Source: Antedon bifida
Taxonomy: Eukaryota > Echinodermata > Crinoidea > Comatulida > Antedonidae
Direction of reading: 5' to 3'
Assembly: GCA_963402885.1 (NCBI GenBank)
Contig: OY727103.1
Coordinates: forward strand, 7,354,501-7,418,500
Length of the DNA: 64,000 nt
The notes below the pieces were generated by a model. That model made no database searches. It was not told the DNA's origin and worked only from the letters and a program-made list of their open reading frames with translations. The position numbers and the translations under genes are program-made. Shown in pieces: positions 1 through 64,000 of this stretch (position 1 is its first letter; every line of letters starts with the position of its first letter).

Positions 1-1460
1 CCTACATAGTTAAATCAGTTATTGCGCATGCGCGCATCAAACTGTAATATGTATCTGTATCAGACTGTATCCTTGACGTAAAAACACCATTGCTAGTTAT
101 CGCGTACGTTAGTCAGGGGTCAGAGGATCAATTATTAGCGAAGGGCGCTTTGTAAAAATATTTTCAACGTTCATGATGTTCAATTTATTCTAATTAATCA
201 TGATGCATCGTCCGATATGTGTTCAGTCTTAAACAAGATATATAACATGCAAATGGCTTAACATTTTATTTCACGTTTTGTCTTATGATGTTCGGTAAGA
301 ATTTGCACCATCCAACTTGCCTGTTATTGAGAAAGGTCAACAACACATATGGGCTATGTGAATTATGCGGATTAAACTACAGGCCTAATAATAATGAAGT
401 GCACAGCCTATATTTTAGTAACGTCACTACAGTATAAGTTCTCATATTAGAAACATATTGAGGGTGGTCGCTTGTTCCGTGACCTAACTTGCTACGGTCT
501 AGGTCATCTTCTAAAACATCGAATTTGATTTAACGAAAATATAAAAAGTTACCGTGTTTAAATAAGTATTTTATTATTGCTAATTGTTAAACGGTGTAGT
601 GAATTGAAGGAGATGATTATTGATTACGCAATGTATCTAGGTAACTTAAATTGTTTATTTCAACTGTATCTTAGTTACCATGTAAACGTAATTTAACGCT
701 TAAATAAAGTTGTCGAAAAAACAGTCATTGTAGGTGTTTTTTCCTATTATGTACATACATTATACACTTACATGTGCGTACATATTTTAGTCTTTAACAA
801 CAAAACAGACATGGCTATAAAAACATGAAGCTGAAGATGTTTATGTAAGCAACACCATAACATTATACATGGCAAATTGCAGATAACGACACTGAGAGGG
901 CGGTGTTATTTAATATTTTCGCCCATGAAGATAAATATAACTAAGAATAAGAATATAATAAGCTTTTATGACGTCACCGATATACCGATTTTCCTGACAA
1001 TCAATATGCATGTTCTTTTTTTGTATATACCTATCTGGAAAACCCTTTCTGGACGCTGCAAACAAAATAACTTATATACAAAGCCAGGTTCCCAATACGA
1101 TGCAACACAAAGAAATAAATAATGTGACCAATGACGACGCGTGGATTTGAAATACCATCTCATGACCACTGATCCGGGCGTCGAAAATGTTATTTCTCGA
1201 GTAACAAAACAACTTGGTGCGCACAGTGGAGAAAGAAAGAGATCATGCTAGAGATCATGGAATGAAGCTAAAGCTAAAGTTAGAAAAAGAACTTGTTAAG
1301 GAGAACATCCCGTAGCCTTATGGGACAATCGGTCCAAAAAGGCCATTTTACAGTTTTAATAAAGTTAAAAATCAACAAATATAATTATTTCACTTATGAA
1401 AAGACAAAAGAAACGTTTAATTTTAAATTACTTTTTTTCTACAACATATCTTTAATGGGT

Positions 1461-1603
1461 ACTGTAGCGCACAGTTCTAAACTAAGTCATATTTATTATC
1501 ACTGTGCGCATTGCAAGTACAACGAAAATGGTTAATGTAGCGCACATCAGTGCTAAACTATATCCTATTTATTATCACTGTGCGCAAGTACAACCAAAAT
1601 GAG
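1461..1603 (+). repeat. Two tandem copies of a ~70-bp repeat
   Basis: Two adjacent units (1461-1532 and 1534-1603) share TAGCGCACA near the start and TTTATTATCACTGTGCGCA in the middle, so each unit contains a short inverted pair (TGTAGCGCAC and TGTGCGCA). The same pair is present downstream at about 54090-54232. No function is apparent. Confidence 0.75.
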
Positions 1604-2099
1604 TATAATAGTATACAAATGATGAATATTTATAAGTGTAATGGTACAAATAATGGCATGAGGTGAATGATGAACGGTTATATAGGTACAGGTGACAGCC
1701 GAGTTGATATTTAACCTTTCATCATTCATCTAAATAGATTCCTGTTATTTGAATAAAATAAAAGGTAGGCCAAGCCAAGGCTATGTATAGCTGCGATACG
1801 TCAGCACTGACTCTACTACTTTCTAGCACTCGTTTTGAAAAGTAGACGCAAGGCAAACTTAACCATGAACAAACGAAGCATACAAGTACCTTGTCTATTA
1901 CTGTATTATTATTCCCACAAGAAGTAGAAAACAATGAGTATATAGATCATGGTTACACGTTGTAGCTACTACACTTAAAATTAGCCTACCGATAGGCCTA
2001 CCTAGGCCTATATCAATGTCGGCAAAGCATAGGGTTTACTAGTAAGCCTAGAAGACTTGGGCCTAGTATCCTTGCTGATTTTGTAATTTTACATGTAGG

Positions 2100-2127
2100 C
2101 TGAGACAACAACTAGTTGTTGTCTCAG
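2100..2127. repeat. 28-bp perfect palindrome
   Basis: The stretch reads CTGAGACAACAAC, a centre of TA, then the exact reverse complement. It could form a 13-14 bp hairpin or cruciform. An imperfect paralogue lies at 3506-3533 inside the inserted element, and an exact copy at 54729-54756. Confidence 0.85.
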
Positions 2128-2545
2128 AGGTAAGCTACTACAGTGCTACTTTAAGATCAATCGCGGCAGATTTCGAACATTGGCAAATTAATGTTTTTTA
2201 AACCCAAAGGGTACTACAATTTACAAACAATTTGTATTTTAATGTTGTAATTACATTGATTAATAATCTTGTAATATTTCTAGGAGATCGTTTAATTTGA
2301 ATTCAGAAAAGTAATAATTAAATTCGTCGCATAAAGTTTTGTTCGTCGCCATAGCAGCTCAGAAAAATATAAAATATTAACCATGCCACCAAGATAAGTG
2401 CGCGCGAAAGCATAGCCAACAAGGTTAAAGGTTGATGAGCATGTACGGTAAACATAGATTAGGCACGCGACCGTTTCGTTGTTACGACGGTTAATTAAAC
2501 TGTGTTTATTTTGTAACATTGGAGGCGGTCCGCGCTCTCTCGGTT

Positions 2546-3932
2546 CATGGATTAAAGAATAGAAGGATATGCATCGACGGTGACATCAAACGATTTTACA
2601 ACGCGCTTGCCTATACTAAAGCACTGCTGCCAATCAAACAAACACGCTCATTGAACTCCGTGTCTCTAACCGCGGCCCTCTGTAAAACGCTGCGAATCAA
2701 CTGTTACATTTTTTGAGACCAAAACGTAACCATGTAGAAATCGTATGCGCAGTCTGAATGTTCTATTGACATGTCTGCGTCGATGATTAATTGACAACAA
2801 AAATATATTGCTGAATAATTCTGTTTTAGTTTCATCACAATCGGACTACGAAAAGTTCACTTTCTTACGACTGGTAATTTTAAGTAGTTGGTAATATTAA
2901 TAAAATATGCAATTTTTATATTTGAATTATCATTATTTGCCTGCCATCTTCTGTCATTAAAAATTGCGTTAATCTATAGAATATTAAATTATGCATTTGA
3001 CCATGTATGTTGTTAGCGTGGCCGGTGTTCACCCATACAACAATCGTGTTTTTAATATATGGCTAAGCAGTGGTTTCTTCATAAATCTCCTTAATTATCG
3101 ATGTGATTATATTTAAATTATAGTGCCTGGTGATTGGCTAGTGGTTATGTCATCCACATCACATCCAATCACCGGGTCTAATTGAATGAAAACAACGATC
3201 CCTGATCCGGGATTGGCTGACTATGTATAGTTGCGATTCGTTACCTAGCGGTCGTTTTGAAAAGTACACGCAGGGCAAACTTAATCACGAACAAACGAAG
3301 TACCTATTATTATTCACACAAGAAGTAAGACAACGGTGAGTATATAGATCATGATTACACGTTGTATCTACTACACTTAAGATTAGCCTAGGCCTACCTA
3401 GGCAGTATCAATGTCGGCAAATCATATGGTTTACTAGTAAGCCAAGAAGAAAAGGCATAGGCCTAGGCCTAGTATCCTTGCTGATTTTGTAATTTTACAT
3501 GTAGGCTGAGACAACAAATAGTTATTGTCTCAGATGTAGGGCTAAAAACAGGTCATAAAATGCTACTTTAATGTCATAAAAACATTAGCGTAGATCAATC
3601 GCGGCAGAAACCTATACTAATTACAATTATAGCATCTACAATTCCTCATCAGAAAGGTTATAACTAAATTCGTCGTCGTATAAATTGTTCGTCGCCGTTG
3701 TTGCTAGCGCTAAAACATCATGCCACCAAAGAACGCGCGAAAGAAGCGTAGCCAACAAGGTTAAATGTCGTTGCACATGTGCAGTAAACAATATATTAGG
3801 CACGCGACCGTTTCGTTGTTACCATGCGGTTAATTAAACTGATAACATTGTGGGTGGTCCGCGGTCTGTCGGCGAGAGTCAAGGAACCCTTGATCTCACG
3901 TCGATGCATATCCTTCTATTCTTTAATCCATG
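2546..3932. mobile_element. 1387-bp non-autonomous DNA transposon with 34-bp TIRs
   Basis: The ends are perfect 34-bp inverted repeats: 2546-2579 begins CATGGATTAAAGAATAGAAG and 3899-3932 is its reverse complement. CTCGGTT flanks the element directly on both sides (2539-2545 and 3933-3939), a 7-bp target-site duplication. The downstream duplicate has a single CTCGGTT at 55168-55174 and no element, which is a clean empty site. There is no transposase frame. The inner right part (3216-3870) is paralogous to the DNA flanking the insertion (1780-2545 and 3940-4003), suggesting insertion into an older relative. A deletion in the downstream copy is the alternative, but TIRs abutting the TSD favour insertion. 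Superfamily unknown. Confidence 0.85.
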
Positions 3933-4085
3933 CTCGGTTAGAGACATGGAATCTTTGATCTCAAACTGATGCATATCCTTCTATTCCTTAATTCAATGGT
4001 ATGTTGTAAGTTAATTAATGTATTTATTCTGTATTTTTTTGAAGACAATAACATATTATAAAAGTTTACTTGTGTGTGTTATCAA

Positions 4086-4156
4086 CTACAAGTACAATGT
4101 TGTTGTGTTTATGTGCATATAGGCCTAAAGTACTTAATTAGTCCGCCAATGTATAT
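4086..4156 (+). repeat. ~65-70-bp direct repeat left of LINE pair
   Basis: Contains TACAAGTACAATGTTGTTGT and ends AGTCCGCCAATGTATAT. A close copy lies at 5910-5974 on the far side of the LINE pair. The left copy continues into upstream spacer and the right copy into downstream spacer, when judged against the LINE-free spacer at 27760-27870. The pair therefore brackets the insertion. Confidence 0.7.
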
Positions 4157-4179
4157 GTTAACCAGTGAAAACCTCATAC

Positions 4180-4585
4180 TAAGATTGGAATGGAATGTGC
4201 AAACACTATTAAGACATGGAAAAAAGAAAATGTCAAGATGGAAATGGAAAGGGAGAATCTTAACATATTAGGTATTTGTGAAACAAGACTAGCTAAGTAT
4301 GGAGATATAGATGTTTAAGGATTTAGACTGGTGATGATAAACAAGGACAGCATGGAGTTGGAATCCTCTTAGATAAAGAGTTTGGAAAGAAAGTTATAGA
4401 AATTAAATGTATAAATGAAAGACTAATGATGATCAAACTTGAAGCACTTCCTGTTAATCTAGTGGTTATACAACAAATAGTGAAGAAGAAGAGAAAGCTT
4501 ACTAGATAGTTGTAGGGATGAGGATATTATTCTGATGGGAGACTTCAATGCTGTAGTAGGTGAACAAATTGAAGAAGAAAAATAA
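4180..4585 (+). mobile_element. RTE/BovB-like LINE, 5' endonuclease fragment
   Basis: Translated on the + strand, with frame changes and stops, the region gives pieces typical of an APE-type endonuclease of RTE LINEs: WNVQTLLRHGK near 4188, LNILGICETRL near 4255-4290, and a later MGDFNAVVG near 4535-4560. GDFNA is the catalytic-core motif of these endonucleases. No reverse transcriptase follows: the fragment runs straight into the (TAA)n tail of an oppositely oriented LINE. It is dead. The same fragment lies at about 55415-55820. Confidence 0.7.
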
Positions 4586-5905
4586 TAATAATATAATAAT
4601 AATAATAATAATTTAGGTATTTGTATAGCACCAGAATCAACTCAACCGAAATAAAAATCAAAGGCGCTTATATTGGATGTTAAAAAGATGCGTTTTAAGT
4701 TCTTTTTTAAAAATAGCAATAGAAGTTGATTTAGTAAAATGACGAGGGAGACAATTCCAAAGAGAAGCAGCAGAGAACATAAAAGACCTTTCTCCATAAG
4801 ATTTGGTGTTAATTATAGGAACAAGTAGTAGGTTTGATCAGCCGAACGAAGACAAGCAGGAGGGGCGTAGGAGGGAAGAAGATCACGGAGATAAGTAGGT
4901 TGTTTAAGAAGTAGCGCTTTAAATTAGTAAAAGGATCTTATATTTTATACGGGAGTCAATAGGTAGCCAATGGAGGTTATATATAATAGGAGATATGTGT
5001 GAGGATCTTCTAGTAAGAGTTAGAATGCGTGCAGCAGTGTTCTGGAGACGTTGATGTCGATTCATTAAAGATTTCGGTAGGGCAAAAAAAAGAGAGTTGC
5101 AAAAATCAAGGCGAGAAGTGACAGAGGCATTTATTAATGTAGAAGCAGTACACTTTGACATATACTTTCGAATGCGAGCAATGTTACGTAGATGGAAGTT
5201 AGTAGTTTTTGTAACATGACTTATATGTTTGTTGAAGGATAATAATCCATCAAAATAAACCCCAAGATTTTTAACAAAAGGTGATGGAAAAATCGTACAG
5301 GAATTAAAAGAAATCGATGAAATATTGAATTTGGAACGTATGTGTTTGGTGGAAAAAATGATAAATTCGGCTTTAGAATTGTTAAGCAAAAGCATGTTGG
5401 ATGATATTTTAGAGAGACAAATTTCAAGTCGGTTAGTTATATCATGAGATTCAGAAGAATTAAAATCGACATATATTATACCTGTAAGTCATCAGCATAA
5501 TAGATGGTAGTGTAAATTGTATTCTTTAATAATTTCAGTGAGAGGGGAAATATACAGAGAAAAAAGCAAGGGCCCAAGGATAGAACCCTGTGGAACTCCG
5601 CATTCAAGGCTCTTAGGAGCAGATCTAGTATCATTGATTTCTACGCACTGGGTCCGGCCGGTAAGATCGAAACCAATCTAAAGCACTATTAGACACTCCA
5701 TAGTAATCTGAAAGACGACAAAGAAGGATTTTATGATCAACAGTGTCGAAAGCAGATGAAAGGTCTAGCATAACAAGTGCAACAGCACGCTTTCGATCCA
5801 AGGCACAGACAATATCATTATGAATTTTGGTGAGGGCAGTTTCAGTACTGTGACCAACTCTATATGCAGACTGACATGGATTTAAAAAATTGAGTCGAGT
5901 GAACG
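4586..5905 (-). mobile_element. CR1/L2-like LINE, 5'-truncated, minus strand
   Basis: Minus-strand frames give reverse-transcriptase pieces in order. [19 protein letters not shown] and [12 protein letters not shown] (RT palm motif) lie at 5631-5885, YADD near 5480-5490, and the C-terminal part NLGVYFDGLLSFNKHISHV...CNSLFFALP...RLQNTAARIL at 4919-5395. The 3' end reads GGTGCTATACAAATACC on the minus strand followed by an (ATT)n tail (4582-4615 on +), as in CR1/L2-type elements. The endonuclease is absent, and frame breaks separate the pieces, so it is inactive. Clade assignment is by motif only. Confidence 0.85.
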
Positions 5906-5909
5906 TCAA

Positions 5910-5974
5910 ATACAAGTACAATTGTGTTGTGTTCATGTGCATTTAAAGTACTTAATTAGTCCGCCAATGTGTAT
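5910..5974 (+). repeat. ~65-bp direct repeat right of LINE pair
   Basis: Partner of 4086-4156, sharing AAAGTACTTAATTAGTCCGC. The left copy has an extra AGGCCT-like insertion, so the two have diverged since they were duplicated. Confidence 0.7.
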
Positions 5975-6149
5975 AAAATTAATTTTAATACTAGCGTTAT
6001 TGCTATTTTTAACCTAGAAATTAATGAAAATAAATTCATAACTCATTGTTATTTTCCTATTATACACACATACATTAACATGAACATTAATTCTAACCCG
6101 TATTAAATACTAATATCCCAATCCTTGGGTTGAAGTTATACTTTTCATA

Positions 6150-7075
6150 AATGTTTAATGTCCCATATGATTATACATCGAACGAATGCTATCGTCTAAA
6201 CGGCAAGTTATGTATTATAGAAACGCAGAGGATTGATTTTTGCAATCTTCAAACAATAAACGCGCGCTGTCGTCCTTGGGATATTGAAGATGACCTTTTC
6301 ATTAATTTTTTTCTAAAGCATTATATATCGAACAAATGCTATTTCTACCTGTTGAATGCTTAAACAAAATGATGCGCGCTTTGCAAAATTAGCTCGATCA
6401 TCAAAGAGATGGTCTATTGCAGATGATTGCTGTTTGCAATCTTCATGCTTAAACAACAAGGCCAACAGCCATTAAGTCGCGTGCTACAATGCATAGTGAT
6501 ACCGGACCGACAGACAGACCGACAGACCGACCGACATAGTGAACTATAGAGTCGCGTCCACGCGACTAATAAACGCGCGCTGTCCTTGGGGTCTTGAAGA
6601 TGAGTTTTAATTATTTTTTTTTTCAATTCAACGTAAACATTTATTTTCTTTATTTCAAGCAATAACAATAAAACAAATCAATAAGGTATTAAAAAAGAAA
6701 GTACGAGTTTCAAATAATACATTTCATAAATATATATACATATAGCCTGTATAGACTATTTTCACTTCACTCAATCAATAACAATAAAACAAATGAATAA
6801 GGTATTATTTTCTAAAGCATTATACATCGAACGAATGCTATGTATACCTGTTGAATTAGTTCGATCGACAAAGAGATGGTCTATTACAGAGGATTACTGT
6901 TTGCAATCTTACAACAATAAACGCGCGCTGTCCGTGGGGTAGTGAAGATAAGCTTTTCATAATTTTTTTATAATGCAATATATATCGAACGAATGCTATT
7001 TCTACCTGTTGAATGATTAAACAAAATGATGCGTGCTTTGTCAGATTAGCTCGATCGGTGTTTATATGTGAATAT
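6150..7075 (+). repeat. Degenerate tandem repeats in spacer A
   Basis: About four degenerate copies of a 150-200 bp unit carry ATCGAACGAATGCTATTTC, AAACAAAATGATGCGCGCTT, AAAGAGATGGTCTATT, and AACAATAAACGCGCGCTGTC. Units begin near 6166, 6311, 6815 and 6973. The second is split by the GACC-rich repeat at 6451-6567. Small open frames here are by-products of the repeat. The same array sits at about 57385-58310. Confidence 0.75.
6451..6567. mobile_element. ~115-bp GACC-rich short repeat, copy 1
   Basis: Begins AAACAACAAGGCCAACAGCC, has a central run of GACC/GACA tetranucleotides, and ends CATAGTGAACTATAGAGTCG followed by CGTCCACGCGACT. AGTCGCGT near the left and ACGCGACT at the right form an inverted pair. 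It interrupts the tandem repeat described at 6150-7075, so it behaves like a small mobile element. Related copies lie at 7251-7357, 57686-57802 and 58486-58592. Confidence 0.7.
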
Positions 7076-7145
7076 AAAGTACTTATTGTCAGTCTTAATT
7101 ATGTATTAAATTAATTTTAATGAATATAGCGTTATTATTAACAAA

Positions 7146-7361
7146 TCGCAACGAGATAGCGTTAGTTATAATATTGCGACCGTGTGATATACAGCATATT
7201 CGTTCTTGACGACGTAATTGAACATTGTTTATAAACAGACTGTGAAGTTAAATTGTTTTAAACAAGGCCAACAGCCATAAGTCGCGTGCTAAGCATAGTG
7301 ATACCAGACCGACCGACCGACCGACATAGTGAACTATAGAGTCGCGTCCATGCGACTAAAA
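7146..7361 (+). promoter_or_regulatory. Conserved region upstream of gene 1, with TATA candidate
   Basis: About 80 bp (7146-7225) containing GATAGCGTTAGTTATAATATTGCGACC are conserved before gene 1, before gene 2 (about 34726-34810), before gene 3, and at the ghost junction (28270-28358), which suggests core-promoter or 5' UTR sequence. TATAAA occurs at 7230-7235; gene 2 has TATTAA at the matching place. A 107-bp repeat (7251-7357) then separates this region from the start codon. The start site of transcription is not known, so this is a candidate only. Confidence 0.4.
7251..7357. mobile_element. GACC-rich repeat abutting the gene 1 start codon
   Basis: Related to 6451-6567, with ACAAGGCCAACAGCC, four GACC/GACA units, and CATAGTGAACTATAGAGTCG. 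It ends four bases before the ATG. Gene 2 lacks it: there GAAGTTA at about 34825-34831 runs directly into TAAAAAATGG. The insertion would place the repeat in the 5' UTR or core promoter of gene 1, and of gene 3 (58486-58592). Confidence 0.75.
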
Positions 7362-10300
7362 ATGGCCTATTGGAAATTCGTCTGTTTTTTTCTTTCTGTA
7401 CTTCTACATTTATGTAAAGGTATGTTATTAATATATTTTAGTATTTACCAATGCTGTAAATGTTAAGGCTGGTATCTCTGACTAATTGCTTCTACATTTA
7501 GGAAGAAACTTTATGTTTTTTGTTCTCTTTTGTGGCGTAAACACCACTTTTATTCACATTCATTATCTTTCATGTCAACAAAACATTATCACATTTGTGT
7601 TAATTCCTAATGTCATCATAATTGTATAAACTTTATCAGTAACATTTTTAAAACATTGTATTCCGTATTACCTCCTTTTTAAAATAATTCCCTTATATGT
7701 TGCTATAATACTCTTCCAAAAGAATTTTAAAAAGTTAATACAAAGACGTTTGGTCTAAATAACCAAAGTAGGTTACTGTGTATTGTACGAATTTATTATG
7801 AATTACTTCGTTACTGTTATTAATATTATTTTAAACAATGTTTTCCGGAATTGAGTATTATAACATTATTAAACATTTTTAATAATCACAATTTATTTAA
7901 AACGTTGAAATTATAATTTTCCTTGTGGTTCTTGTTATTCGTTCACACACTGGTGACGGTAAATTATTCAAAAATATCGTTGACTAGATATGATATTAAA
8001 TAATTTTTCCTAAAGTATTATACAATCTACCACATGTACGCATATCGAGCAAAAAATATTGGCACGTCACGAGCCGCGCAAGGCACGTCGTGAAGACGAA
8101 ATATTGAAAGGTGATTTTCAGGCGTGAAAGACACTTAATATAATAATAATAATAATAAACAGTATTTATATAGCGCCTAATGGATCAGTGACCCCTCTAG
8201 ATGCTTTACATTAGACCTTAACTAATGGTAATAAACTATCCCCCGCCGGACACCATTCCGGTATTTCTTAGTATTTCTTATTTCTTAGACTTAAGGCGTA
8301 ACTACAGTTATTTTTATATAAATTTTGATAGTGTGAGTAAAAGATACTTACATGAAACCTATTAATATAACTATAGAGTGAATGCTTTTAATAATTTCCT
8401 AGAGATCGGCCTTTAAGTTTTTCTTTTTATTTATATTTTCCTTTTAGGTAGACAGGGTAACCCTTCTAATTAAACCCACAGGCAAGTTAGTATCCAGATG
8501 CACTCTAAAATATTTTATTATACTTAACTAAGTTAAACACTTAAAATATAACTTTCAATATAAAAAAATAATAAGATAGAATATATTTTTTTAGGTTAAA
8601 TTTAAAGGAATTAATATTGAAAGACTCTTTTAAAACAGAAGGTAATTCAAAATGTAAATGTGTCGCAAAATAACTAAAAGAATGGCGGAAACATGTTAAA
8701 ATGTTAATTTAGGTACCTGTAAGTCGCCTCTTGCCTCCTCTGCAAAATCGCTTTTTTGTGTGCATAGGTGTTGTATTTGATTTGTTCATGTGTTTATTTA
8801 TGAATCAGCAAATAATTTTTTCCCAATAATTAATGTTTAATAGAATAATAATAATTAGAGTGTTAATGTATAATTTTGTTATACTTATTGTTTATTTAGG
8901 TTTTATATTCAAGTAAACGTTTTTTTTAATATTTTAATAATACAGGTGATGTTATGTTTGTTGTCAACAAGGATCCTCCTGGAATATATATGACAAACAT
9001 TTCCAGTGACAATGCAAATTTGATTTTAGCATCAGTTATTCATAATGTCGAATTAACTAAACCTAGCGCTATCGATTATGATACCAGCACATTAACCCTG
9101 TATTGGTCTGATGACAGCAAGCGCACCATTGAACGGTTTTCAATTGTCACTAACCAACATGAAGTGTTTGTGTCTTTAGGGTCAACTTCTGGTAATATTC
9201 TATTTATTTTTACATGTTTTATTAGGAAAAATAAGCATCATGATATTTTGTAGCATTTGTTTCGCTAACTTTTAAATCAAATTTTATGCAAAGGAAATGT
9301 TTTTTTTTGTTAATGTTTATTTTTTTTAAAGAATAGGTAGCAAGTTTATAATTACGTTGGATTTACATCGCCTAAATAGACCAGCTCTTCAGAGTTATTT
9401 CAAGGTTGAATCAAGCGTTGTTGAACTAAACAACGTTGTTGTTTAAAAATCATAATTCAATAATGTCGTTAAGAATTTACGTTTTACATCTTTTTGCATA
9501 GGTGATGTTATAAGTATAAGCACCATTTATCAATTCCTCTGATTTTTTCAGAAATAGTAGATAAAGAGGTCGGATTTAGGATTCCTGAATCGAAAGATTT
9601 CAGTAAGCGTTGATGACAGATGTGAGGTTAGGAAAGATAGCGCCTAGTCCAAAAGAGTAGCAGAAGTTAAACCATTTTACAGCATATTTATAATTTGTAA
9701 TTTGTATAGGCCAATCTTTTATATCCCGCTTTCGCAAACAAAAATCTTTCTTTTGTCGTTTCCTCTGCATAGAAGAACTAAACAACCTGGGATAATAAAG
9801 GGTATAATAGAATCAATAAACACTAGGAATCAAAACACCGAACATAATTAATAATAAAACCTACAGAAATAAACGTACAAGATTATTATGAATATCATAA
9901 ACAGAATTTTACAAAAAATTCAACCAAACAGTAAAAGTAACTGTTAAAAACAAAATGGAATACAATCAATATATCATGCTCTGTAAAAATAAAGACATTA
10001 TCTAATTATTTTATAAATAAATTGCCACGAAATCTAATTACTACTTTACTGCAATAGGATCAATGTTCTTGTAAAACCCAAGCTATCTCTTGCAATGTCA
10101 CTCACTAATATCTAAGGAATCCCACTAAAACTTGTTTGTACCTAAATCTTCAAAAGAGATTCTTGAAATTATAATCTAAAGTAGTGCCGGTCTTGACGAT
10201 GTTGAACTACAATAATAAAAGAAATTGAATCTTTTTTACAAGAATACAAGGATACAAGGAAACTTTATTCATCTCAACTTGGGAAATTGTGTTGCTGTCT

Positions 10301-12777
10301 TATAACAATGCCGTAAAGAAAAGAGAAATGATAGGCCTAATACATAAGTGTGATAATAATAATAATAATAACAATAATAGTGTTTCGTAAAATATTCCCC
10401 TATCTTTGATATCTTCCTTGTAGTCTCGTATGCCCCTAGGGAGGAAGGAGAGACGATGGCGTTCAGTGGATTCCCGTGGCGGTCCACTACGTTCCATAAG
10501 GCAGTCGGCAATGTCCGAGTTAAGGGGATGACTAACATCATTCCATATCACTCTAAACATATTGCGCAACCGTTCATGATAGACCGAGTCCACCACAGGT
10601 AATTCACATCCAACCATCCTCCCTGCCCTCCTCACCAACCTGTCTATTCTATCCCTATCTCTCCTACCAACATTCCCACCCCAACCCAACAGACAATATC
10701 CCCAAACAGAACTAATCACTGACAAACAAAACGAAGGATGTGGCTATCGACATTAAATGAGCGTAGTTTACGTGAATTTAGTTTCTCTATAATGTGATCT
10801 ATGTGTTCCCCCCAGGACAGATATTCATCAAAAACCATCCCAGATACTTAAAACTAGATACCCTCTCTACTTTAGCATTATTTATTAGCACGTCTTTAGC
10901 CTTGACCCTCTTTTTAGTCCGGAAATCTATCACCACCTCTTTGGTTTTTGAGACGTTAAATTCCAAATAATTTAAATCACAATATTCTACAAATCGTTTA
11001 ATTTCTGAAATATACTGAGAATCATCATCCCCCCTGATTAACCCAATGAGAGCAGTGTCGTCAGCGAATTTAATAGCAGGACAGGAGGTTTGGTCATTAG
11101 ATCTAAAGTCAGTGGTATAGACTGAAAATAGAAATGGCGCCAACACCGTACCCTGGGGTGCGCCTGTGTTTGTACAAATTAAATCCGAGATGGCTCCTGT
11201 ACTTAACTTAACATATTGACTACGATTTACAAGAAAATTATATATAAAGAATATTAGTGAGCGCGGGAGTTCCATATTAAACAATTTATTAATTAGAAGG
11301 TGAGGTTGGATAGTGTTGAAGGCGGAGTTAAAGTCATAATACATGATTCTCACAGAGTGACCGAATTTAGCTACGCCTTCAAGATGAGAGTATATCTTTT
11401 TGAGTTTAAGCAATATAGCATTTCAGTATTTCGTGAACTTCTGTACGCGAATTGCAGTGGGTCTAAATATTGGGAGATTAACGGCTTTAACTTATTGAGG
11501 ACAATCCTTTCACACACTTTCATAACAACAGAGGCCTCCGAACGCATAACTTAAATAATGTTCCCATCATAAAATGTCCAATTTTTCATAAAATAAATAA
11601 TCGTCGGTTCAATTATTACACTGCCTTGCTTTTTTAAGATACGCCTTAAATTGTATTATATAACATACCTTTATCTTTCTACATGAGCAAGCATTACGAA
11701 CAACTATAGTTAAAATAGCGACTTGAAAAACGTTAACCAAAGGGTATCACAACTCCTGAATCATGAACTACCGTACACTGTTATGCAAATTAGTAGAATG
11801 TTGACGTCATCCATTAAAGCAAACGTTTTCGTCCTCGTGCTAAAGTTTCGTAAAATATAATACATAACCCTAGTAGAGGGTTGAGCATCATTTGAAATGT
11901 GTTAAAACAGTTATAGTCTATAGCATATCAAGTAAATTAGATGGTTGAGATTGCAGTAATTGTTTAATTGTCATCATTATTTAAGATGTGCGTGGTTTAG
12001 CCGTTGATGGAGCTGGAAAAAAACTTTATTGGACAGAATATGGCAAACAACTAATTGAAGTAATCAATCTGGATGGAACAAACAGAACAATTCTGTTTGA
12101 CACAGAATTAGGAAATCCATTTGCAATCGAGATAGATACAGCTAACGGGTATGTCACTCTCTCTTATCGTACATCTATCTATTGTTTTCACTCATCCAAA
12201 GAACTGTGTCACCACATCTTGGATAACTGTATATTATCAATGCATTTAAACCATACATCTAAATTCGTTCAAATTTAATAATAGGAATTTAAAAAAAGGA
12301 ATGATTGCCTTTACGTTTAAAACATTCAATGAATTGAATTTCAATAATAACATCTCACCTTAAGCAGTTTGTAAGTTTCTATACTTTTCATTCACACCCG
12401 ATTCTCTGCACCGTATCGTACAATCTGTCCAGCATAGGCCAATTCTATATTAATACATTGCCGCATGTTTCACATGGCGCCTGTACTACATTATGGTTAA
12501 AGTTAGGTTAGGCTTATACAGGTGTCACATGTGATACAGATATAACACTGTATTGAACCACTTGTACTGTATCATAATCTAAATTAGTAAAAGACTGGCC
12601 GTAATAAAGTAATAAATCTGGATTCTTATTAGTTACGTTTGATATATCTAACGGGTAATGTCACCTTCTATACACAGTAAACCTCTTATCACGTTGGAGG
12701 GAGATCAACTATGAACTTCACAGTTCCATTCTTTTGATTCTTCCTTTTGATTAGTAAGCAAAAACGTAACAACAACA

Positions 12778-12863
<86 letters not shown>

Positions 12864-15800
12864 AATAATAATGCATTAATACCACTCAATAAAGGAAGTA
12901 ATAAAACATTTCTTTCACATATTCGTAAATCATTAATAACTAATCTGTTTCAGTAATTTCGTAAGTTTCAATATATTTTTTTTCCGTAGAAGGGATGTGA
13001 ACTACTTGTAACAGAACGTTAATGTAGTAACATATATTATACTTATACTTAGATACCTGTACTGGACTGATAAAGACAACGATGTGATAGAGCGAGCGAA
13101 GTTAAATGACTTGAGTACAAGGACCGTGTTAGTAACAAACGTATCAAATGCAAAAGGACTTGTTTTAGCAGTTCCCGGTAAGTTACTCTTGACCATGAAT
13201 GCATGTAAGTTATAAAATCGTATACCGATTAGACATGGCGATGGTTGATAGGTGCTATAGATGTTACCAAATATATTCTTTACACGTGAAGCTATTGGTA
13301 CCAAATAATCCTTTTGAAGTACATTTTAACATAATTAAAAAGTATAATTATATTAAGGATAAGCACGCATATGATCCATGACATTTCAAGTTGTCAGAAC
13401 CTATACAATATTCACAATTTAAATGATGTAGAAAGTGCTTGGGTAATGTTCCGCGACTCTTTTTTAAATATAAGTAATAAACATGCGCCTTTAACAAATA
13501 CTAGAGTAAAAAATAGAATGATGTTCTCCCTGGATGACACCTGAAATAATTAAGTTAATGTACAAAAGAGATTATATTAAAAGTAAGGTAAATGTAAATC
13601 CAGAATTAAAATCTGAATATAGAAGACTCAGAAACTTGGTAAACACTAAAATAAAAAAGGCCAAGGCCAAGCTTTACCACTGTTAATATAAAATACAAAA
13701 ATAATCCCAAAAAAATGTGGAACGAGTTAAATAAAGTAACTGGGAAAAAGAAATGCAATACAAGCACTAATGTTGATTGCAATAACTTTAATGAGTATTT
13801 TACCAACATCGGAGTTGAAATGGCAAATTCATTTGATAACAGGCCAGGTGTATCTAGATGGAATAATCCACCATGTATATCTTCTTTTAATTTTACAAAT
13901 ATTGATGCAAATACTATCAAAACGAGATTGTACAAATTACCTGAAAAAAACCTCGATGTATTAGAGTTTCATAGTAAGCTTTTGAGGTTGGCGGCGCCAT
14001 ATATCTCATAGCCATTATGTCACATTGTAAACCTTTCCCTTATGTCTGGGCGTATCCCAGGTGACTGGAAAGTTGCAAGGACGACCCCAATCTATAAGGG
14101 AAAGGGTAGTAAAGAGAGTATGAACAACTACAGATCAAAATCTGTTGTCGGTCATATTGCAAACATTATTGAGAGAGTTGTTCAGGAACAAATAATTACC
14201 TTTCTTGAGTCTTATGATTTAATTAATGTGGACCAATTTGCGTTTTAAAAAAAACATTCCACTGTAACGTGCTTACACAGAGTGGTTGATGATTGGTTGA
14301 AAAGTTTTAATGATTCTGAACTGATCAGCGCTTGTTTCTTGGATATATCTAAATGTTTTGATACGATCGATCACTCAATTCTTGTATATAAACTTGATAA
14401 ATACGGTTTCAGTGAAAATGTTTTAAATTGGTTTGTAAATTATCTGAAAAACAGAAAACAGTTTGTATACTGCAACAATAGAAAATCTAAACTGAGAGAT
14501 ATTAACATTGGTGTTCCGTAAGGAAGTGTCCTAGGGCCAATCCTTTTTCTTCTATTTAGGCCTATTAATGATATTTCGCAGTCTGTTATAAAAGGAACTT
14601 GCAGCATTTTTGCTGATGATGTTGTTGTATACTAATGGTAATTCAACTAAGTCTGTAAACGATTCTCTACAAATAATCATGAATAATGTTAGTGAATGGT
14701 ATAATAGAAACCACCTCCCAAACAATACAGACAAAACTAAGGTCATGTTACTCAGAAACAGTCGTTCAGTAGCTAATAACAACTGGATATTAAAATTGGG
14801 CCCACCAACATTGAACAAGTTGATAGTATAAGATACCTGGGAGTTATTATAGATGAAATGTTAACGTGGAAACAGAATACCCAGTCTATCAGTAAATATA
14901 TTGGGTATAAAATTACAATGTTGAGTAAAATGGCGGGATGTCTAAATAAATCATTATTAGAAACGTTGTTTTTGAGTACCATACAACCTTGTAGTGACTA
15001 TGCGATAACTGTTTGGGGAAATATCTCTGAGCAAAACAAGAATATCTTGAAGCGTCTTCATAGTAGAGCGGCTCGCATTGTTACCCAAAATTTTGATTTT
15101 GTTGACGTGAGGGGTGATAACATAATTCAGGATCTTTCCTGGAAAACATTTGAAGAGAGAAGAGATTTTTATCTAACTAGTCTAATGTATAAATGTATCC
15201 ACGGCCTTAACTTGCGCCAACCAGATTGACAAATGAAATTGAACTAATTGGGAATGTACACACCCATTTAACGCGGCGTGGAGTAGAAAACTTAAATATT
15301 GTTATACCTCATTATACCCGTAGCAAAATGGATTCGTCTTTTAAAGTTGCAGGCTGAAAAATATGGAATGACTTACCAGCAGATATAAAACATTCACCCA
15401 CGATTATGTCCTTTAAAGCTAGATACAGATCTCATTTCTTTTTATAACATTTAACTTCCAGTTTATATTTGTTGTTGCTATTTCTACTTGATTGTGTATA
15501 ATCCTGTATAAATATGTTGTTAAATAAAATGTGTAGAGTCGGCGTCTTACTTTACTTCCTGACATTAGCGACTTTGCTTTCACACGACGCGCCAAGCGTC
15601 TTTCGAGTAAAAAGGACATTTTGCGCACGTTCAGAAACACATGAGCATGTGCAGAATGATCTTTTTACTCGTTAGGCACAAAGTATTTTGCTCAGACCCC
15701 ATAATCAAAGCTATGCTTACAGTTGAGTACACTTTCCTTTTTCTCAATGAGTTATAACATTTTGTTTACATTTTATATTGTGATTCATTTTCTTGTGAAC

Positions 15801-18800
15801 TTTTTTTTAATTGAACTAAATGCATGCTAACCCATTTTTGTGCGCCTACTAAAAAGTCACGTACTTGAAAATCTCGTTTTGTTAAAACTTAATACGCATA
15901 TTCAAGTACAGTATTCAATCGTATACTCTCGTTTTTGTTTTTCATTATTCTCAAGATGGAAAGATGTATTGGAGTGATTACAGCAGTGGGTTAATTGAGG
16001 AAGCTAACCTTAACGGAACTAACAGAAGAACGATTATAACTAGGCTGAATCGCCCAAGGAAGATAGATATTTATGGAAACTATCTTTACTGGACAGACTT
16101 GAACGGTGGTATATATCGAGGTGATAGAACCACTGGAGTATCATCAAAGGAAAGTAACGATAGTCGACTTAATAATCCAAAAGGCTTATATATTTTGAAA
16201 AGTAAATATTCTATTTTAATTTTCAAATGAAATTGCTAACTCAAATTGTGGTTAAAGATGCAAATGGCACACGTTTCATTAGCGTTGCTTTTATATTTCT
16301 ATTTAGTATTGGCCTAGTAGGCCTATAATAGTAAAGTATATTTGTTGTCAACAAGCCCATTTTTAATTTACCTTGTTTAAGTACCTACACTCACAATTAA
16401 GTCAAATGTGCTGGTAAAAACACTCTTTAGAACAAAACAATGTAAGGCGAAATTGGACGCGATGTTCACTCAGTTCCCGAAATAATTTTAAATCGACGAA
16501 ATATTTTCGTGTTGTGATTCAAAAGCATACTGGAGGATTGGAGAGTAGGCCCTAACATATTAAACTATATTATTGGGCGAAAGTTGTTTAATTTTTGGCG
16601 AACAAGGGTTGCATCGAGTACATTTTGATAAAAGACGCATTCCATACATATTGTATATGGTCTATTTAAAGATGCATTGTCTCCCAAAAACATGAAAAAT
16701 GTATTAAATCAGACTTTGAATATGTTATTTTGTAGTTTTAGTTAGTTTAGTTAATCACTTCAATAGAAAAAAAACGTTAAAAAATCATGTTTTCACTTAT
16801 AAAATGACAAAATAAATGGTAAAATTCAACCAAAAATCCAAAAATGAATCCTAAATGGACCTATATGGCGATCATTTTTGTTGTCTTTAAACGGGTAGAA
16901 ATCTGAAAAAAAGTCGATTATAATAATTTAAGCGGCTAGCTTTGAATACCGACATGCATTGCACGCAGATTGTTTCGTTTTGCTTTTCAATGATAAACCC
17001 AAAATAGAGGCGATTGTGAATAAATTTACCAGATCTTCCCCGTTCTGTAGTAATGGATTCTGCCAAAAAATGAAAGACAACGCGAGGATGTATTTTTCTA
17101 ATGGGAACCAAGCTTTAAATTAATAATGAATAATTGTTTAAAACAATATGATTCAGATTCAAACAACTGTATTTAGGCCTACACATTATTGCAAACAAAC
17201 TGTTAGGTTGGACACAACGAAATAATTATGCAAACAAAATTAATCAATATCCTTTAGATGAGGAATTTAACTATTATAAAACGATATAAATGTAATTGAT
17301 AAATAATTAAATAATGTGATAGCAGACCATCGTATAGATAAATTTATAATACACCTGATTGTATTCTTGCAATTTTATTAGTCTATTATGCCTCGTTAAA
17401 TAATGCAGTCAGTCTTTCAACGAATAAACATTAATTATTTGTATAATAATTGTTCTTAATTTTATTGTTATTATCTAATTGTTTATTGATATCGGCAACT
17501 GATACTTTCAGCTCCCATCATCAGCGTGGGTGCGGGCGCAACCGTAGAAGATTCGACAACCTACTACGGAATTGGAGATGAAGTAAAGACAGACTTCTTG
17601 GTAAACACTACTGGGTCAGGAACAGGCTTGAAAGTCACCCTTACAGCTGAGAATATGGAGGTAATTTACTAAAAAGGAACACATATATTGTATATATACA
17701 GTGTTTGTGACCATGCCATTAATTTATATATCAAATGTCTATATATAATCTTTTGGCCGTAATGTTTTCCACTTCGTTGTTTTTTTTTTGGTGGTACTGT
17801 ATTCATGCAATACTTGCATACAGCATCGGAAATAACGATTATTAGTCTTTCAAAATGTGCACAGTCGTTGACATGTGCGTCGATGATTCTCAGTTGAGAA
17901 TGCATATGAAGGGTATTATGAGTTTATTATAGAAAAAGTAGAATGGGAAAACTCCGTAGTCGCATAATGGGTGAAATTCGCGTATACGTCACATGTGTAC
18001 GTGTAGTAGCGAGACGGTATTTCCGCGCGTGATCCGGATTTTCTATGCGTTTTGTATGGATTGCATTTTACACGTTAACTATACCTTTGAGATTTTTAAA
18101 TTAAAATTAACAATTACAATTGTTCAAAATATATTTCTATATCATATTTCATCACTGAAGTTCTGAGTTCTTAAAAAAAAGTTTAAATAAAACGACAAAG
18201 AACTTAAATCAAACGTAAGCCTACTGCGAACAATGGATCACATGTCTGTCCTACTGACGGACGTAAAATGAATTTGGCCAAATGAAACAAGCTACGAATT
18301 CAAACATATTCGTTATACGTATGTAGACATGGATAAATATACGTATACGTTAGTTTATCAAAGAAATAACACACGCGGAACATAATGTATATAGTACTAC
18401 TAAATACCGATTGGGTGTAATTATTACTCGATTCTCAGTGCTGTATCTTCGAGATATAGTTTCCAAGTATCAGGAATATTTGGTTATGCTATGATACCAG
18501 GAGAAACATGTGAAACACATGTGAAACACATGTGATGTTGTATTAGCCACTATTTCTATGATACTTGTCGGCAAATCTAGATACAGCACCGATAATCGGG
18601 CGTTATTTATTATAGTAACATCTTTTTCAGTTCGACCTGTCTGCAGATCCTTTTATATGGACTTTAACAGGAAACGGAAATACCGACTCAACCACGACGG
18701 TATGATTTTGATTTGTATTTTTTCAAAATATTGGTTATAATAAATAGTGTGACGTGTGATTTTAGCAGTGAAATAATTAAATATAACTGTGCTGTGATTT

Positions 18801-21800
18801 TAGGCTACTAAAGCAAGCAAATACACTCAACTTATTCAGTCCCGCAGTACTAAAACCACTACAGAGACCCAATGTCCAGTACCAGTACTCCTCTAGAGTA
18901 AATACTGTTTATAGTACAGGGTACTCCTATGCATCAAGCATGTTTCCACACATCAAGTCACCTAACTAGCCTATTAGGTTAGGTTAGGTCATCCATGCAT
19001 TTCAACCAGCTGATTTACATGCAAATGAGCAAACTGGACAGAGTATTCAAGCGTGAGACCCCTTTCACAACAACTGTAATGATATGTCAAACAATAGATA
19101 TAGGTCTTTTCTCTATAACATAAATGTTGGTTGGGCGTGCGGAAAAAATGAAGTAGAAGATCCGACTTTGCCGACTTTAATCTCAGAGATTCTATTCACA
19201 TTACCGCTTAAGATATTTACCTATTTCTGGGGTTCTTCTTCATTTGACAGATCTGCTGTGTTTTGTTTTTAAGTCAGATTTGCTAAGAGATGTTGTTACG
19301 GATTCATTGTATTTTTCAGAGCAACTTCACGGTCACCCTGGTCTCCGCATCAGAGATTACTTTGTCTTTTAGTAATAACAGTTTATTTTCATCGGACATT
19401 CAATTTGAAGGGACTATCAATTCCACTGTTAATGGTATTTTAACCGATTCTTTTGTTTGTTTTTTTTTTGCCAAAATAATAATTTACACTGAAAGCTGTT
19501 GAACCCAAATGAGTTTTACCACATCCTTGTTCATATAAAACTAATGTCGTTAGCGTATCATATTTATTATCAAATTGATATTCTTTTGTAAAAGTATTTT
19601 TTTTTTATGAATTAATGTGCAGACCCCAACCAACCATATCACATTATAACAGTTCCTAACCGTATACATTGCTTTGTTGTACAAAATCATAATTACGTCA
19701 GCAAGTGCTAACAAACACTATGCTTTCGTAGTTTATGGCATGTATTTGACAAGAAATATAACACCAATACATCTTTGAAGTGAACATTATAGTTTTAATG
19801 TCTTCCTAATTTGCATTATTTTAGATATACAATAATAATCTATATTTATTGTTGTTATATCAATTTCTTTGTAGCCGATGTAAAACCTGGAGTTATTTTA
19901 CGTGTAACTATAACTGCTGAATTAACTGACATATTCAATGGCTTAGTCACCGCAGAAGGAGTCTCAAACGCAGTTTTTAGTAAATTACCGCATTTCGTGA
20001 TGAACATTACTGAGCAGTCTGCAGATGGTAATGTTTATGTTAACGTTGGTCAAAAGGTGCATATGAACCTTATTGTTGAGTTTCCAAAAGGTACCGCTGA
20101 TCCGACAATTGAAGTCACACTACCATACAACTTCACGACTAACAAGACAAGCGAGCAGTGGAGTATCAACAAAGTGTCCGTTTCATATGTCAGTGACTCC
20201 TTATCCTGTACGTATTCGACAGAGTTCTGCTACTACGCTCCTCAGACGCAGTACATTGCTAACGATGATGATTTCGGCATCCTTAAAGACTGGTCGGTGA
20301 CACAGTTCGACGGATTTATTGAAGTGAACGACCCAGATGCTTCCAATAACATCTTGGCGTTAGAAATTGAAGTTGTCCTAGACGATACAGACGCGGTGGT
20401 TAATGGATCAGAGCACTGGTTAGGAATTGGAATGCAGATTGGTGACGGAGCTCACATTTGGGTTGGAGAAGTACCAGTTTACACGCTGATTAATGAAGTT
20501 TCGAAGCCTAAGATGTCGTTTAAGATAACATACGAAACTGATTCATTTTATAAAGGGTAAGTTTGGTAAAGTTACTAAATGTTTTGGTAAATTTTGATCA
20601 AAAACCAAACGAAAGAAACTGCAAAAGTGCCCTGTTTTCGAAGTATTTTCCGCAATTATTAATTACAAATAATGTGGAAAAAGGCTTTATCTGCAATTTG
20701 ACCCTCAAAATAAAAAAGTAATAATTGAATATTATGTCAGATATTTTTCAATAATGTACTTTTGAAATATATTCATTTGAAAATAAAATATTACATGAAC
20801 TTTTGTAATGAAAAGCTTTTTGTAGATAAGCCCTTTTCTCAAAGTACGGAAGAGATGTTCACATAATCACTCTTGACATCCTATAAGTATTGGGATATAG
20901 TGATTGTGGTACCACTCTAATTTGATTTCGATAATAGTATTTGTTGGTTGTTATTTTCAGTGATGATGTAATAATACTGATTAGTATTTGGCACGATGAC
21001 GATTCAACGGGAAAAGCAGTAGATGTAACTTTCACAATATTGAAGTCGAAAAATGTGCAATATATTAAACTTGAATCAGAATACACAGAGCTGTTGCAGT
21101 CACCAGCGGTAAACCCAAGCATGCCTGGACCATCTCCTGTTCGATTTAATGTAAGTTATTCTACAATCAACCAGATTCAATTATGTGTAGGGCCCACGAT
21201 CAGCTTGGTTAAAAAGGTTTGGAAGAGTTCTTTTAAGTATGTTAGGTATTTACCTACAGCGCTGATACATTTTGAAAGATTAGGAAACGGGTGGATGGCC
21301 AGTGTAGTACCTTCAGTAACAAGTTCAGAATACATTAATATACCTATTAATGAAGTGTAACGTATGTCTGCATCAGGATAACAAATTCCATCTTGGCTGG
21401 GTGCGATTTTTTCAGTCTTTAGATTTGTTATTAAAGGTTTACAATTATTACAGCCTTTATTTCGCTGGGTGGTGTGTTTAACTTTCTCTGTTTTAATGAC
21501 TTATAATATAAGTCGACAGGGGTTTTCTAAATGAAATCAAAGACAAGCGTAGTCACATTTCTCATGTATTTCACAGCTTGGAACCATTCAGATTGCCGCA
21601 AAACCAACTTTCCGTGTACGCCTAGGAATCGACAAAAACGGAAAAACTGCTCCGGGCACTCGTCGCTTTGTTGGCGTGGCTGATTTGTTGTGGTTCTCGA
21701 CTGTTAATAGCGCTAAAGTTCTTTCTTGCACAAAATCTTTTCAATTTATGTATTCGGACAGACCAGATGTTGGTGGTGGTGGTAAGTGTACGATAGTGTG

Positions 21801-24800
21801 TCAGTTTAATCTGAAAGAGTTATACATTGTCTGCATATATTCTAACCATGTTTAAATGAATATTAGGCGCATCTCACCAGGTTGTAAGGATTGCATGTGC
21901 TGTATTGTAACTGCTGTTTTTAAACATAAGGCACCTACAAAATTGACAATGTTTCTTTCACAACATTAAGCCATTCTTATCAAATCTGAATTATGTTTAT
22001 TATGATTGTAATATCGGGGTAAAGTATCGACAATTTGTTCTGTAACATAGAGAAGTTGTAGATACAGTATCACATGTGTGTCATAACGATGACTTCCTCG
22101 ACTTTCGTTAATATAAGTTTACATGTGATCGATATATTACATTGTAATTAAGAGTGTGTCTATGATTCTTACAAACATGATTCGGCTGATTATAATTACT
22201 CTATAACTCTTACACTGTACTTCTAGATTTATGTCGGTCTGGTTACACACCTTACAAAGAAACGTGTTACAAAGTGTTCAACGACACGCTAGAAACTTGG
22301 GATGCAGCAAAGGCGGCCTGTGAAACAGATAATGCGCAATTAGTCATGATTGAAGATACGTGTGAACAACAATTTCTTCGCGACCTCGTTCCAGCACTCT
22401 CGCCATACAAATACTGGATTGGGCTGAAAGACGTTGCGGTGAGTATGGCTATCAGACCCTGTGTTACTCGTAATCGCCGTAATGAACTGGCCATGCTAAC
22501 TACACGAGAAGGGGGACGTAACTTTGACCGGGCAAGTCTATGATCAATCACATGAAATGCCGTGTATTATACTCATTATAACTTTTCAATTATAACAATG
22601 TATATGTTCTAGGGTACTGATACTTTCAAGTGGATAAACGGGTCATCGGCGTCTTTTACAAAATGGCTACCAAACAGACCCGGAACAAGTGTGACTGAAG
22701 ACTGCGGAGCTGCGGCTTTTGTAGATGTCTACGATACAAGGGATGTCAGTACTGATCTTGGTGACTGGGACATAATGGACTGCACCGCTATCCTACCAGC
22801 TATCTGCGAGTATCATATGTTAGATTTTGAACACGGTACGCTAATTCCATGGTTCTTACGTACTGCACAAGACCGTGTTTCTGCCGCCAAACATTAACCG
22901 ATAAAACTTAACCGATAATTAACCGATAAAGTTCATGTGTAAATGGGGTTTAACTGATTCCGCTCCAGAAAAATGAATCGATAATTATCTCATTCAAATC
23001 GGATAATTATCGGATAAATGCAATAATGTTTTAAACTTTGACCTAAGGACAACATAATGACTACATACTATCATAAACTTGATCGCCACAATAAACCTCT
23101 AGAGTAGTTACAACTGCAATTTTGTAATAAAGTAGCACACAAATATTGTCTATTAGAAAAAGAGTTTCAGCAAAATAAGTAAAAATTTCCATTATTATAT
23201 ACTTTTTTCTTCAGATGAGGGAACACCAGAACCAGTATTTTATTCAGATGAGGGTACACCAGAACCAGTACTAGGACCTGCAAAAGAAGCTGTGATGAGG
23301 TACAGCAAATGGACTAAATCTCAGACTGACGTCTGCCATTATGATAGGGGATCTAGCCAGTGTGATGCTTGCGTGGCTGGTGCTCATAAGTGCGAAAACG
23401 GGAAGCATACTGTGTGTGTCAGTGATCCTAGTAAATGCCCAGTTCCGGGTAAGTTTGGAATAAAGAGTCCTGACGGTATAGCTAATATATCACAAGAAGT
23501 TCCGTTGCTTATGAACTCAAATTACATTGTAAACACTGACGCGTAACCTATATAAAAAAGAGACACTCCTCATTCCTATTTTATCATCTTAACATGGTTT
23601 GGTTTCTATCCATGTGACTTTATCAATTTTTAGCAACACGATATCAACAAGATATTTTCCACACAATGTAATTAATCGGTGAATAAGGCCTTGTGGATTG
23701 CATTAGCTTTTAATTTATCGATGTGTTTTTATTATTATTCCGACAGATTATTATAACCAGGGTTTTGTCATAACTAAGAAGTTGGATGATCCGGATAAAG
23801 ACGTCATTTTTGCTTGTAACCCTTCAGTTGGACGTCTATCAGACAAGATTGTTCCGTCGTGCTATGTACAAGATAATCCACCAGATGGACGCTGGAAAGG
23901 TAAAACAATGAGGATTGTTTTCGTAATGTCCCTCAAAGAATAGCACTGACCTGAGGCTGGCTGATATATAAAAAACACTTAGAACTTGCATACTTAGAGA
24001 CTAAATGCCACGGGTCATCATACACATCGATATGGACAGCAAGAGGAATCTCTAACTTGATACATCAATAAGTAATAGGCCTAACACTGACACTTTCTCC
24101 CGGAGATTTTTGGATTTGCAGACAACTATCAGTGAATGGTTAGGCGTAGTGCCTACATTTCTTTTGTCAATACATCCTACCTTGAATGCTTAGCGTCCAC
24201 ACAATAATGTTCGATTTATAAAAAAGGCACATAAACAGAACATTGCATATATTAATATTTTTCTTATGTCAAAATGAACAATATATCCCTATACTATTAT
24301 CATTATAATATGTATAAAAATATAAATATTCTTCAATAGCTCTACCAATGAACCTACACAATGTCATTGGATCTGACCAGCTTACAGGACTTATTTATGG
24401 CATTCACATGGACATGCGCAGTTACATGCGTAGTAAAGATCAAGGTGCAACGTGGGTGTTTATCAGTAAAGACGCCTGGGACTCTTTGACAAAAAGTTTG
24501 CCGGACTTCAAGACGGCTGGAACTAGTGAGGGCAACTGGCTGTGTGAGTTTATATCATTATTTAGCTCCCATTAAGGTCTCACTGCCATGTACGTCCAAT
24601 GCGAGTAATTTGACGCCTCATCTGAACTGTCGCTTGTGATTGGTCAAACTTGAGCTACCCGTCTTTGCTTACACTTTTTGTTTGTTTTTTAAGTGCCACG
24701 ATCTTAAAGGCCCATTTACACTAAGGTGATAACGATCGACGAAAAAGATAAAAACGCATTTTTTATACTTAAAACAAAAAAATTTTAAAAAGTCTTCATC

Positions 24801-25315
24801 CTAGAACTATAGGATTATCATCTATGCTGCCTTTGATGACAATAATATTTCCACACGTCCAATAAAATGACGTCATGATTAGTAAGAGCAATAATATCGT
24901 TACAATACAACGATTTTATTGTTTTTATTGATCATGACGTCATTTGATTAGATTTAAAAAAAATGTTTTTATCAAATACAGCATAAATGTTTTTCCTATA
25001 GTTCTAGAACGAAAACCCTAATTTATTTTGTTTTATTAAAGAAAAATGTATGTTTACCTATTTATCGTCGATCGTTATCGCCTAGTGTAAATGGGCCTTA
25101 AATGTTAAAAATGGGCTGACCATTGAATAGAACGAAATAACCAGTTCTACGTCATACGAAATCAACTAATCAACTGGCAAGAGTGTACTTTTGTGATAAT
25201 GATGATTATGTTTTATGCCACTCTGCTCATTTAACACATTTCTATCTTTTCAACAGATGATGACAGTGGCCTGAAGTATAATGGAGTTTTGAAAATGAAA
25301 AAGGACTGCTGCTAA
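7362..25315 (+). CDS. Gene 1: secreted YWTD-propeller / C-type lectin / Asp-box protein (17 exons)
   Basis: Predicted coding exons: 7362-7419, 8946-9191, 11986-12148, 13053-13177, 15956-16201, 17512-17660, 18631-18699, 19320-19434, 19875-20556, 20961-21150, 21577-21781, 22227-22438, 22613-22835, 23215-23448, 23747-23899, 24340-24543, 25257-25315. All introns are GT-AG, all phases join, and the total is 3333 bases (1110 residues plus TAA). Residues 1-19 are a hydrophobic signal peptide (MAYWKFVCFFLSVLL). Residues 22-279 are an LDLR class B propeller with YWSD/YWTE/YWTD motifs near residues 72, 116, 159, 202 and 242. Residues 280-749 are beta-rich and unrecognised, 750-890 a C-type lectin domain, then a Cys-rich linker, and a C-terminal region with the Asp-box SKDQGATW (1055-1062). 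No transmembrane helix is seen and the protein ends KKDCC, so it is probably secreted. The ligand is unknown. Its paralogues are gene 2, the gene 3 fragment and a ghost last exon. The model is by eye; the exon set is supported by gene 2. Confidence 0.88.
8137..8290. mobile_element. SINE/LINE-tail fragment with TAA repeat, intron 1
   Basis: A (TAA)n run followed by ACAGTATTTATATAGCGCC and ATGCTTTACA resembles the common short repeats whose 3' ends match L2/CR1-type LINEs. The LINE at 4586-5905 has the related TATTTGTATAGCACC after its own TAA run. Copies sit in intron 1 of gene 2 (35600-35750) and gene 3 (59372-59525), so the insertion predates the duplication. The TAA count differs by one unit between genes 1 and 3. 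The rest of intron 1 (7420-8945) shows nothing recognisable. Confidence 0.6.
10238..11531 (-). mobile_element. LINE (CR1/L2-like), 5'-truncated, in intron 2 of gene 1
   Basis: Minus-strand frames give YYDFNSAFNTIQPHLLINKL, GAPQGTVLAPFLFSVY, FADDTALIGLI and KTKEVVIDFR at 10799-11413, then GWGGNVGRRDRDRIDRLVRR and FLPRGIRD at 10300-10725: the RT palm, FADD catalytic box and C-terminal tail of a non-LTR element. The 3' end carries TCCTTGTA-like tandem repeats. Endonuclease and N-terminal RT are missing. Gene 2 has an empty site at about 37622 (GAATCTTTTTT directly joined to AGGCTTCCGAACGC). The element is also in gene 3 (61476-62769). Intron 2 otherwise shows no recognisable feature. Confidence 0.9.
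12767..12871 (+). repeat. Compound trinucleotide microsatellite (AAC)(GAC)(AAC)(AAT), intron 3
   Basis: About 35 triplets run from AAC to GAC, back to AAC, then AAT. The matching place in gene 2 (about 38850-38885) is a short, impure AAT tract, so the array expanded in the gene 1 lineage. It creates long poly-Asp/Asn and poly-Leu/Ser frames that are not genes. The downstream duplicate ends at the window edge just before this site. Confidence 0.95.
13255..15530 (+). mobile_element. Jockey/CR1-superfamily LINE in intron 4 of gene 1
   Basis: A plus-strand non-LTR element truncated inside its 5' half. It reads through the post-endonuclease region (NLNDVESAWVMFRDSFL, NKHAPL) at about 13400-13500, then RT pieces GDWKVARTTPIYKGKGSKES, FLDISKCFDTIDHSI, VP*GSVLGPILFLL, FADDVVVY, and the C-terminal WGNISEQNKNILKRLHSRAA, ending near an AAATAAAA tail. 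Several stops and frame shifts interrupt it. The stop before GSVLGP is shared with the gene 2 copy (39336-40775), so it was dead before the genes duplicated. The left boundary is uncertain by about 50 bases. Confidence 0.88.
15603..15676. repeat. Hairpin-forming inverted repeat, intron 4
   Basis: CGAGTAAAAAGGACATTTTG at the left pairs imperfectly with AATGATCTTTTTACTCG at the right across a loop of about 25 bases. The same structure is retained in gene 2 at about 40850-40921. It may be a remnant of a small palindromic repeat. Confidence 0.55.
16202..17511. other. Intron 5 of gene 1, with dispersed repeat
   Basis: No coding content. At 16665-16690 there is a copy of a dispersed repeat (TTTAAAGATGCATTGTCTCC), also seen at 27107-27132, 27393-27416 and 34292-34317. 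It is absent from the matching intron of gene 2 (near 41945), where the sequence jumps from the preceding GTGTATGGT to the following TTTTTTAATGAACC. Confidence 0.6.
17512..21781 (+). other. Gene 1 exons 6-11: unrecognised beta-rich extracellular region
   Basis: Residues 280-749. The sequence alternates hydrophobic strands (LRVTITAELTDIF, VHMNLIVEFPKG, VILISIWHDDDS, FTVTLVSASEITLSF) with several N-x-S/T sites, which suggests repeated beta-sandwich domains. A Cys pair lies in SCTYSTEFCYY (exon 9). I cannot name a family. It is strongly conserved between genes 1 and 2: exon 10 is identical in nucleotides, exon 8 has only silent changes, and exon 9 has about 13 silent against about 5 replacement changes plus a 3-codon difference. 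Exon 11 ends in a short poly-Gly run of variable length (one more GGT in gene 2). Confidence 0.7.
17661..18630. other. Intron 6 of gene 1
   Basis: No gene or mobile element recognised. Near 18505-18535 a short tandem motif (AAACACATGTG) occurs three times in gene 1 and twice in gene 2 (about 43555-43575). Open frames here have no conserved content. Confidence 0.6.
22227..22835 (+). other. Gene 1 exons 12-13: C-type lectin domain
   Basis: Residues 750-894. Seven cysteines fit a long-form C-type lectin fold: LC, TCY, AAC, DTC, EDC, MDC and AIC. The hallmark WIGL is present in YKYWIGLKD, and the fold ends DWDIMDCTAILPAICEYH. The canonical calcium and sugar motifs are not evident: where EPN or QPD would stand the sequence reads WLPNRPGT, and WND is replaced by WDI. 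The domain is therefore probably a protein-binding or non-canonical lectin fold. This is inferred from motifs and not tested. Confidence 0.88.
23215..23448 (+). other. Gene 1 exon 14: variable linker and Cys-rich module
   Basis: The exon opens with a decapeptide-scale tandem duplication, DEGTPEPV twice (30-bp unit), absent from gene 2, which has ETSVLRYA instead. Both paralogues then share RYSKW, CHYD, QCD.CVAGAHKCENGKHTV and CVSDPSKCPVPG, a small Cys-rich module with six cysteines. No named family is recognised. The duplication is in frame and probably only changes the spacer length between lectin domain and C-terminal region. Confidence 0.8.
23747..25315 (+). other. Gene 1 exons 15-17: C-terminal region with Asp-box
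   Basis: Residues 973-1110. Exon 16 contains SKDQGATW, a match to the Asp-box (S/T-x-D-x-G-x-T-W) of BNR/sialidase-type propellers; gene 2 has SKDHGATW. Around it is GLIYGI...RSYMRSKD, like a single blade. One Asp-box does not make a sialidase and no catalytic set is seen. Exon 17 encodes only 19 residues ending KKDCC. Confidence 0.75.
24708..25098. mobile_element. 391-bp MITE, intron 16 of gene 1 (TAA target duplication)
   Basis: Ends are inverted repeats starting AGGCCCATTTACACTA, extending imperfectly through GATAACGATCGACGA. Inner sequence is also palindromic (ATGACGTCAT arms near 24866 and 24938). TAA flanks it at 24705-24707 and 25099-25101. Gene 2 has the empty site ATCTTAAATGTT with a single TAA at 49783-49785. 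A 3-bp TWA duplication with GGCC-type ends fits the PIF/Harbinger (Tourist-like) group; this assignment is inferred. A same-length copy lies at 28510-28900. Confidence 0.88.
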
Positions 25316-25941
25316 ATCATGACATTTCAGCGGCCCGATTCTAAGTCATATTCAACTTTCGCAAATATTATGCAACTATAGATTTCCGTCCTATTGTGGT
25401 TTTTAAATTCAATCGAAAATGTAACTTTGAAATTTACATAGAAAATATTTTCAATTCATACTTAATTGTTTAATTGTAATATGTTTGCATTGCGTATCAG
25501 AAAGTATTGCTATAAATTATTCAAAATTCAATTTTGTTTTCACATGAGTGAATCATTTTTTATTGTTTTTAAATATTTTGAATGTTTCGACCTAGTGTAG
25601 TACTATTAATGGAGATTAGGCCTGATAATAATAAAATAATATTTGTTGTCACGCATGACGTTTCATACATATATAAAATCTTGTTACAAAATGCCGGGCC
25701 ACTGGCTGCGCTTAATATTTATTATTATTGTGATAATTACAGTACAGCTATTTATCTTACGTATAATGACATTTAATAATTCGTATTTTTAAATTCTAAA
25801 AATGTATTTAAAATTGTATTTCATAATTGTTTTTACTAAATTATAATTTTCTTAATATTGTATATCATTCGAATGAAATATGGTTATCAGTGTAGCAGAC
25901 CAAAGCACTTTTATTCTAGAAACCAAGATAATCTACACATT
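25316..25941. promoter_or_regulatory. 3' flank of gene 1, candidate poly(A) signal
   Basis: AATAAA at 25630-25635, 315 bases after the stop codon, is retained in gene 2 at 50280-50285. Other AT-rich hexamers are nearby, so this is only a candidate. No further gene is seen before the next spacer copy starts at 25942. Confidence 0.3.
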
Positions 25942-26615
25942 CCTACATAGTTAAAGTCACTTATTGTGCATGCGCGTATTAAACTGTAATATGTTTCTGT
26001 ATCACTTGACGTACACCATTGATAGTTATCGCGTACGTTGGTCAGGGGTCTGGTGCAAGAAGATCAATTTTTAGCAAAGAGCGCTTTTCAACGTCAATGA
26101 TGTTCAATTCATTCTTCTTAATCATGATAGGCATACGTCCGATATGTGCTCAGTCTGGCACTGATATAATTGTTTAAACAATATAACATGCAAATGGCTT
26201 AAATTTCCTCACGTTATGTTTTATAATGTTCGGTAAGAATTTGAGAGAAGAAGAATATTTTATTCTTGCTAATTGTTGTTATTGGTGCAGTGAATCGAAG
26301 GAGATGATTATTGATTACGCACTGTATCTAGGTAACTGAAATTGTTTATTTCAACGGTATCTTAACTACAATGTAAACGTAATTTAACGTTCAAATAAAG
26401 TTGTCGAAAAAACAGTCATTGTAGTCGTATTTTCATAATATATGTACATATATAATAAACATACATGCGCGTTCATATGTTGTTCTTTAACAAAAACCTG
26501 CAAGGCTATAAAACATGAAGCTGTAGATGTTTATGTAAGCTAACGTTATAAAAAGTATTGCTTGGCAAAATGCAGAGAGAGCGACAGAGGGCGTGTTATT
26601 TAATATATCCGCCCT

Positions 26616-26760
26616 ACACTATCAAACTTTATGTGACAAGAAAAAGGTGATGTGCCCAAATATAGACATGATAATCTCATATCACTATAATGATTGAGAT
26701 TATCACTACTATAATCATTTGGGCACATCACAATTTGTTGTCAAACTAGTTTGATAGTGT
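26616..26760. mobile_element. 145-bp fully palindromic MITE-like element
   Basis: Outer ends ACACTATCAAACT and AGTTTGATAGTGT are inverted repeats. Inner GGTGATGTGCCCAAAT pairs with ATTTGGGCACATCAC, and the centre pairs GATAATCTCAT with GAGATTATC, so almost the whole element folds on itself. The other spacers lack it at the matching place between GCCC and AATAAGCTTTTATGAC. The target duplication cannot be resolved. Confidence 0.75.
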
Positions 26761-27259
26761 TGATAGAGCTTATGACTATAATAAGCTTTTATGACCTCAC
26801 CGATATATCGATTTTCCTGGCAATCAATATGCAGTTCTGTTTGTATATAAGTGTAATGCAAATAATTTGACCAATGACGACTCGCCGATTCGAAATACCA
26901 ACTCAGACCATTGATCTGGGGATCGAAAATTGCATTTCTCGAGTAAGTTTTCGAGTCGACACAAAGCAATCTGGAGACGCACGGTGGAGAAAGAAAGAGA
27001 TTAGGCTGGATATCAGGGAATGAAGCTAAAGCAAAAGCTAGAAAAAAGAACTGGTTGAAAAGAACATCTTATAGCCTTATGGGACAATCTGCCCAAAAAG
27101 GATATTGTTAAAGATGTATTGTCCCCCAAAAACCTGAAAATTAAAGACTAATAAAATCTTTGGATTGGCCATTTTACAGTTTTAATAAAGTTACAAATCA
27201 ACAAAAATAATTATATCACGTATGAAAAGACAAAAGAAACCGTTAATTTTTAATAACAT

Positions 27260-27540
27260 TCAGAAAAATATATATATCTTTTCCGATCCAGTTTGGTCAA
27301 CTATTATGTGACATTAAAATGGCATATTCAACAAAAAATATAAACAAGAAATATTTCTTACAAAAAACGCTGCTCTCTTGTTGACGTAACAGTTTTAAAG
27401 ATATATTGTCCCCCTGAAAAAATATATTTTTATTTCAAATTTGTTTTTGAATGTGCCATTTTATTGTCACATAATAGTTATTCACATTAACCAAACAATT
27501 ATTTACCTGAAAAAAATGTAATTTCAACAAAAAATACTTA
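27260..27540. repeat. Inverted-repeat element with dispersed TTAAAGAT motif
   Basis: About 38-bp arms at 27296-27333 and 27447-27484 are inverted copies (CTATTATGTGACATTAAAATGG against its reverse complement with few mismatches). Between them is TTTTAAAGATATATTGTCCC, the motif shared with 16665, 27107 and 34292. It is probably a non-autonomous DNA transposon remnant. Confidence 0.55.
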
Positions 27541-28359
27541 AATTGTCTGTCAGACAATGGTTTTGGGGTTATAATTAAACGTTTCTTTTCTGTTTTCATG
27601 AATAAATATTATTTTTTTGTTACAAGAAGTGAATAACTTTTGTATTTGAAGTAAAATACAACAAGAATTCATACTTTGATAAGTCATAATTGTGGAATTG
27701 AAAAACAAAAAATACTGAATCTGTAAAAGATGATGTGCTTATTAAATAATAATATAACGTTCACTCGTGTGTGTTATTAAATAAAAGTACAGGTTTTGTT
27801 GTGCTTGTGCATATAACGTATTTAATTAGTCAGGCCAATGTGTATGAAATTATTTTTAATACTAGCGTTCTTGCTAATTTAACCTAGAAATTAATTAAAA
27901 ATAAATTAATAACTCATTGTTATTATCCATTATCATATACATGCACGTACATATTATATTCTTTATAAAAACGGTTATTGCTAAGAAAAGTTAAAGATGC
28001 ATCCGAGTTGAGTGAACGCCATAAAAATTAATGCTTGGCGAAACGACAGAGGACGTGTTATTTAAAATATTTCCGTCCACGAAGATAAAGATACTGATAA
28101 TAATAAACTCATCCACTTTTAAGTTATTGATTATGTCTTCGTTTAAGAGAGTCATATTAATAAAGATCGGTGTGTATGTTAATTTTTTATTGTGCTTATC
28201 ATGTGCATATAAAGTACCTAACATGTCAGTCTTAATTATTAATTAATTTGAATAATATAGCGTTATTAATAAACAAATCGCAACAAGATAGCGTTAGTTA
28301 TAATATTGCGACCGTGTGATATACAGCATATTCGTTTTCGACGACGTAATTGAACATTG

Positions 28360-29605
28360 TTATTTAGCTCCCATTAAGGTCTCACTGCCATGTACGTCCA
28401 ATGCGAGAAATTTGACGCCTCATCTGAACTGTCGCTTGTGATTGGTCAAACTTTAGCTACCCGTCTTTGCTTACACTTTTTGTTTGTTTTTTAAGTGCCA
28501 CGATCTTAAAGGCCCATTTACACTAAGGTGATAACGATCGACGAAAAAGATAAAAACGCATTTTTTATACTTAAAACAAAAAATTTTTAAAAAGTCTTCA
28601 TCCTAGAACTATAGGATTATCATCTATGCTGCCTTTGATGACAATAATATTTCCACACGTCCAATAAAATGACGTCATGATTAGTAAGAGCAATAATATC
28701 GTTACAATACAACGATTTTATTGTTTTTATTGATCATGACGTCATTTGATTAGATTAAAAAAAAATGTTTTTATCAAATACAGCATAAATGTTTTTCCTA
28801 TAGTTCTAGAACGAAAACCCTAATTTATTTTGTTTTATTAAAGAAAAATGTATGTTTACCTATTTATCGTCGATCGTTATCGCCTAGTGTAAATGGGCCT
28901 TAAATGTTAAAAATGGGCTGATCATTGAATAGAACGAAATAACCAGTTCTACGTCATACGAAATCAACTAATCAACTGGCAAGAGTGTACTTTTGTGATA
29001 ATGATGATTATGTTTTATGCCACTCTGCTCATTTAACACATTTCTATCTTTTCAACAGATGATGACAGTGGCCTGAAGTATAATGGAGTTTTGAAAATGA
29101 AAAAGGACTGCTGCTAAATCATAACATTTCAGCGGCCCGATTCTAAGTCATATTCAACTTTCGCAAATAGTATGCAACTATAGATTTCCGTCCTATTGTG
29201 GTTTTTAAATTCAATCGAAAATGTAACTTTGAAATTTATATAGAAAATATTTTCAATTCATGTTTAATTATTTTTTTCAAAATTCAATTTTGTTTTCACA
29301 TGAGTAAATCATTTTTTATTGTTCTTAAATATTTTGAATGTTTCGACCTAGTGTAGTACAGTACAATTAATGGCGATTCGGCCTAATAATGATAAAATAA
29401 TATTTTTTTGTCACGCATGACGTTTCATATATATAAAATCTTGTTACAAAATGCCTGGGCCACTGGTGGCGCTGCGTAAAAATAATAAGAATTATATCAA
29501 TTAAGAATATTTATATTTGTAGCTAGATTTTGTACATACTTAATATTTATTATTATTGTAATAATTACAGTACAGCTATTGTTATTTATCTTACGTATAC
29601 ACATT
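28360..29605 (+). pseudogene. Ghost gene: retained 3' end of a fourth array member
   Basis: From about 28360 the sequence matches gene 1 from intron 16 (about 24558) through the last exon and 3' flank. It includes the MITE (28510-28900) and an intact last exon at 29059-29117 encoding YDDSGLKYNGVLKMKKDCC and a stop. Immediately left of the junction is spacer that elsewhere sits about 100 bases before exon 1. The simplest reading is that a complete gene stood here and one deletion removed everything from just upstream of exon 1 to intron 16. It carries the MITE that gene 2 lacks, so it is closer to gene 1. A duplicative insertion of a gene 3' end is the alternative. Confidence 0.85.
28510..28900. 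mobile_element. 391-bp MITE in the ghost gene
   Basis: Same element, same length and same TAA flanks (28507-28509, 28901-28903) as 24708-25098, so it was inherited with the duplicated gene 3' end and is not an independent insertion. Confidence 0.88.
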
Positions 29606-30358
29606 CCTACATTAAAGTCACTTATTGCGCATATCAAACTGTAATATGTATCTGTATCAGATTGTATCCTTGACGTTCAAAAACCATTGCTAGTTATTGC
29701 GTACGTTGGTCAGGGGTCAGGAGATCAATTATTAGCGAAGGGCGCTTTGTAAAAACACGTCAATGATGTTTAATTTATTCTTCTTAATCATGATAGGCAT
29801 ACGTCGTCCGATATGTGTTCAGTCGGGCCCTGATATAATTGCTTAAACAAAGCAAATAAACATGCAAATGGCTTAAATTTTATTTCACGTTGTCTTATGA
29901 TGTTCGGTAAGAATTTGCACAATCCATCGTATGGTTGAATTGAGTGAATACTTTAGTCTTACGTATAGTAGATATAAAGCATTCTTTGGTCGAGTACAGG
30001 TCAAACTCGGTCTTTTCTGAGTTGGCCGAAGGCTAAACTAAGCCTGTAATAGGGCAACTTGCCTGTTATTATAGAACGTCAACAACACATATGGGCTATG
30101 TGAATTATGCGGATTAAACACTAAAGGCCTATTAAAGTGTACAGCGTATATTTTAGTAACGTCACTACAGTAGTTCACATTATTAGAAACATATTGAGGG
30201 CGGTCGCTTGTTCCGTGACCTAACGGCCTATGTCATCTTCTAAATCATCGAATTTTAATTTAACGAAAACATAAAAACTTTATTGCTAATTGTTAAATGG
30301 TGTAGTGAATTAAAGGATATGATTATTGATTACGCACTGTATCTAGGCAACTTAAATT

Positions 30359-33300
30359 CAAATCAATCAAATCAAAATCAACATTTACTTCCAAAAAGGT
30401 GGCGTCACCAAAAAAGCAAAAGCTTGTGTCAGGGACGCCAAAACAAAACATTCAAAAGCAGAACATATAAAATAAGACACAGAAATGAAAATAACAATAA
30501 AACGAAAAGCGGTACATATCAATTGCAGTATAAATCATATTAATGCATTTTTACTATTGCTAAATATATTAATAAAAAAAAACCAAAAAAAAGCAAAAAA
30601 ACATGGCCTCTAAGTATAGTTTGATAATAAATAATATTTTGCAATCTTTGTGAAACTATTTACATTTTGTATGTTTTGTAGCGAAAGAGGCAAAACATTC
30701 CAAAGTTTTGCACCGGAGTATCTAATACTTTGGTGAAATATGGTAGTCCTGTGTTTTGAGAGATGAATATAAGAGGATGACCTAGTGTTGTAGTTATAGA
30801 AATTAACATTAAATTTAAACATATCGTAAAATCTATGAGGATAATTATGATTAACACAGTTATGAACAAAAACATATTGCTGATAAGTATTTATATCTTT
30901 AAGTGTCATTATATTAAGTTCCTTAAATAGAGGACCCGTATTAGCTGTAAAAGAAGATTTTGAAATTATACGTATGATTTTTTTTTGGAGCAATGTTAAT
31001 TTATTAAGATTTGATTGAAAATTATTACCCCAGACCACATTACAATATGAAAAATAAGGAAGAACAAGAGAATTATATAAGGTACGGAGGATATTTACAG
31101 GAACTAAACGTTTAATTCTGTTGATTACTCCTATAATTTTAGATATTTTAGTCATTAATTCGTTGATATGGTATTTCCAAGTCAACTGCTCATCTATTAA
31201 GACACCGAGAAATTTTGTTTGTTCTACTCTTTGAATGTCATCATTGTTAAGTACAATTTTTAAATTATCTACATCATCAGCCTTCTTTTTCTTATTACTA
31301 AAAATAATATAATTACATTTCTTTGAATTTAATGATAATCTATTAGCCTTAAACCATTCACAAATATAATGTAGTTGGTTGTTTGCAGTACGATATAATT
31401 CATAGATGTCATCATTACTGTAAAATATATTTGTATCATCGGCATATAGTATAAATGAAAAAAGATCCGATGTCTTAAAAATGTCATTAACATATAAAAT
31501 AAATAATAGTGGTCCAAATAGCTATCCTTGTGGTACTCCACATGTTATATTTTTCAGTTCCGACAGCAAAGATTCATATTTTGTACACTGGGATCGATTT
31601 TCAAGGTAACTTTTGAACCAATGTAAAGCAACACCACGAATTCCATAATAACTTAACTTATATAATAAAATGTTATTATCGTATCAAATGCTTTGGATAG
31701 ATCCAAAAAATACCTATTGCATGTGATTTGTTCTCAAATGCACTTATAATTCTATCTGTAAGATCCACCAGAGCCATTGAAGAAGAAAATTTGCTACGAA
31801 AACCATATTGACCATTATGAAGAATATCGTACTTATCTAGAAAAGAAACAGTTCTAACAAAGGCAATACGTTCTAAAATTTTGGAGAAGCATAATAAAAT
31901 AGAAATTGGTCTATAATTACTAATGTCTCCTTTGTCTCCAGATTTGTAAACGGGTGTAATCTTAGCTATTTTTAGTTGGCTGGGAAAAATACCCTTAACT
32001 AATGATGCGTTAAAAATATGGCAGAGCGGTTTGCTAATTAAGGCTGCTACCGCTTTAACCACATTAGGACATAAACCGTCAAACCCAGCAGCTTTATTAT
32101 TTTTAAAATTATTTATTATATCACATATTTCTTCTTCGGTCGTTAGAAAAAAGTACATTGAATGGTTGTTTGGTTGTTTTAAATAATCATTATAATCAGT
32201 GTTTCCATAGGGAATTTTTCTATCAAGTGAGGGACCAATTTGTGTAAAAAAAGTCATTAAATGCATTTGCAATATCTTGCGGTTGATCCAAAGATCGACC
32301 ATCACAAGTAAAATTAGTATTTTCCTTACATTTGACTTTTCTGTTTAATAAATTATTTATTACATCCCATGTTTTCTTTATGTTCGATTTAGTATTGGAA
32401 AATTGTTCGTTATAATAAGCTAATTTAGATGTTTTTACAAGAGTATTCAATTTATTTCTAAAGGTTTTATACTTTAACTCATTTGGGCCTGTTGGATATT
32501 TAAGAAACTTTTTATACAGTTTATTTTTATGCTTAATAGACTGTAAAATCCCATTAGTCATCCATGGTTTTAATTTTCTCTTATTTTTGTTTTTAACAGT
32601 ATGCAATGGAAAATTGTTTTGGTATACTGTTTTGGAATTTGGATTGGAACAAATCATAAGCATTTTCAGGCTTAGACAAAGACATTACATCATCCCAACC
32701 ATTTGTAGCCAGATCTTGTTTAAAATTTTCAATATTTAGAGGATTTATTAGGCGATACGACTGAATAGGGACGTCATTTTGAAATGAATCATTTATAAAT
32801 TAAGTGATTTGAAAAATTGGTAGATGATCGCCAATGTCACAGTATAATATACCACTTGTGACAGGTAGATCATGTGAATTAGTTATAATATTATCAATCA
32901 ATGTAGCAGTATTACTAGTGATTCGAGTCGGTCTATTTATTAAGGGTAAATATAAATTACTATATAATATATTTAAAAAGTCTTGCGTTGAGTTTATACT
33001 CGTATATCGTAAAAGGTCTAAATTAAAGTCACCCATGATATAGTTTAGCTTATTTTCTTTATCTATTGTTGTGAGTATTTTATCAAAATCGTCCACAAAG
33101 TGGTTACTGTTTACATCTGGTGGCTTATAAGCAACACCAGCAATAATATTCTTTCCATGATTTTGATTAATTTCAATAAAAATTGAATCACATGAAATAT
33201 TTGTCAAGGAAATGTCATTTCGTTGAGTATATGATCTTAAGTTACTTACATACATTGCAACCCCACCACCTACTCTACCGTTAGAAAACAATGTATAGTT

Positions 33301-33595
33301 AGGTATATTTAACGGTGGACTATTTTCATTACACCATGTCTCCGAGATACCAATGATATCAAACTGAAAATGTAGAGTTTCAATAAATTCCATGATAGCA
33401 TCCAGATTTTTTACGAGACTTCTTGCATTAAAGTGGATACTAGAAAAACTTTTTTGAATATCTACTGTTTTAAATTTACATGCAAATTGATCACAAAGAA
33501 AATAATTAGAAAGGTTTGTGCAGTTTTTGTAGAAATTTTGGTCAGGATCTAGATCAAAGTTTCCTGCAAAATTTGTAATGGACTCAAACTCAAAA
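30359..33595 (-). mobile_element. 3.2-kb LINE with endonuclease and RT, minus strand
   Basis: Most complete LINE in the window. Minus-strand order: a short N-terminal part, APE endonuclease (FDIIGISETWCNE, IMGDFNLDLLRY, IGDHLPIF) at 32800-33500, then RT (KITPVYKSGDKGDISNYRPI, QYGFRSKFSSSMAL, a GVPQG*LFGPLLFILYVNDI stretch near 31500, LYADDTNIF near 31430) and the C-terminal part (LTWKYHINELMTKISKIIG, YCNVVWGN) at 30610-31185. The 3' end has TTGAT-type repeats. AAATT flanks it at 30354-30358 and 33596-33600, a 5-bp target duplication; the uninterrupted site is seen at about 646-658. At least one in-frame stop and some frame shifts make it inactive. No other unit carries it, so it is a recent insertion. 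Confidence 0.92.
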
Positions 33596-34725
33596 AAATT
33601 GTTTATTTCAACTGTATCTTAGTTACAAGTAAACGCAATTTAACGCCAAAATAAAGTTGTCGAAAAACAGTCATTGTAGGCGTATTATCATATTATGTAC
33701 ATACATAATACACATACATGCGCGTGCATATTTTATTCTTTAACAACAAAACTGACATGGCTATAAAACATGAAGCTGTAGATGTTTATGTAAGCAAACA
33801 CCATAAAACTAGTACATGGCAAATTGCAGATTGCGACACCGAGGGCTTGTTATTATTTAATATTTTTGCCCATGAAGATAAATATAACTAAGAATAAAAT
33901 AATAATCAGCTTTTATGACGTCACCGATATATCGATTTCCCTGACAATCAATATACATGTTCTTTCTTTATATACTGTACCAATTTGGAAAACCTTTTCT
34001 GGACGCTGCAAACAAAATAACTTATATAGGCTACAAAGACAGGTTCCCAATACGACGCAACACAAAGAAATAAATAATGTGACCAATGACGACGCGTGGA
34101 TTTGAAATACCATCTCATGACCACTGATCCGGAGGTCGAACATGTTATTTCTCGAGTAACAAAACAACGTAGAGGCGCACAGTGGAGAAAGAAAGAGATG
34201 ATGCTGGAGATCATGGAATGAAGTTAGAAAAAGAACTGGTTGAAGAGAACATCTTGTAGCCTTATGGGACAATCGGTCCAAAAAGGATATTGTTAAAGAT
34301 GTATTGTCCCCCAAAAACCTGAAAAATAAAGACTAATAAAGCCATGTATATGGCCTTGTTTTTAACCTAGAAATTAAAAATCAAGTCACGAATCGTTTTT
34401 TTTCCCTATTGTACAAAAATATACATGCACGTACATATTTTAATCTTCTACAAAAACTGCCATGGCTAAAGAAATTGAAGATGTATCCTAGTCGAGGGAA
34501 CGCCATAGAATTAATGCTTGACAAAAATATATCGATTTTCCTGACAATTAATATGCATGGTCTGTAATCATATTATATTATATAATTAATATTAATTAAA
34601 TTATAATAACAAAGATATCTGGTCTTAAAGGTACTGTTTATTGTGCTTATGTGAATATAAAGTACTTATTGTCAGTCTTAATTATGTATTAAATTAATTT
34701 GAAAAATATAGCGTTATTAATAAAC

Positions 34726-34837
34726 AAATCGCAACAAGATAGCGTTAGTTATAATATTGCGACCGTGTGTTATACAGCATATTCGATTTTGACGACATAA
34801 TTGAACATTGTTTATTAACATTTTGAAGTTATAAAAA
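34726..34837 (+). promoter_or_regulatory. Conserved region upstream of gene 2
   Basis: Matches 7146-7225 of gene 1, containing GATAGCGTTAGTTATAATATTGCGACC. It runs without the GACC-rich insertion into TTATAAAAAATGG at the start codon. A promoter role is only inferred from conservation across units. Confidence 0.35.
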
Positions 34838-37800
34838 ATGGCCTGTTGGAAATTCGTCTGTTTTTTTCTTTCTGTACTTGTACACTCAAGTAAAGGTATG
34901 TTATTTTATATTGTATTTACCAATGCTGTAAATGTAAAGGATATCTCAGACTAACTGCTTCTACATTTAGGAAGAAACTTAATGTGTTTTTTTTCTCTTT
35001 TGTGGCGTAAACACCACTTTTATTCACATTCATTATCTTTCATGTCAACAAAACATTGTCACATTTTTGTTAATTCCTAATGTCATCATAATTGTATAAA
35101 CTTTATCAGTAACATTTTTAAAACATTGTATTCCGTATTACCTCCTTTTTAAAATAATTCCCTTATATGTGGCTATAATACTCTTCCAAAAGAATTTAAA
35201 AAAGTTAATACAAAGACGTTTGGCCTAAATAACCAAAGTAGGTTACTGTGTATTGTACGAATTTATTATGAATTACTTCGTTACTGTTATTAATATTATT
35301 TTAAACAATGTTTTCCGGAATTGAGTATTATAACATTATTAAACATTTTTAATAATCACAATTTATTTAAAACGTTGAAATTATAATTTTCTTTGTGGTT
35401 CTTGCTATTCGTTCACACACTGGTGACGGTAAATTAATCTAAAATATCGTTGACTAGATATGATATTAAATAATTTTTCCTAAAGTATTATACAATCTAC
35501 CACATGTACGCATATCGAAATATTGGCACGTCGCGAGCCGCGCAAGGCGCGTCGTGAAGACGAAATATTGAAAGGTGATTTTCAGGCGTGAAAGACACTT
35601 AATATAATAATAATAATAATAAACAGTATTTATATAGCGCCTAATGGATCAGTGACCCCTCTAGATGCTTTACATTAGACCTTAACTAATGGTAATAAAC
35701 TATCCCCCGCCGGACACCATTCCGGTATTTCTTAGTATTTCTTATTTCTTAGACTTAAGGCGTAACTACAGTTATTTTTATATATATTTTGATAGTGTGA
35801 GTAAAAGATACTTACATGAAACCTATTAATATAACTATAGAGTGAATGCTTTTAATAATTTCCTAGAGATCGGCCTTTAAGTTTTTCTTTTTATTTATAT
35901 TTTCCTTTTAGGTAGACAGGGTAACCCTTCTAATTAAACCCACAGGCAAGTTAGTATCCAGATGCACTCTAAAATATTTTATTATACTTAGCCTAACTAA
36001 GTTAAACACTTAAAATATAACTTTCAATATAAACAAATAATACGATAGAATATATTTTTTAGGTTAAATTTAAAGAAATTTTTTTAGAAGACTCTTTTAA
36101 AACAGATGGTAATTCAAAATGTAAATGTGTCGCAAAATAACTAAAAGAATGGCGGAAACATGTTAAAATGTTAATTTAGGTACCTGTAAGTCGCCTCTTG
36201 CCTCCTCTCTGCAAAATCGCTTTTTTGTGTGCATAGGTGTTGTATTTGATTTGTTCATGTGTCTATTTATGAATCAGCAAAGAATTTTATCCCAACAATT
36301 AATGTTTAATAGAATAATAATAATTAGTGTGTTAATGTATAATTTTGTTATATATATATATATATGTTTATTTAGGTTTTATGTTCAAGTAAAGTTTTTT
36401 TTAAATATTTTAATAATACAGGTGATGTTATGTTTGTAGTCAACAAGGAGGATCCTCCTGGAATATATATGACAAACATTTCCAGTGACAACGCAAGTTT
36501 GATTTTAGCAACAGTTATTCAGAATGTCGGATTAACTGAACCCTACACTGTCGAGTATGATACCAGCACATTAACAGTGTATTGGTCTGATGTCAGCAAG
36601 TACACCATTGAACGGTTTTCACTTGTTACTAACCAACATGAAGTGTTTGTGTCTTTGGGATCAAATTCTCGTAATATTCTATTCATTTTTTACATGTTTT
36701 ATTAGGAAAAATAAGCATCATGATATTTTGTAGCATTTGTTTCGCTAACTTTTAAATCAAATAATTTCGTTGGATTTACATCGCCTAAATAGACCAGCTC
36801 TTCAGAGTTATTTCAAGGTTGAATCAAGCGTTGTTGAACTAAACAACAATGTTGTTTAATAATCATAATTAAATAGGCCTAATATCGTTAAGAATTTACG
36901 TTTTACATCTTTTTGCATAGGTGATGTTATAAGTATAAGCACCATTTATCAATTCCTCTGATTTTTTCAGAAATTGTAGATAACGAGGTCGGATTTAGGA
37001 TTCCTGAATCGAAAGATTTCAGTAAGCGTTGATGACAGATGTGAGGTTAGGAAAGATAGCGCCTAGTCCAAAAGAGTAGTAGAAGTTAAACCATTTTACA
37101 GCATATTTATAATTTGTAATTTGTATAGGCCAATCTTTTATATCCCGCTTTCGCAAACAAAAATCTTTCTTTTGTCGTTTCCTCTGTATAGAAGAACTAA
37201 ACAACCTGGGATAATGAAGGGTATAATAGAATCAATAAACACTAGGAATCAAAACACCGAACATAATTAATTTTTACAAAAAAATTCAACTAAACAGTAA
37301 AAGTAACTGTTAAAAACAAAATGGAATACAATCAATATATCATGCTCTGTAAAAATAAAGACATTATCTAATTATTTTGTATAAGTAAAATAAAGTATAA
37401 ATAAATAAATTGCCACGAAATCTAATTACTACTTCTCTGCAATAGGATCAATGTTCTTGTAAAACCCAAGCTATCTCTTGCAATGTCACTCACTAATATC
37501 TAAGGAATCCCACTAAAACTTGTTTGTACCTAAATCTGCAAAAGATATTCTTGAAATTTATAATCTAAAATAGTGCCGGCCTTGACGATGTTGAACTACA
37601 ATAAAAGAAATTGAATCTTTTTTAGGCTTCCGAACGCATAACGTATATAATGTTCCCATCATAAAATGTCCAACTTTCCATAAAATAAATTATCGTACGG
37701 TTCAATTATTACACTGCCTTGCTTTTTTTCTTTCTACGCGAGCAAGCATTACGAACAACTATAGTTAGTTGCGTCGTGAACCTTATTTCTGAAAAATAGC

Positions 37801-40800
37801 GACTTGAAAAACGTTAACCAAAGGGTATCGCAACTCCTGAATCATGAACTACCGTACACTGTTATGCAAATTAGTAGAATGTTGACGTCATCCGTTAAAC
37901 GTTTTCGTTTCGTAAAATATAATACATAACCCTAGTATAGGGTTGAGCATAATTTGAAATGTGTTAACACAGTGTTAGTCTTTAGCATATAAAGTAAATT
38001 ACATAGGTTGAGATTGCAGTAATTGTTTAATTGTCATCATTATTTAAGGTGTGCGTGGTTTAGCCGTTGATGGAGCTGAAAAAAAACTTTATTGGACAGA
38101 TGTTAAAAAAGTCCGAATCGAAGTAATCAATCTGGATGGAACAAACAGAACAATTCTGTTTGACACAGGATTACAGTGGCCATTTGCAATTGAGATAGAT
38201 ACAGCTAACGGGTATGTCACTCTCTCTTAACGTACATCTATCTATTTGTTGTTCACTCATCATCCAAAAGAGATGAACTGTGTGATCACATCTCGGGTGA
38301 ACTTGTATTCTGTTATTATTAATGCATTTAAACCATACATTTAAATTCGTTAAAATGTAATAATATGAATTTTAAAAAAAAGAATGATTGCCTTTACGTT
38401 TAAAACATTCAATGAATTGAATTTCATTAATAACATCTCAACTAAAGCAGTTTTGTAAGTTTCTATACTTTTCATTCACACCTGATTATCTGCACCGTAT
38501 CGTACAATCTGTCCAGCATAGGCCAATTCTGTAATTACATTGCCGCATGTTTCACATGGCGTCTGTACTATGCTATGGTTAAAGTTAGGGTAGGCTTATA
38601 CAGGTGTCACATGTGATACAGATATAACAATGTATTGAACCACTTGTTCTGTATCATAATCTAAATTAGTAAAAGACTGGCCGTAATAAAGTAATAAATC
38701 TGGATTCTTATTAGTTACGTTTGATATATCTAACGGGTAAAGTCACCTTCTATACACAGTAAACCTCTTATTAATACGTTGGAGGGAGATCAACTATGAA
38801 CTTCACAGTTCCATTCTTTTGATTCTTCCTTTTGATTAGTAAGCAAAAACGTAATAATAATAGTAATAATAATAATAATATTAATAATGCATTAATACCA
38901 CTCAATAAAGGAAGTAATAAAACATTTCTTTCACATATTCGTAAATCATTAATAACTAATCTGTTTCAGTAATTTCGTAAGTTTCAATATATTGTTTTTC
39001 CGTAGAAGGGATGTGAACTACTTGTAACAGAATGTTAATGTAGTAACATATATTATCTTATACTTAGATACCTGTACTGGACTGATACAATCAACGATGT
39101 GATAGAGCGAGCGAAGTTAAATGACTTGAGTACAAGGACCGTGTTAGTAACAAGCGTACCAGAGGCAAAAGGACTTGTTTTAGCAGTTCCCGGTAAGTTA
39201 CTCTTGACCATGAATGTATGTAAGTTATAAAATCGTATACCGATGTTGTGGTTGTTTTCACATTTGTGGGCGTTTTTACATTTGTGGGCTCAACACGGTG
39301 GTTGATAGGTGCTATAGATGTTACAAAATATATTTTGGGTAGTAAAGAGAGTATGAAAAACTACAGACCAATTTCTGTTGTCGGTCATATTGCAAAAATT
39401 ATTGAGAGAGTTGTTCAGGAACAAATAATTACCTTTCTTGAATCTTATGATTTAATTAATGTGGACCAATTTGCGTTTTTAAAAAAATATTCCACTGTAA
39501 CATGCTTACACAGAGTGGTTGATGATTGGTTGGAAAGTTTTAATGATTCTGAACTGATGGCGCTTGTTTCTTGGATATATCTAAATGTTTTGATACGATC
39601 GATCACTCAATTCTTGTATATAAACTTGATAAATACGGTTTCAGTGAAAATGTTTTAAATTGGTTTGTAAATTATCTGAAAAACAGAAAACAGTTTGTAT
39701 ACTGCAACAATAGAAAATCTAAACTGAGAGATATTAACATTGGTGTTCCGTAAGGAAGTGTCCTAGGGCCAATCCTTTTTCTTCTATGTATTAATGATAT
39801 TTCGCAGTCTGTTATAAAAGGAACTTGCAGCATTTTTGCTGATGATGTTGTTGTATACTACTGGTAATTCAACTAAGTCTGTAAACGATTCTCTACAAAT
39901 AATCATGAATAATGTTAGTGAATGGTATAATAGAAACCACCTCTCAATCAATACAGACAAAACTAAGGTCATGTTACTCAGAAACAGTCGTTCAGTAGCT
40001 AATAACAACTGGATATTGAAATTGGGCCCACCAAAATTGAACAAGTTGATAGTATAAGATATCTGGGAGTTATTATAGATTAAATGTTAACGTGGAAACA
40101 GAATACCCAGTCTATTAGTAAATATATTGGGTATAAAATTACAATGTTGAGTAAAATGGCGGGATGTCTAAATAAATCATTATTAGAAACGTTGTTTTTG
40201 AGTACCATACAACCTTGTAGTGACTATGCGAAAACTGTTTGGGGAAATACCTCTGAGCAAAACAAGAATATCTTGAAGCGTCTTCATAGTAGAGCGGCTC
40301 GCATTGTTATCCACAATTTTGATTTTGTTGACGTGAGGGGTGATAACATAATTCAGGATCTTTCCTGGAAAACATTTGAAGAGAGAAGAGATTTTCATCT
40401 AACTAGTCTAATGTATAAATCTATCCACGGCCTTAACTTGCGCCAACCCGATTGACAAATGAAATTGAACTAATTGGGAATGTACACACCCATTTAACGC
40501 GGCGTGGAGTAGAAAACTTAAATATTGTTATACCTCATTATACCCGTAGCAAAATGGATTCGTCTTTTAAAGTTGCAGTCTGAAAAATATGGAATGACTT
40601 ACCAGCAGATATAAAACATTCACCCACGATTATGTCCTTTAAAGCTAGATACAGATCTCATTTCTTTTCATAACATTTAACTTCCAGTTTATATTTGTTG
40701 TTGCTATTTCTACTTGATTGTGTATAATCCTGTATAAATATGTTGTTAAATAAAAAATATATAAATAAATAAAATGTAGTAGAGTCGGCGTCTTACTTTA

Positions 40801-43800
40801 CTTCCTGACATTAGCGACTTTGCGTTCACACGACGCGCCAAGCGTCTTTCGAGTAAAAAGAACATTTTGCGCACGTTCAGAAACACACGAGCATGTGCAG
40901 AATGATCTTTTTACTCGTTAGGCACAAAGTATGTTGCTCAGACCCCATAATCAAAGCTATGCTTACAGTTGAGTACACGTTCCTTTTTCTCAATGAGTTA
41001 TAACATTTTGTTTACATTGTATATTGTGATTCATTTTCTTTTGAACTTTTTTTTAATTGAACTAAATGCATGCTAACCCATTTTTGTGCGCCTACTAAAA
41101 AGTGACGTACTTGAAAATCTCGTTTTGTTAAAACTTACTACGCATATTCAAGTACAGTATTCAATCGTATATTCTCATTTTTGTTTTTCATTATTCTCAA
41201 GATGGAAAGATGTATTGGTGTGATTACAGCAGTAGGTTAATTGAGGAAGCTAACCTCGACGGAACTAACAGAAGAACGATTATAACTGGACTGAATCACC
41301 CAAGGGGGATAGATATTTATGGAAACTATCTTTACTGGACAGACTTGAACGGTGGTATATATCGAGGTGATAGAACCACTGGAGTATCATCACAACAAAG
41401 TAGCGATAGTCGACTTAATCAACCAAGAGGATTATATATTTTGAAAAGTAAATATTCTATTTTAATATTCAAATGAAATTGCTAACTGAAATTGTAGTTA
41501 AAGATGCAAATGGCACACGTTCCATTAGCGTTGCTTTTATATTTCTATTTCAGTATAGGCCTAGTATAATAGTAAACTTTATTTGTGCTCAACAAGCTCA
41601 TTTTTAATTTACCTTTTTAAAGTACCTACATCCACAATTAGGTCAAATGTGCTAGTAAAAACACTCTTTAGAACAAAACAAGGTAAGACGAAATTGGACG
41701 CGATGTTCACTCAGTTCCCGAAATAATTTTAAATCGACGAAATATTTTCGTGTTGTGATTCATAAGCATAGTGAAGGATTGGAGAGTAACATATTAAACT
41801 TTGACATGATAGAATTAAGATATGTTTACCTGATTACAATATTAGGCCTAATGGGCGAAAGTTGCTTAATTTTTAGGCGAACAAGAGTTCCATCGAGTAC
41901 ATTTTGATAAAAAACGCATTCCCTACATATTGTGTATGGTTTATTTTTTTTAATGAACCATAAATGGGCCTATTATTGTCATTATTTTTGTTGTCTTTAA
42001 ACGGGTAAAAATCTGAAAAAAAGAAGTCGATTATAACAATTTAAGCGGCTAGCTTTCAATACCGACATGCATTGCGCGCAGATTGTCTCATTTTGCTTCA
42101 ATAATAAACCCAAAATAGAGACGATTGTGAATAAATTTACCGGATCTTCCCCATTCTGTAGTAATGGATTGTGCCAAAAAATGAAAGACAACGAGAGGAT
42201 GTATTTTTATAATGGGAACCAAGCTTTAAATTAATAATGAATAATTGTTAATATGATTCAGATTCAAACAACTGTATTTAGGCCTACACATTATTGCCAA
42301 CAAACTATTAGGTTGGACACAAAGAAATAATTATGCAAACAAAATTAATCAATATCCTTTAGATGAGGCATTTAACTATTAAAAAACGATATGAAATATA
42401 ATTGATTGCAAATAATTAAAATAATCTTAAATAGCAGACCATCGTATAGATAAATTTATAATACACCGGATTGTATTCTTGCAATTTTATTTGTCAATTT
42501 TGCCTCGTTAAATAGTGCAGTCAATTTTTCAACGCATAAACATTAATGTATAATAATTGTTCTTAATTTTATAGTTATTATCTAATTTACGTATACTTTC
42601 AGCTCCCATCATCGATGCGGGCGCAACCGTAGAAGATTCGACAATCTACTACGGAATTGGAGATGAAGTAAAGACGGATTTCTTGGTAAGCACTACTGGG
42701 TCAGGAACAGGCTTGAAAGTCACCCTTACAGCTGAGAATATGGAGGTAATTAACTAAAAAGGAACACATATATTGTATATATACAGTGTTTGTGACCATG
42801 CCATTAATTTATATATCAAATTTCTATATATTATAATCTTTTGGCCGTAATGTTTTCCACTTCGTTGTTTTTTTTGGTGGTACTGTATTCATGCAATACT
42901 TGCATACAGCATCGGAAATAACGATTATTAGTCTTTCAAAATTTGCACAGTCGTTGACATGTGTGTCGATGATTCTCAGTTAAGAATGCATATGAAGGGA
43001 TATAATGAGTTTATTATAGAATAAATAGAATGGGAAACTCCGTAGTCGCATAATGGGTGAAATTCGCGTATACGTCACATGTGTACGTGTAGTAGCGAGA
43101 CGGTAATTCCGCGCGTCATCCGGATTTTCTATGCGATTTGTATGGATTGCATTTTTACACGTTAACTATACCTTTGAGATTTAAATTAAAATTAACAATT
43201 ACAATTGTTGAAAATATATTTCTATATCATATTTCATCAGTGAACTAAACAAAATGTTGGCCAGACTATAAAATCCACCGTAAGCCTACTGCGAACAATT
43301 GATTCACAAAATGAATTTGGCCAAATGAAACAAGCTACGAATTCAAACACATATCCGTTATACGTGTGTCGACACTCGATCAATATACGTATACGTTAGT
43401 TTATCCAAGAAATAACACACGCGGAACATAATGTATATAGTACTAAATACCAGTTGGTGTAATTATTACCCAATTCTCAGTGCTGTATCTTCGAGATATA
43501 GTTTTCAAGTATAAAGTAGAGGAATATTTGGTTATGATATGATACCAGGAGAAACACGTGAAACACATGTGATGTTGTATTACCAACTATTCCTATGATA
43601 CTGGGCAAATACACAACACCGATAATCGGTTGGTACTTATAGTAACATCTTTTTCAGTTCGACCTGTCTTCAGATCCTTTTATATGGACTTTAACAGGAA
43701 ACGGAAATACCGACTCAACCATGACGGTATGATTTTGTTTTGTATTTTTTCAAAATATTGGTTAACGGGGTAATGTTGTGGTCATAATAAATAGTGTGAC

Positions 43801-46800
43801 GTGTGATTTTAGCAGTGAAATCATTAAATATAACTGTGCTGTGATTTTAGGCTAGCACTGAAATGGCCTACTAAAGCAAGCAAATACACTCACCTTATTC
43901 AGTCCCGCAGTACTAAAACCACTACAGAGACCCAATGTCATATGCATCAAGCATGTTTCCACACATCAAGTCACCTAACTAGCCTATTAGGTTAGGTTAG
44001 GTCATCCATGCATTTCAACCAGCTGATTTACATGCAAATGAGCAAACTGGACAGAGTATTCAAGCGTGAGACCCCTTTCACAACAACTGTAATGATGTCA
44101 AACAATAGATATAGGTCTTTTCTCTATAATATAAATGTTGGTTGGGCGTGCGTATAAAAATGAAGATCCGACTTTGCCGACTTTAATCTCAGAGATTCTA
44201 TTCACATTACCGCTTAAGATATTTACCTATTTCTGGGGTTCTTCTTCATTTAACAGATCTGCTGTGTTTTGTTTTTAAGTCAGATTTGCTAAGAGATGTT
44301 GATACGGATTCATTGTATTTTTCAGAGCAACTTCACGGTCACCCTGGTCTCCGCATCAGAGATTACTTTGTCTTTTAGTAATAACAGTTTATTTTCATCT
44401 GACATTCAATTTGAAGGGACCATCAATTCCACTGTTAATGGTATTTTAACCGATTCTTTTGTTTGTTTTTTTTAGCCAATATAATTTACACTGTACGCTG
44501 TTGAACCCAAATGAGTTTTACCACATCCTTGTTCATATAAAACTAATGTCGTTAGCGTATCAGATCATATTTATTATCAAATTGATATTCTTTTGTAAAA
44601 GTATTTTTTTTATGAATTAATGTGCAGACCCCAACCAACCATATCACATTATAACAGTTCCTAACCGTATACATTGCTTTGTTGTACAAAATCATAATTA
44701 CGTCAGCAAGTGCTAACAAACACTATGCTTTCGTAGTTTATGGCATGTATTTGACAAGAAATATAACACCAATACATCTTTGAAGTGAACATTATAGTTT
44801 TAATGTCTTCCTAATTTGCATTATTTTAGATATACAAAAATAATCTATATTTATTGTCGTTATATCAATTTCTTTGTAGCCGATGTAAAACCTGGAGTTA
44901 TTTTACGTGTAACTATAACTGCTGAATTAACTGACATATTCAATGGCTTAGTCACCGCAGAAGGAGTCTCAAACGCAGTTTTTAGTAAATTACCGCATTT
45001 CGTTATGAACATTACTGCAGATGGTAATGTTTATGTTAACGTTGGTCAAAAGGTGCATATGAACCTTATTGTTGAGTTTCCAAAAGGTACCGCTGATCCT
45101 ACAATTGAAGTCACACTACCATACAACTTCACGACTAACAAGACAAGCGAGCAGTGGAGTATCAACAAAGTGTCCGTTTCGTATGTCAGTGACTCCTTAT
45201 CCTGTACGTATTCGACAGAGTTCTGCTACTACGCTCCTCAGACGCAGTACATTGCTAACGATGATGATTTCGGCATCCTTAAAGACTGGTCAGTGACACA
45301 GTTTGACGGATTTATTGAAGTGAACGACCCAGATGCTTCCAATAACATATTGGCGTTAGAGGTTGAAATTGTCCTAGACGATACAGACGCGGTGGTCAAT
45401 GGATCTGAGCACTGGTTAGGACTTGGAATGCAGATTGGCGACGGAGCTCACATCTGGGTTGGAGAAGTACCAGTTTATACGCTGATTAATGAAGTCCCGA
45501 AGCCTAAGATGTCGTTCAAGATAACATACGAAACTAATTCCTTTTATAAAGGGTAAGTTTGGTATCGGATACAAGCAATGTAAGAGTAATAGTTCTTATT
45601 ATTCTAGAATTGTATGAATGAAAAAGGATAAATTAGAATGGTTCAAGTTGACACTAGCGAACACTATCAGAAATTGGCAAACAATTGCATTCGTCGTATT
45701 TGATCGTTTGCAATCATTGTTCATGTTTGACGATTTTTAAATGTAACCAATTTTATACATAAGCGTTTGACATTTGGGTTGCGGCATTTGGCATTTGACG
45801 TTTTGACAAAATCAGATAACGGTATGATGAATATATAATGAGGCAGATTAATACTTTCAAGAGAGAAGCCTATTTACAAATTACCTAATCTAAATTGCAT
45901 TTATAATTTATTTCAACTAAAGTTACTAAATGTTTTGGTAAATTTTGATAAAAAATCAAACAAAAAAACTGCAAAAGTGCCCTGTTTTCGAAGTATTTCT
46001 CGCAATTATTAATTACAAATAATTTGGAAAAGGCTTTATCTGCAATTTGACCCCCAAATAAAAAAGTAATAATTGAATATTATGTCAGATATTTTTCAAT
46101 AATGTACTTAAAAATATTACATGAACTTTTGTAATGAAAAACAAAAACACGTTTTAGTCAATTACTCAAAAGTAGCTCTTTGTAGATAAGCCTTTTTCTC
46201 AAAGTACGGCAGAGATGTTCACATAATCACTCTTGACATCCTATAAAGTATTGGGATATAGTGATTGTGGTACCACTCTAATTTGATTTCGATAATAGTA
46301 TTTGTTGGTTGTTATTTTCAGTGATGATGTAATAATACTGATTAGTATTTGGCACGATGACGATTCAACGGGAAAAGCAGTAGATGTAACTTTCACAATA
46401 TTGAAGTCGAAAAATGTGCAATATATTAAACTTGAATCAGAATACACAGAGCTGTTGCAGTCACCAGCGGTAAACCCAAGCATGCCTGGACCATCTCCTG
46501 TTCGATTTAATGTAAGTTATTCTACAATCAACCTTATTCAATAATGTTTGGAAGAGTACTTTTAAGTATGTTAGGTGTTTACCTACAGCGCTGATACATT
46601 TTGAAAGATTAGGAAACGGGTGGATGGCCAGTGTAGTACCTTCAGTAACAAGTTCAGAATACATTAATATACCTATTAATGAAGTGTAACGTATGTCTCC
46701 ATCAGGATAACAAATTCCATCTTGGCTGGGTGCGATTTTTTCAGTCTTTAGATTTGTTATTAAAGGTTTACAATTATTACAGCCTTTATTTCACTGGGTG

Positions 46801-49800
46801 GTGTGTTTAACTTTCTCTGTTTTAATGACTTATGACGTAAGTCGACAGGGGTTTTCTAAGTGAAATCAGACAAGCGTAGTACCATTTCTCATGTATTTCA
46901 CAGCTTGGAACCATTCAGATTGCCGCAAAACCAACTTTCCGTGTACGCCTAGGAATCGACAAAAACAGAAAAACTGCTCCGGGCACTCGTCGCTTTGTTG
47001 GCGTGGCTGATTTGCTGTGGTTCTCGACTGTTAATAGCGCTAAAGTTCATTCTTGCACAAAATCTTTTCAATTTATGTATTCGGACAGACCAGATGTTGG
47101 TGGTGGTGGTGGTAAGTGTACGATAGTCATGTGTCAGTTTAATCTGAAAGAGTTATACATTGTCTGCATATATTCTAACCATGTTTAAATGAATATTAGG
47201 CGCATCTCACCAGGTTGTGAGGATTGCATGTGCCGTATTGTAACTGCTGTTTTTAAACATAAGGCACCTACAAAATTGACAATGTTTCTTTCACAACATT
47301 AAGCCATTCTTATCAAATCTGAATTATGTTTATTATGATTGTGATATCGGTAAAGTATCAACAATTTGTCCTGTAACATAGAGAAGTTGTAAAGAGTGTG
47401 TCTATGATTCTTAGAAACATGAATCGGCTGATTATAATTACTCTATAACTCTTATACTGTACTTCTAGATTTATGTCGGTCTGGTTACACACCTTACAAA
47501 GAAACGTGTTACAAAGTTTTCAACGACACGCTAGAAACTTGGGATGCAGCAAAGGCGGCCTGTGAAGCAGACAATGCCCAATTAGTCATGATTGAAGATA
47601 CGTGTGAACAGCAATTTCTTCGCGACCTCGTTCCAGCACTCTCGCCATACAAATACTGGATTGGGCTGAAAGACGTTGGGGTGAGTATGGCTATCTGACC
47701 CCGTTTCACTCGTAATCGCCGTAATGAACTGGCCATGCTAAACTACACGAGAAAGGGAACGTAACTTTGACAGGGCAAGTCTATGACATGCCGTTTATTA
47801 TACTCCTTATGACTTCAATTATAACAATGTATATGTTCTAGGGTACTGATACTTTCAAGTGGACAAACGGGTCATCAGCGTCTTTTACAAAATGGCTACC
47901 AAACAGACCCGGAACAAGTGTGATTGAAGACTGCGGAGCAGCGGCTTTTGTAGATGTCTACGATACAAGGGATGTCAGTACTGATCTTGGTGACTGGGAC
48001 ATAATGGACTGCACCGCTATCCTACCAGCTATATGCGAGTATCATATGTTAGATTTTGAATGCGGTACGCTAAATCCATGGTTATTACGTACTGCACAAG
48101 ACCGTTTTTCTGCAGCCAAACATTAACCGATAAACCTTAACCGATGATCTTAACCGATAATTAACCGAGTTAAGTTCATGTGGAAACGGGGTTTAACTGA
48201 TTCCGCTCCATGGAAACCACTAAATGACCTCTGCAATTTTGTAATAAAGAAACGCACAAATTTTCTATTAGAAAGAGGGTTTCAGCAAAATAAGTAAGGT
48301 TGTCCATTTAGTACGTTTTTTTTCTTCAGAAACTTCAGTACTAAGGTATGCAAAAGAAGCTGTGATGAGGTACAGCAAATGGACCGAATCTCAGACAGGC
48401 GTCTGCCATTATGATGGGGGATCTAGCCAGTGCGATGGTTGCGTGGCTGGTGCTCATAAGTGTGAAAACGGAAAACATACTGTGTGTGTCAGTGATCCTA
48501 GTAAATGCCCAGTTCCAGGTAAGTTTGGAAAAAAAGTATCTATAGTATAGCTAATATTGCACAAGAAGTTCCGTCGCATCATTAGAAAAACTCTAAGAGC
48601 TTAAATATATATAATACTTCTCAATCTACAATACATGTCTCAGTAATGTTAAAACATATCTAAATTAGTCTAAACGAATATCCCCGAGCACGATTCGTTC
48701 CTATTTAACATGGTTTTATCCGTGTTACTTTTAGGAACTTGTCGAAGAATCAACACTTAAGATAATTATTTTTCACACAATACAATCTATCGATTTTTAA
48801 AAATTATTTCAACAGATTATTATGACCGGGGTTTTGTCATAACTAAGAAGTTGGACAATCCGGATAACGACGTCATTTTTGCTTGTAACCCTTCAGTTAG
48901 ACGTCTATCAGACAAGGTTGTTCCGTCCTGCTATGTACAAGATAATCCACCAGATGGACGCTGGAAAGGTAAAAAAATGAGGATTGTTTTCGTAATTTAC
49001 CTCAAAGAATAGCACTGACCTGAGGCTGGCTGATATATTAAAACCTTCCATACTTAGAGCCTAACTAGCACGGGCCATCATACACATTGATATGGACAGC
49101 AAGAGGAATCTTTAACTTGATAAATCAATAAGTAATATGCCTAACACTGACACTTTCTCCTGGAGATCTTTGGATTTGCAGACATCAATGAATTGTTAGG
49201 CCTAGGCCTAGATGTCTTTTGTCAATACATCCTGCTTTGAATGCCTAACGGCCACACAATAATATCTTTCTCATATTTTCCAAAAAAGGAACATTGAATT
49301 TATTAATATTTTTCTTTTTTCAAAATGAAAAATCTATCCCTATTATACTATTATCATTTATAATAAGTATAAAAATATAAATATTCTTCAATAGCTCTAC
49401 CAATGAACCTACACAATGTCATTGGATCTGACCAGCTCACAGGAATTATCTATGGAATTCACATGGACATGCGCAGTTACATGCGCAGTAAAGATCATGG
49501 TGCAACGTGGGTGTTTATCAGTAAAGACGCCTGGGACTCTTTGACAAAAAGTTTACCGGACTTCAAGACGGCTGGAACTAGTGAAAACAACTGGCTGTGT
49601 GAGTTTATATCATTATTTAGCTCCCACTAAGGTATCACTGTCATGTACGTCCAATGCGAGTAATGTGACGCCTCATCTGAACTTTCGCTTGTGATTGGTC
49701 AAACTTGAGCTACCTGGCTTTGCTTCAGTGTTTGAAAACTGAAATAATTACACTATAGTGCATTGTTTAAGTACCACAATCTTAAATGTTAAAAATTGGC

Positions 49801-49999
49801 TGACCATTGAATAGAACGAAATAACCAGTTCTACGTCATACGAAATCAACTAATAAACTGGCAAGAGTGTACTTTTGTGATAATGATGATTAGGTTTTAT
49901 GCTAATGTGCTTATTTAACACTTTTCTATCTTTTCAACAGATGATGACAGTGGTCTGAAGTATAATGGAGTTTTTAAAATGAAAAAAGACTGCTGCTAA
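34838..49999 (+). CDS. Gene 2: paralogue of gene 1 (17 exons)
   Basis: Predicted coding exons: 34838-34895, 36422-36670, 38049-38211, 39068-39192, 41202-41447, 42603-42745, 43668-43736, 44326-44440, 44880-45552, 46322-46511, 46904-47111, 47469-47680, 47842-48064, 48330-48518, 48816-48968, 49395-49598, 49941-49999. The total is 3279 bases (1092 residues plus stop), all GT-AG and in phase. Domain order is the same as gene 1: signal peptide, YWTD propeller, beta-rich region, C-type lectin domain, Cys-rich linker, Asp-box region. Length differences are all multiples of three: one codon more in exons 2 and 11, and 2, 3 and 15 codons fewer in exons 6, 9 and 14. The intact frame after substantial change argues that it is functional. 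The exon 2 donor is weaker (CTC before GTAATA). It lacks the intron 2 LINE, the intron 16 MITE and the pre-ATG repeat of gene 1. Confidence 0.87.
36422..41447 (+). other. Gene 2 exons 2-5: YWTD propeller
   Basis: Motifs in order are YWSD, YWTD, YWTD, YWCD and YWTD after a first blade MFVVNKEDPPGIYMTNI. Exon 4 differs from gene 1 at five residues with no silent change (for example TDTIND for TDKDND). Exon 3 differs at about ten of 55 residues, in two clusters. The Ser-to-Cys change in the fourth motif (YWCD) adds an unpaired-looking cysteine. Confidence 0.85.
39285..40775 (+). mobile_element. LINE in intron 4 of gene 2, internally deleted
   Basis: Orthologous to 13255-15530. The part matching about 13278-14103 is missing, so RT starts at GSKESMKNYRPISVVGHIAK (about 39336). 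It shares the stop before GSVLGP with the gene 1 copy but has kept KKYSTVTCL open where gene 1 has a stop. Just upstream (39244-39295) are about 50 bases absent from gene 1, with TTCACATTTGTGGG and TTACATTTGTGGG in tandem. Confidence 0.85.
45565..45917. other. 353-bp indel in intron 9 of gene 2
   Basis: Present in gene 2 and absent from gene 1 at about 20573 (GGTAAAGTTAC). TA flanks it on both sides (45563-45564 and 45918-45919). I see no terminal inverted repeats and no coding content. It may be a small mobile element with TA duplication, or unique sequence lost from gene 1. Confidence 0.6.
47469..48064 (+). other. Gene 2 exons 12-13: C-type lectin domain
   Basis: Same fold landmarks as gene 1: WIGL, WLPNRPGT in place of an EPN/QPD motif, and DWDIMDC in place of WND. 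Only about five residues differ from gene 1, including one near the end of exon 13 (FEC for FEH). Confidence 0.85.
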
Positions 50000-50741
50000 A
50001 TCATGACATTTCATCTGCCCGATTCTAAGTCATATTCAACTTTCGCAAATATTATGCAATTATAGATTTCCGTCCTATCAGGTCAATCGAAAATGTAACT
50101 TTGAAATTTACAAATATTTTCAATTCATACTTAATTGTTTTAATTTTAATATGTTTGGTATTTGCATTGCGTATCGGAAAGTATTGCTATAAATTATTCA
50201 AAATTCAATTTTGTTTTCACATGAGTAGATCATTTTTGATTGTAGTGTAGTACTATTAATGGCGATTCGGCCTAATAATAATAAAATAATATGTTTTTGT
50301 CACGAATGACGTTTCATACATATATAAAATCTTGTTACAAAATGCCGGGCCACGATTGTTTTTTCTTACATAAGTTGGGATCCCTCATAAAACGTCACAA
50401 AATAAACTTGAATAATTCATTAGTTGTTCACAATTCACTTGATTGCCTTCGTGCACTCTTCTTCACACACACCACCATCGCGCGTTGCATACTACTTCTA
50501 GGCCTTAGCTAGCTCTCTCTCGCTCTTCCACGGCCTGTTCGTTCAACAAAAGAAGAATGGCTTCTGTTACTGCATGTGAGGTGTGTTCACCTTCAGCGTT
50601 CAGCTTTGATGCCAAAAAGAAATCCGTTCTCAATAGCCAAACACATCACGCAAAGCACCTCATGATATTGCAAAATGTGCCGAGGCTAATCGACAGCTAG
50701 GCAAGACACATTCAACTAAGTAGTAATTGGATATAGCCCAA

Positions 50742-51090
50742 AGAAAGCTTAGACCCATGATAATAAAGAATGTGTATAATTTTTGTGTAATGTCATTTTT
50801 TAATTCTGCTATTTTATTGCTCAAAGGAACTTTAAAAATGCGCGTATATGAACATATGAGTTGGAAAGATTAGACCCACGAGAATAATGAATGTATATCA
50901 TTTGTGTAATGTTAATTTTTAATTCTATTCTATTATTAAACAGTACATTATTAAAGTATGCATGTACTCAATGGAAACTTTACAAAACATCTATATTACA
51001 CAAGAGATGAAAAGATTAGAACCACGAGAATAAAAAAATGTACATAGGGCCTATTTTTGTGTAATGTAATTGTTTAATTTTGCTTACTTA
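50742..51090 (+). repeat. Three degenerate ~130-bp repeats inside the foldback element
   Basis: The motif set TTAGACCCACGAGAATAA, AATGTATAT and TTTTGTGTAATGTAAT recurs near 50748, 50871 and 51017 with many changes. This lies on the left side only, in sequence that has no counterpart in the right arm. Confidence 0.65.
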
Positions 51091-51355
51091 CTCAGACTGT
51101 GTCATACCTAACACACACACACGTCACACACTAACTAGAATAGACATGGGCTTTAGAGACTTATAATTATTAATAGAAACTATAATTTTAACACGTAATT
51201 CTTTAGTAATAAATTCTGTTAAAAAACACTAAAAACTAAAGGCTGATTATTTCAACAATCGACAATCCACACAAAACGTCGCTATTCTTTTATGAAATCG
51301 CACGCCACAACCAAAGCTGAGATAAACGCCTCCTCTGCCTTCAGTTCACATTTAT

Positions 51356-51628
51356 CATGCAGTACACACCAATCGTCATGCAGTACACACCAATCGTCAT
51401 GCAGTACACACCAAACATCATGCAGTACACACCAATCGTCATGCAGTACACACCAAATATCATGCAGTACACACCAATCGTCATGCAGTACACACGAATC
51501 TTCATGCAGTACACACCAATGGTCATGCAGTACACACCAATGGTCATGCAGTATACACCAATGGTCATGCAGTACACACCAATCGTCATGCAGTACACAC
51601 CAATCGTCATGCAGTACACACCAATCGT
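51356..51628 (+). repeat. 21-bp minisatellite, 13 units, left arm
   Basis: Unit starts CATGCAGTACACACCAATCG; variants end in AATCGT, AATGGT, AAACAT, AAATAT or GAATCTT. Because 21 is divisible by three and the unit lacks stops in several frames, it makes long open frames on both strands (for example CSTHQSS repeats and VLHDDWC repeats). These are by-products. Confidence 0.95.
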
Positions 51629-51980
51629 TATGCAGTAAAATATTGCGTAATTTATACCGCCACCTATCGAAAAAATCGAATATTACGTGACGTTTATTAG
51701 ACGGCTGTAAAACTAAGGCTATACTAAACTTTATACTACAGCAACTTACGCTGTCTACTACTACACCGCACATGCTTTACGTCCTACAGATTCCAAGATT
51801 TCTGTAATAGTATTTCCAGCCATTTTAGTCATAGATCACGTGCGGTGTAGTAGTAGACAGTGTGAGTTGCCGTAGTATAATGTTTGAATAGCCTTAGTTT
51901 TACAGCCGTCTAATAAATGTCACGTGATATTCGATTTTGTCGATAGGTGGCGATATAAATTACGCAATATTTGACTGCAT

Positions 51981-52148
51981 GACGATTGGTGTGTACTGCA
52001 TGACGATTGGTGTGTACTGCATGATGTTTGGTGTGTACTGCATGACGATTGGTTTGTACTGCATGATGTTTTGTGTGTACTGCATGACCATTGGTGTGTA
52101 CCGCATGACCATTGGTGTGTACTGCATGACGATTGGTGTGTACTGCAT
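51981..52148 (-). repeat. 21-bp minisatellite, 8 units, right arm
   Basis: The same unit in inverted orientation. It is bordered on the outside by sequence complementary to the left border (CTGAAGGCAGAGGAGGCGTT here against CGCCTCCTCTGCCTTCAG at the left). The arm is shorter by five units. Confidence 0.95.
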
Positions 52149-52629
52149 GGTAAATGTAAACTGAAGGCAGAGGAGGCGTTCCATAGTATGAGATAGGCCT
52201 AGAATCGTATCACAGTTGTAATCACTTGTTGCTATACGCTTGGGTGCACACGGAACAACAAATTTAACTGATGAATTATTCATGTTTATTTTGTGACGTT
52301 TCAACTTATGTACGAAAAAAAACCGCTGCCGGGCCACTGGTGGCACTGCGTAAAAATAATAAGAATTATATCAATTAAGAATATTATATTTGTAGCTAGA
52401 TTTTGTAATTACAGTACAGCTATTGTTATTTATCTTACGTGTAATGACATTTAATAATTCGTATTTTTAAATCCTAAAAATGTATTAGGCCTACAATTGT
52501 AATTGCATAATTGATTTTACTAAAATAATTATAATTTTCTTAATATTGTATATCATTCGAATGAAATATGGTTATCAGTGTAGCAGACCAAAGCACTTTT
52601 ATTCTAAAAACCCCGATAATCTACACATT

Positions 52630-55600
52630 CCTACATAGTTAAATCAGTTATTGCGCATGCGCGCATCAAACTGTAATATGTATCTGTATCAGACTGTATC
52701 CTTGACGTAAAAACACCATTGCTAGTTATCGCGTACGTTAGTCAGGGGTCAGAGGATCAATTATTAGCGAAGGGCGCTTTGTAAAAATATTTTCAACGTT
52801 CATGATGTTCAATTTATTCTAATTAATAATGATGCATCGTCCGATATGTGTTCAGTCTTAAACAAGATATATAACATGCAAATGGCTTAACATTTTATTT
52901 CACGTTTTGTCTTATGATGTTCGGTAAGAATTTGCACCATCCAACTTGCCTGTTATTGAGAAAGGTCAACAACACATATGGGCTATGTGAATTATGCGGA
53001 TTAAACTACAGGCCTAATAATAATGAAGTGCACAGCCTATATTTTAGTAACGTCACTACAGTATAAGTTCTCATATTAGAAACATATTGAGGGTGGTCGC
53101 TTGTTCCGTGACCTAACTTGCTACGGTCTAGGTCATCTTCTAAAACATCGAATTTGATTTAACGAAAATATAAAAAGTTACCGTGTTTAAATAAGTATTT
53201 TATTATTGCTAATTGTTAAACGGTGTAGTGAATTGAAGGAGATGATTATTGATTACGCAATGTATCTAGGTAACTTAAATTGTTTATTTCAACTGTATCT
53301 TAGTTACCATGTAAACGTAATTTAACGCTTAAATAAAGTTGTCGAAAAAACAGTCATTGTAGGTGTTTTTTCCTATTATGTACATACATTATACACTTAC
53401 ATGTGCGTACATATTTTAGTCTTTAACAACAAAACAGACATGGCTATAAAAACATGAAGCTGAAGATGTTTATGTAAGCAACACCATAAAATTATACATG
53501 GCAAATTGCAGATAACGACACTGAGAGGGCGGTGTTATTTAATATTTTCGCCCATGAAGATAAATATAACTAAGAATAAGAATATAATAAGCTTTTATGA
53601 CGTCACCGATATACCGATTTTCCTGACAATCAATATGCATGTTCTTTTTTTGTATATACCTATCTGGAAAACCCTTTCTGGACGCTGCAAACAAAATAAC
53701 TTATATACAAAGCCAGGTTCCCAATACGATGCAACACAAAGAAATAAATAATGTGACCAATGACGACGCGTGGATTTGAAATACCATCTCATGACCACTG
53801 ATCCGGGCGTCGAAAATGTTATTTCTCGAGTAACAAAACAACTTGGTGCGCACAGTGGAGAAAGAAAGAGATCATGCTAGAGATCATGGAATGAAGCTAA
53901 AGCTAAAGTTAGAAAAAGAACTTGTTAAGGAGAACATCCCGTAGCCTTATGGGACAATCGGTCCAAAAAGGCCATTTTACAGTTTTAATAAAGTTAAAAA
54001 TCAACAAATATAATTATTTCACTTATGAAAAGACAAAAGAAACGTTTAATTTTAAATTACTTTTTTTCTACAACATATCTTTAATGGGTACTGTAGCGCA
54101 CAGTTCTAAACTAAGTCATATTTATTATCACTGTGCGCATTGCAAGTACAACGAAAATGGTTAATGTAGCGCACATCAGTGCTAAACTATATCCTATTTA
54201 TTATCACTGTGCGCAAGTACAACCAAAATGAGTATAATAGTATACAAATGATGAATATTTATAAGTGTAATGGTACAAATAATGGCATGAGGTGAATGAT
54301 GAACGGTTATATAGGTACAGGTGACAGCCGAGTTGATATTTAACCTTTCATCATTCATCTAAATAGATTCCTGTTATTTGAATAAAATAAAAGGTAGGCC
54401 AAGCCAAGGCTATGTATAGCTGCGATACGTCAGCACTGACTCTACTACTTTCTAGCACTCGTTTTGAAAAGTAGACGCAAGGCAAACTTAACCATGAACA
54501 AACGAAGCATACAAGTACCTTGTCTATTACTGTATTATTATTCCCACAAGAAGTAGAAAACAATGAGTATATAGATCATGGTTACACGTTGTAGCTACTA
54601 CACTTAAAATTAGCCTACCGATAGGCCTACCTAGGCCTATATCAATGTCGGCAAAGCATAGGGTTTACTAGTAAGCCTAGAAGACTTGGGCCTAGTATCC
54701 TTGCTGATTTTGTAATTTTACATGTAGGCTGAGACAACAACTAGTTGTTGTCTCAGAGGTAAGCTACTACAGTGCTACTTTAAGATCAATCGCGGCAGAT
54801 TTCGAACATTGGCAAATTAATGTTTTTTAAACCCAAAGGGTACTACAATTTACAAACAATTTGTATTTTAATGTTGTAATTACATTGATTAATAATCTTG
54901 TAATATTTCTAGGAGATCGTTTAATTTGAATTCAGAAAAGTAATAATTAAATTCGTCGCATAAAGTTTTGTTCGTCGCCATAGCAGCTCAGAAAAATATA
55001 AAATATTAACCATGCCACCAAGATAAGTGCGCGCGAAAGCATAGCCAACAAGGTTAAAGGTTGATGAGCATGTACGGTAAACATAGATTAGGCACGCGAC
55101 CGTTTCGTTGTTACGACGGTTAATTAAACTGTGTTTATTTTGTAACATTGGAGGCGGTCCGCGCTCTCTCGGTTAGAGACATGGAATCTTTGATCTCAAA
55201 CTGATGCATATCCTTCTATTCCTTAATTCAATGGTATGTTGTAAGTTAATTAATGTATTTATTCTGTATTTTTTTGAAGACAATAACATATTATAAAAGT
55301 TTACTTGTGTGTGTTATCAACTACAAGTACAATGTTGTTGTGTTTATGTGCATATAGGCCTAAAGTACTTAATTAGTCCGCCAATGTATATGTTAACCAG
55401 TGAAAACCTCATACTAAGATTGGAATGGAATGTGCAAACACTATTAAGACATGGAAAAAAGAAAATGTCAAGATGGAAATGGAAAGGGAGAATCTTAACA
55501 TATTAGGTATTTGTGAAACAAGACTAGCTAAGTATGGAGATATAGATGTTTAAGGATTTAGACTGGTGATGATAAACAAGGACAGCATGGAGTTGGAATC

Positions 55601-58485
55601 CTCTTAGATAAAGAGTTTGGAAAGAAAGTTATAGAAATTAAATGTATAAATGAAAGACTAATGATGATCAAACTTGAAGCACTTCCTGTTAATCTAGTGG
55701 TTATACAACAAATAGTGAAGAAGAAGAGAAAGCTTACTAGATAGTTGTAGGGATGAGGATATTATTCTGATGGGAGACTTCAATGCTGTAGTAGGTGAAC
55801 AAATTGAAGAAGAAAAATAATAATAATATAATAATAATAATAATAATTTAGGTATTTGTATAGCACCAGAATCAACTAAACCGAAATAAAAATCAAAGGC
55901 GCTTATATTGGATGTTAAAAAGATGCGTTTTAAGTTCTTTTTTAAAAATAGCAATAGAAGTTGATTTAGTAAAATGACGAGGGAGACAATTCCAAAGAGA
56001 AGCAGCAGAGAACATAAAAGACCTTTCTCCATAAGATTTGGTGTTAATTATAGGAACAAGTAGTAGGTTTGATCAGCCGAACGAAGACAAGCAGGAGGGG
56101 CGTAGGAGGGAAGAAGATCACGGAGATAAGTAGGTTGTTTAAGAAGTAGCGCTTTAAATTAGTAAAAGGATCTTATATTTTATACGGGAGTCAATAGGTA
56201 GCCAATGGAGGTTATATATAATAGGAGATATGTGTGAGGATCTTCTAGTAAGAGTTAGAATGCGTGCAGCAGTGTTCTGGAGACGTTGATGTCGATTCAT
56301 TAAAGATTTCGGTAGGGCAAAAAAAAGAGAGTTGCAAAAATCAAGGCGAGAAGTGACAGAGGCATTTATTAATGTAGAAGCAGTACACTTTGACATATAC
56401 TTTCGAATGCGAGCAATGTTACGTAGATGGAAGTTAGTAGTTTTTGTAACATGACTTATATGTTTGTTGAAGGATAATAATCCATCAAAATAAACCCCAA
56501 GATTTTTAACAAAAGGTGATGGAAAAATCGTACAGGAATTAAAAGAAATCGATGAAATATTGAATTTGGAACGTATGTGTTTGGTGGAAAAAATGATAAA
56601 TTCGGCTTTAGAATTGTTAAGCAAAAGCATGTTGGATGATATTTTAGAGAGACAAATTTCAAGTCGGTTAGTTATATCATGAGATTCAGAAGAATTAAAA
56701 TCGACATATATTATACCTGTAAGTCATCAGCATAATAGATGGTAGTGTAAATTGTATTCTTTAATAATTTCAGTGAGAGGGGAAATATACAGAGAAAAAA
56801 GCAAGGGCCCAAGGATAGAACCCTGTGGAACTCCGCATTCAAGGCTCTTAGGAGCAGATCTAGTATCATTGATTTCTACGCACTGGGTCCGGCCGGTAAG
56901 ATCGAAACCAATCTAAAGCACTATTAGACACTCCATAGTAATCTGAAAGACGACAAAGAAGGATTTTATGATCAACAGTGTCGAAAGCAGATGAAAGGTC
57001 TAGCATAACAAGTGCAACAGCACGCTTTCGATCCAAGGCACAGACAATATCATTATGAATTTTGGTGAGGGCAGTTTCAGTACTGTGACCAACTCTATAT
57101 GCAGACTGACATGGATTTAAAAAATTGAGTCGAGTGAACGTCAAATACAAGTACAATTGTGTTGTGTTCATGTGCATTTAAAGTACTTAATTAGTCCGCC
57201 AATGTGTATAAAATTAATTTTAATACTAGCGTTATTGCTATTTTTAACCTAGAAATTAATGAAAATAAATTCATAACTCATTGTTATTTTCCTATTATAC
57301 ACACATACATTAACATGAACATTAATTCTAACCCATATTAAATACTAATATCCCAATCCTTGGGTTGAAGTTATACTTTTCATAAATGTTTAATGTCCCA
57401 TATGATTATACATCGAACGAATGCTATCGTCTAAACGGCAAGTTATGTATTATAGAAACGCAGAGGATTGATTTTTGCAATCTTCAAACAATAAACGCGC
57501 GCTGTCGTCCTTGGGATATTGAAGATGACCTTTTCATTAATTTTTTTCTAAAGCATTATATATCGAACAAATGCTATTTCTACCTGTTGAATGCTTAAAC
57601 AAAATGATGCGCGCTTTGCAAAATTAGCTCGATCATCAAAGAGATGGTCTATTGCAGATGATTGCTGTTTGCAATCTTCATGCTTAAACAACAAGGCCAA
57701 CAGCCATTAAGTCGCGTGCTACAATGCATAGTGATACCGGACCGACAGACAGACCGACAGACCGACCGACATAGTGAACTATAGAGTCGCGTCCACGCGA
57801 CTAATAAACGCGCGCTGTCCTTGGGGTCTTGAAGATGAGTTTTAATTATTTTTTTTTTCAATTCAACGTAAACATTTATTTTCTTTATTTCAAGCAATAA
57901 CAATAAAACAAATCAATAAGGTATTAAAAAAGAAAGTACGAGTTTCAAATAATACATTTCATAAATATATATACATATAGCCTGTATAGACTATTTTCAC
58001 TTCACTCAATCAATAACAATAAAACAAATGAATAAGGTATTATTTTCTAAAGCATTATACATCGAACGAATGCTATGTATACCTGTTGAATTAGTTCGAT
58101 CGACAAAGAGATGGTCTATTACAGAGGATTACTGTTTGCAATCTTACAACAATAAACGCGCGCTGTCCGTGGGGTAGTGAAGATAAGCTTTTCATAATTT
58201 TTTTATAATGCAATATATATCGAACGAATGCTATTTCTACCTGTTGAATGATTAAACAAAATGATGCGTGCTTTGTCAGATTAGCTCGATCGGTGTTTAT
58301 ATGTGAATATAAAGTACTTATTGTCAGTCTTAATTATGTATTAAATTAATTTTAATGAATATAGCGTTATTATTAACAAATCGCAACGAGATAGCGTTAG
58401 TTATAATATTGCGACCGTGTGATATACAGCATATTCGTTCTTGACGACGTAATTGAACATTGTTTATAAACAGACTGTGAAGTTA
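52630..58485. other. Spacer C upstream of gene 3
   Basis: Copy of spacer A without the 1.39-kb TIR element. It holds the 28-bp palindrome (54729-54756), the RTE-like endonuclease fragment (about 55415-55820), the minus-strand CR1/L2-like LINE (about 55821-57140), the degenerate tandem repeats (about 57385-58310) and a GACC-rich repeat (57686-57802). No protein-coding host gene is seen. Confidence 0.8.
55821..57140 (-). mobile_element. CR1/L2-like LINE, copy in spacer C
   Basis: Near-identical duplicate of 4586-5905, with the same RT pieces ([40 protein letters not shown]) and the same breaks. It arose by the segmental duplication and not by a new insertion. Confidence 0.85.
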
Positions 58486-58592
58486 AATTGTTTTAAACAA
58501 GGCCAACAGCCATAAGTCGCGTGCTAAGCATAGTGATACCAGACCGACCGACCGACCGACATAGTGAACTATAGAGTCGCGTCCATGCGACT
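58486..58592. mobile_element. GACC-rich repeat abutting the gene 3 start codon
   Basis: Duplicate of 7251-7357, ending four bases before the ATG at 58597. A TATAAA candidate lies just upstream at 58465-58470. Confidence 0.75.
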
Positions 58593-58596
58593 AAAA

Positions 58597-61500
58597 ATGG
58601 CCTATTGGAAATTCGTCTGTTTTTTTCTTTCTGTACTTCTACATTTATGTAAAGGTATGTTATTAATATATTTTAGTATTTACCAATGCTGTAAATGTTA
58701 AGGCTGGTATCTCTGACTAATTGCTTCTACATTTAGGAAGAAACTTTATGTTTTTTGTTCTCTTTTGTGGCGTAAACACCACTTTTATTCACATTCATTA
58801 TCTTTCATGTCAACAAAACATTATCACATTTGTGTTAATTCCTAATGTCATCATAATTGTATAAACTTTATCAGTAACATTTTTAAAACATTGTATTCCG
58901 TATTACCTCCTTTTTAAAATAATTCCCTTATATGTTGCTATAATACTCTTCCAAAAGAATTTTAAAAAGTTAATACAAAGACGTTTGGTCTAAATAACCA
59001 AAGTAGGTTACTGTGTATTGTACGAATTTATTATGAATTACTTCGTTACTGTTATTAATATTATTTTAAACAATGTTTTCCGGAATTGAGTATTATAACA
59101 TTATTAAACATTTTTAATAATCACAATTTATTTAAAACGTTGAAATTATAATTTTCCTTGTGGTTCTTGTTATTCGTTCACACACTGGTGACGGTAAATT
59201 ATTCAAAAATATCGTTGACTAGATATGATATTAAATAATTTTTCCTAAAGTATTATACAATCTACCACATGTACGCATATCGAGCAAAAAATATTGGCAC
59301 GTCACGAGCCGCGCAAGGCACGTCGTGAAGACGAAATATTGAAAGGTGATTTTCAGGCGTGAAAGACACTTAATATAATAATAATAATAATAATAAACAG
59401 TATTTATATAGCGCCTAATGGATCAGTGACCCCTCTAGATGCTTTACATTAGACCTTAACTAATGGTAATAAACTATCCCCCGCCGGACACCATTCCGGT
59501 ATTTCTTAGTATTTCTTATTTCTTAGACTTAAGGCGTAACTACAGTTATTTTTATATAAATTTTGATAGTGTGAGTAAAAGATACTTACATGAAACCTAT
59601 TAATATAACTATAGAGTGAATGCTTTTAATAATTTCCTAGAGATCGGCCTTTAAGTTTTTCTTTTTATTTATATTTTCCTTTTAGGTAGACAGGGTAACC
59701 CTTCTAATTAAACCCACAGGCAAGTTAGTATCCAGATGCACTCTAAAATATTTTATTATACTTAACTAAGTTAAACACTTAAAATATAACTTTCAATATA
59801 AAAAAATAATAAGATAGAATATATTTTTTTAGGTTAAATTTAAAGGAATTAATATTGAAAGACTCTTTTAAAACAGAAGGTAATTCAAAATGTAAATGTG
59901 TCGCAAAATAACTAAAAGAATGGCGGAAACATGTTAAAATGTTAATTTAGGTACCTGTAAGTCGCCTCTTGCCTCCTCTGCAAAATCGCTTTTTTGTGTG
60001 CATAGGTGTTGTATTTGATTTGTTCATGTGTTTATTTATGAATCAGCAAAGAATTTTATCCCAATAATTAATGTTTAATAGAATAATAATAATTAGAGTG
60101 TTAATGTATAATTTTGTTATACTTATTGTTTATTTAGGTTTTATATTCAAGTAAACGTTTTTTTTAATATTTTAATAATACAGGTGATGTTATGTTTGTT
60201 GTCAACAAGGATCCTCCTGGAATATATATGACAAACATTTCCAGTGACAATGCAAATTTGATTTTAGCATCAGTTATTCATAATGTCGAATTAACTAAAC
60301 CTAGCGCTATCGATTATGATACCAGCACATTAACCCTGTATTGGTCTGATGACAGCAAGCGCACCATTGAACGGTTTTCAATTGTCACTAACCAACATGA
60401 AGTGTTTGTGTCTTTAGGGTCAACTTCTGGTAATATTCTATTTATTTTTACATGTTTTATTAGGAAAAATAAGCATCATGATATTTTGTAGCATTTGTTT
60501 CGCTAACTTTTAAATCAAATTTTATGCAAAGGAAATGTTTTTTTTTGTTAATGTTTATTTTTTTTAAAGAATAGGTAGCAAGTTTATAATTACGTTGGAT
60601 TTACATCGCCTAAATAGACCAGCTCTTCAGAGTTATTTCAAGGTTGAATCAAGCGTTGTTGAACTAAACAACGTTGTTGTTTAAAAATCATAATTCAATA
60701 ATGTCGTTAAGAATTTACGTTTTACATCTTTTTGCATAGGTGATGTTATAAGTATAAGCACCATTTATCAATTCCTCTGATTTTTTCAGAAATAGTAGAT
60801 AAAGAGGTCGGATTTAGGATTCCTGAATCGAAAGATTTCAGTAAGCGTTGATGACAGATGTGAGGTTAGGAAAGATAGCGCCTAGTCCAAAAGAGTAGCA
60901 GAAGTTAAACCATTTTACAGCATATTTATAATTTGTAATTTGTATAGGCCAATCTTTTATATCCCGCTTTCGCAAACAAAAATCTTTCTTTTGTCGTTTC
61001 CTCTGCATAGAAGAACTAAACAACCTGGGATAATAAAGGGTATAATAGAATCAATAAACACTAGGAATCAAAACACCGAACATAATTAATAATAAAACCT
61101 ACAGAAATAAACGTACAAGATTATTATGAATATCATAAACAGAATTTTACAAAAAATTCAACCAAACAGTAAAAGTAACTGTTAAAAACAAAATGGAATA
61201 CAATCAATATATCATGCTCTGTAAAAATAAAGACATTATCTAATTATTTTATAAATAAATTGCCACGAAATCTAATTACTACTTTACTGCAATAGGATCA
61301 ATGTTCTTGTAAAACCCAAGCTATCTCTTGCAATGTCACTCACTAATATCTAAGGAATCCCACTAAAACTTGTTTGTACCTAAATCTTCAAAAGAGATTC
61401 TTGAAATTATAATCTAAAGTAGTGCCGGTCTTGACGATGTTGAACTACAATAATAAAAGAAATTGAATCTTTTTTACAAGAATACAAGGATACAAGGAAA

Positions 61501-63386
61501 CTTTATTCATCTCAACTTGGGAAATTGTGTTGCTGTCTTATAACAATGCCGTAAAGAAAAGAGAAATGATAGGCCTAATACATAAGTGTGATAATAATAA
61601 TAATAATAACAATAATAGTGTTTCGTAAAATATTCCCCTATCTTTGATATCTTCCTTGTAGTCTCGTATGCCCCTAGGGAGGAAGGAGAGACGATGGCGT
61701 TCAGTGGATTCCCGTGGCGGTCCACTACGTTCCATAAGGCAGTCGGCAATGTCCGAGTTAAGGGGATGACTAACATCATTCCATATCACTCTAAACATAT
61801 TGCGCAACCGTTCATGATAGACCGAGTCCACCACAGGTAATTCACATCCAACCATCCTCCCTGCCCTCCTCACCAACCTGTCTATTCTATCCCTATCTCT
61901 CCTACCAACATTCCCACCCCAACCTAACAGACAATATCCCCAAACAGAACTAATCACTGACAAACAAAACGAAGGATGTGGCTATCGACATTAAATGAGC
62001 GTAGTTTACGTGAATTTAGTTTCTCTATAATGTGATCTATGTGTTCCCCCCAGGACAGATATTCATCAAAAACCATCCCAGATACTTAAAACTAGATACC
62101 CTCTCTACTTTAGCATTATTTATTAGCACGTCTTTAGCCTTGACCCTCTTTTTAGTCCGGAAATCTATCACCACCTCTTTGGTTTTTGAGACGTTAAATT
62201 CCAAATAATTTAAATCACAATATTCTACAAATCGTTTAATTTCTGAAATATACTGAGAATCATCATCCCCCCTGATTAACCCAATGAGAGCAGTGTCGTC
62301 AGCGAATTTAATAGCAGGACAGGAGGTTTGGTCATTAGATCTAAAGTCAGTGGTATAGACTGAAAATAGAAATGGCGCCAACACCGTACCCTGGGGTGCG
62401 CCTGTGTTTGTACAAATTAAATCCGAGATGGCTCCTGTACTTAACTTAACATATTGACTACGATTTACAAGAAAATTATATATAAAGAATATTAGTGAGC
62501 GCGGGAGTTCCATATTAAACAATTTATTAATTAGAAGGTGAGGTTGGATAGTGTTGAAGGCGGAGTTAAAGTCATAATACATGATTCTCACAGAGTGACC
62601 GAATTTAGCTACGCCTTCAAGATGAGAGTATATCTTTTTGAGTTTAAGCAATATAGCATTTCAGTATTTCGTGAACTTCTGTACGCGAATTGCAGTGGGT
62701 CTAAATATTGGGAGATTAACGGCTTTAACTTATTGAGGACAATCCTTTCACACACTTTCATAACAACAGAGGCCTCCGAACGCATAACTTAAATAATGTT
62801 CCCATCATAAAATGTCCAATTTTTCATAAAATAAATAATCGTCGGTTCAATTATTACACTGCCTTGCTTTTTTAAGATACGCCTTAAATTGTATTATATA
62901 ACATACCTTTATCTTTCTACATGAGCAAGCATTACGAACAACTATAGTTAAAATAGCGACTTGAAAAACGTTAACCAAAGGGTATCACAACTCCTGAATC
63001 ATGAACTACCGTACACTGTTATGCAAATTAGTAGAATGTTGACGTCATCCATTAAAGCAAACGTTTTCGTCCTCGTGCTAAAGTTTCGTAAAATATAATA
63101 CATAACCCTAGTAGAGGGTTGAGCATCATTTGAAATGTGTTAAAACAGTTATAGTCTATAGCATATCAAGTAAATTAGATGGTTGAGATTGCAGTAATTG
63201 TTTAATTGTCATCATTATTTAAGATGTGCGTGGTTTAGCCGTTGATGGAGCTGGAAAAAAACTTTATTGGACAGAATATGGCAAACAACTAATTGAAGTA
63301 ATCAATCTGGATGGAACAAACAGAACAATTCTGTTTGACACAGAATTAGGAAATCCATTTGCAATCGAGATAGATACAGCTAACGG
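58597..63386 (+). CDS. Gene 3 (partial): exons 1-3 of a third paralogue
   Basis: Exons 58597-58654, 60184-60429 and 63224-63386 encode the signal peptide and the first propeller blades (YWSD and YWTE motifs). By eye these are identical to gene 1. Exon 4 would start near 64291, beyond the window, so completeness is unknown. Intron 1 holds the SINE-like fragment (59372-59525) and intron 2 the LINE (61476-62769). The promoter-proximal GACC repeat is the same as in gene 1. Confidence 0.85.
61476..62769 (-). mobile_element. LINE in intron 2 of gene 3
   Basis: Duplicate of 10238-11531, with the same FADDTALIGLI and GAPQGTVLAPFLFSVY pieces. One base difference near 61924 (ACCTAACAG for ACCCAACAG). 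Confidence 0.9.
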
Positions 63387-64000
63387 GTATGTCACTCTCT
63401 CTTATCGTACATCTATCTATTGTTTTCACTCATCCAAAGAACTGTGTCACCACATCTTGGATAACTGTATATTATCAATGCATTTAAACCATACATCTAA
63501 ATTCGTTCAAATTTAATAATAGGAATTTAAAAAAAGGAATGATTGCCTTTACGTTTAAAACATTCAATGAATTGAATTTCAATAATAACATCTCACCTTA
63601 AGCAGTTTGTAAGTTTCTATACTTTTCATTCACACCCGATTCTCTGCACCGTATCGTACAATCTGTCCAGCATAGGCCAATTCTATATTAATACATTGCC
63701 GCATGTTTCACATGGCGCCTGTACTACATTATGGTTAAAGTTAGGTTAGGCTTATACAGGTGTCACATGTGATACAGATATAACACTGTATTGAACCACT
63801 TGTACTGTATCATAATCTAAATTAGTAAAAGACTGGCCGTAATAAAGTAATAAATCTGGATTCTTATTAGTTACGTTTGATATATCTAACGGGTAATGTC
63901 ACCTTCTATACACAGTAAACCTCTTATCACGTTGGAGGGAGATCAACTATGAACTTCACAGTTCCATTCTTTTGATTCTTCCTTTTGATTAGTAAGCAAA

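Follow-up and report, generated by a model that had tools for sequence, protein, structure and literature searches.

The locus examined here, a window of 64,000 nucleotides from the crinoid Antedon bifida, contains two neighboring genes whose propeller exons differ mostly by amino acid replacement, and it raises the question of whether selection has favored change on a ligand-binding face of the encoded proteins. Genes 1 and 2 each comprise 17 exons with intact frames and encode paralogues of 1110 and 1092 amino acids. The propeller coordinates given in a preliminary description (8946-16201 and 36422-41447) are correct, with GT-AG intron borders and both frames open. In gene 1, which like all features below lies on the forward strand, exon 1 (7362..7419) has a signal-peptide-like start, judged by eye, and there is a second in-frame ATG at 7350. 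The propeller is encoded by exon 2 (8946..9191, residues 20-101, with a sequence match to LRP6 and none when searched alone against Pfam), exon 3 (11986..12148, PF00058), exon 4 (13053..13177), and exon 5 (15956..16201, PF00058). The middle part, exons 6-11 (17512..21781), had no match in the Pfam scan; exon 9, within it (19875-20556), had none to PDB sequences up to E 1, and its AlphaFold model (mean pLDDT 35) was set aside. Exons 12-13 (22227..22835) encode a C-type lectin domain (PF00059) and exons 14-17 (23215..25315, stop codon at 25313-25315) a C-terminal part with cysteines that ends in KMKKDCC. The equivalent parts of gene 2 are exon 1 (34838..34895), propeller exons 2 (36422..36670), 3 (38049..38211), 4 (39068..39192), and 5 (41202..41447), and exons 6-17 (42603..49999).

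Both genes are members of a large tandem multi-copy family. Matches to exon 5 reveal a tandem cluster of six around the window (C16, 7.28-7.42 Mb). With 150 of 153 candidates scored, the genome contains at least 59 matches (E<=1e-8), of which 57 lack stops. Between genes 1 and 2 lies a partial 3' copy of another unit (exon 17 plus flank, 28360..29473). A third copy, with the same sequence as gene 1 in its exons 1-3 (58597..63386), runs past the window end.

When the complete gene 1 protein was scanned against Pfam, the only families above the cut-off were PF00058 (3e-25, 88.8 bits against a cut-off of 21, in three stretches) and PF00059 (2.1e-16, residues 772-886), and no LDL-A or EGF modules were detected. 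Five YW-x-D/E strands and, at the N-terminus, an FVVN strand were assigned by eye in the propeller sequence. Sequence matches spanning the propeller length were to LRP2, LRP6, LRP4, and nidogen, with which it shares the YWTD repeats. YWTD propellers have been studied as conserved docking modules in lipoprotein and Wnt co-receptors; here, unlike in LRP-type receptors, the propeller is followed by a C-type lectin domain, with no LDL-A or EGF found by Pfam, and belongs to a tandem, fast-diverging family. The calcium/sugar motifs of C-type lectins are EPN or QPD, and WND; inspected by eye, the lectin part contains KWLPNRPG and GDWDIMDC, with neither EPN/QPD nor WND plain.

Between genes 1 and 2, 40 of the 260 residues encoded by exons 2-5 differ and 11 codons are purely silent, as had been claimed (14.8 silent and 54.2 replacement changes by Nei-Gojobori paths). 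Exon 4 has five replacements and no silent change, and exon 3 differs at 21 of 163 bases (13%) when aligned ungapped; the lower count obtained with gaps (9/156) arises because permitting them hides some true differences. Outside the propeller (exons 6-17) the protein is constrained (w 0.26-0.33), with 36 of 811 residues differing (4.4%) and exon 9 changing mainly at silent positions (15 silent and 5 replacement changes, dN/dS 0.09). Replacements do cluster after the YWTD motifs, and a second cluster surrounds the P of a P-x-G-I element. Both are dense in exon 3, at 12039-12053 (after YWTE) and 12105-12116 (before P) in gene 1 and at 38102-38116 and 38168-38179 in gene 2. The expectation that did not hold is a dN/dS above 1 for exons 2-5 as a whole, since the ratio of 1.11-1.14 is not significantly above 1. 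Over 21 paralogue pairs, the ratio for exons 2 and 3 together ranged from 0.24 to 1.47 and exceeded 1 in three. We dropped the exon-wide ratio as a selection test, given that it is too coarse.

An exon-wide ratio near 1 is also what would be found if constraint were simply relaxed, with the surface loops of the propeller free to change and no selection for change, and loops of propellers are generally variable. We transferred onto six putative blades, by hand, the ligand-contact residues of LRP6 named in passages of PMC7585440; the resulting mask was not blind, since the replacement pattern had been seen by eye before it was drawn. The variable sites of the family are in register with these contacts. 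Contact-register codons were replaced in 18 of 36 cases, against 22 of 224 in the remaining propeller (Fisher 8e-8), those in exon 2 of gene 1 being codons 9059-9061, 9065-9067, 9113-9115, and 9122-9124. When the mask was shifted circularly (260 positions), only the true placement reached 18 replacements. The contact codons have a dN of 0.496 and a dS of 0.088 (dN/dS 5.6; Fisher dN vs. dS, p 0.018), while the propeller outside them has a dN of 0.047 and a dS of 0.085 (dN/dS 0.55). With each codon counted once, 18 replaced codons were observed where the propeller's own dS predicts 6.5 (p 5e-6, or p 0.004 with dS at its approximate upper limit). For exons 4-5, this contact evidence comes from one gene pair. 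Replaced codons needing two or three base changes made up 11 of 18 at contacts and 3 of 22 elsewhere; either multi-nucleotide mutation or patch transfer could produce such changes.

Relaxed constraint cannot lift dN/dS above 1, and we consider it an improbable explanation. It gains something from the finding that charge changes show no excess at contact codons (10/18 vs. 9/22 elsewhere, p 0.53), but replacements there score as more radical by BLOSUM62 (mean -1.33 vs. 0.23 for the others, p 0.006) and contact dN lies above the divergence of introns 1-4 (p 4e-25). The codon site models, which covered exons 2-3 in six or seven copies, also contradict it. Codon columns missing from gene 1 were removed (136 of 139 kept), and we left out L001, which is gene 1, L002 (the third copy), which equals gene 1 in exons 2-3, and L008, without an exon 2-4 match; L005, without most of exon 3, was used in the pairwise table, the seven-gene run, and the exon 2 run. 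With six paralogues, M8 was preferred over M8a (2dlnL 52.4). The estimated w was 5.69 at contact codons and 0.48 at the others, a contact w of 1 was rejected (2dlnL 40.8), and all seven sites with a posterior above 0.9 were among the 18 contact codons (hypergeometric 2e-7). Seven genes gave a 2dlnL of 48.5, with six of six called sites in the contact register. Exons 2 and 3, each on its own tree, gave 7.0 (p 0.008) and 27.1 (p 2e-7), and a tree-free test on three pairs gave a modest result (Fisher 0.005-0.04, depending on rounding). The proposal that a ligand-binding face has been under diversifying selection is thus supported at the level of sites, with a dN/dS of about 5.6 in the putative contact register and about 0.5 in the remaining propeller, a case in which a whole-exon ratio near 1 masks strong site-level selection.

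Introns were less useful as a yardstick than they had seemed. That exon divergence is not equaled by the introns was borne out, with 155 of 5595 bases (2.8%) differing in introns 1-4 and 54 of 595 propeller replacement sites (9.1%; Fisher p 4e-12). Intron 2, described as nearly identical, is so only for the aligned bases (39/1323, 2.9%), because it is 2794 bases long in one gene and 1378 in the other. It is true that the propeller exons have diverged faster than the introns; this is nonetheless weaker evidence than it appears, because the introns look partly homogenized by exchange and silent sites outrun them. Silent sites are more diverged than introns both in the propeller (15/185, 8%, against introns 1-4; p 3e-4) and in exons 6-17 (against introns 5-16; p 0.007), and protein selection therefore does not account for the whole of the exon-intron contrast. 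Aligned intron divergence is itself uneven (1.4-17%, chi2 177 on 15 df), and we set aside the use of introns as a neutral clock, considering that silent sites outrun them and that they differ among themselves. Where exchange limits the divergence of introns, contrasts of this kind can be misleading. A hitchhiking gradient around the propeller exons was weak, flanking sequence within 200 bp differing by 4.6% and farther intron by 2.9% (p 0.002), with p 0.05 at 150 bp, 0.06 at 100 bp, and 0.77 at 50 bp. Some bins, for example the one 300-200 bp upstream of exon 3 in L004, seem to be inflated by indel misalignment and were left unused.

Exons 2 and 3 each reject the other's tree, in a test that also took two pieces of intron 2 (its first 900 bases and its last 500), so segments have been exchanged between copies, which are mosaics. 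Could conversion that homogenized introns and imported divergent exon patches have created the pattern, with no selection for change? The uneven introns, the excess of silent sites over introns, the somewhat more diverged exon flanks, and the conflict between the two trees are all consistent with it. Imported patches, however, carry silent and replacement differences alike, and the contact codons hold few silent ones (1.8/22 vs. 31.2/86 for replacements). In addition, 80 null simulations with recombination gave a maximum 2dlnL of 8.94, against the 52 observed. We find little probability in exchange alone and regard it as real, but additional to selection. A comparable combination of replacement-rich close copies and low intron divergence appears in passages of PMC6609765 on the snake small serum protein array (KA/KS 1.739 and 1.536 between close copies, KN 0.065 and 0.049), although these proteins are small and unrelated and those passages contain no propeller or contact-site test.

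A hypermutable or multi-nucleotide-prone stretch at the contact codons, to which the excess of two- and three-base differences there could be ascribed, is very unlikely, as the silent rate is equal in contact codons and elsewhere (0.088 vs. 0.085), the register recurs in blades from four exons, and the count of each codon once still exceeds expectation.

The layout of the protein predicted from sequence is a signal peptide, YWTD beta-propeller, conserved middle, C-type lectin domain, and cysteine-containing tail. The proteins are probably secreted, and the variable residues, judged by sequence register, would share one face, the top face, which is the docking site in LRP6-type propellers and would serve here as a putative recognition surface. 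The scaffold and the remaining protein would be retained from copy to copy, with change falling on the residues predicted to contact a putative ligand, whose identity may vary. Exchange of propeller segments among copies, both within and between chromosomes, would leave the genes as mosaics of face variants and would also limit divergence in many introns. Overall, it seems likely that these genes encode a family of secreted recognition proteins in which diversifying selection acts on the top face of the propeller and exchange reshuffles it. Selection for change in the docking register of one copy after another suggests a recognition system with varying ligands, and the register provides a named set of residues for testing.

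By analogy with other families, recognition of varied non-self partners in immunity is a plausible if tentative role, and one in self, mate, or gamete recognition is somewhat doubtful. FREPs, VCBPs, 185/333, Alr, and oyster bindin are multi-copy secreted or surface proteins in which change is concentrated on the binding surface, some also with exchange between copies, on immunoglobulin, fibrinogen, F-lectin, or repeat-protein scaffolds. To our knowledge, no diversified invertebrate recognition family has a YWTD propeller. It is conceivable, and we hold this loosely, that the family is a large, still-diversifying repertoire in which tandem and interchromosomal exchange of propeller segments creates new combinations of contact residues, with the lectin-bearing constant part fixed; if so, it would be an invertebrate counterpart, in logic, of other variable recognition systems. 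A point against diversifying selection at the contacts is that the newest pair, gene 1 and the third copy (exons 1-4 compared), has a single exon change, a replacement located outside the contact register.

Genes 1 and 2 (7362-25315 and 34838-49999, both on the + strand) are intact paralogues. Both have 17 exons, their introns follow the GT-AG rule, and their open frames code for 1110 and 1092 residues, respectively. Exons 2-5 code for a YWTD propeller and exons 12-13 for a C-type lectin domain, and a Pfam scan found no other families above the cut-off. The sequence matches of the propeller in the PDB include LRP2, LRP4, LRP6, the LDL receptor and nidogen. In the assembly (315.6 Mb, 27 contigs), a search with exon 5 gave 59 matches at E<=1e-8, with 150 of 153 candidates scored; these are exon matches and not a gene count, and 57 are without stops. 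Six form a tandem cluster at 7.28-7.42 Mb of contig C16, including the window (C16:7354501-7418500), and another group is found on contig C15. Exon 14 (23215-23448 in gene 1, 48330-48518 in gene 2) differs in length by 45 bases, and two DEGTPEPV repeats of gene 1 are missing from gene 2.

The preliminary description held that the propeller exons diverge mainly by replacement, and a recount returned the same figures: 40 of 260 residues are replaced in exons 2-5 versus 36 of 811 in exons 6-17, with 11 purely silent codons in exons 2-5. The dN/dS above 1 expected for these exons did not emerge: the Nei-Gojobori ratio is 1.14 (dN 0.097, dS 0.085; Fisher p 0.77) and the maximum likelihood ratio 1.108 (2dlnL versus 1, 0.11); the ratio of the whole propeller is therefore at parity. 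Exons 6-17 gave 0.26 by Nei-Gojobori (dN 0.023, dS 0.088) and 0.325 by maximum likelihood (2dlnL versus 1, 25.1), with Nei-Gojobori values of 0.09 for exon 9 and dN/dS of 0.14 and 0.37 for lectin exons 12 and 13.

It is at individual sites, those of the ligand-contact register, that dN/dS exceeds 1, with constraint elsewhere. A study of LRP6 with sclerostin (PMC7585440) names E51, D52, V70, E73, L95, E115 and N185 as ligand contacts in the first propeller and R449, W465, W491, N493 and H534 in the second, where E380, R382 and H404 are matching or clashing residues. Placed mostly by the numbering of LRP6 stretches (H534 by counting), the contacts named there occupy six registers: three around the P of P-x-G-I (two positions before it, one before it and one after it) and three following YWTD (by one, two and four positions). 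Extended by hand over six blades, they make a mask of 36 codons. Its source is independent, but the mask was not built blind, the pattern having been spotted by eye beforehand. Between genes 1 and 2, 18 of the 36 contact codons are replaced versus 22 of the other 224 propeller codons (Fisher 8e-8), with dN 0.496 and dS 0.088 at contacts and 0.047 and 0.085 in the rest. When the mask was slid round the propeller, 18 replacements were reached at one of 260 positions, the true one. Widening the mask to 66 loop codons brings the count to 24 replacements (dN 0.298, dS 0.087).

Further family copies elsewhere in the assembly (L003-L007) supplied exon 2 from five and exon 3 from four, so that the site models cover exons 2-3 of six or seven genes, exons 4-5 being represented by the pair of genes 1 and 2. 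The replacement rate is higher at contact than at other codons in all 21 pairs of seven copies (pairs that are non-independent), and dN/dS of exons 2 and 3 as a whole exceeds 1 in only three of the 21. With six genes, 2dlnL was 52.4 for M8 versus M8a and 52.6 for M2a versus M1a, w was 5.69 at contact codons and 0.48 elsewhere, and all seven sites with posterior >0.9 (60, 76, 102, 120, 123, 144, 145) are contact codons; with seven genes, 2dlnL was 48.5 and six sites pass, again all contacts. On their own trees, exon 2 alone gave 2dlnL 7.0 with two sites and exon 3 alone 27.1 with seven, every one a contact. Since the trees conflict, the null was simulated with recombinant blocks (15 codons, leaf-permuted trees), and its maximum among 80 values was 8.94. 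A tree-free test on three pairs was modest (p 0.005 to 0.04, depending on rounding).

The copies have a mosaic history. For six genes, the intron 1 and exon 2 trees are concordant, while the exon 3 data do not fit the exon 2 tree (AU 6e-5), nor the exon 2 data the exon 3 tree (AU 0.002). Neither tree fits the first 900 bases of intron 2 (AU 0.004 and 0.009, respectively); its last 500 bases, in which the L004 branch is suspiciously long, are incompatible with the exon 2 tree (AU 0.001) but do not reject that of exon 3 (0.19). Compared with gene 1, L007 on contig C9 shows 98.8% identity in exon 3 and 86% in exon 2, and the adjoining L003 on C16 shows 87.7% and 96.7%, respectively; L004, also on C9, differs by 13% in aligned intron 1 (81/611) and by 1.3% in intron 2 (31/2473). 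The contact-site motif GLQWP is common to gene 2, L003 and L006, and ELGNP to gene 1 and L007. Judging from these tree conflicts and patchwork identities, propeller segments have most likely been transferred among copies, including copies on different chromosomes.

The claim that the propeller exons outpace their introns describes a real contrast, but not a pure signal of selection. Introns 1-4 differ at 2.8% of aligned bases (155/5595) and introns 6-16 at 5.0% (210/4194), and single introns are far from uniform (1.4 to 17%; chi2 177, 15 df), the high values being lower bounds because local alignment drops the worst parts (in intron 14, 59 of about 297 bases aligned). Two runs of identical columns, 336 in intron 8 and 322 around exon 10, are longer than the 260 that marks the 99% level under random placement. 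Silent sites are more diverged than introns, within the propeller (15/185, p 3e-4) as well as outside it (p 0.007). Given this silent-site excess and the uneven introns, selection and exchange both enter into the contrast, together with other causes.

The proteins of genes 1 and 2 are probably secreted. By its alignment with LRP6, the contact register may form one face of these propellers, a putative ligand-binding surface whose ligands would vary, and the conserved part (exon 9 and lectin exons 12-13) would be the constant, possibly glycan-binding, portion. The ligand may be a microbe, a parasite, a gamete or self tissue. Other recognition families follow the same logic. No comparable gene family was found in the mostly open-access literature searched, and the YWTD propeller appears to be a new scaffold for this logic.

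A third copy starts at 58597 and continues beyond the window; its exons 1-3 are identical to those of gene 1, and across exons 1-4 the sole difference is an R to G replacement in exon 4, off the contact register. The stretches 1-12762 and 52630-64000 share about 99.9% identity across 11 kb, either through a very recent duplication of a 52.6 kb two-gene unit or as an assembly or haplotype effect. They are distinct stretches, since a transposon-like element is present in copy 1 only: this element, 1387 bases at 2546-3932 and missing from the corresponding site of copy 3 (about 55168), has perfect terminal inverted repeats (30/30 bases compared) and a flanking 7-base duplication, CTCGGTT, and resembles a DNA transposon that inserted recently. 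At 30610-33618, on the - strand, visual reading of the ORF list picked out LINE-like reverse-transcriptase and endonuclease frames; similar pieces occur in introns 2 and 4, that of intron 2 (about 10238-11532) in gene 1 and not in gene 2. Arrays of a 21-base unit, with 13.5 and 8.4 copies, lie at 51355-51637 and 51974-52149 on mutually opposite strands.
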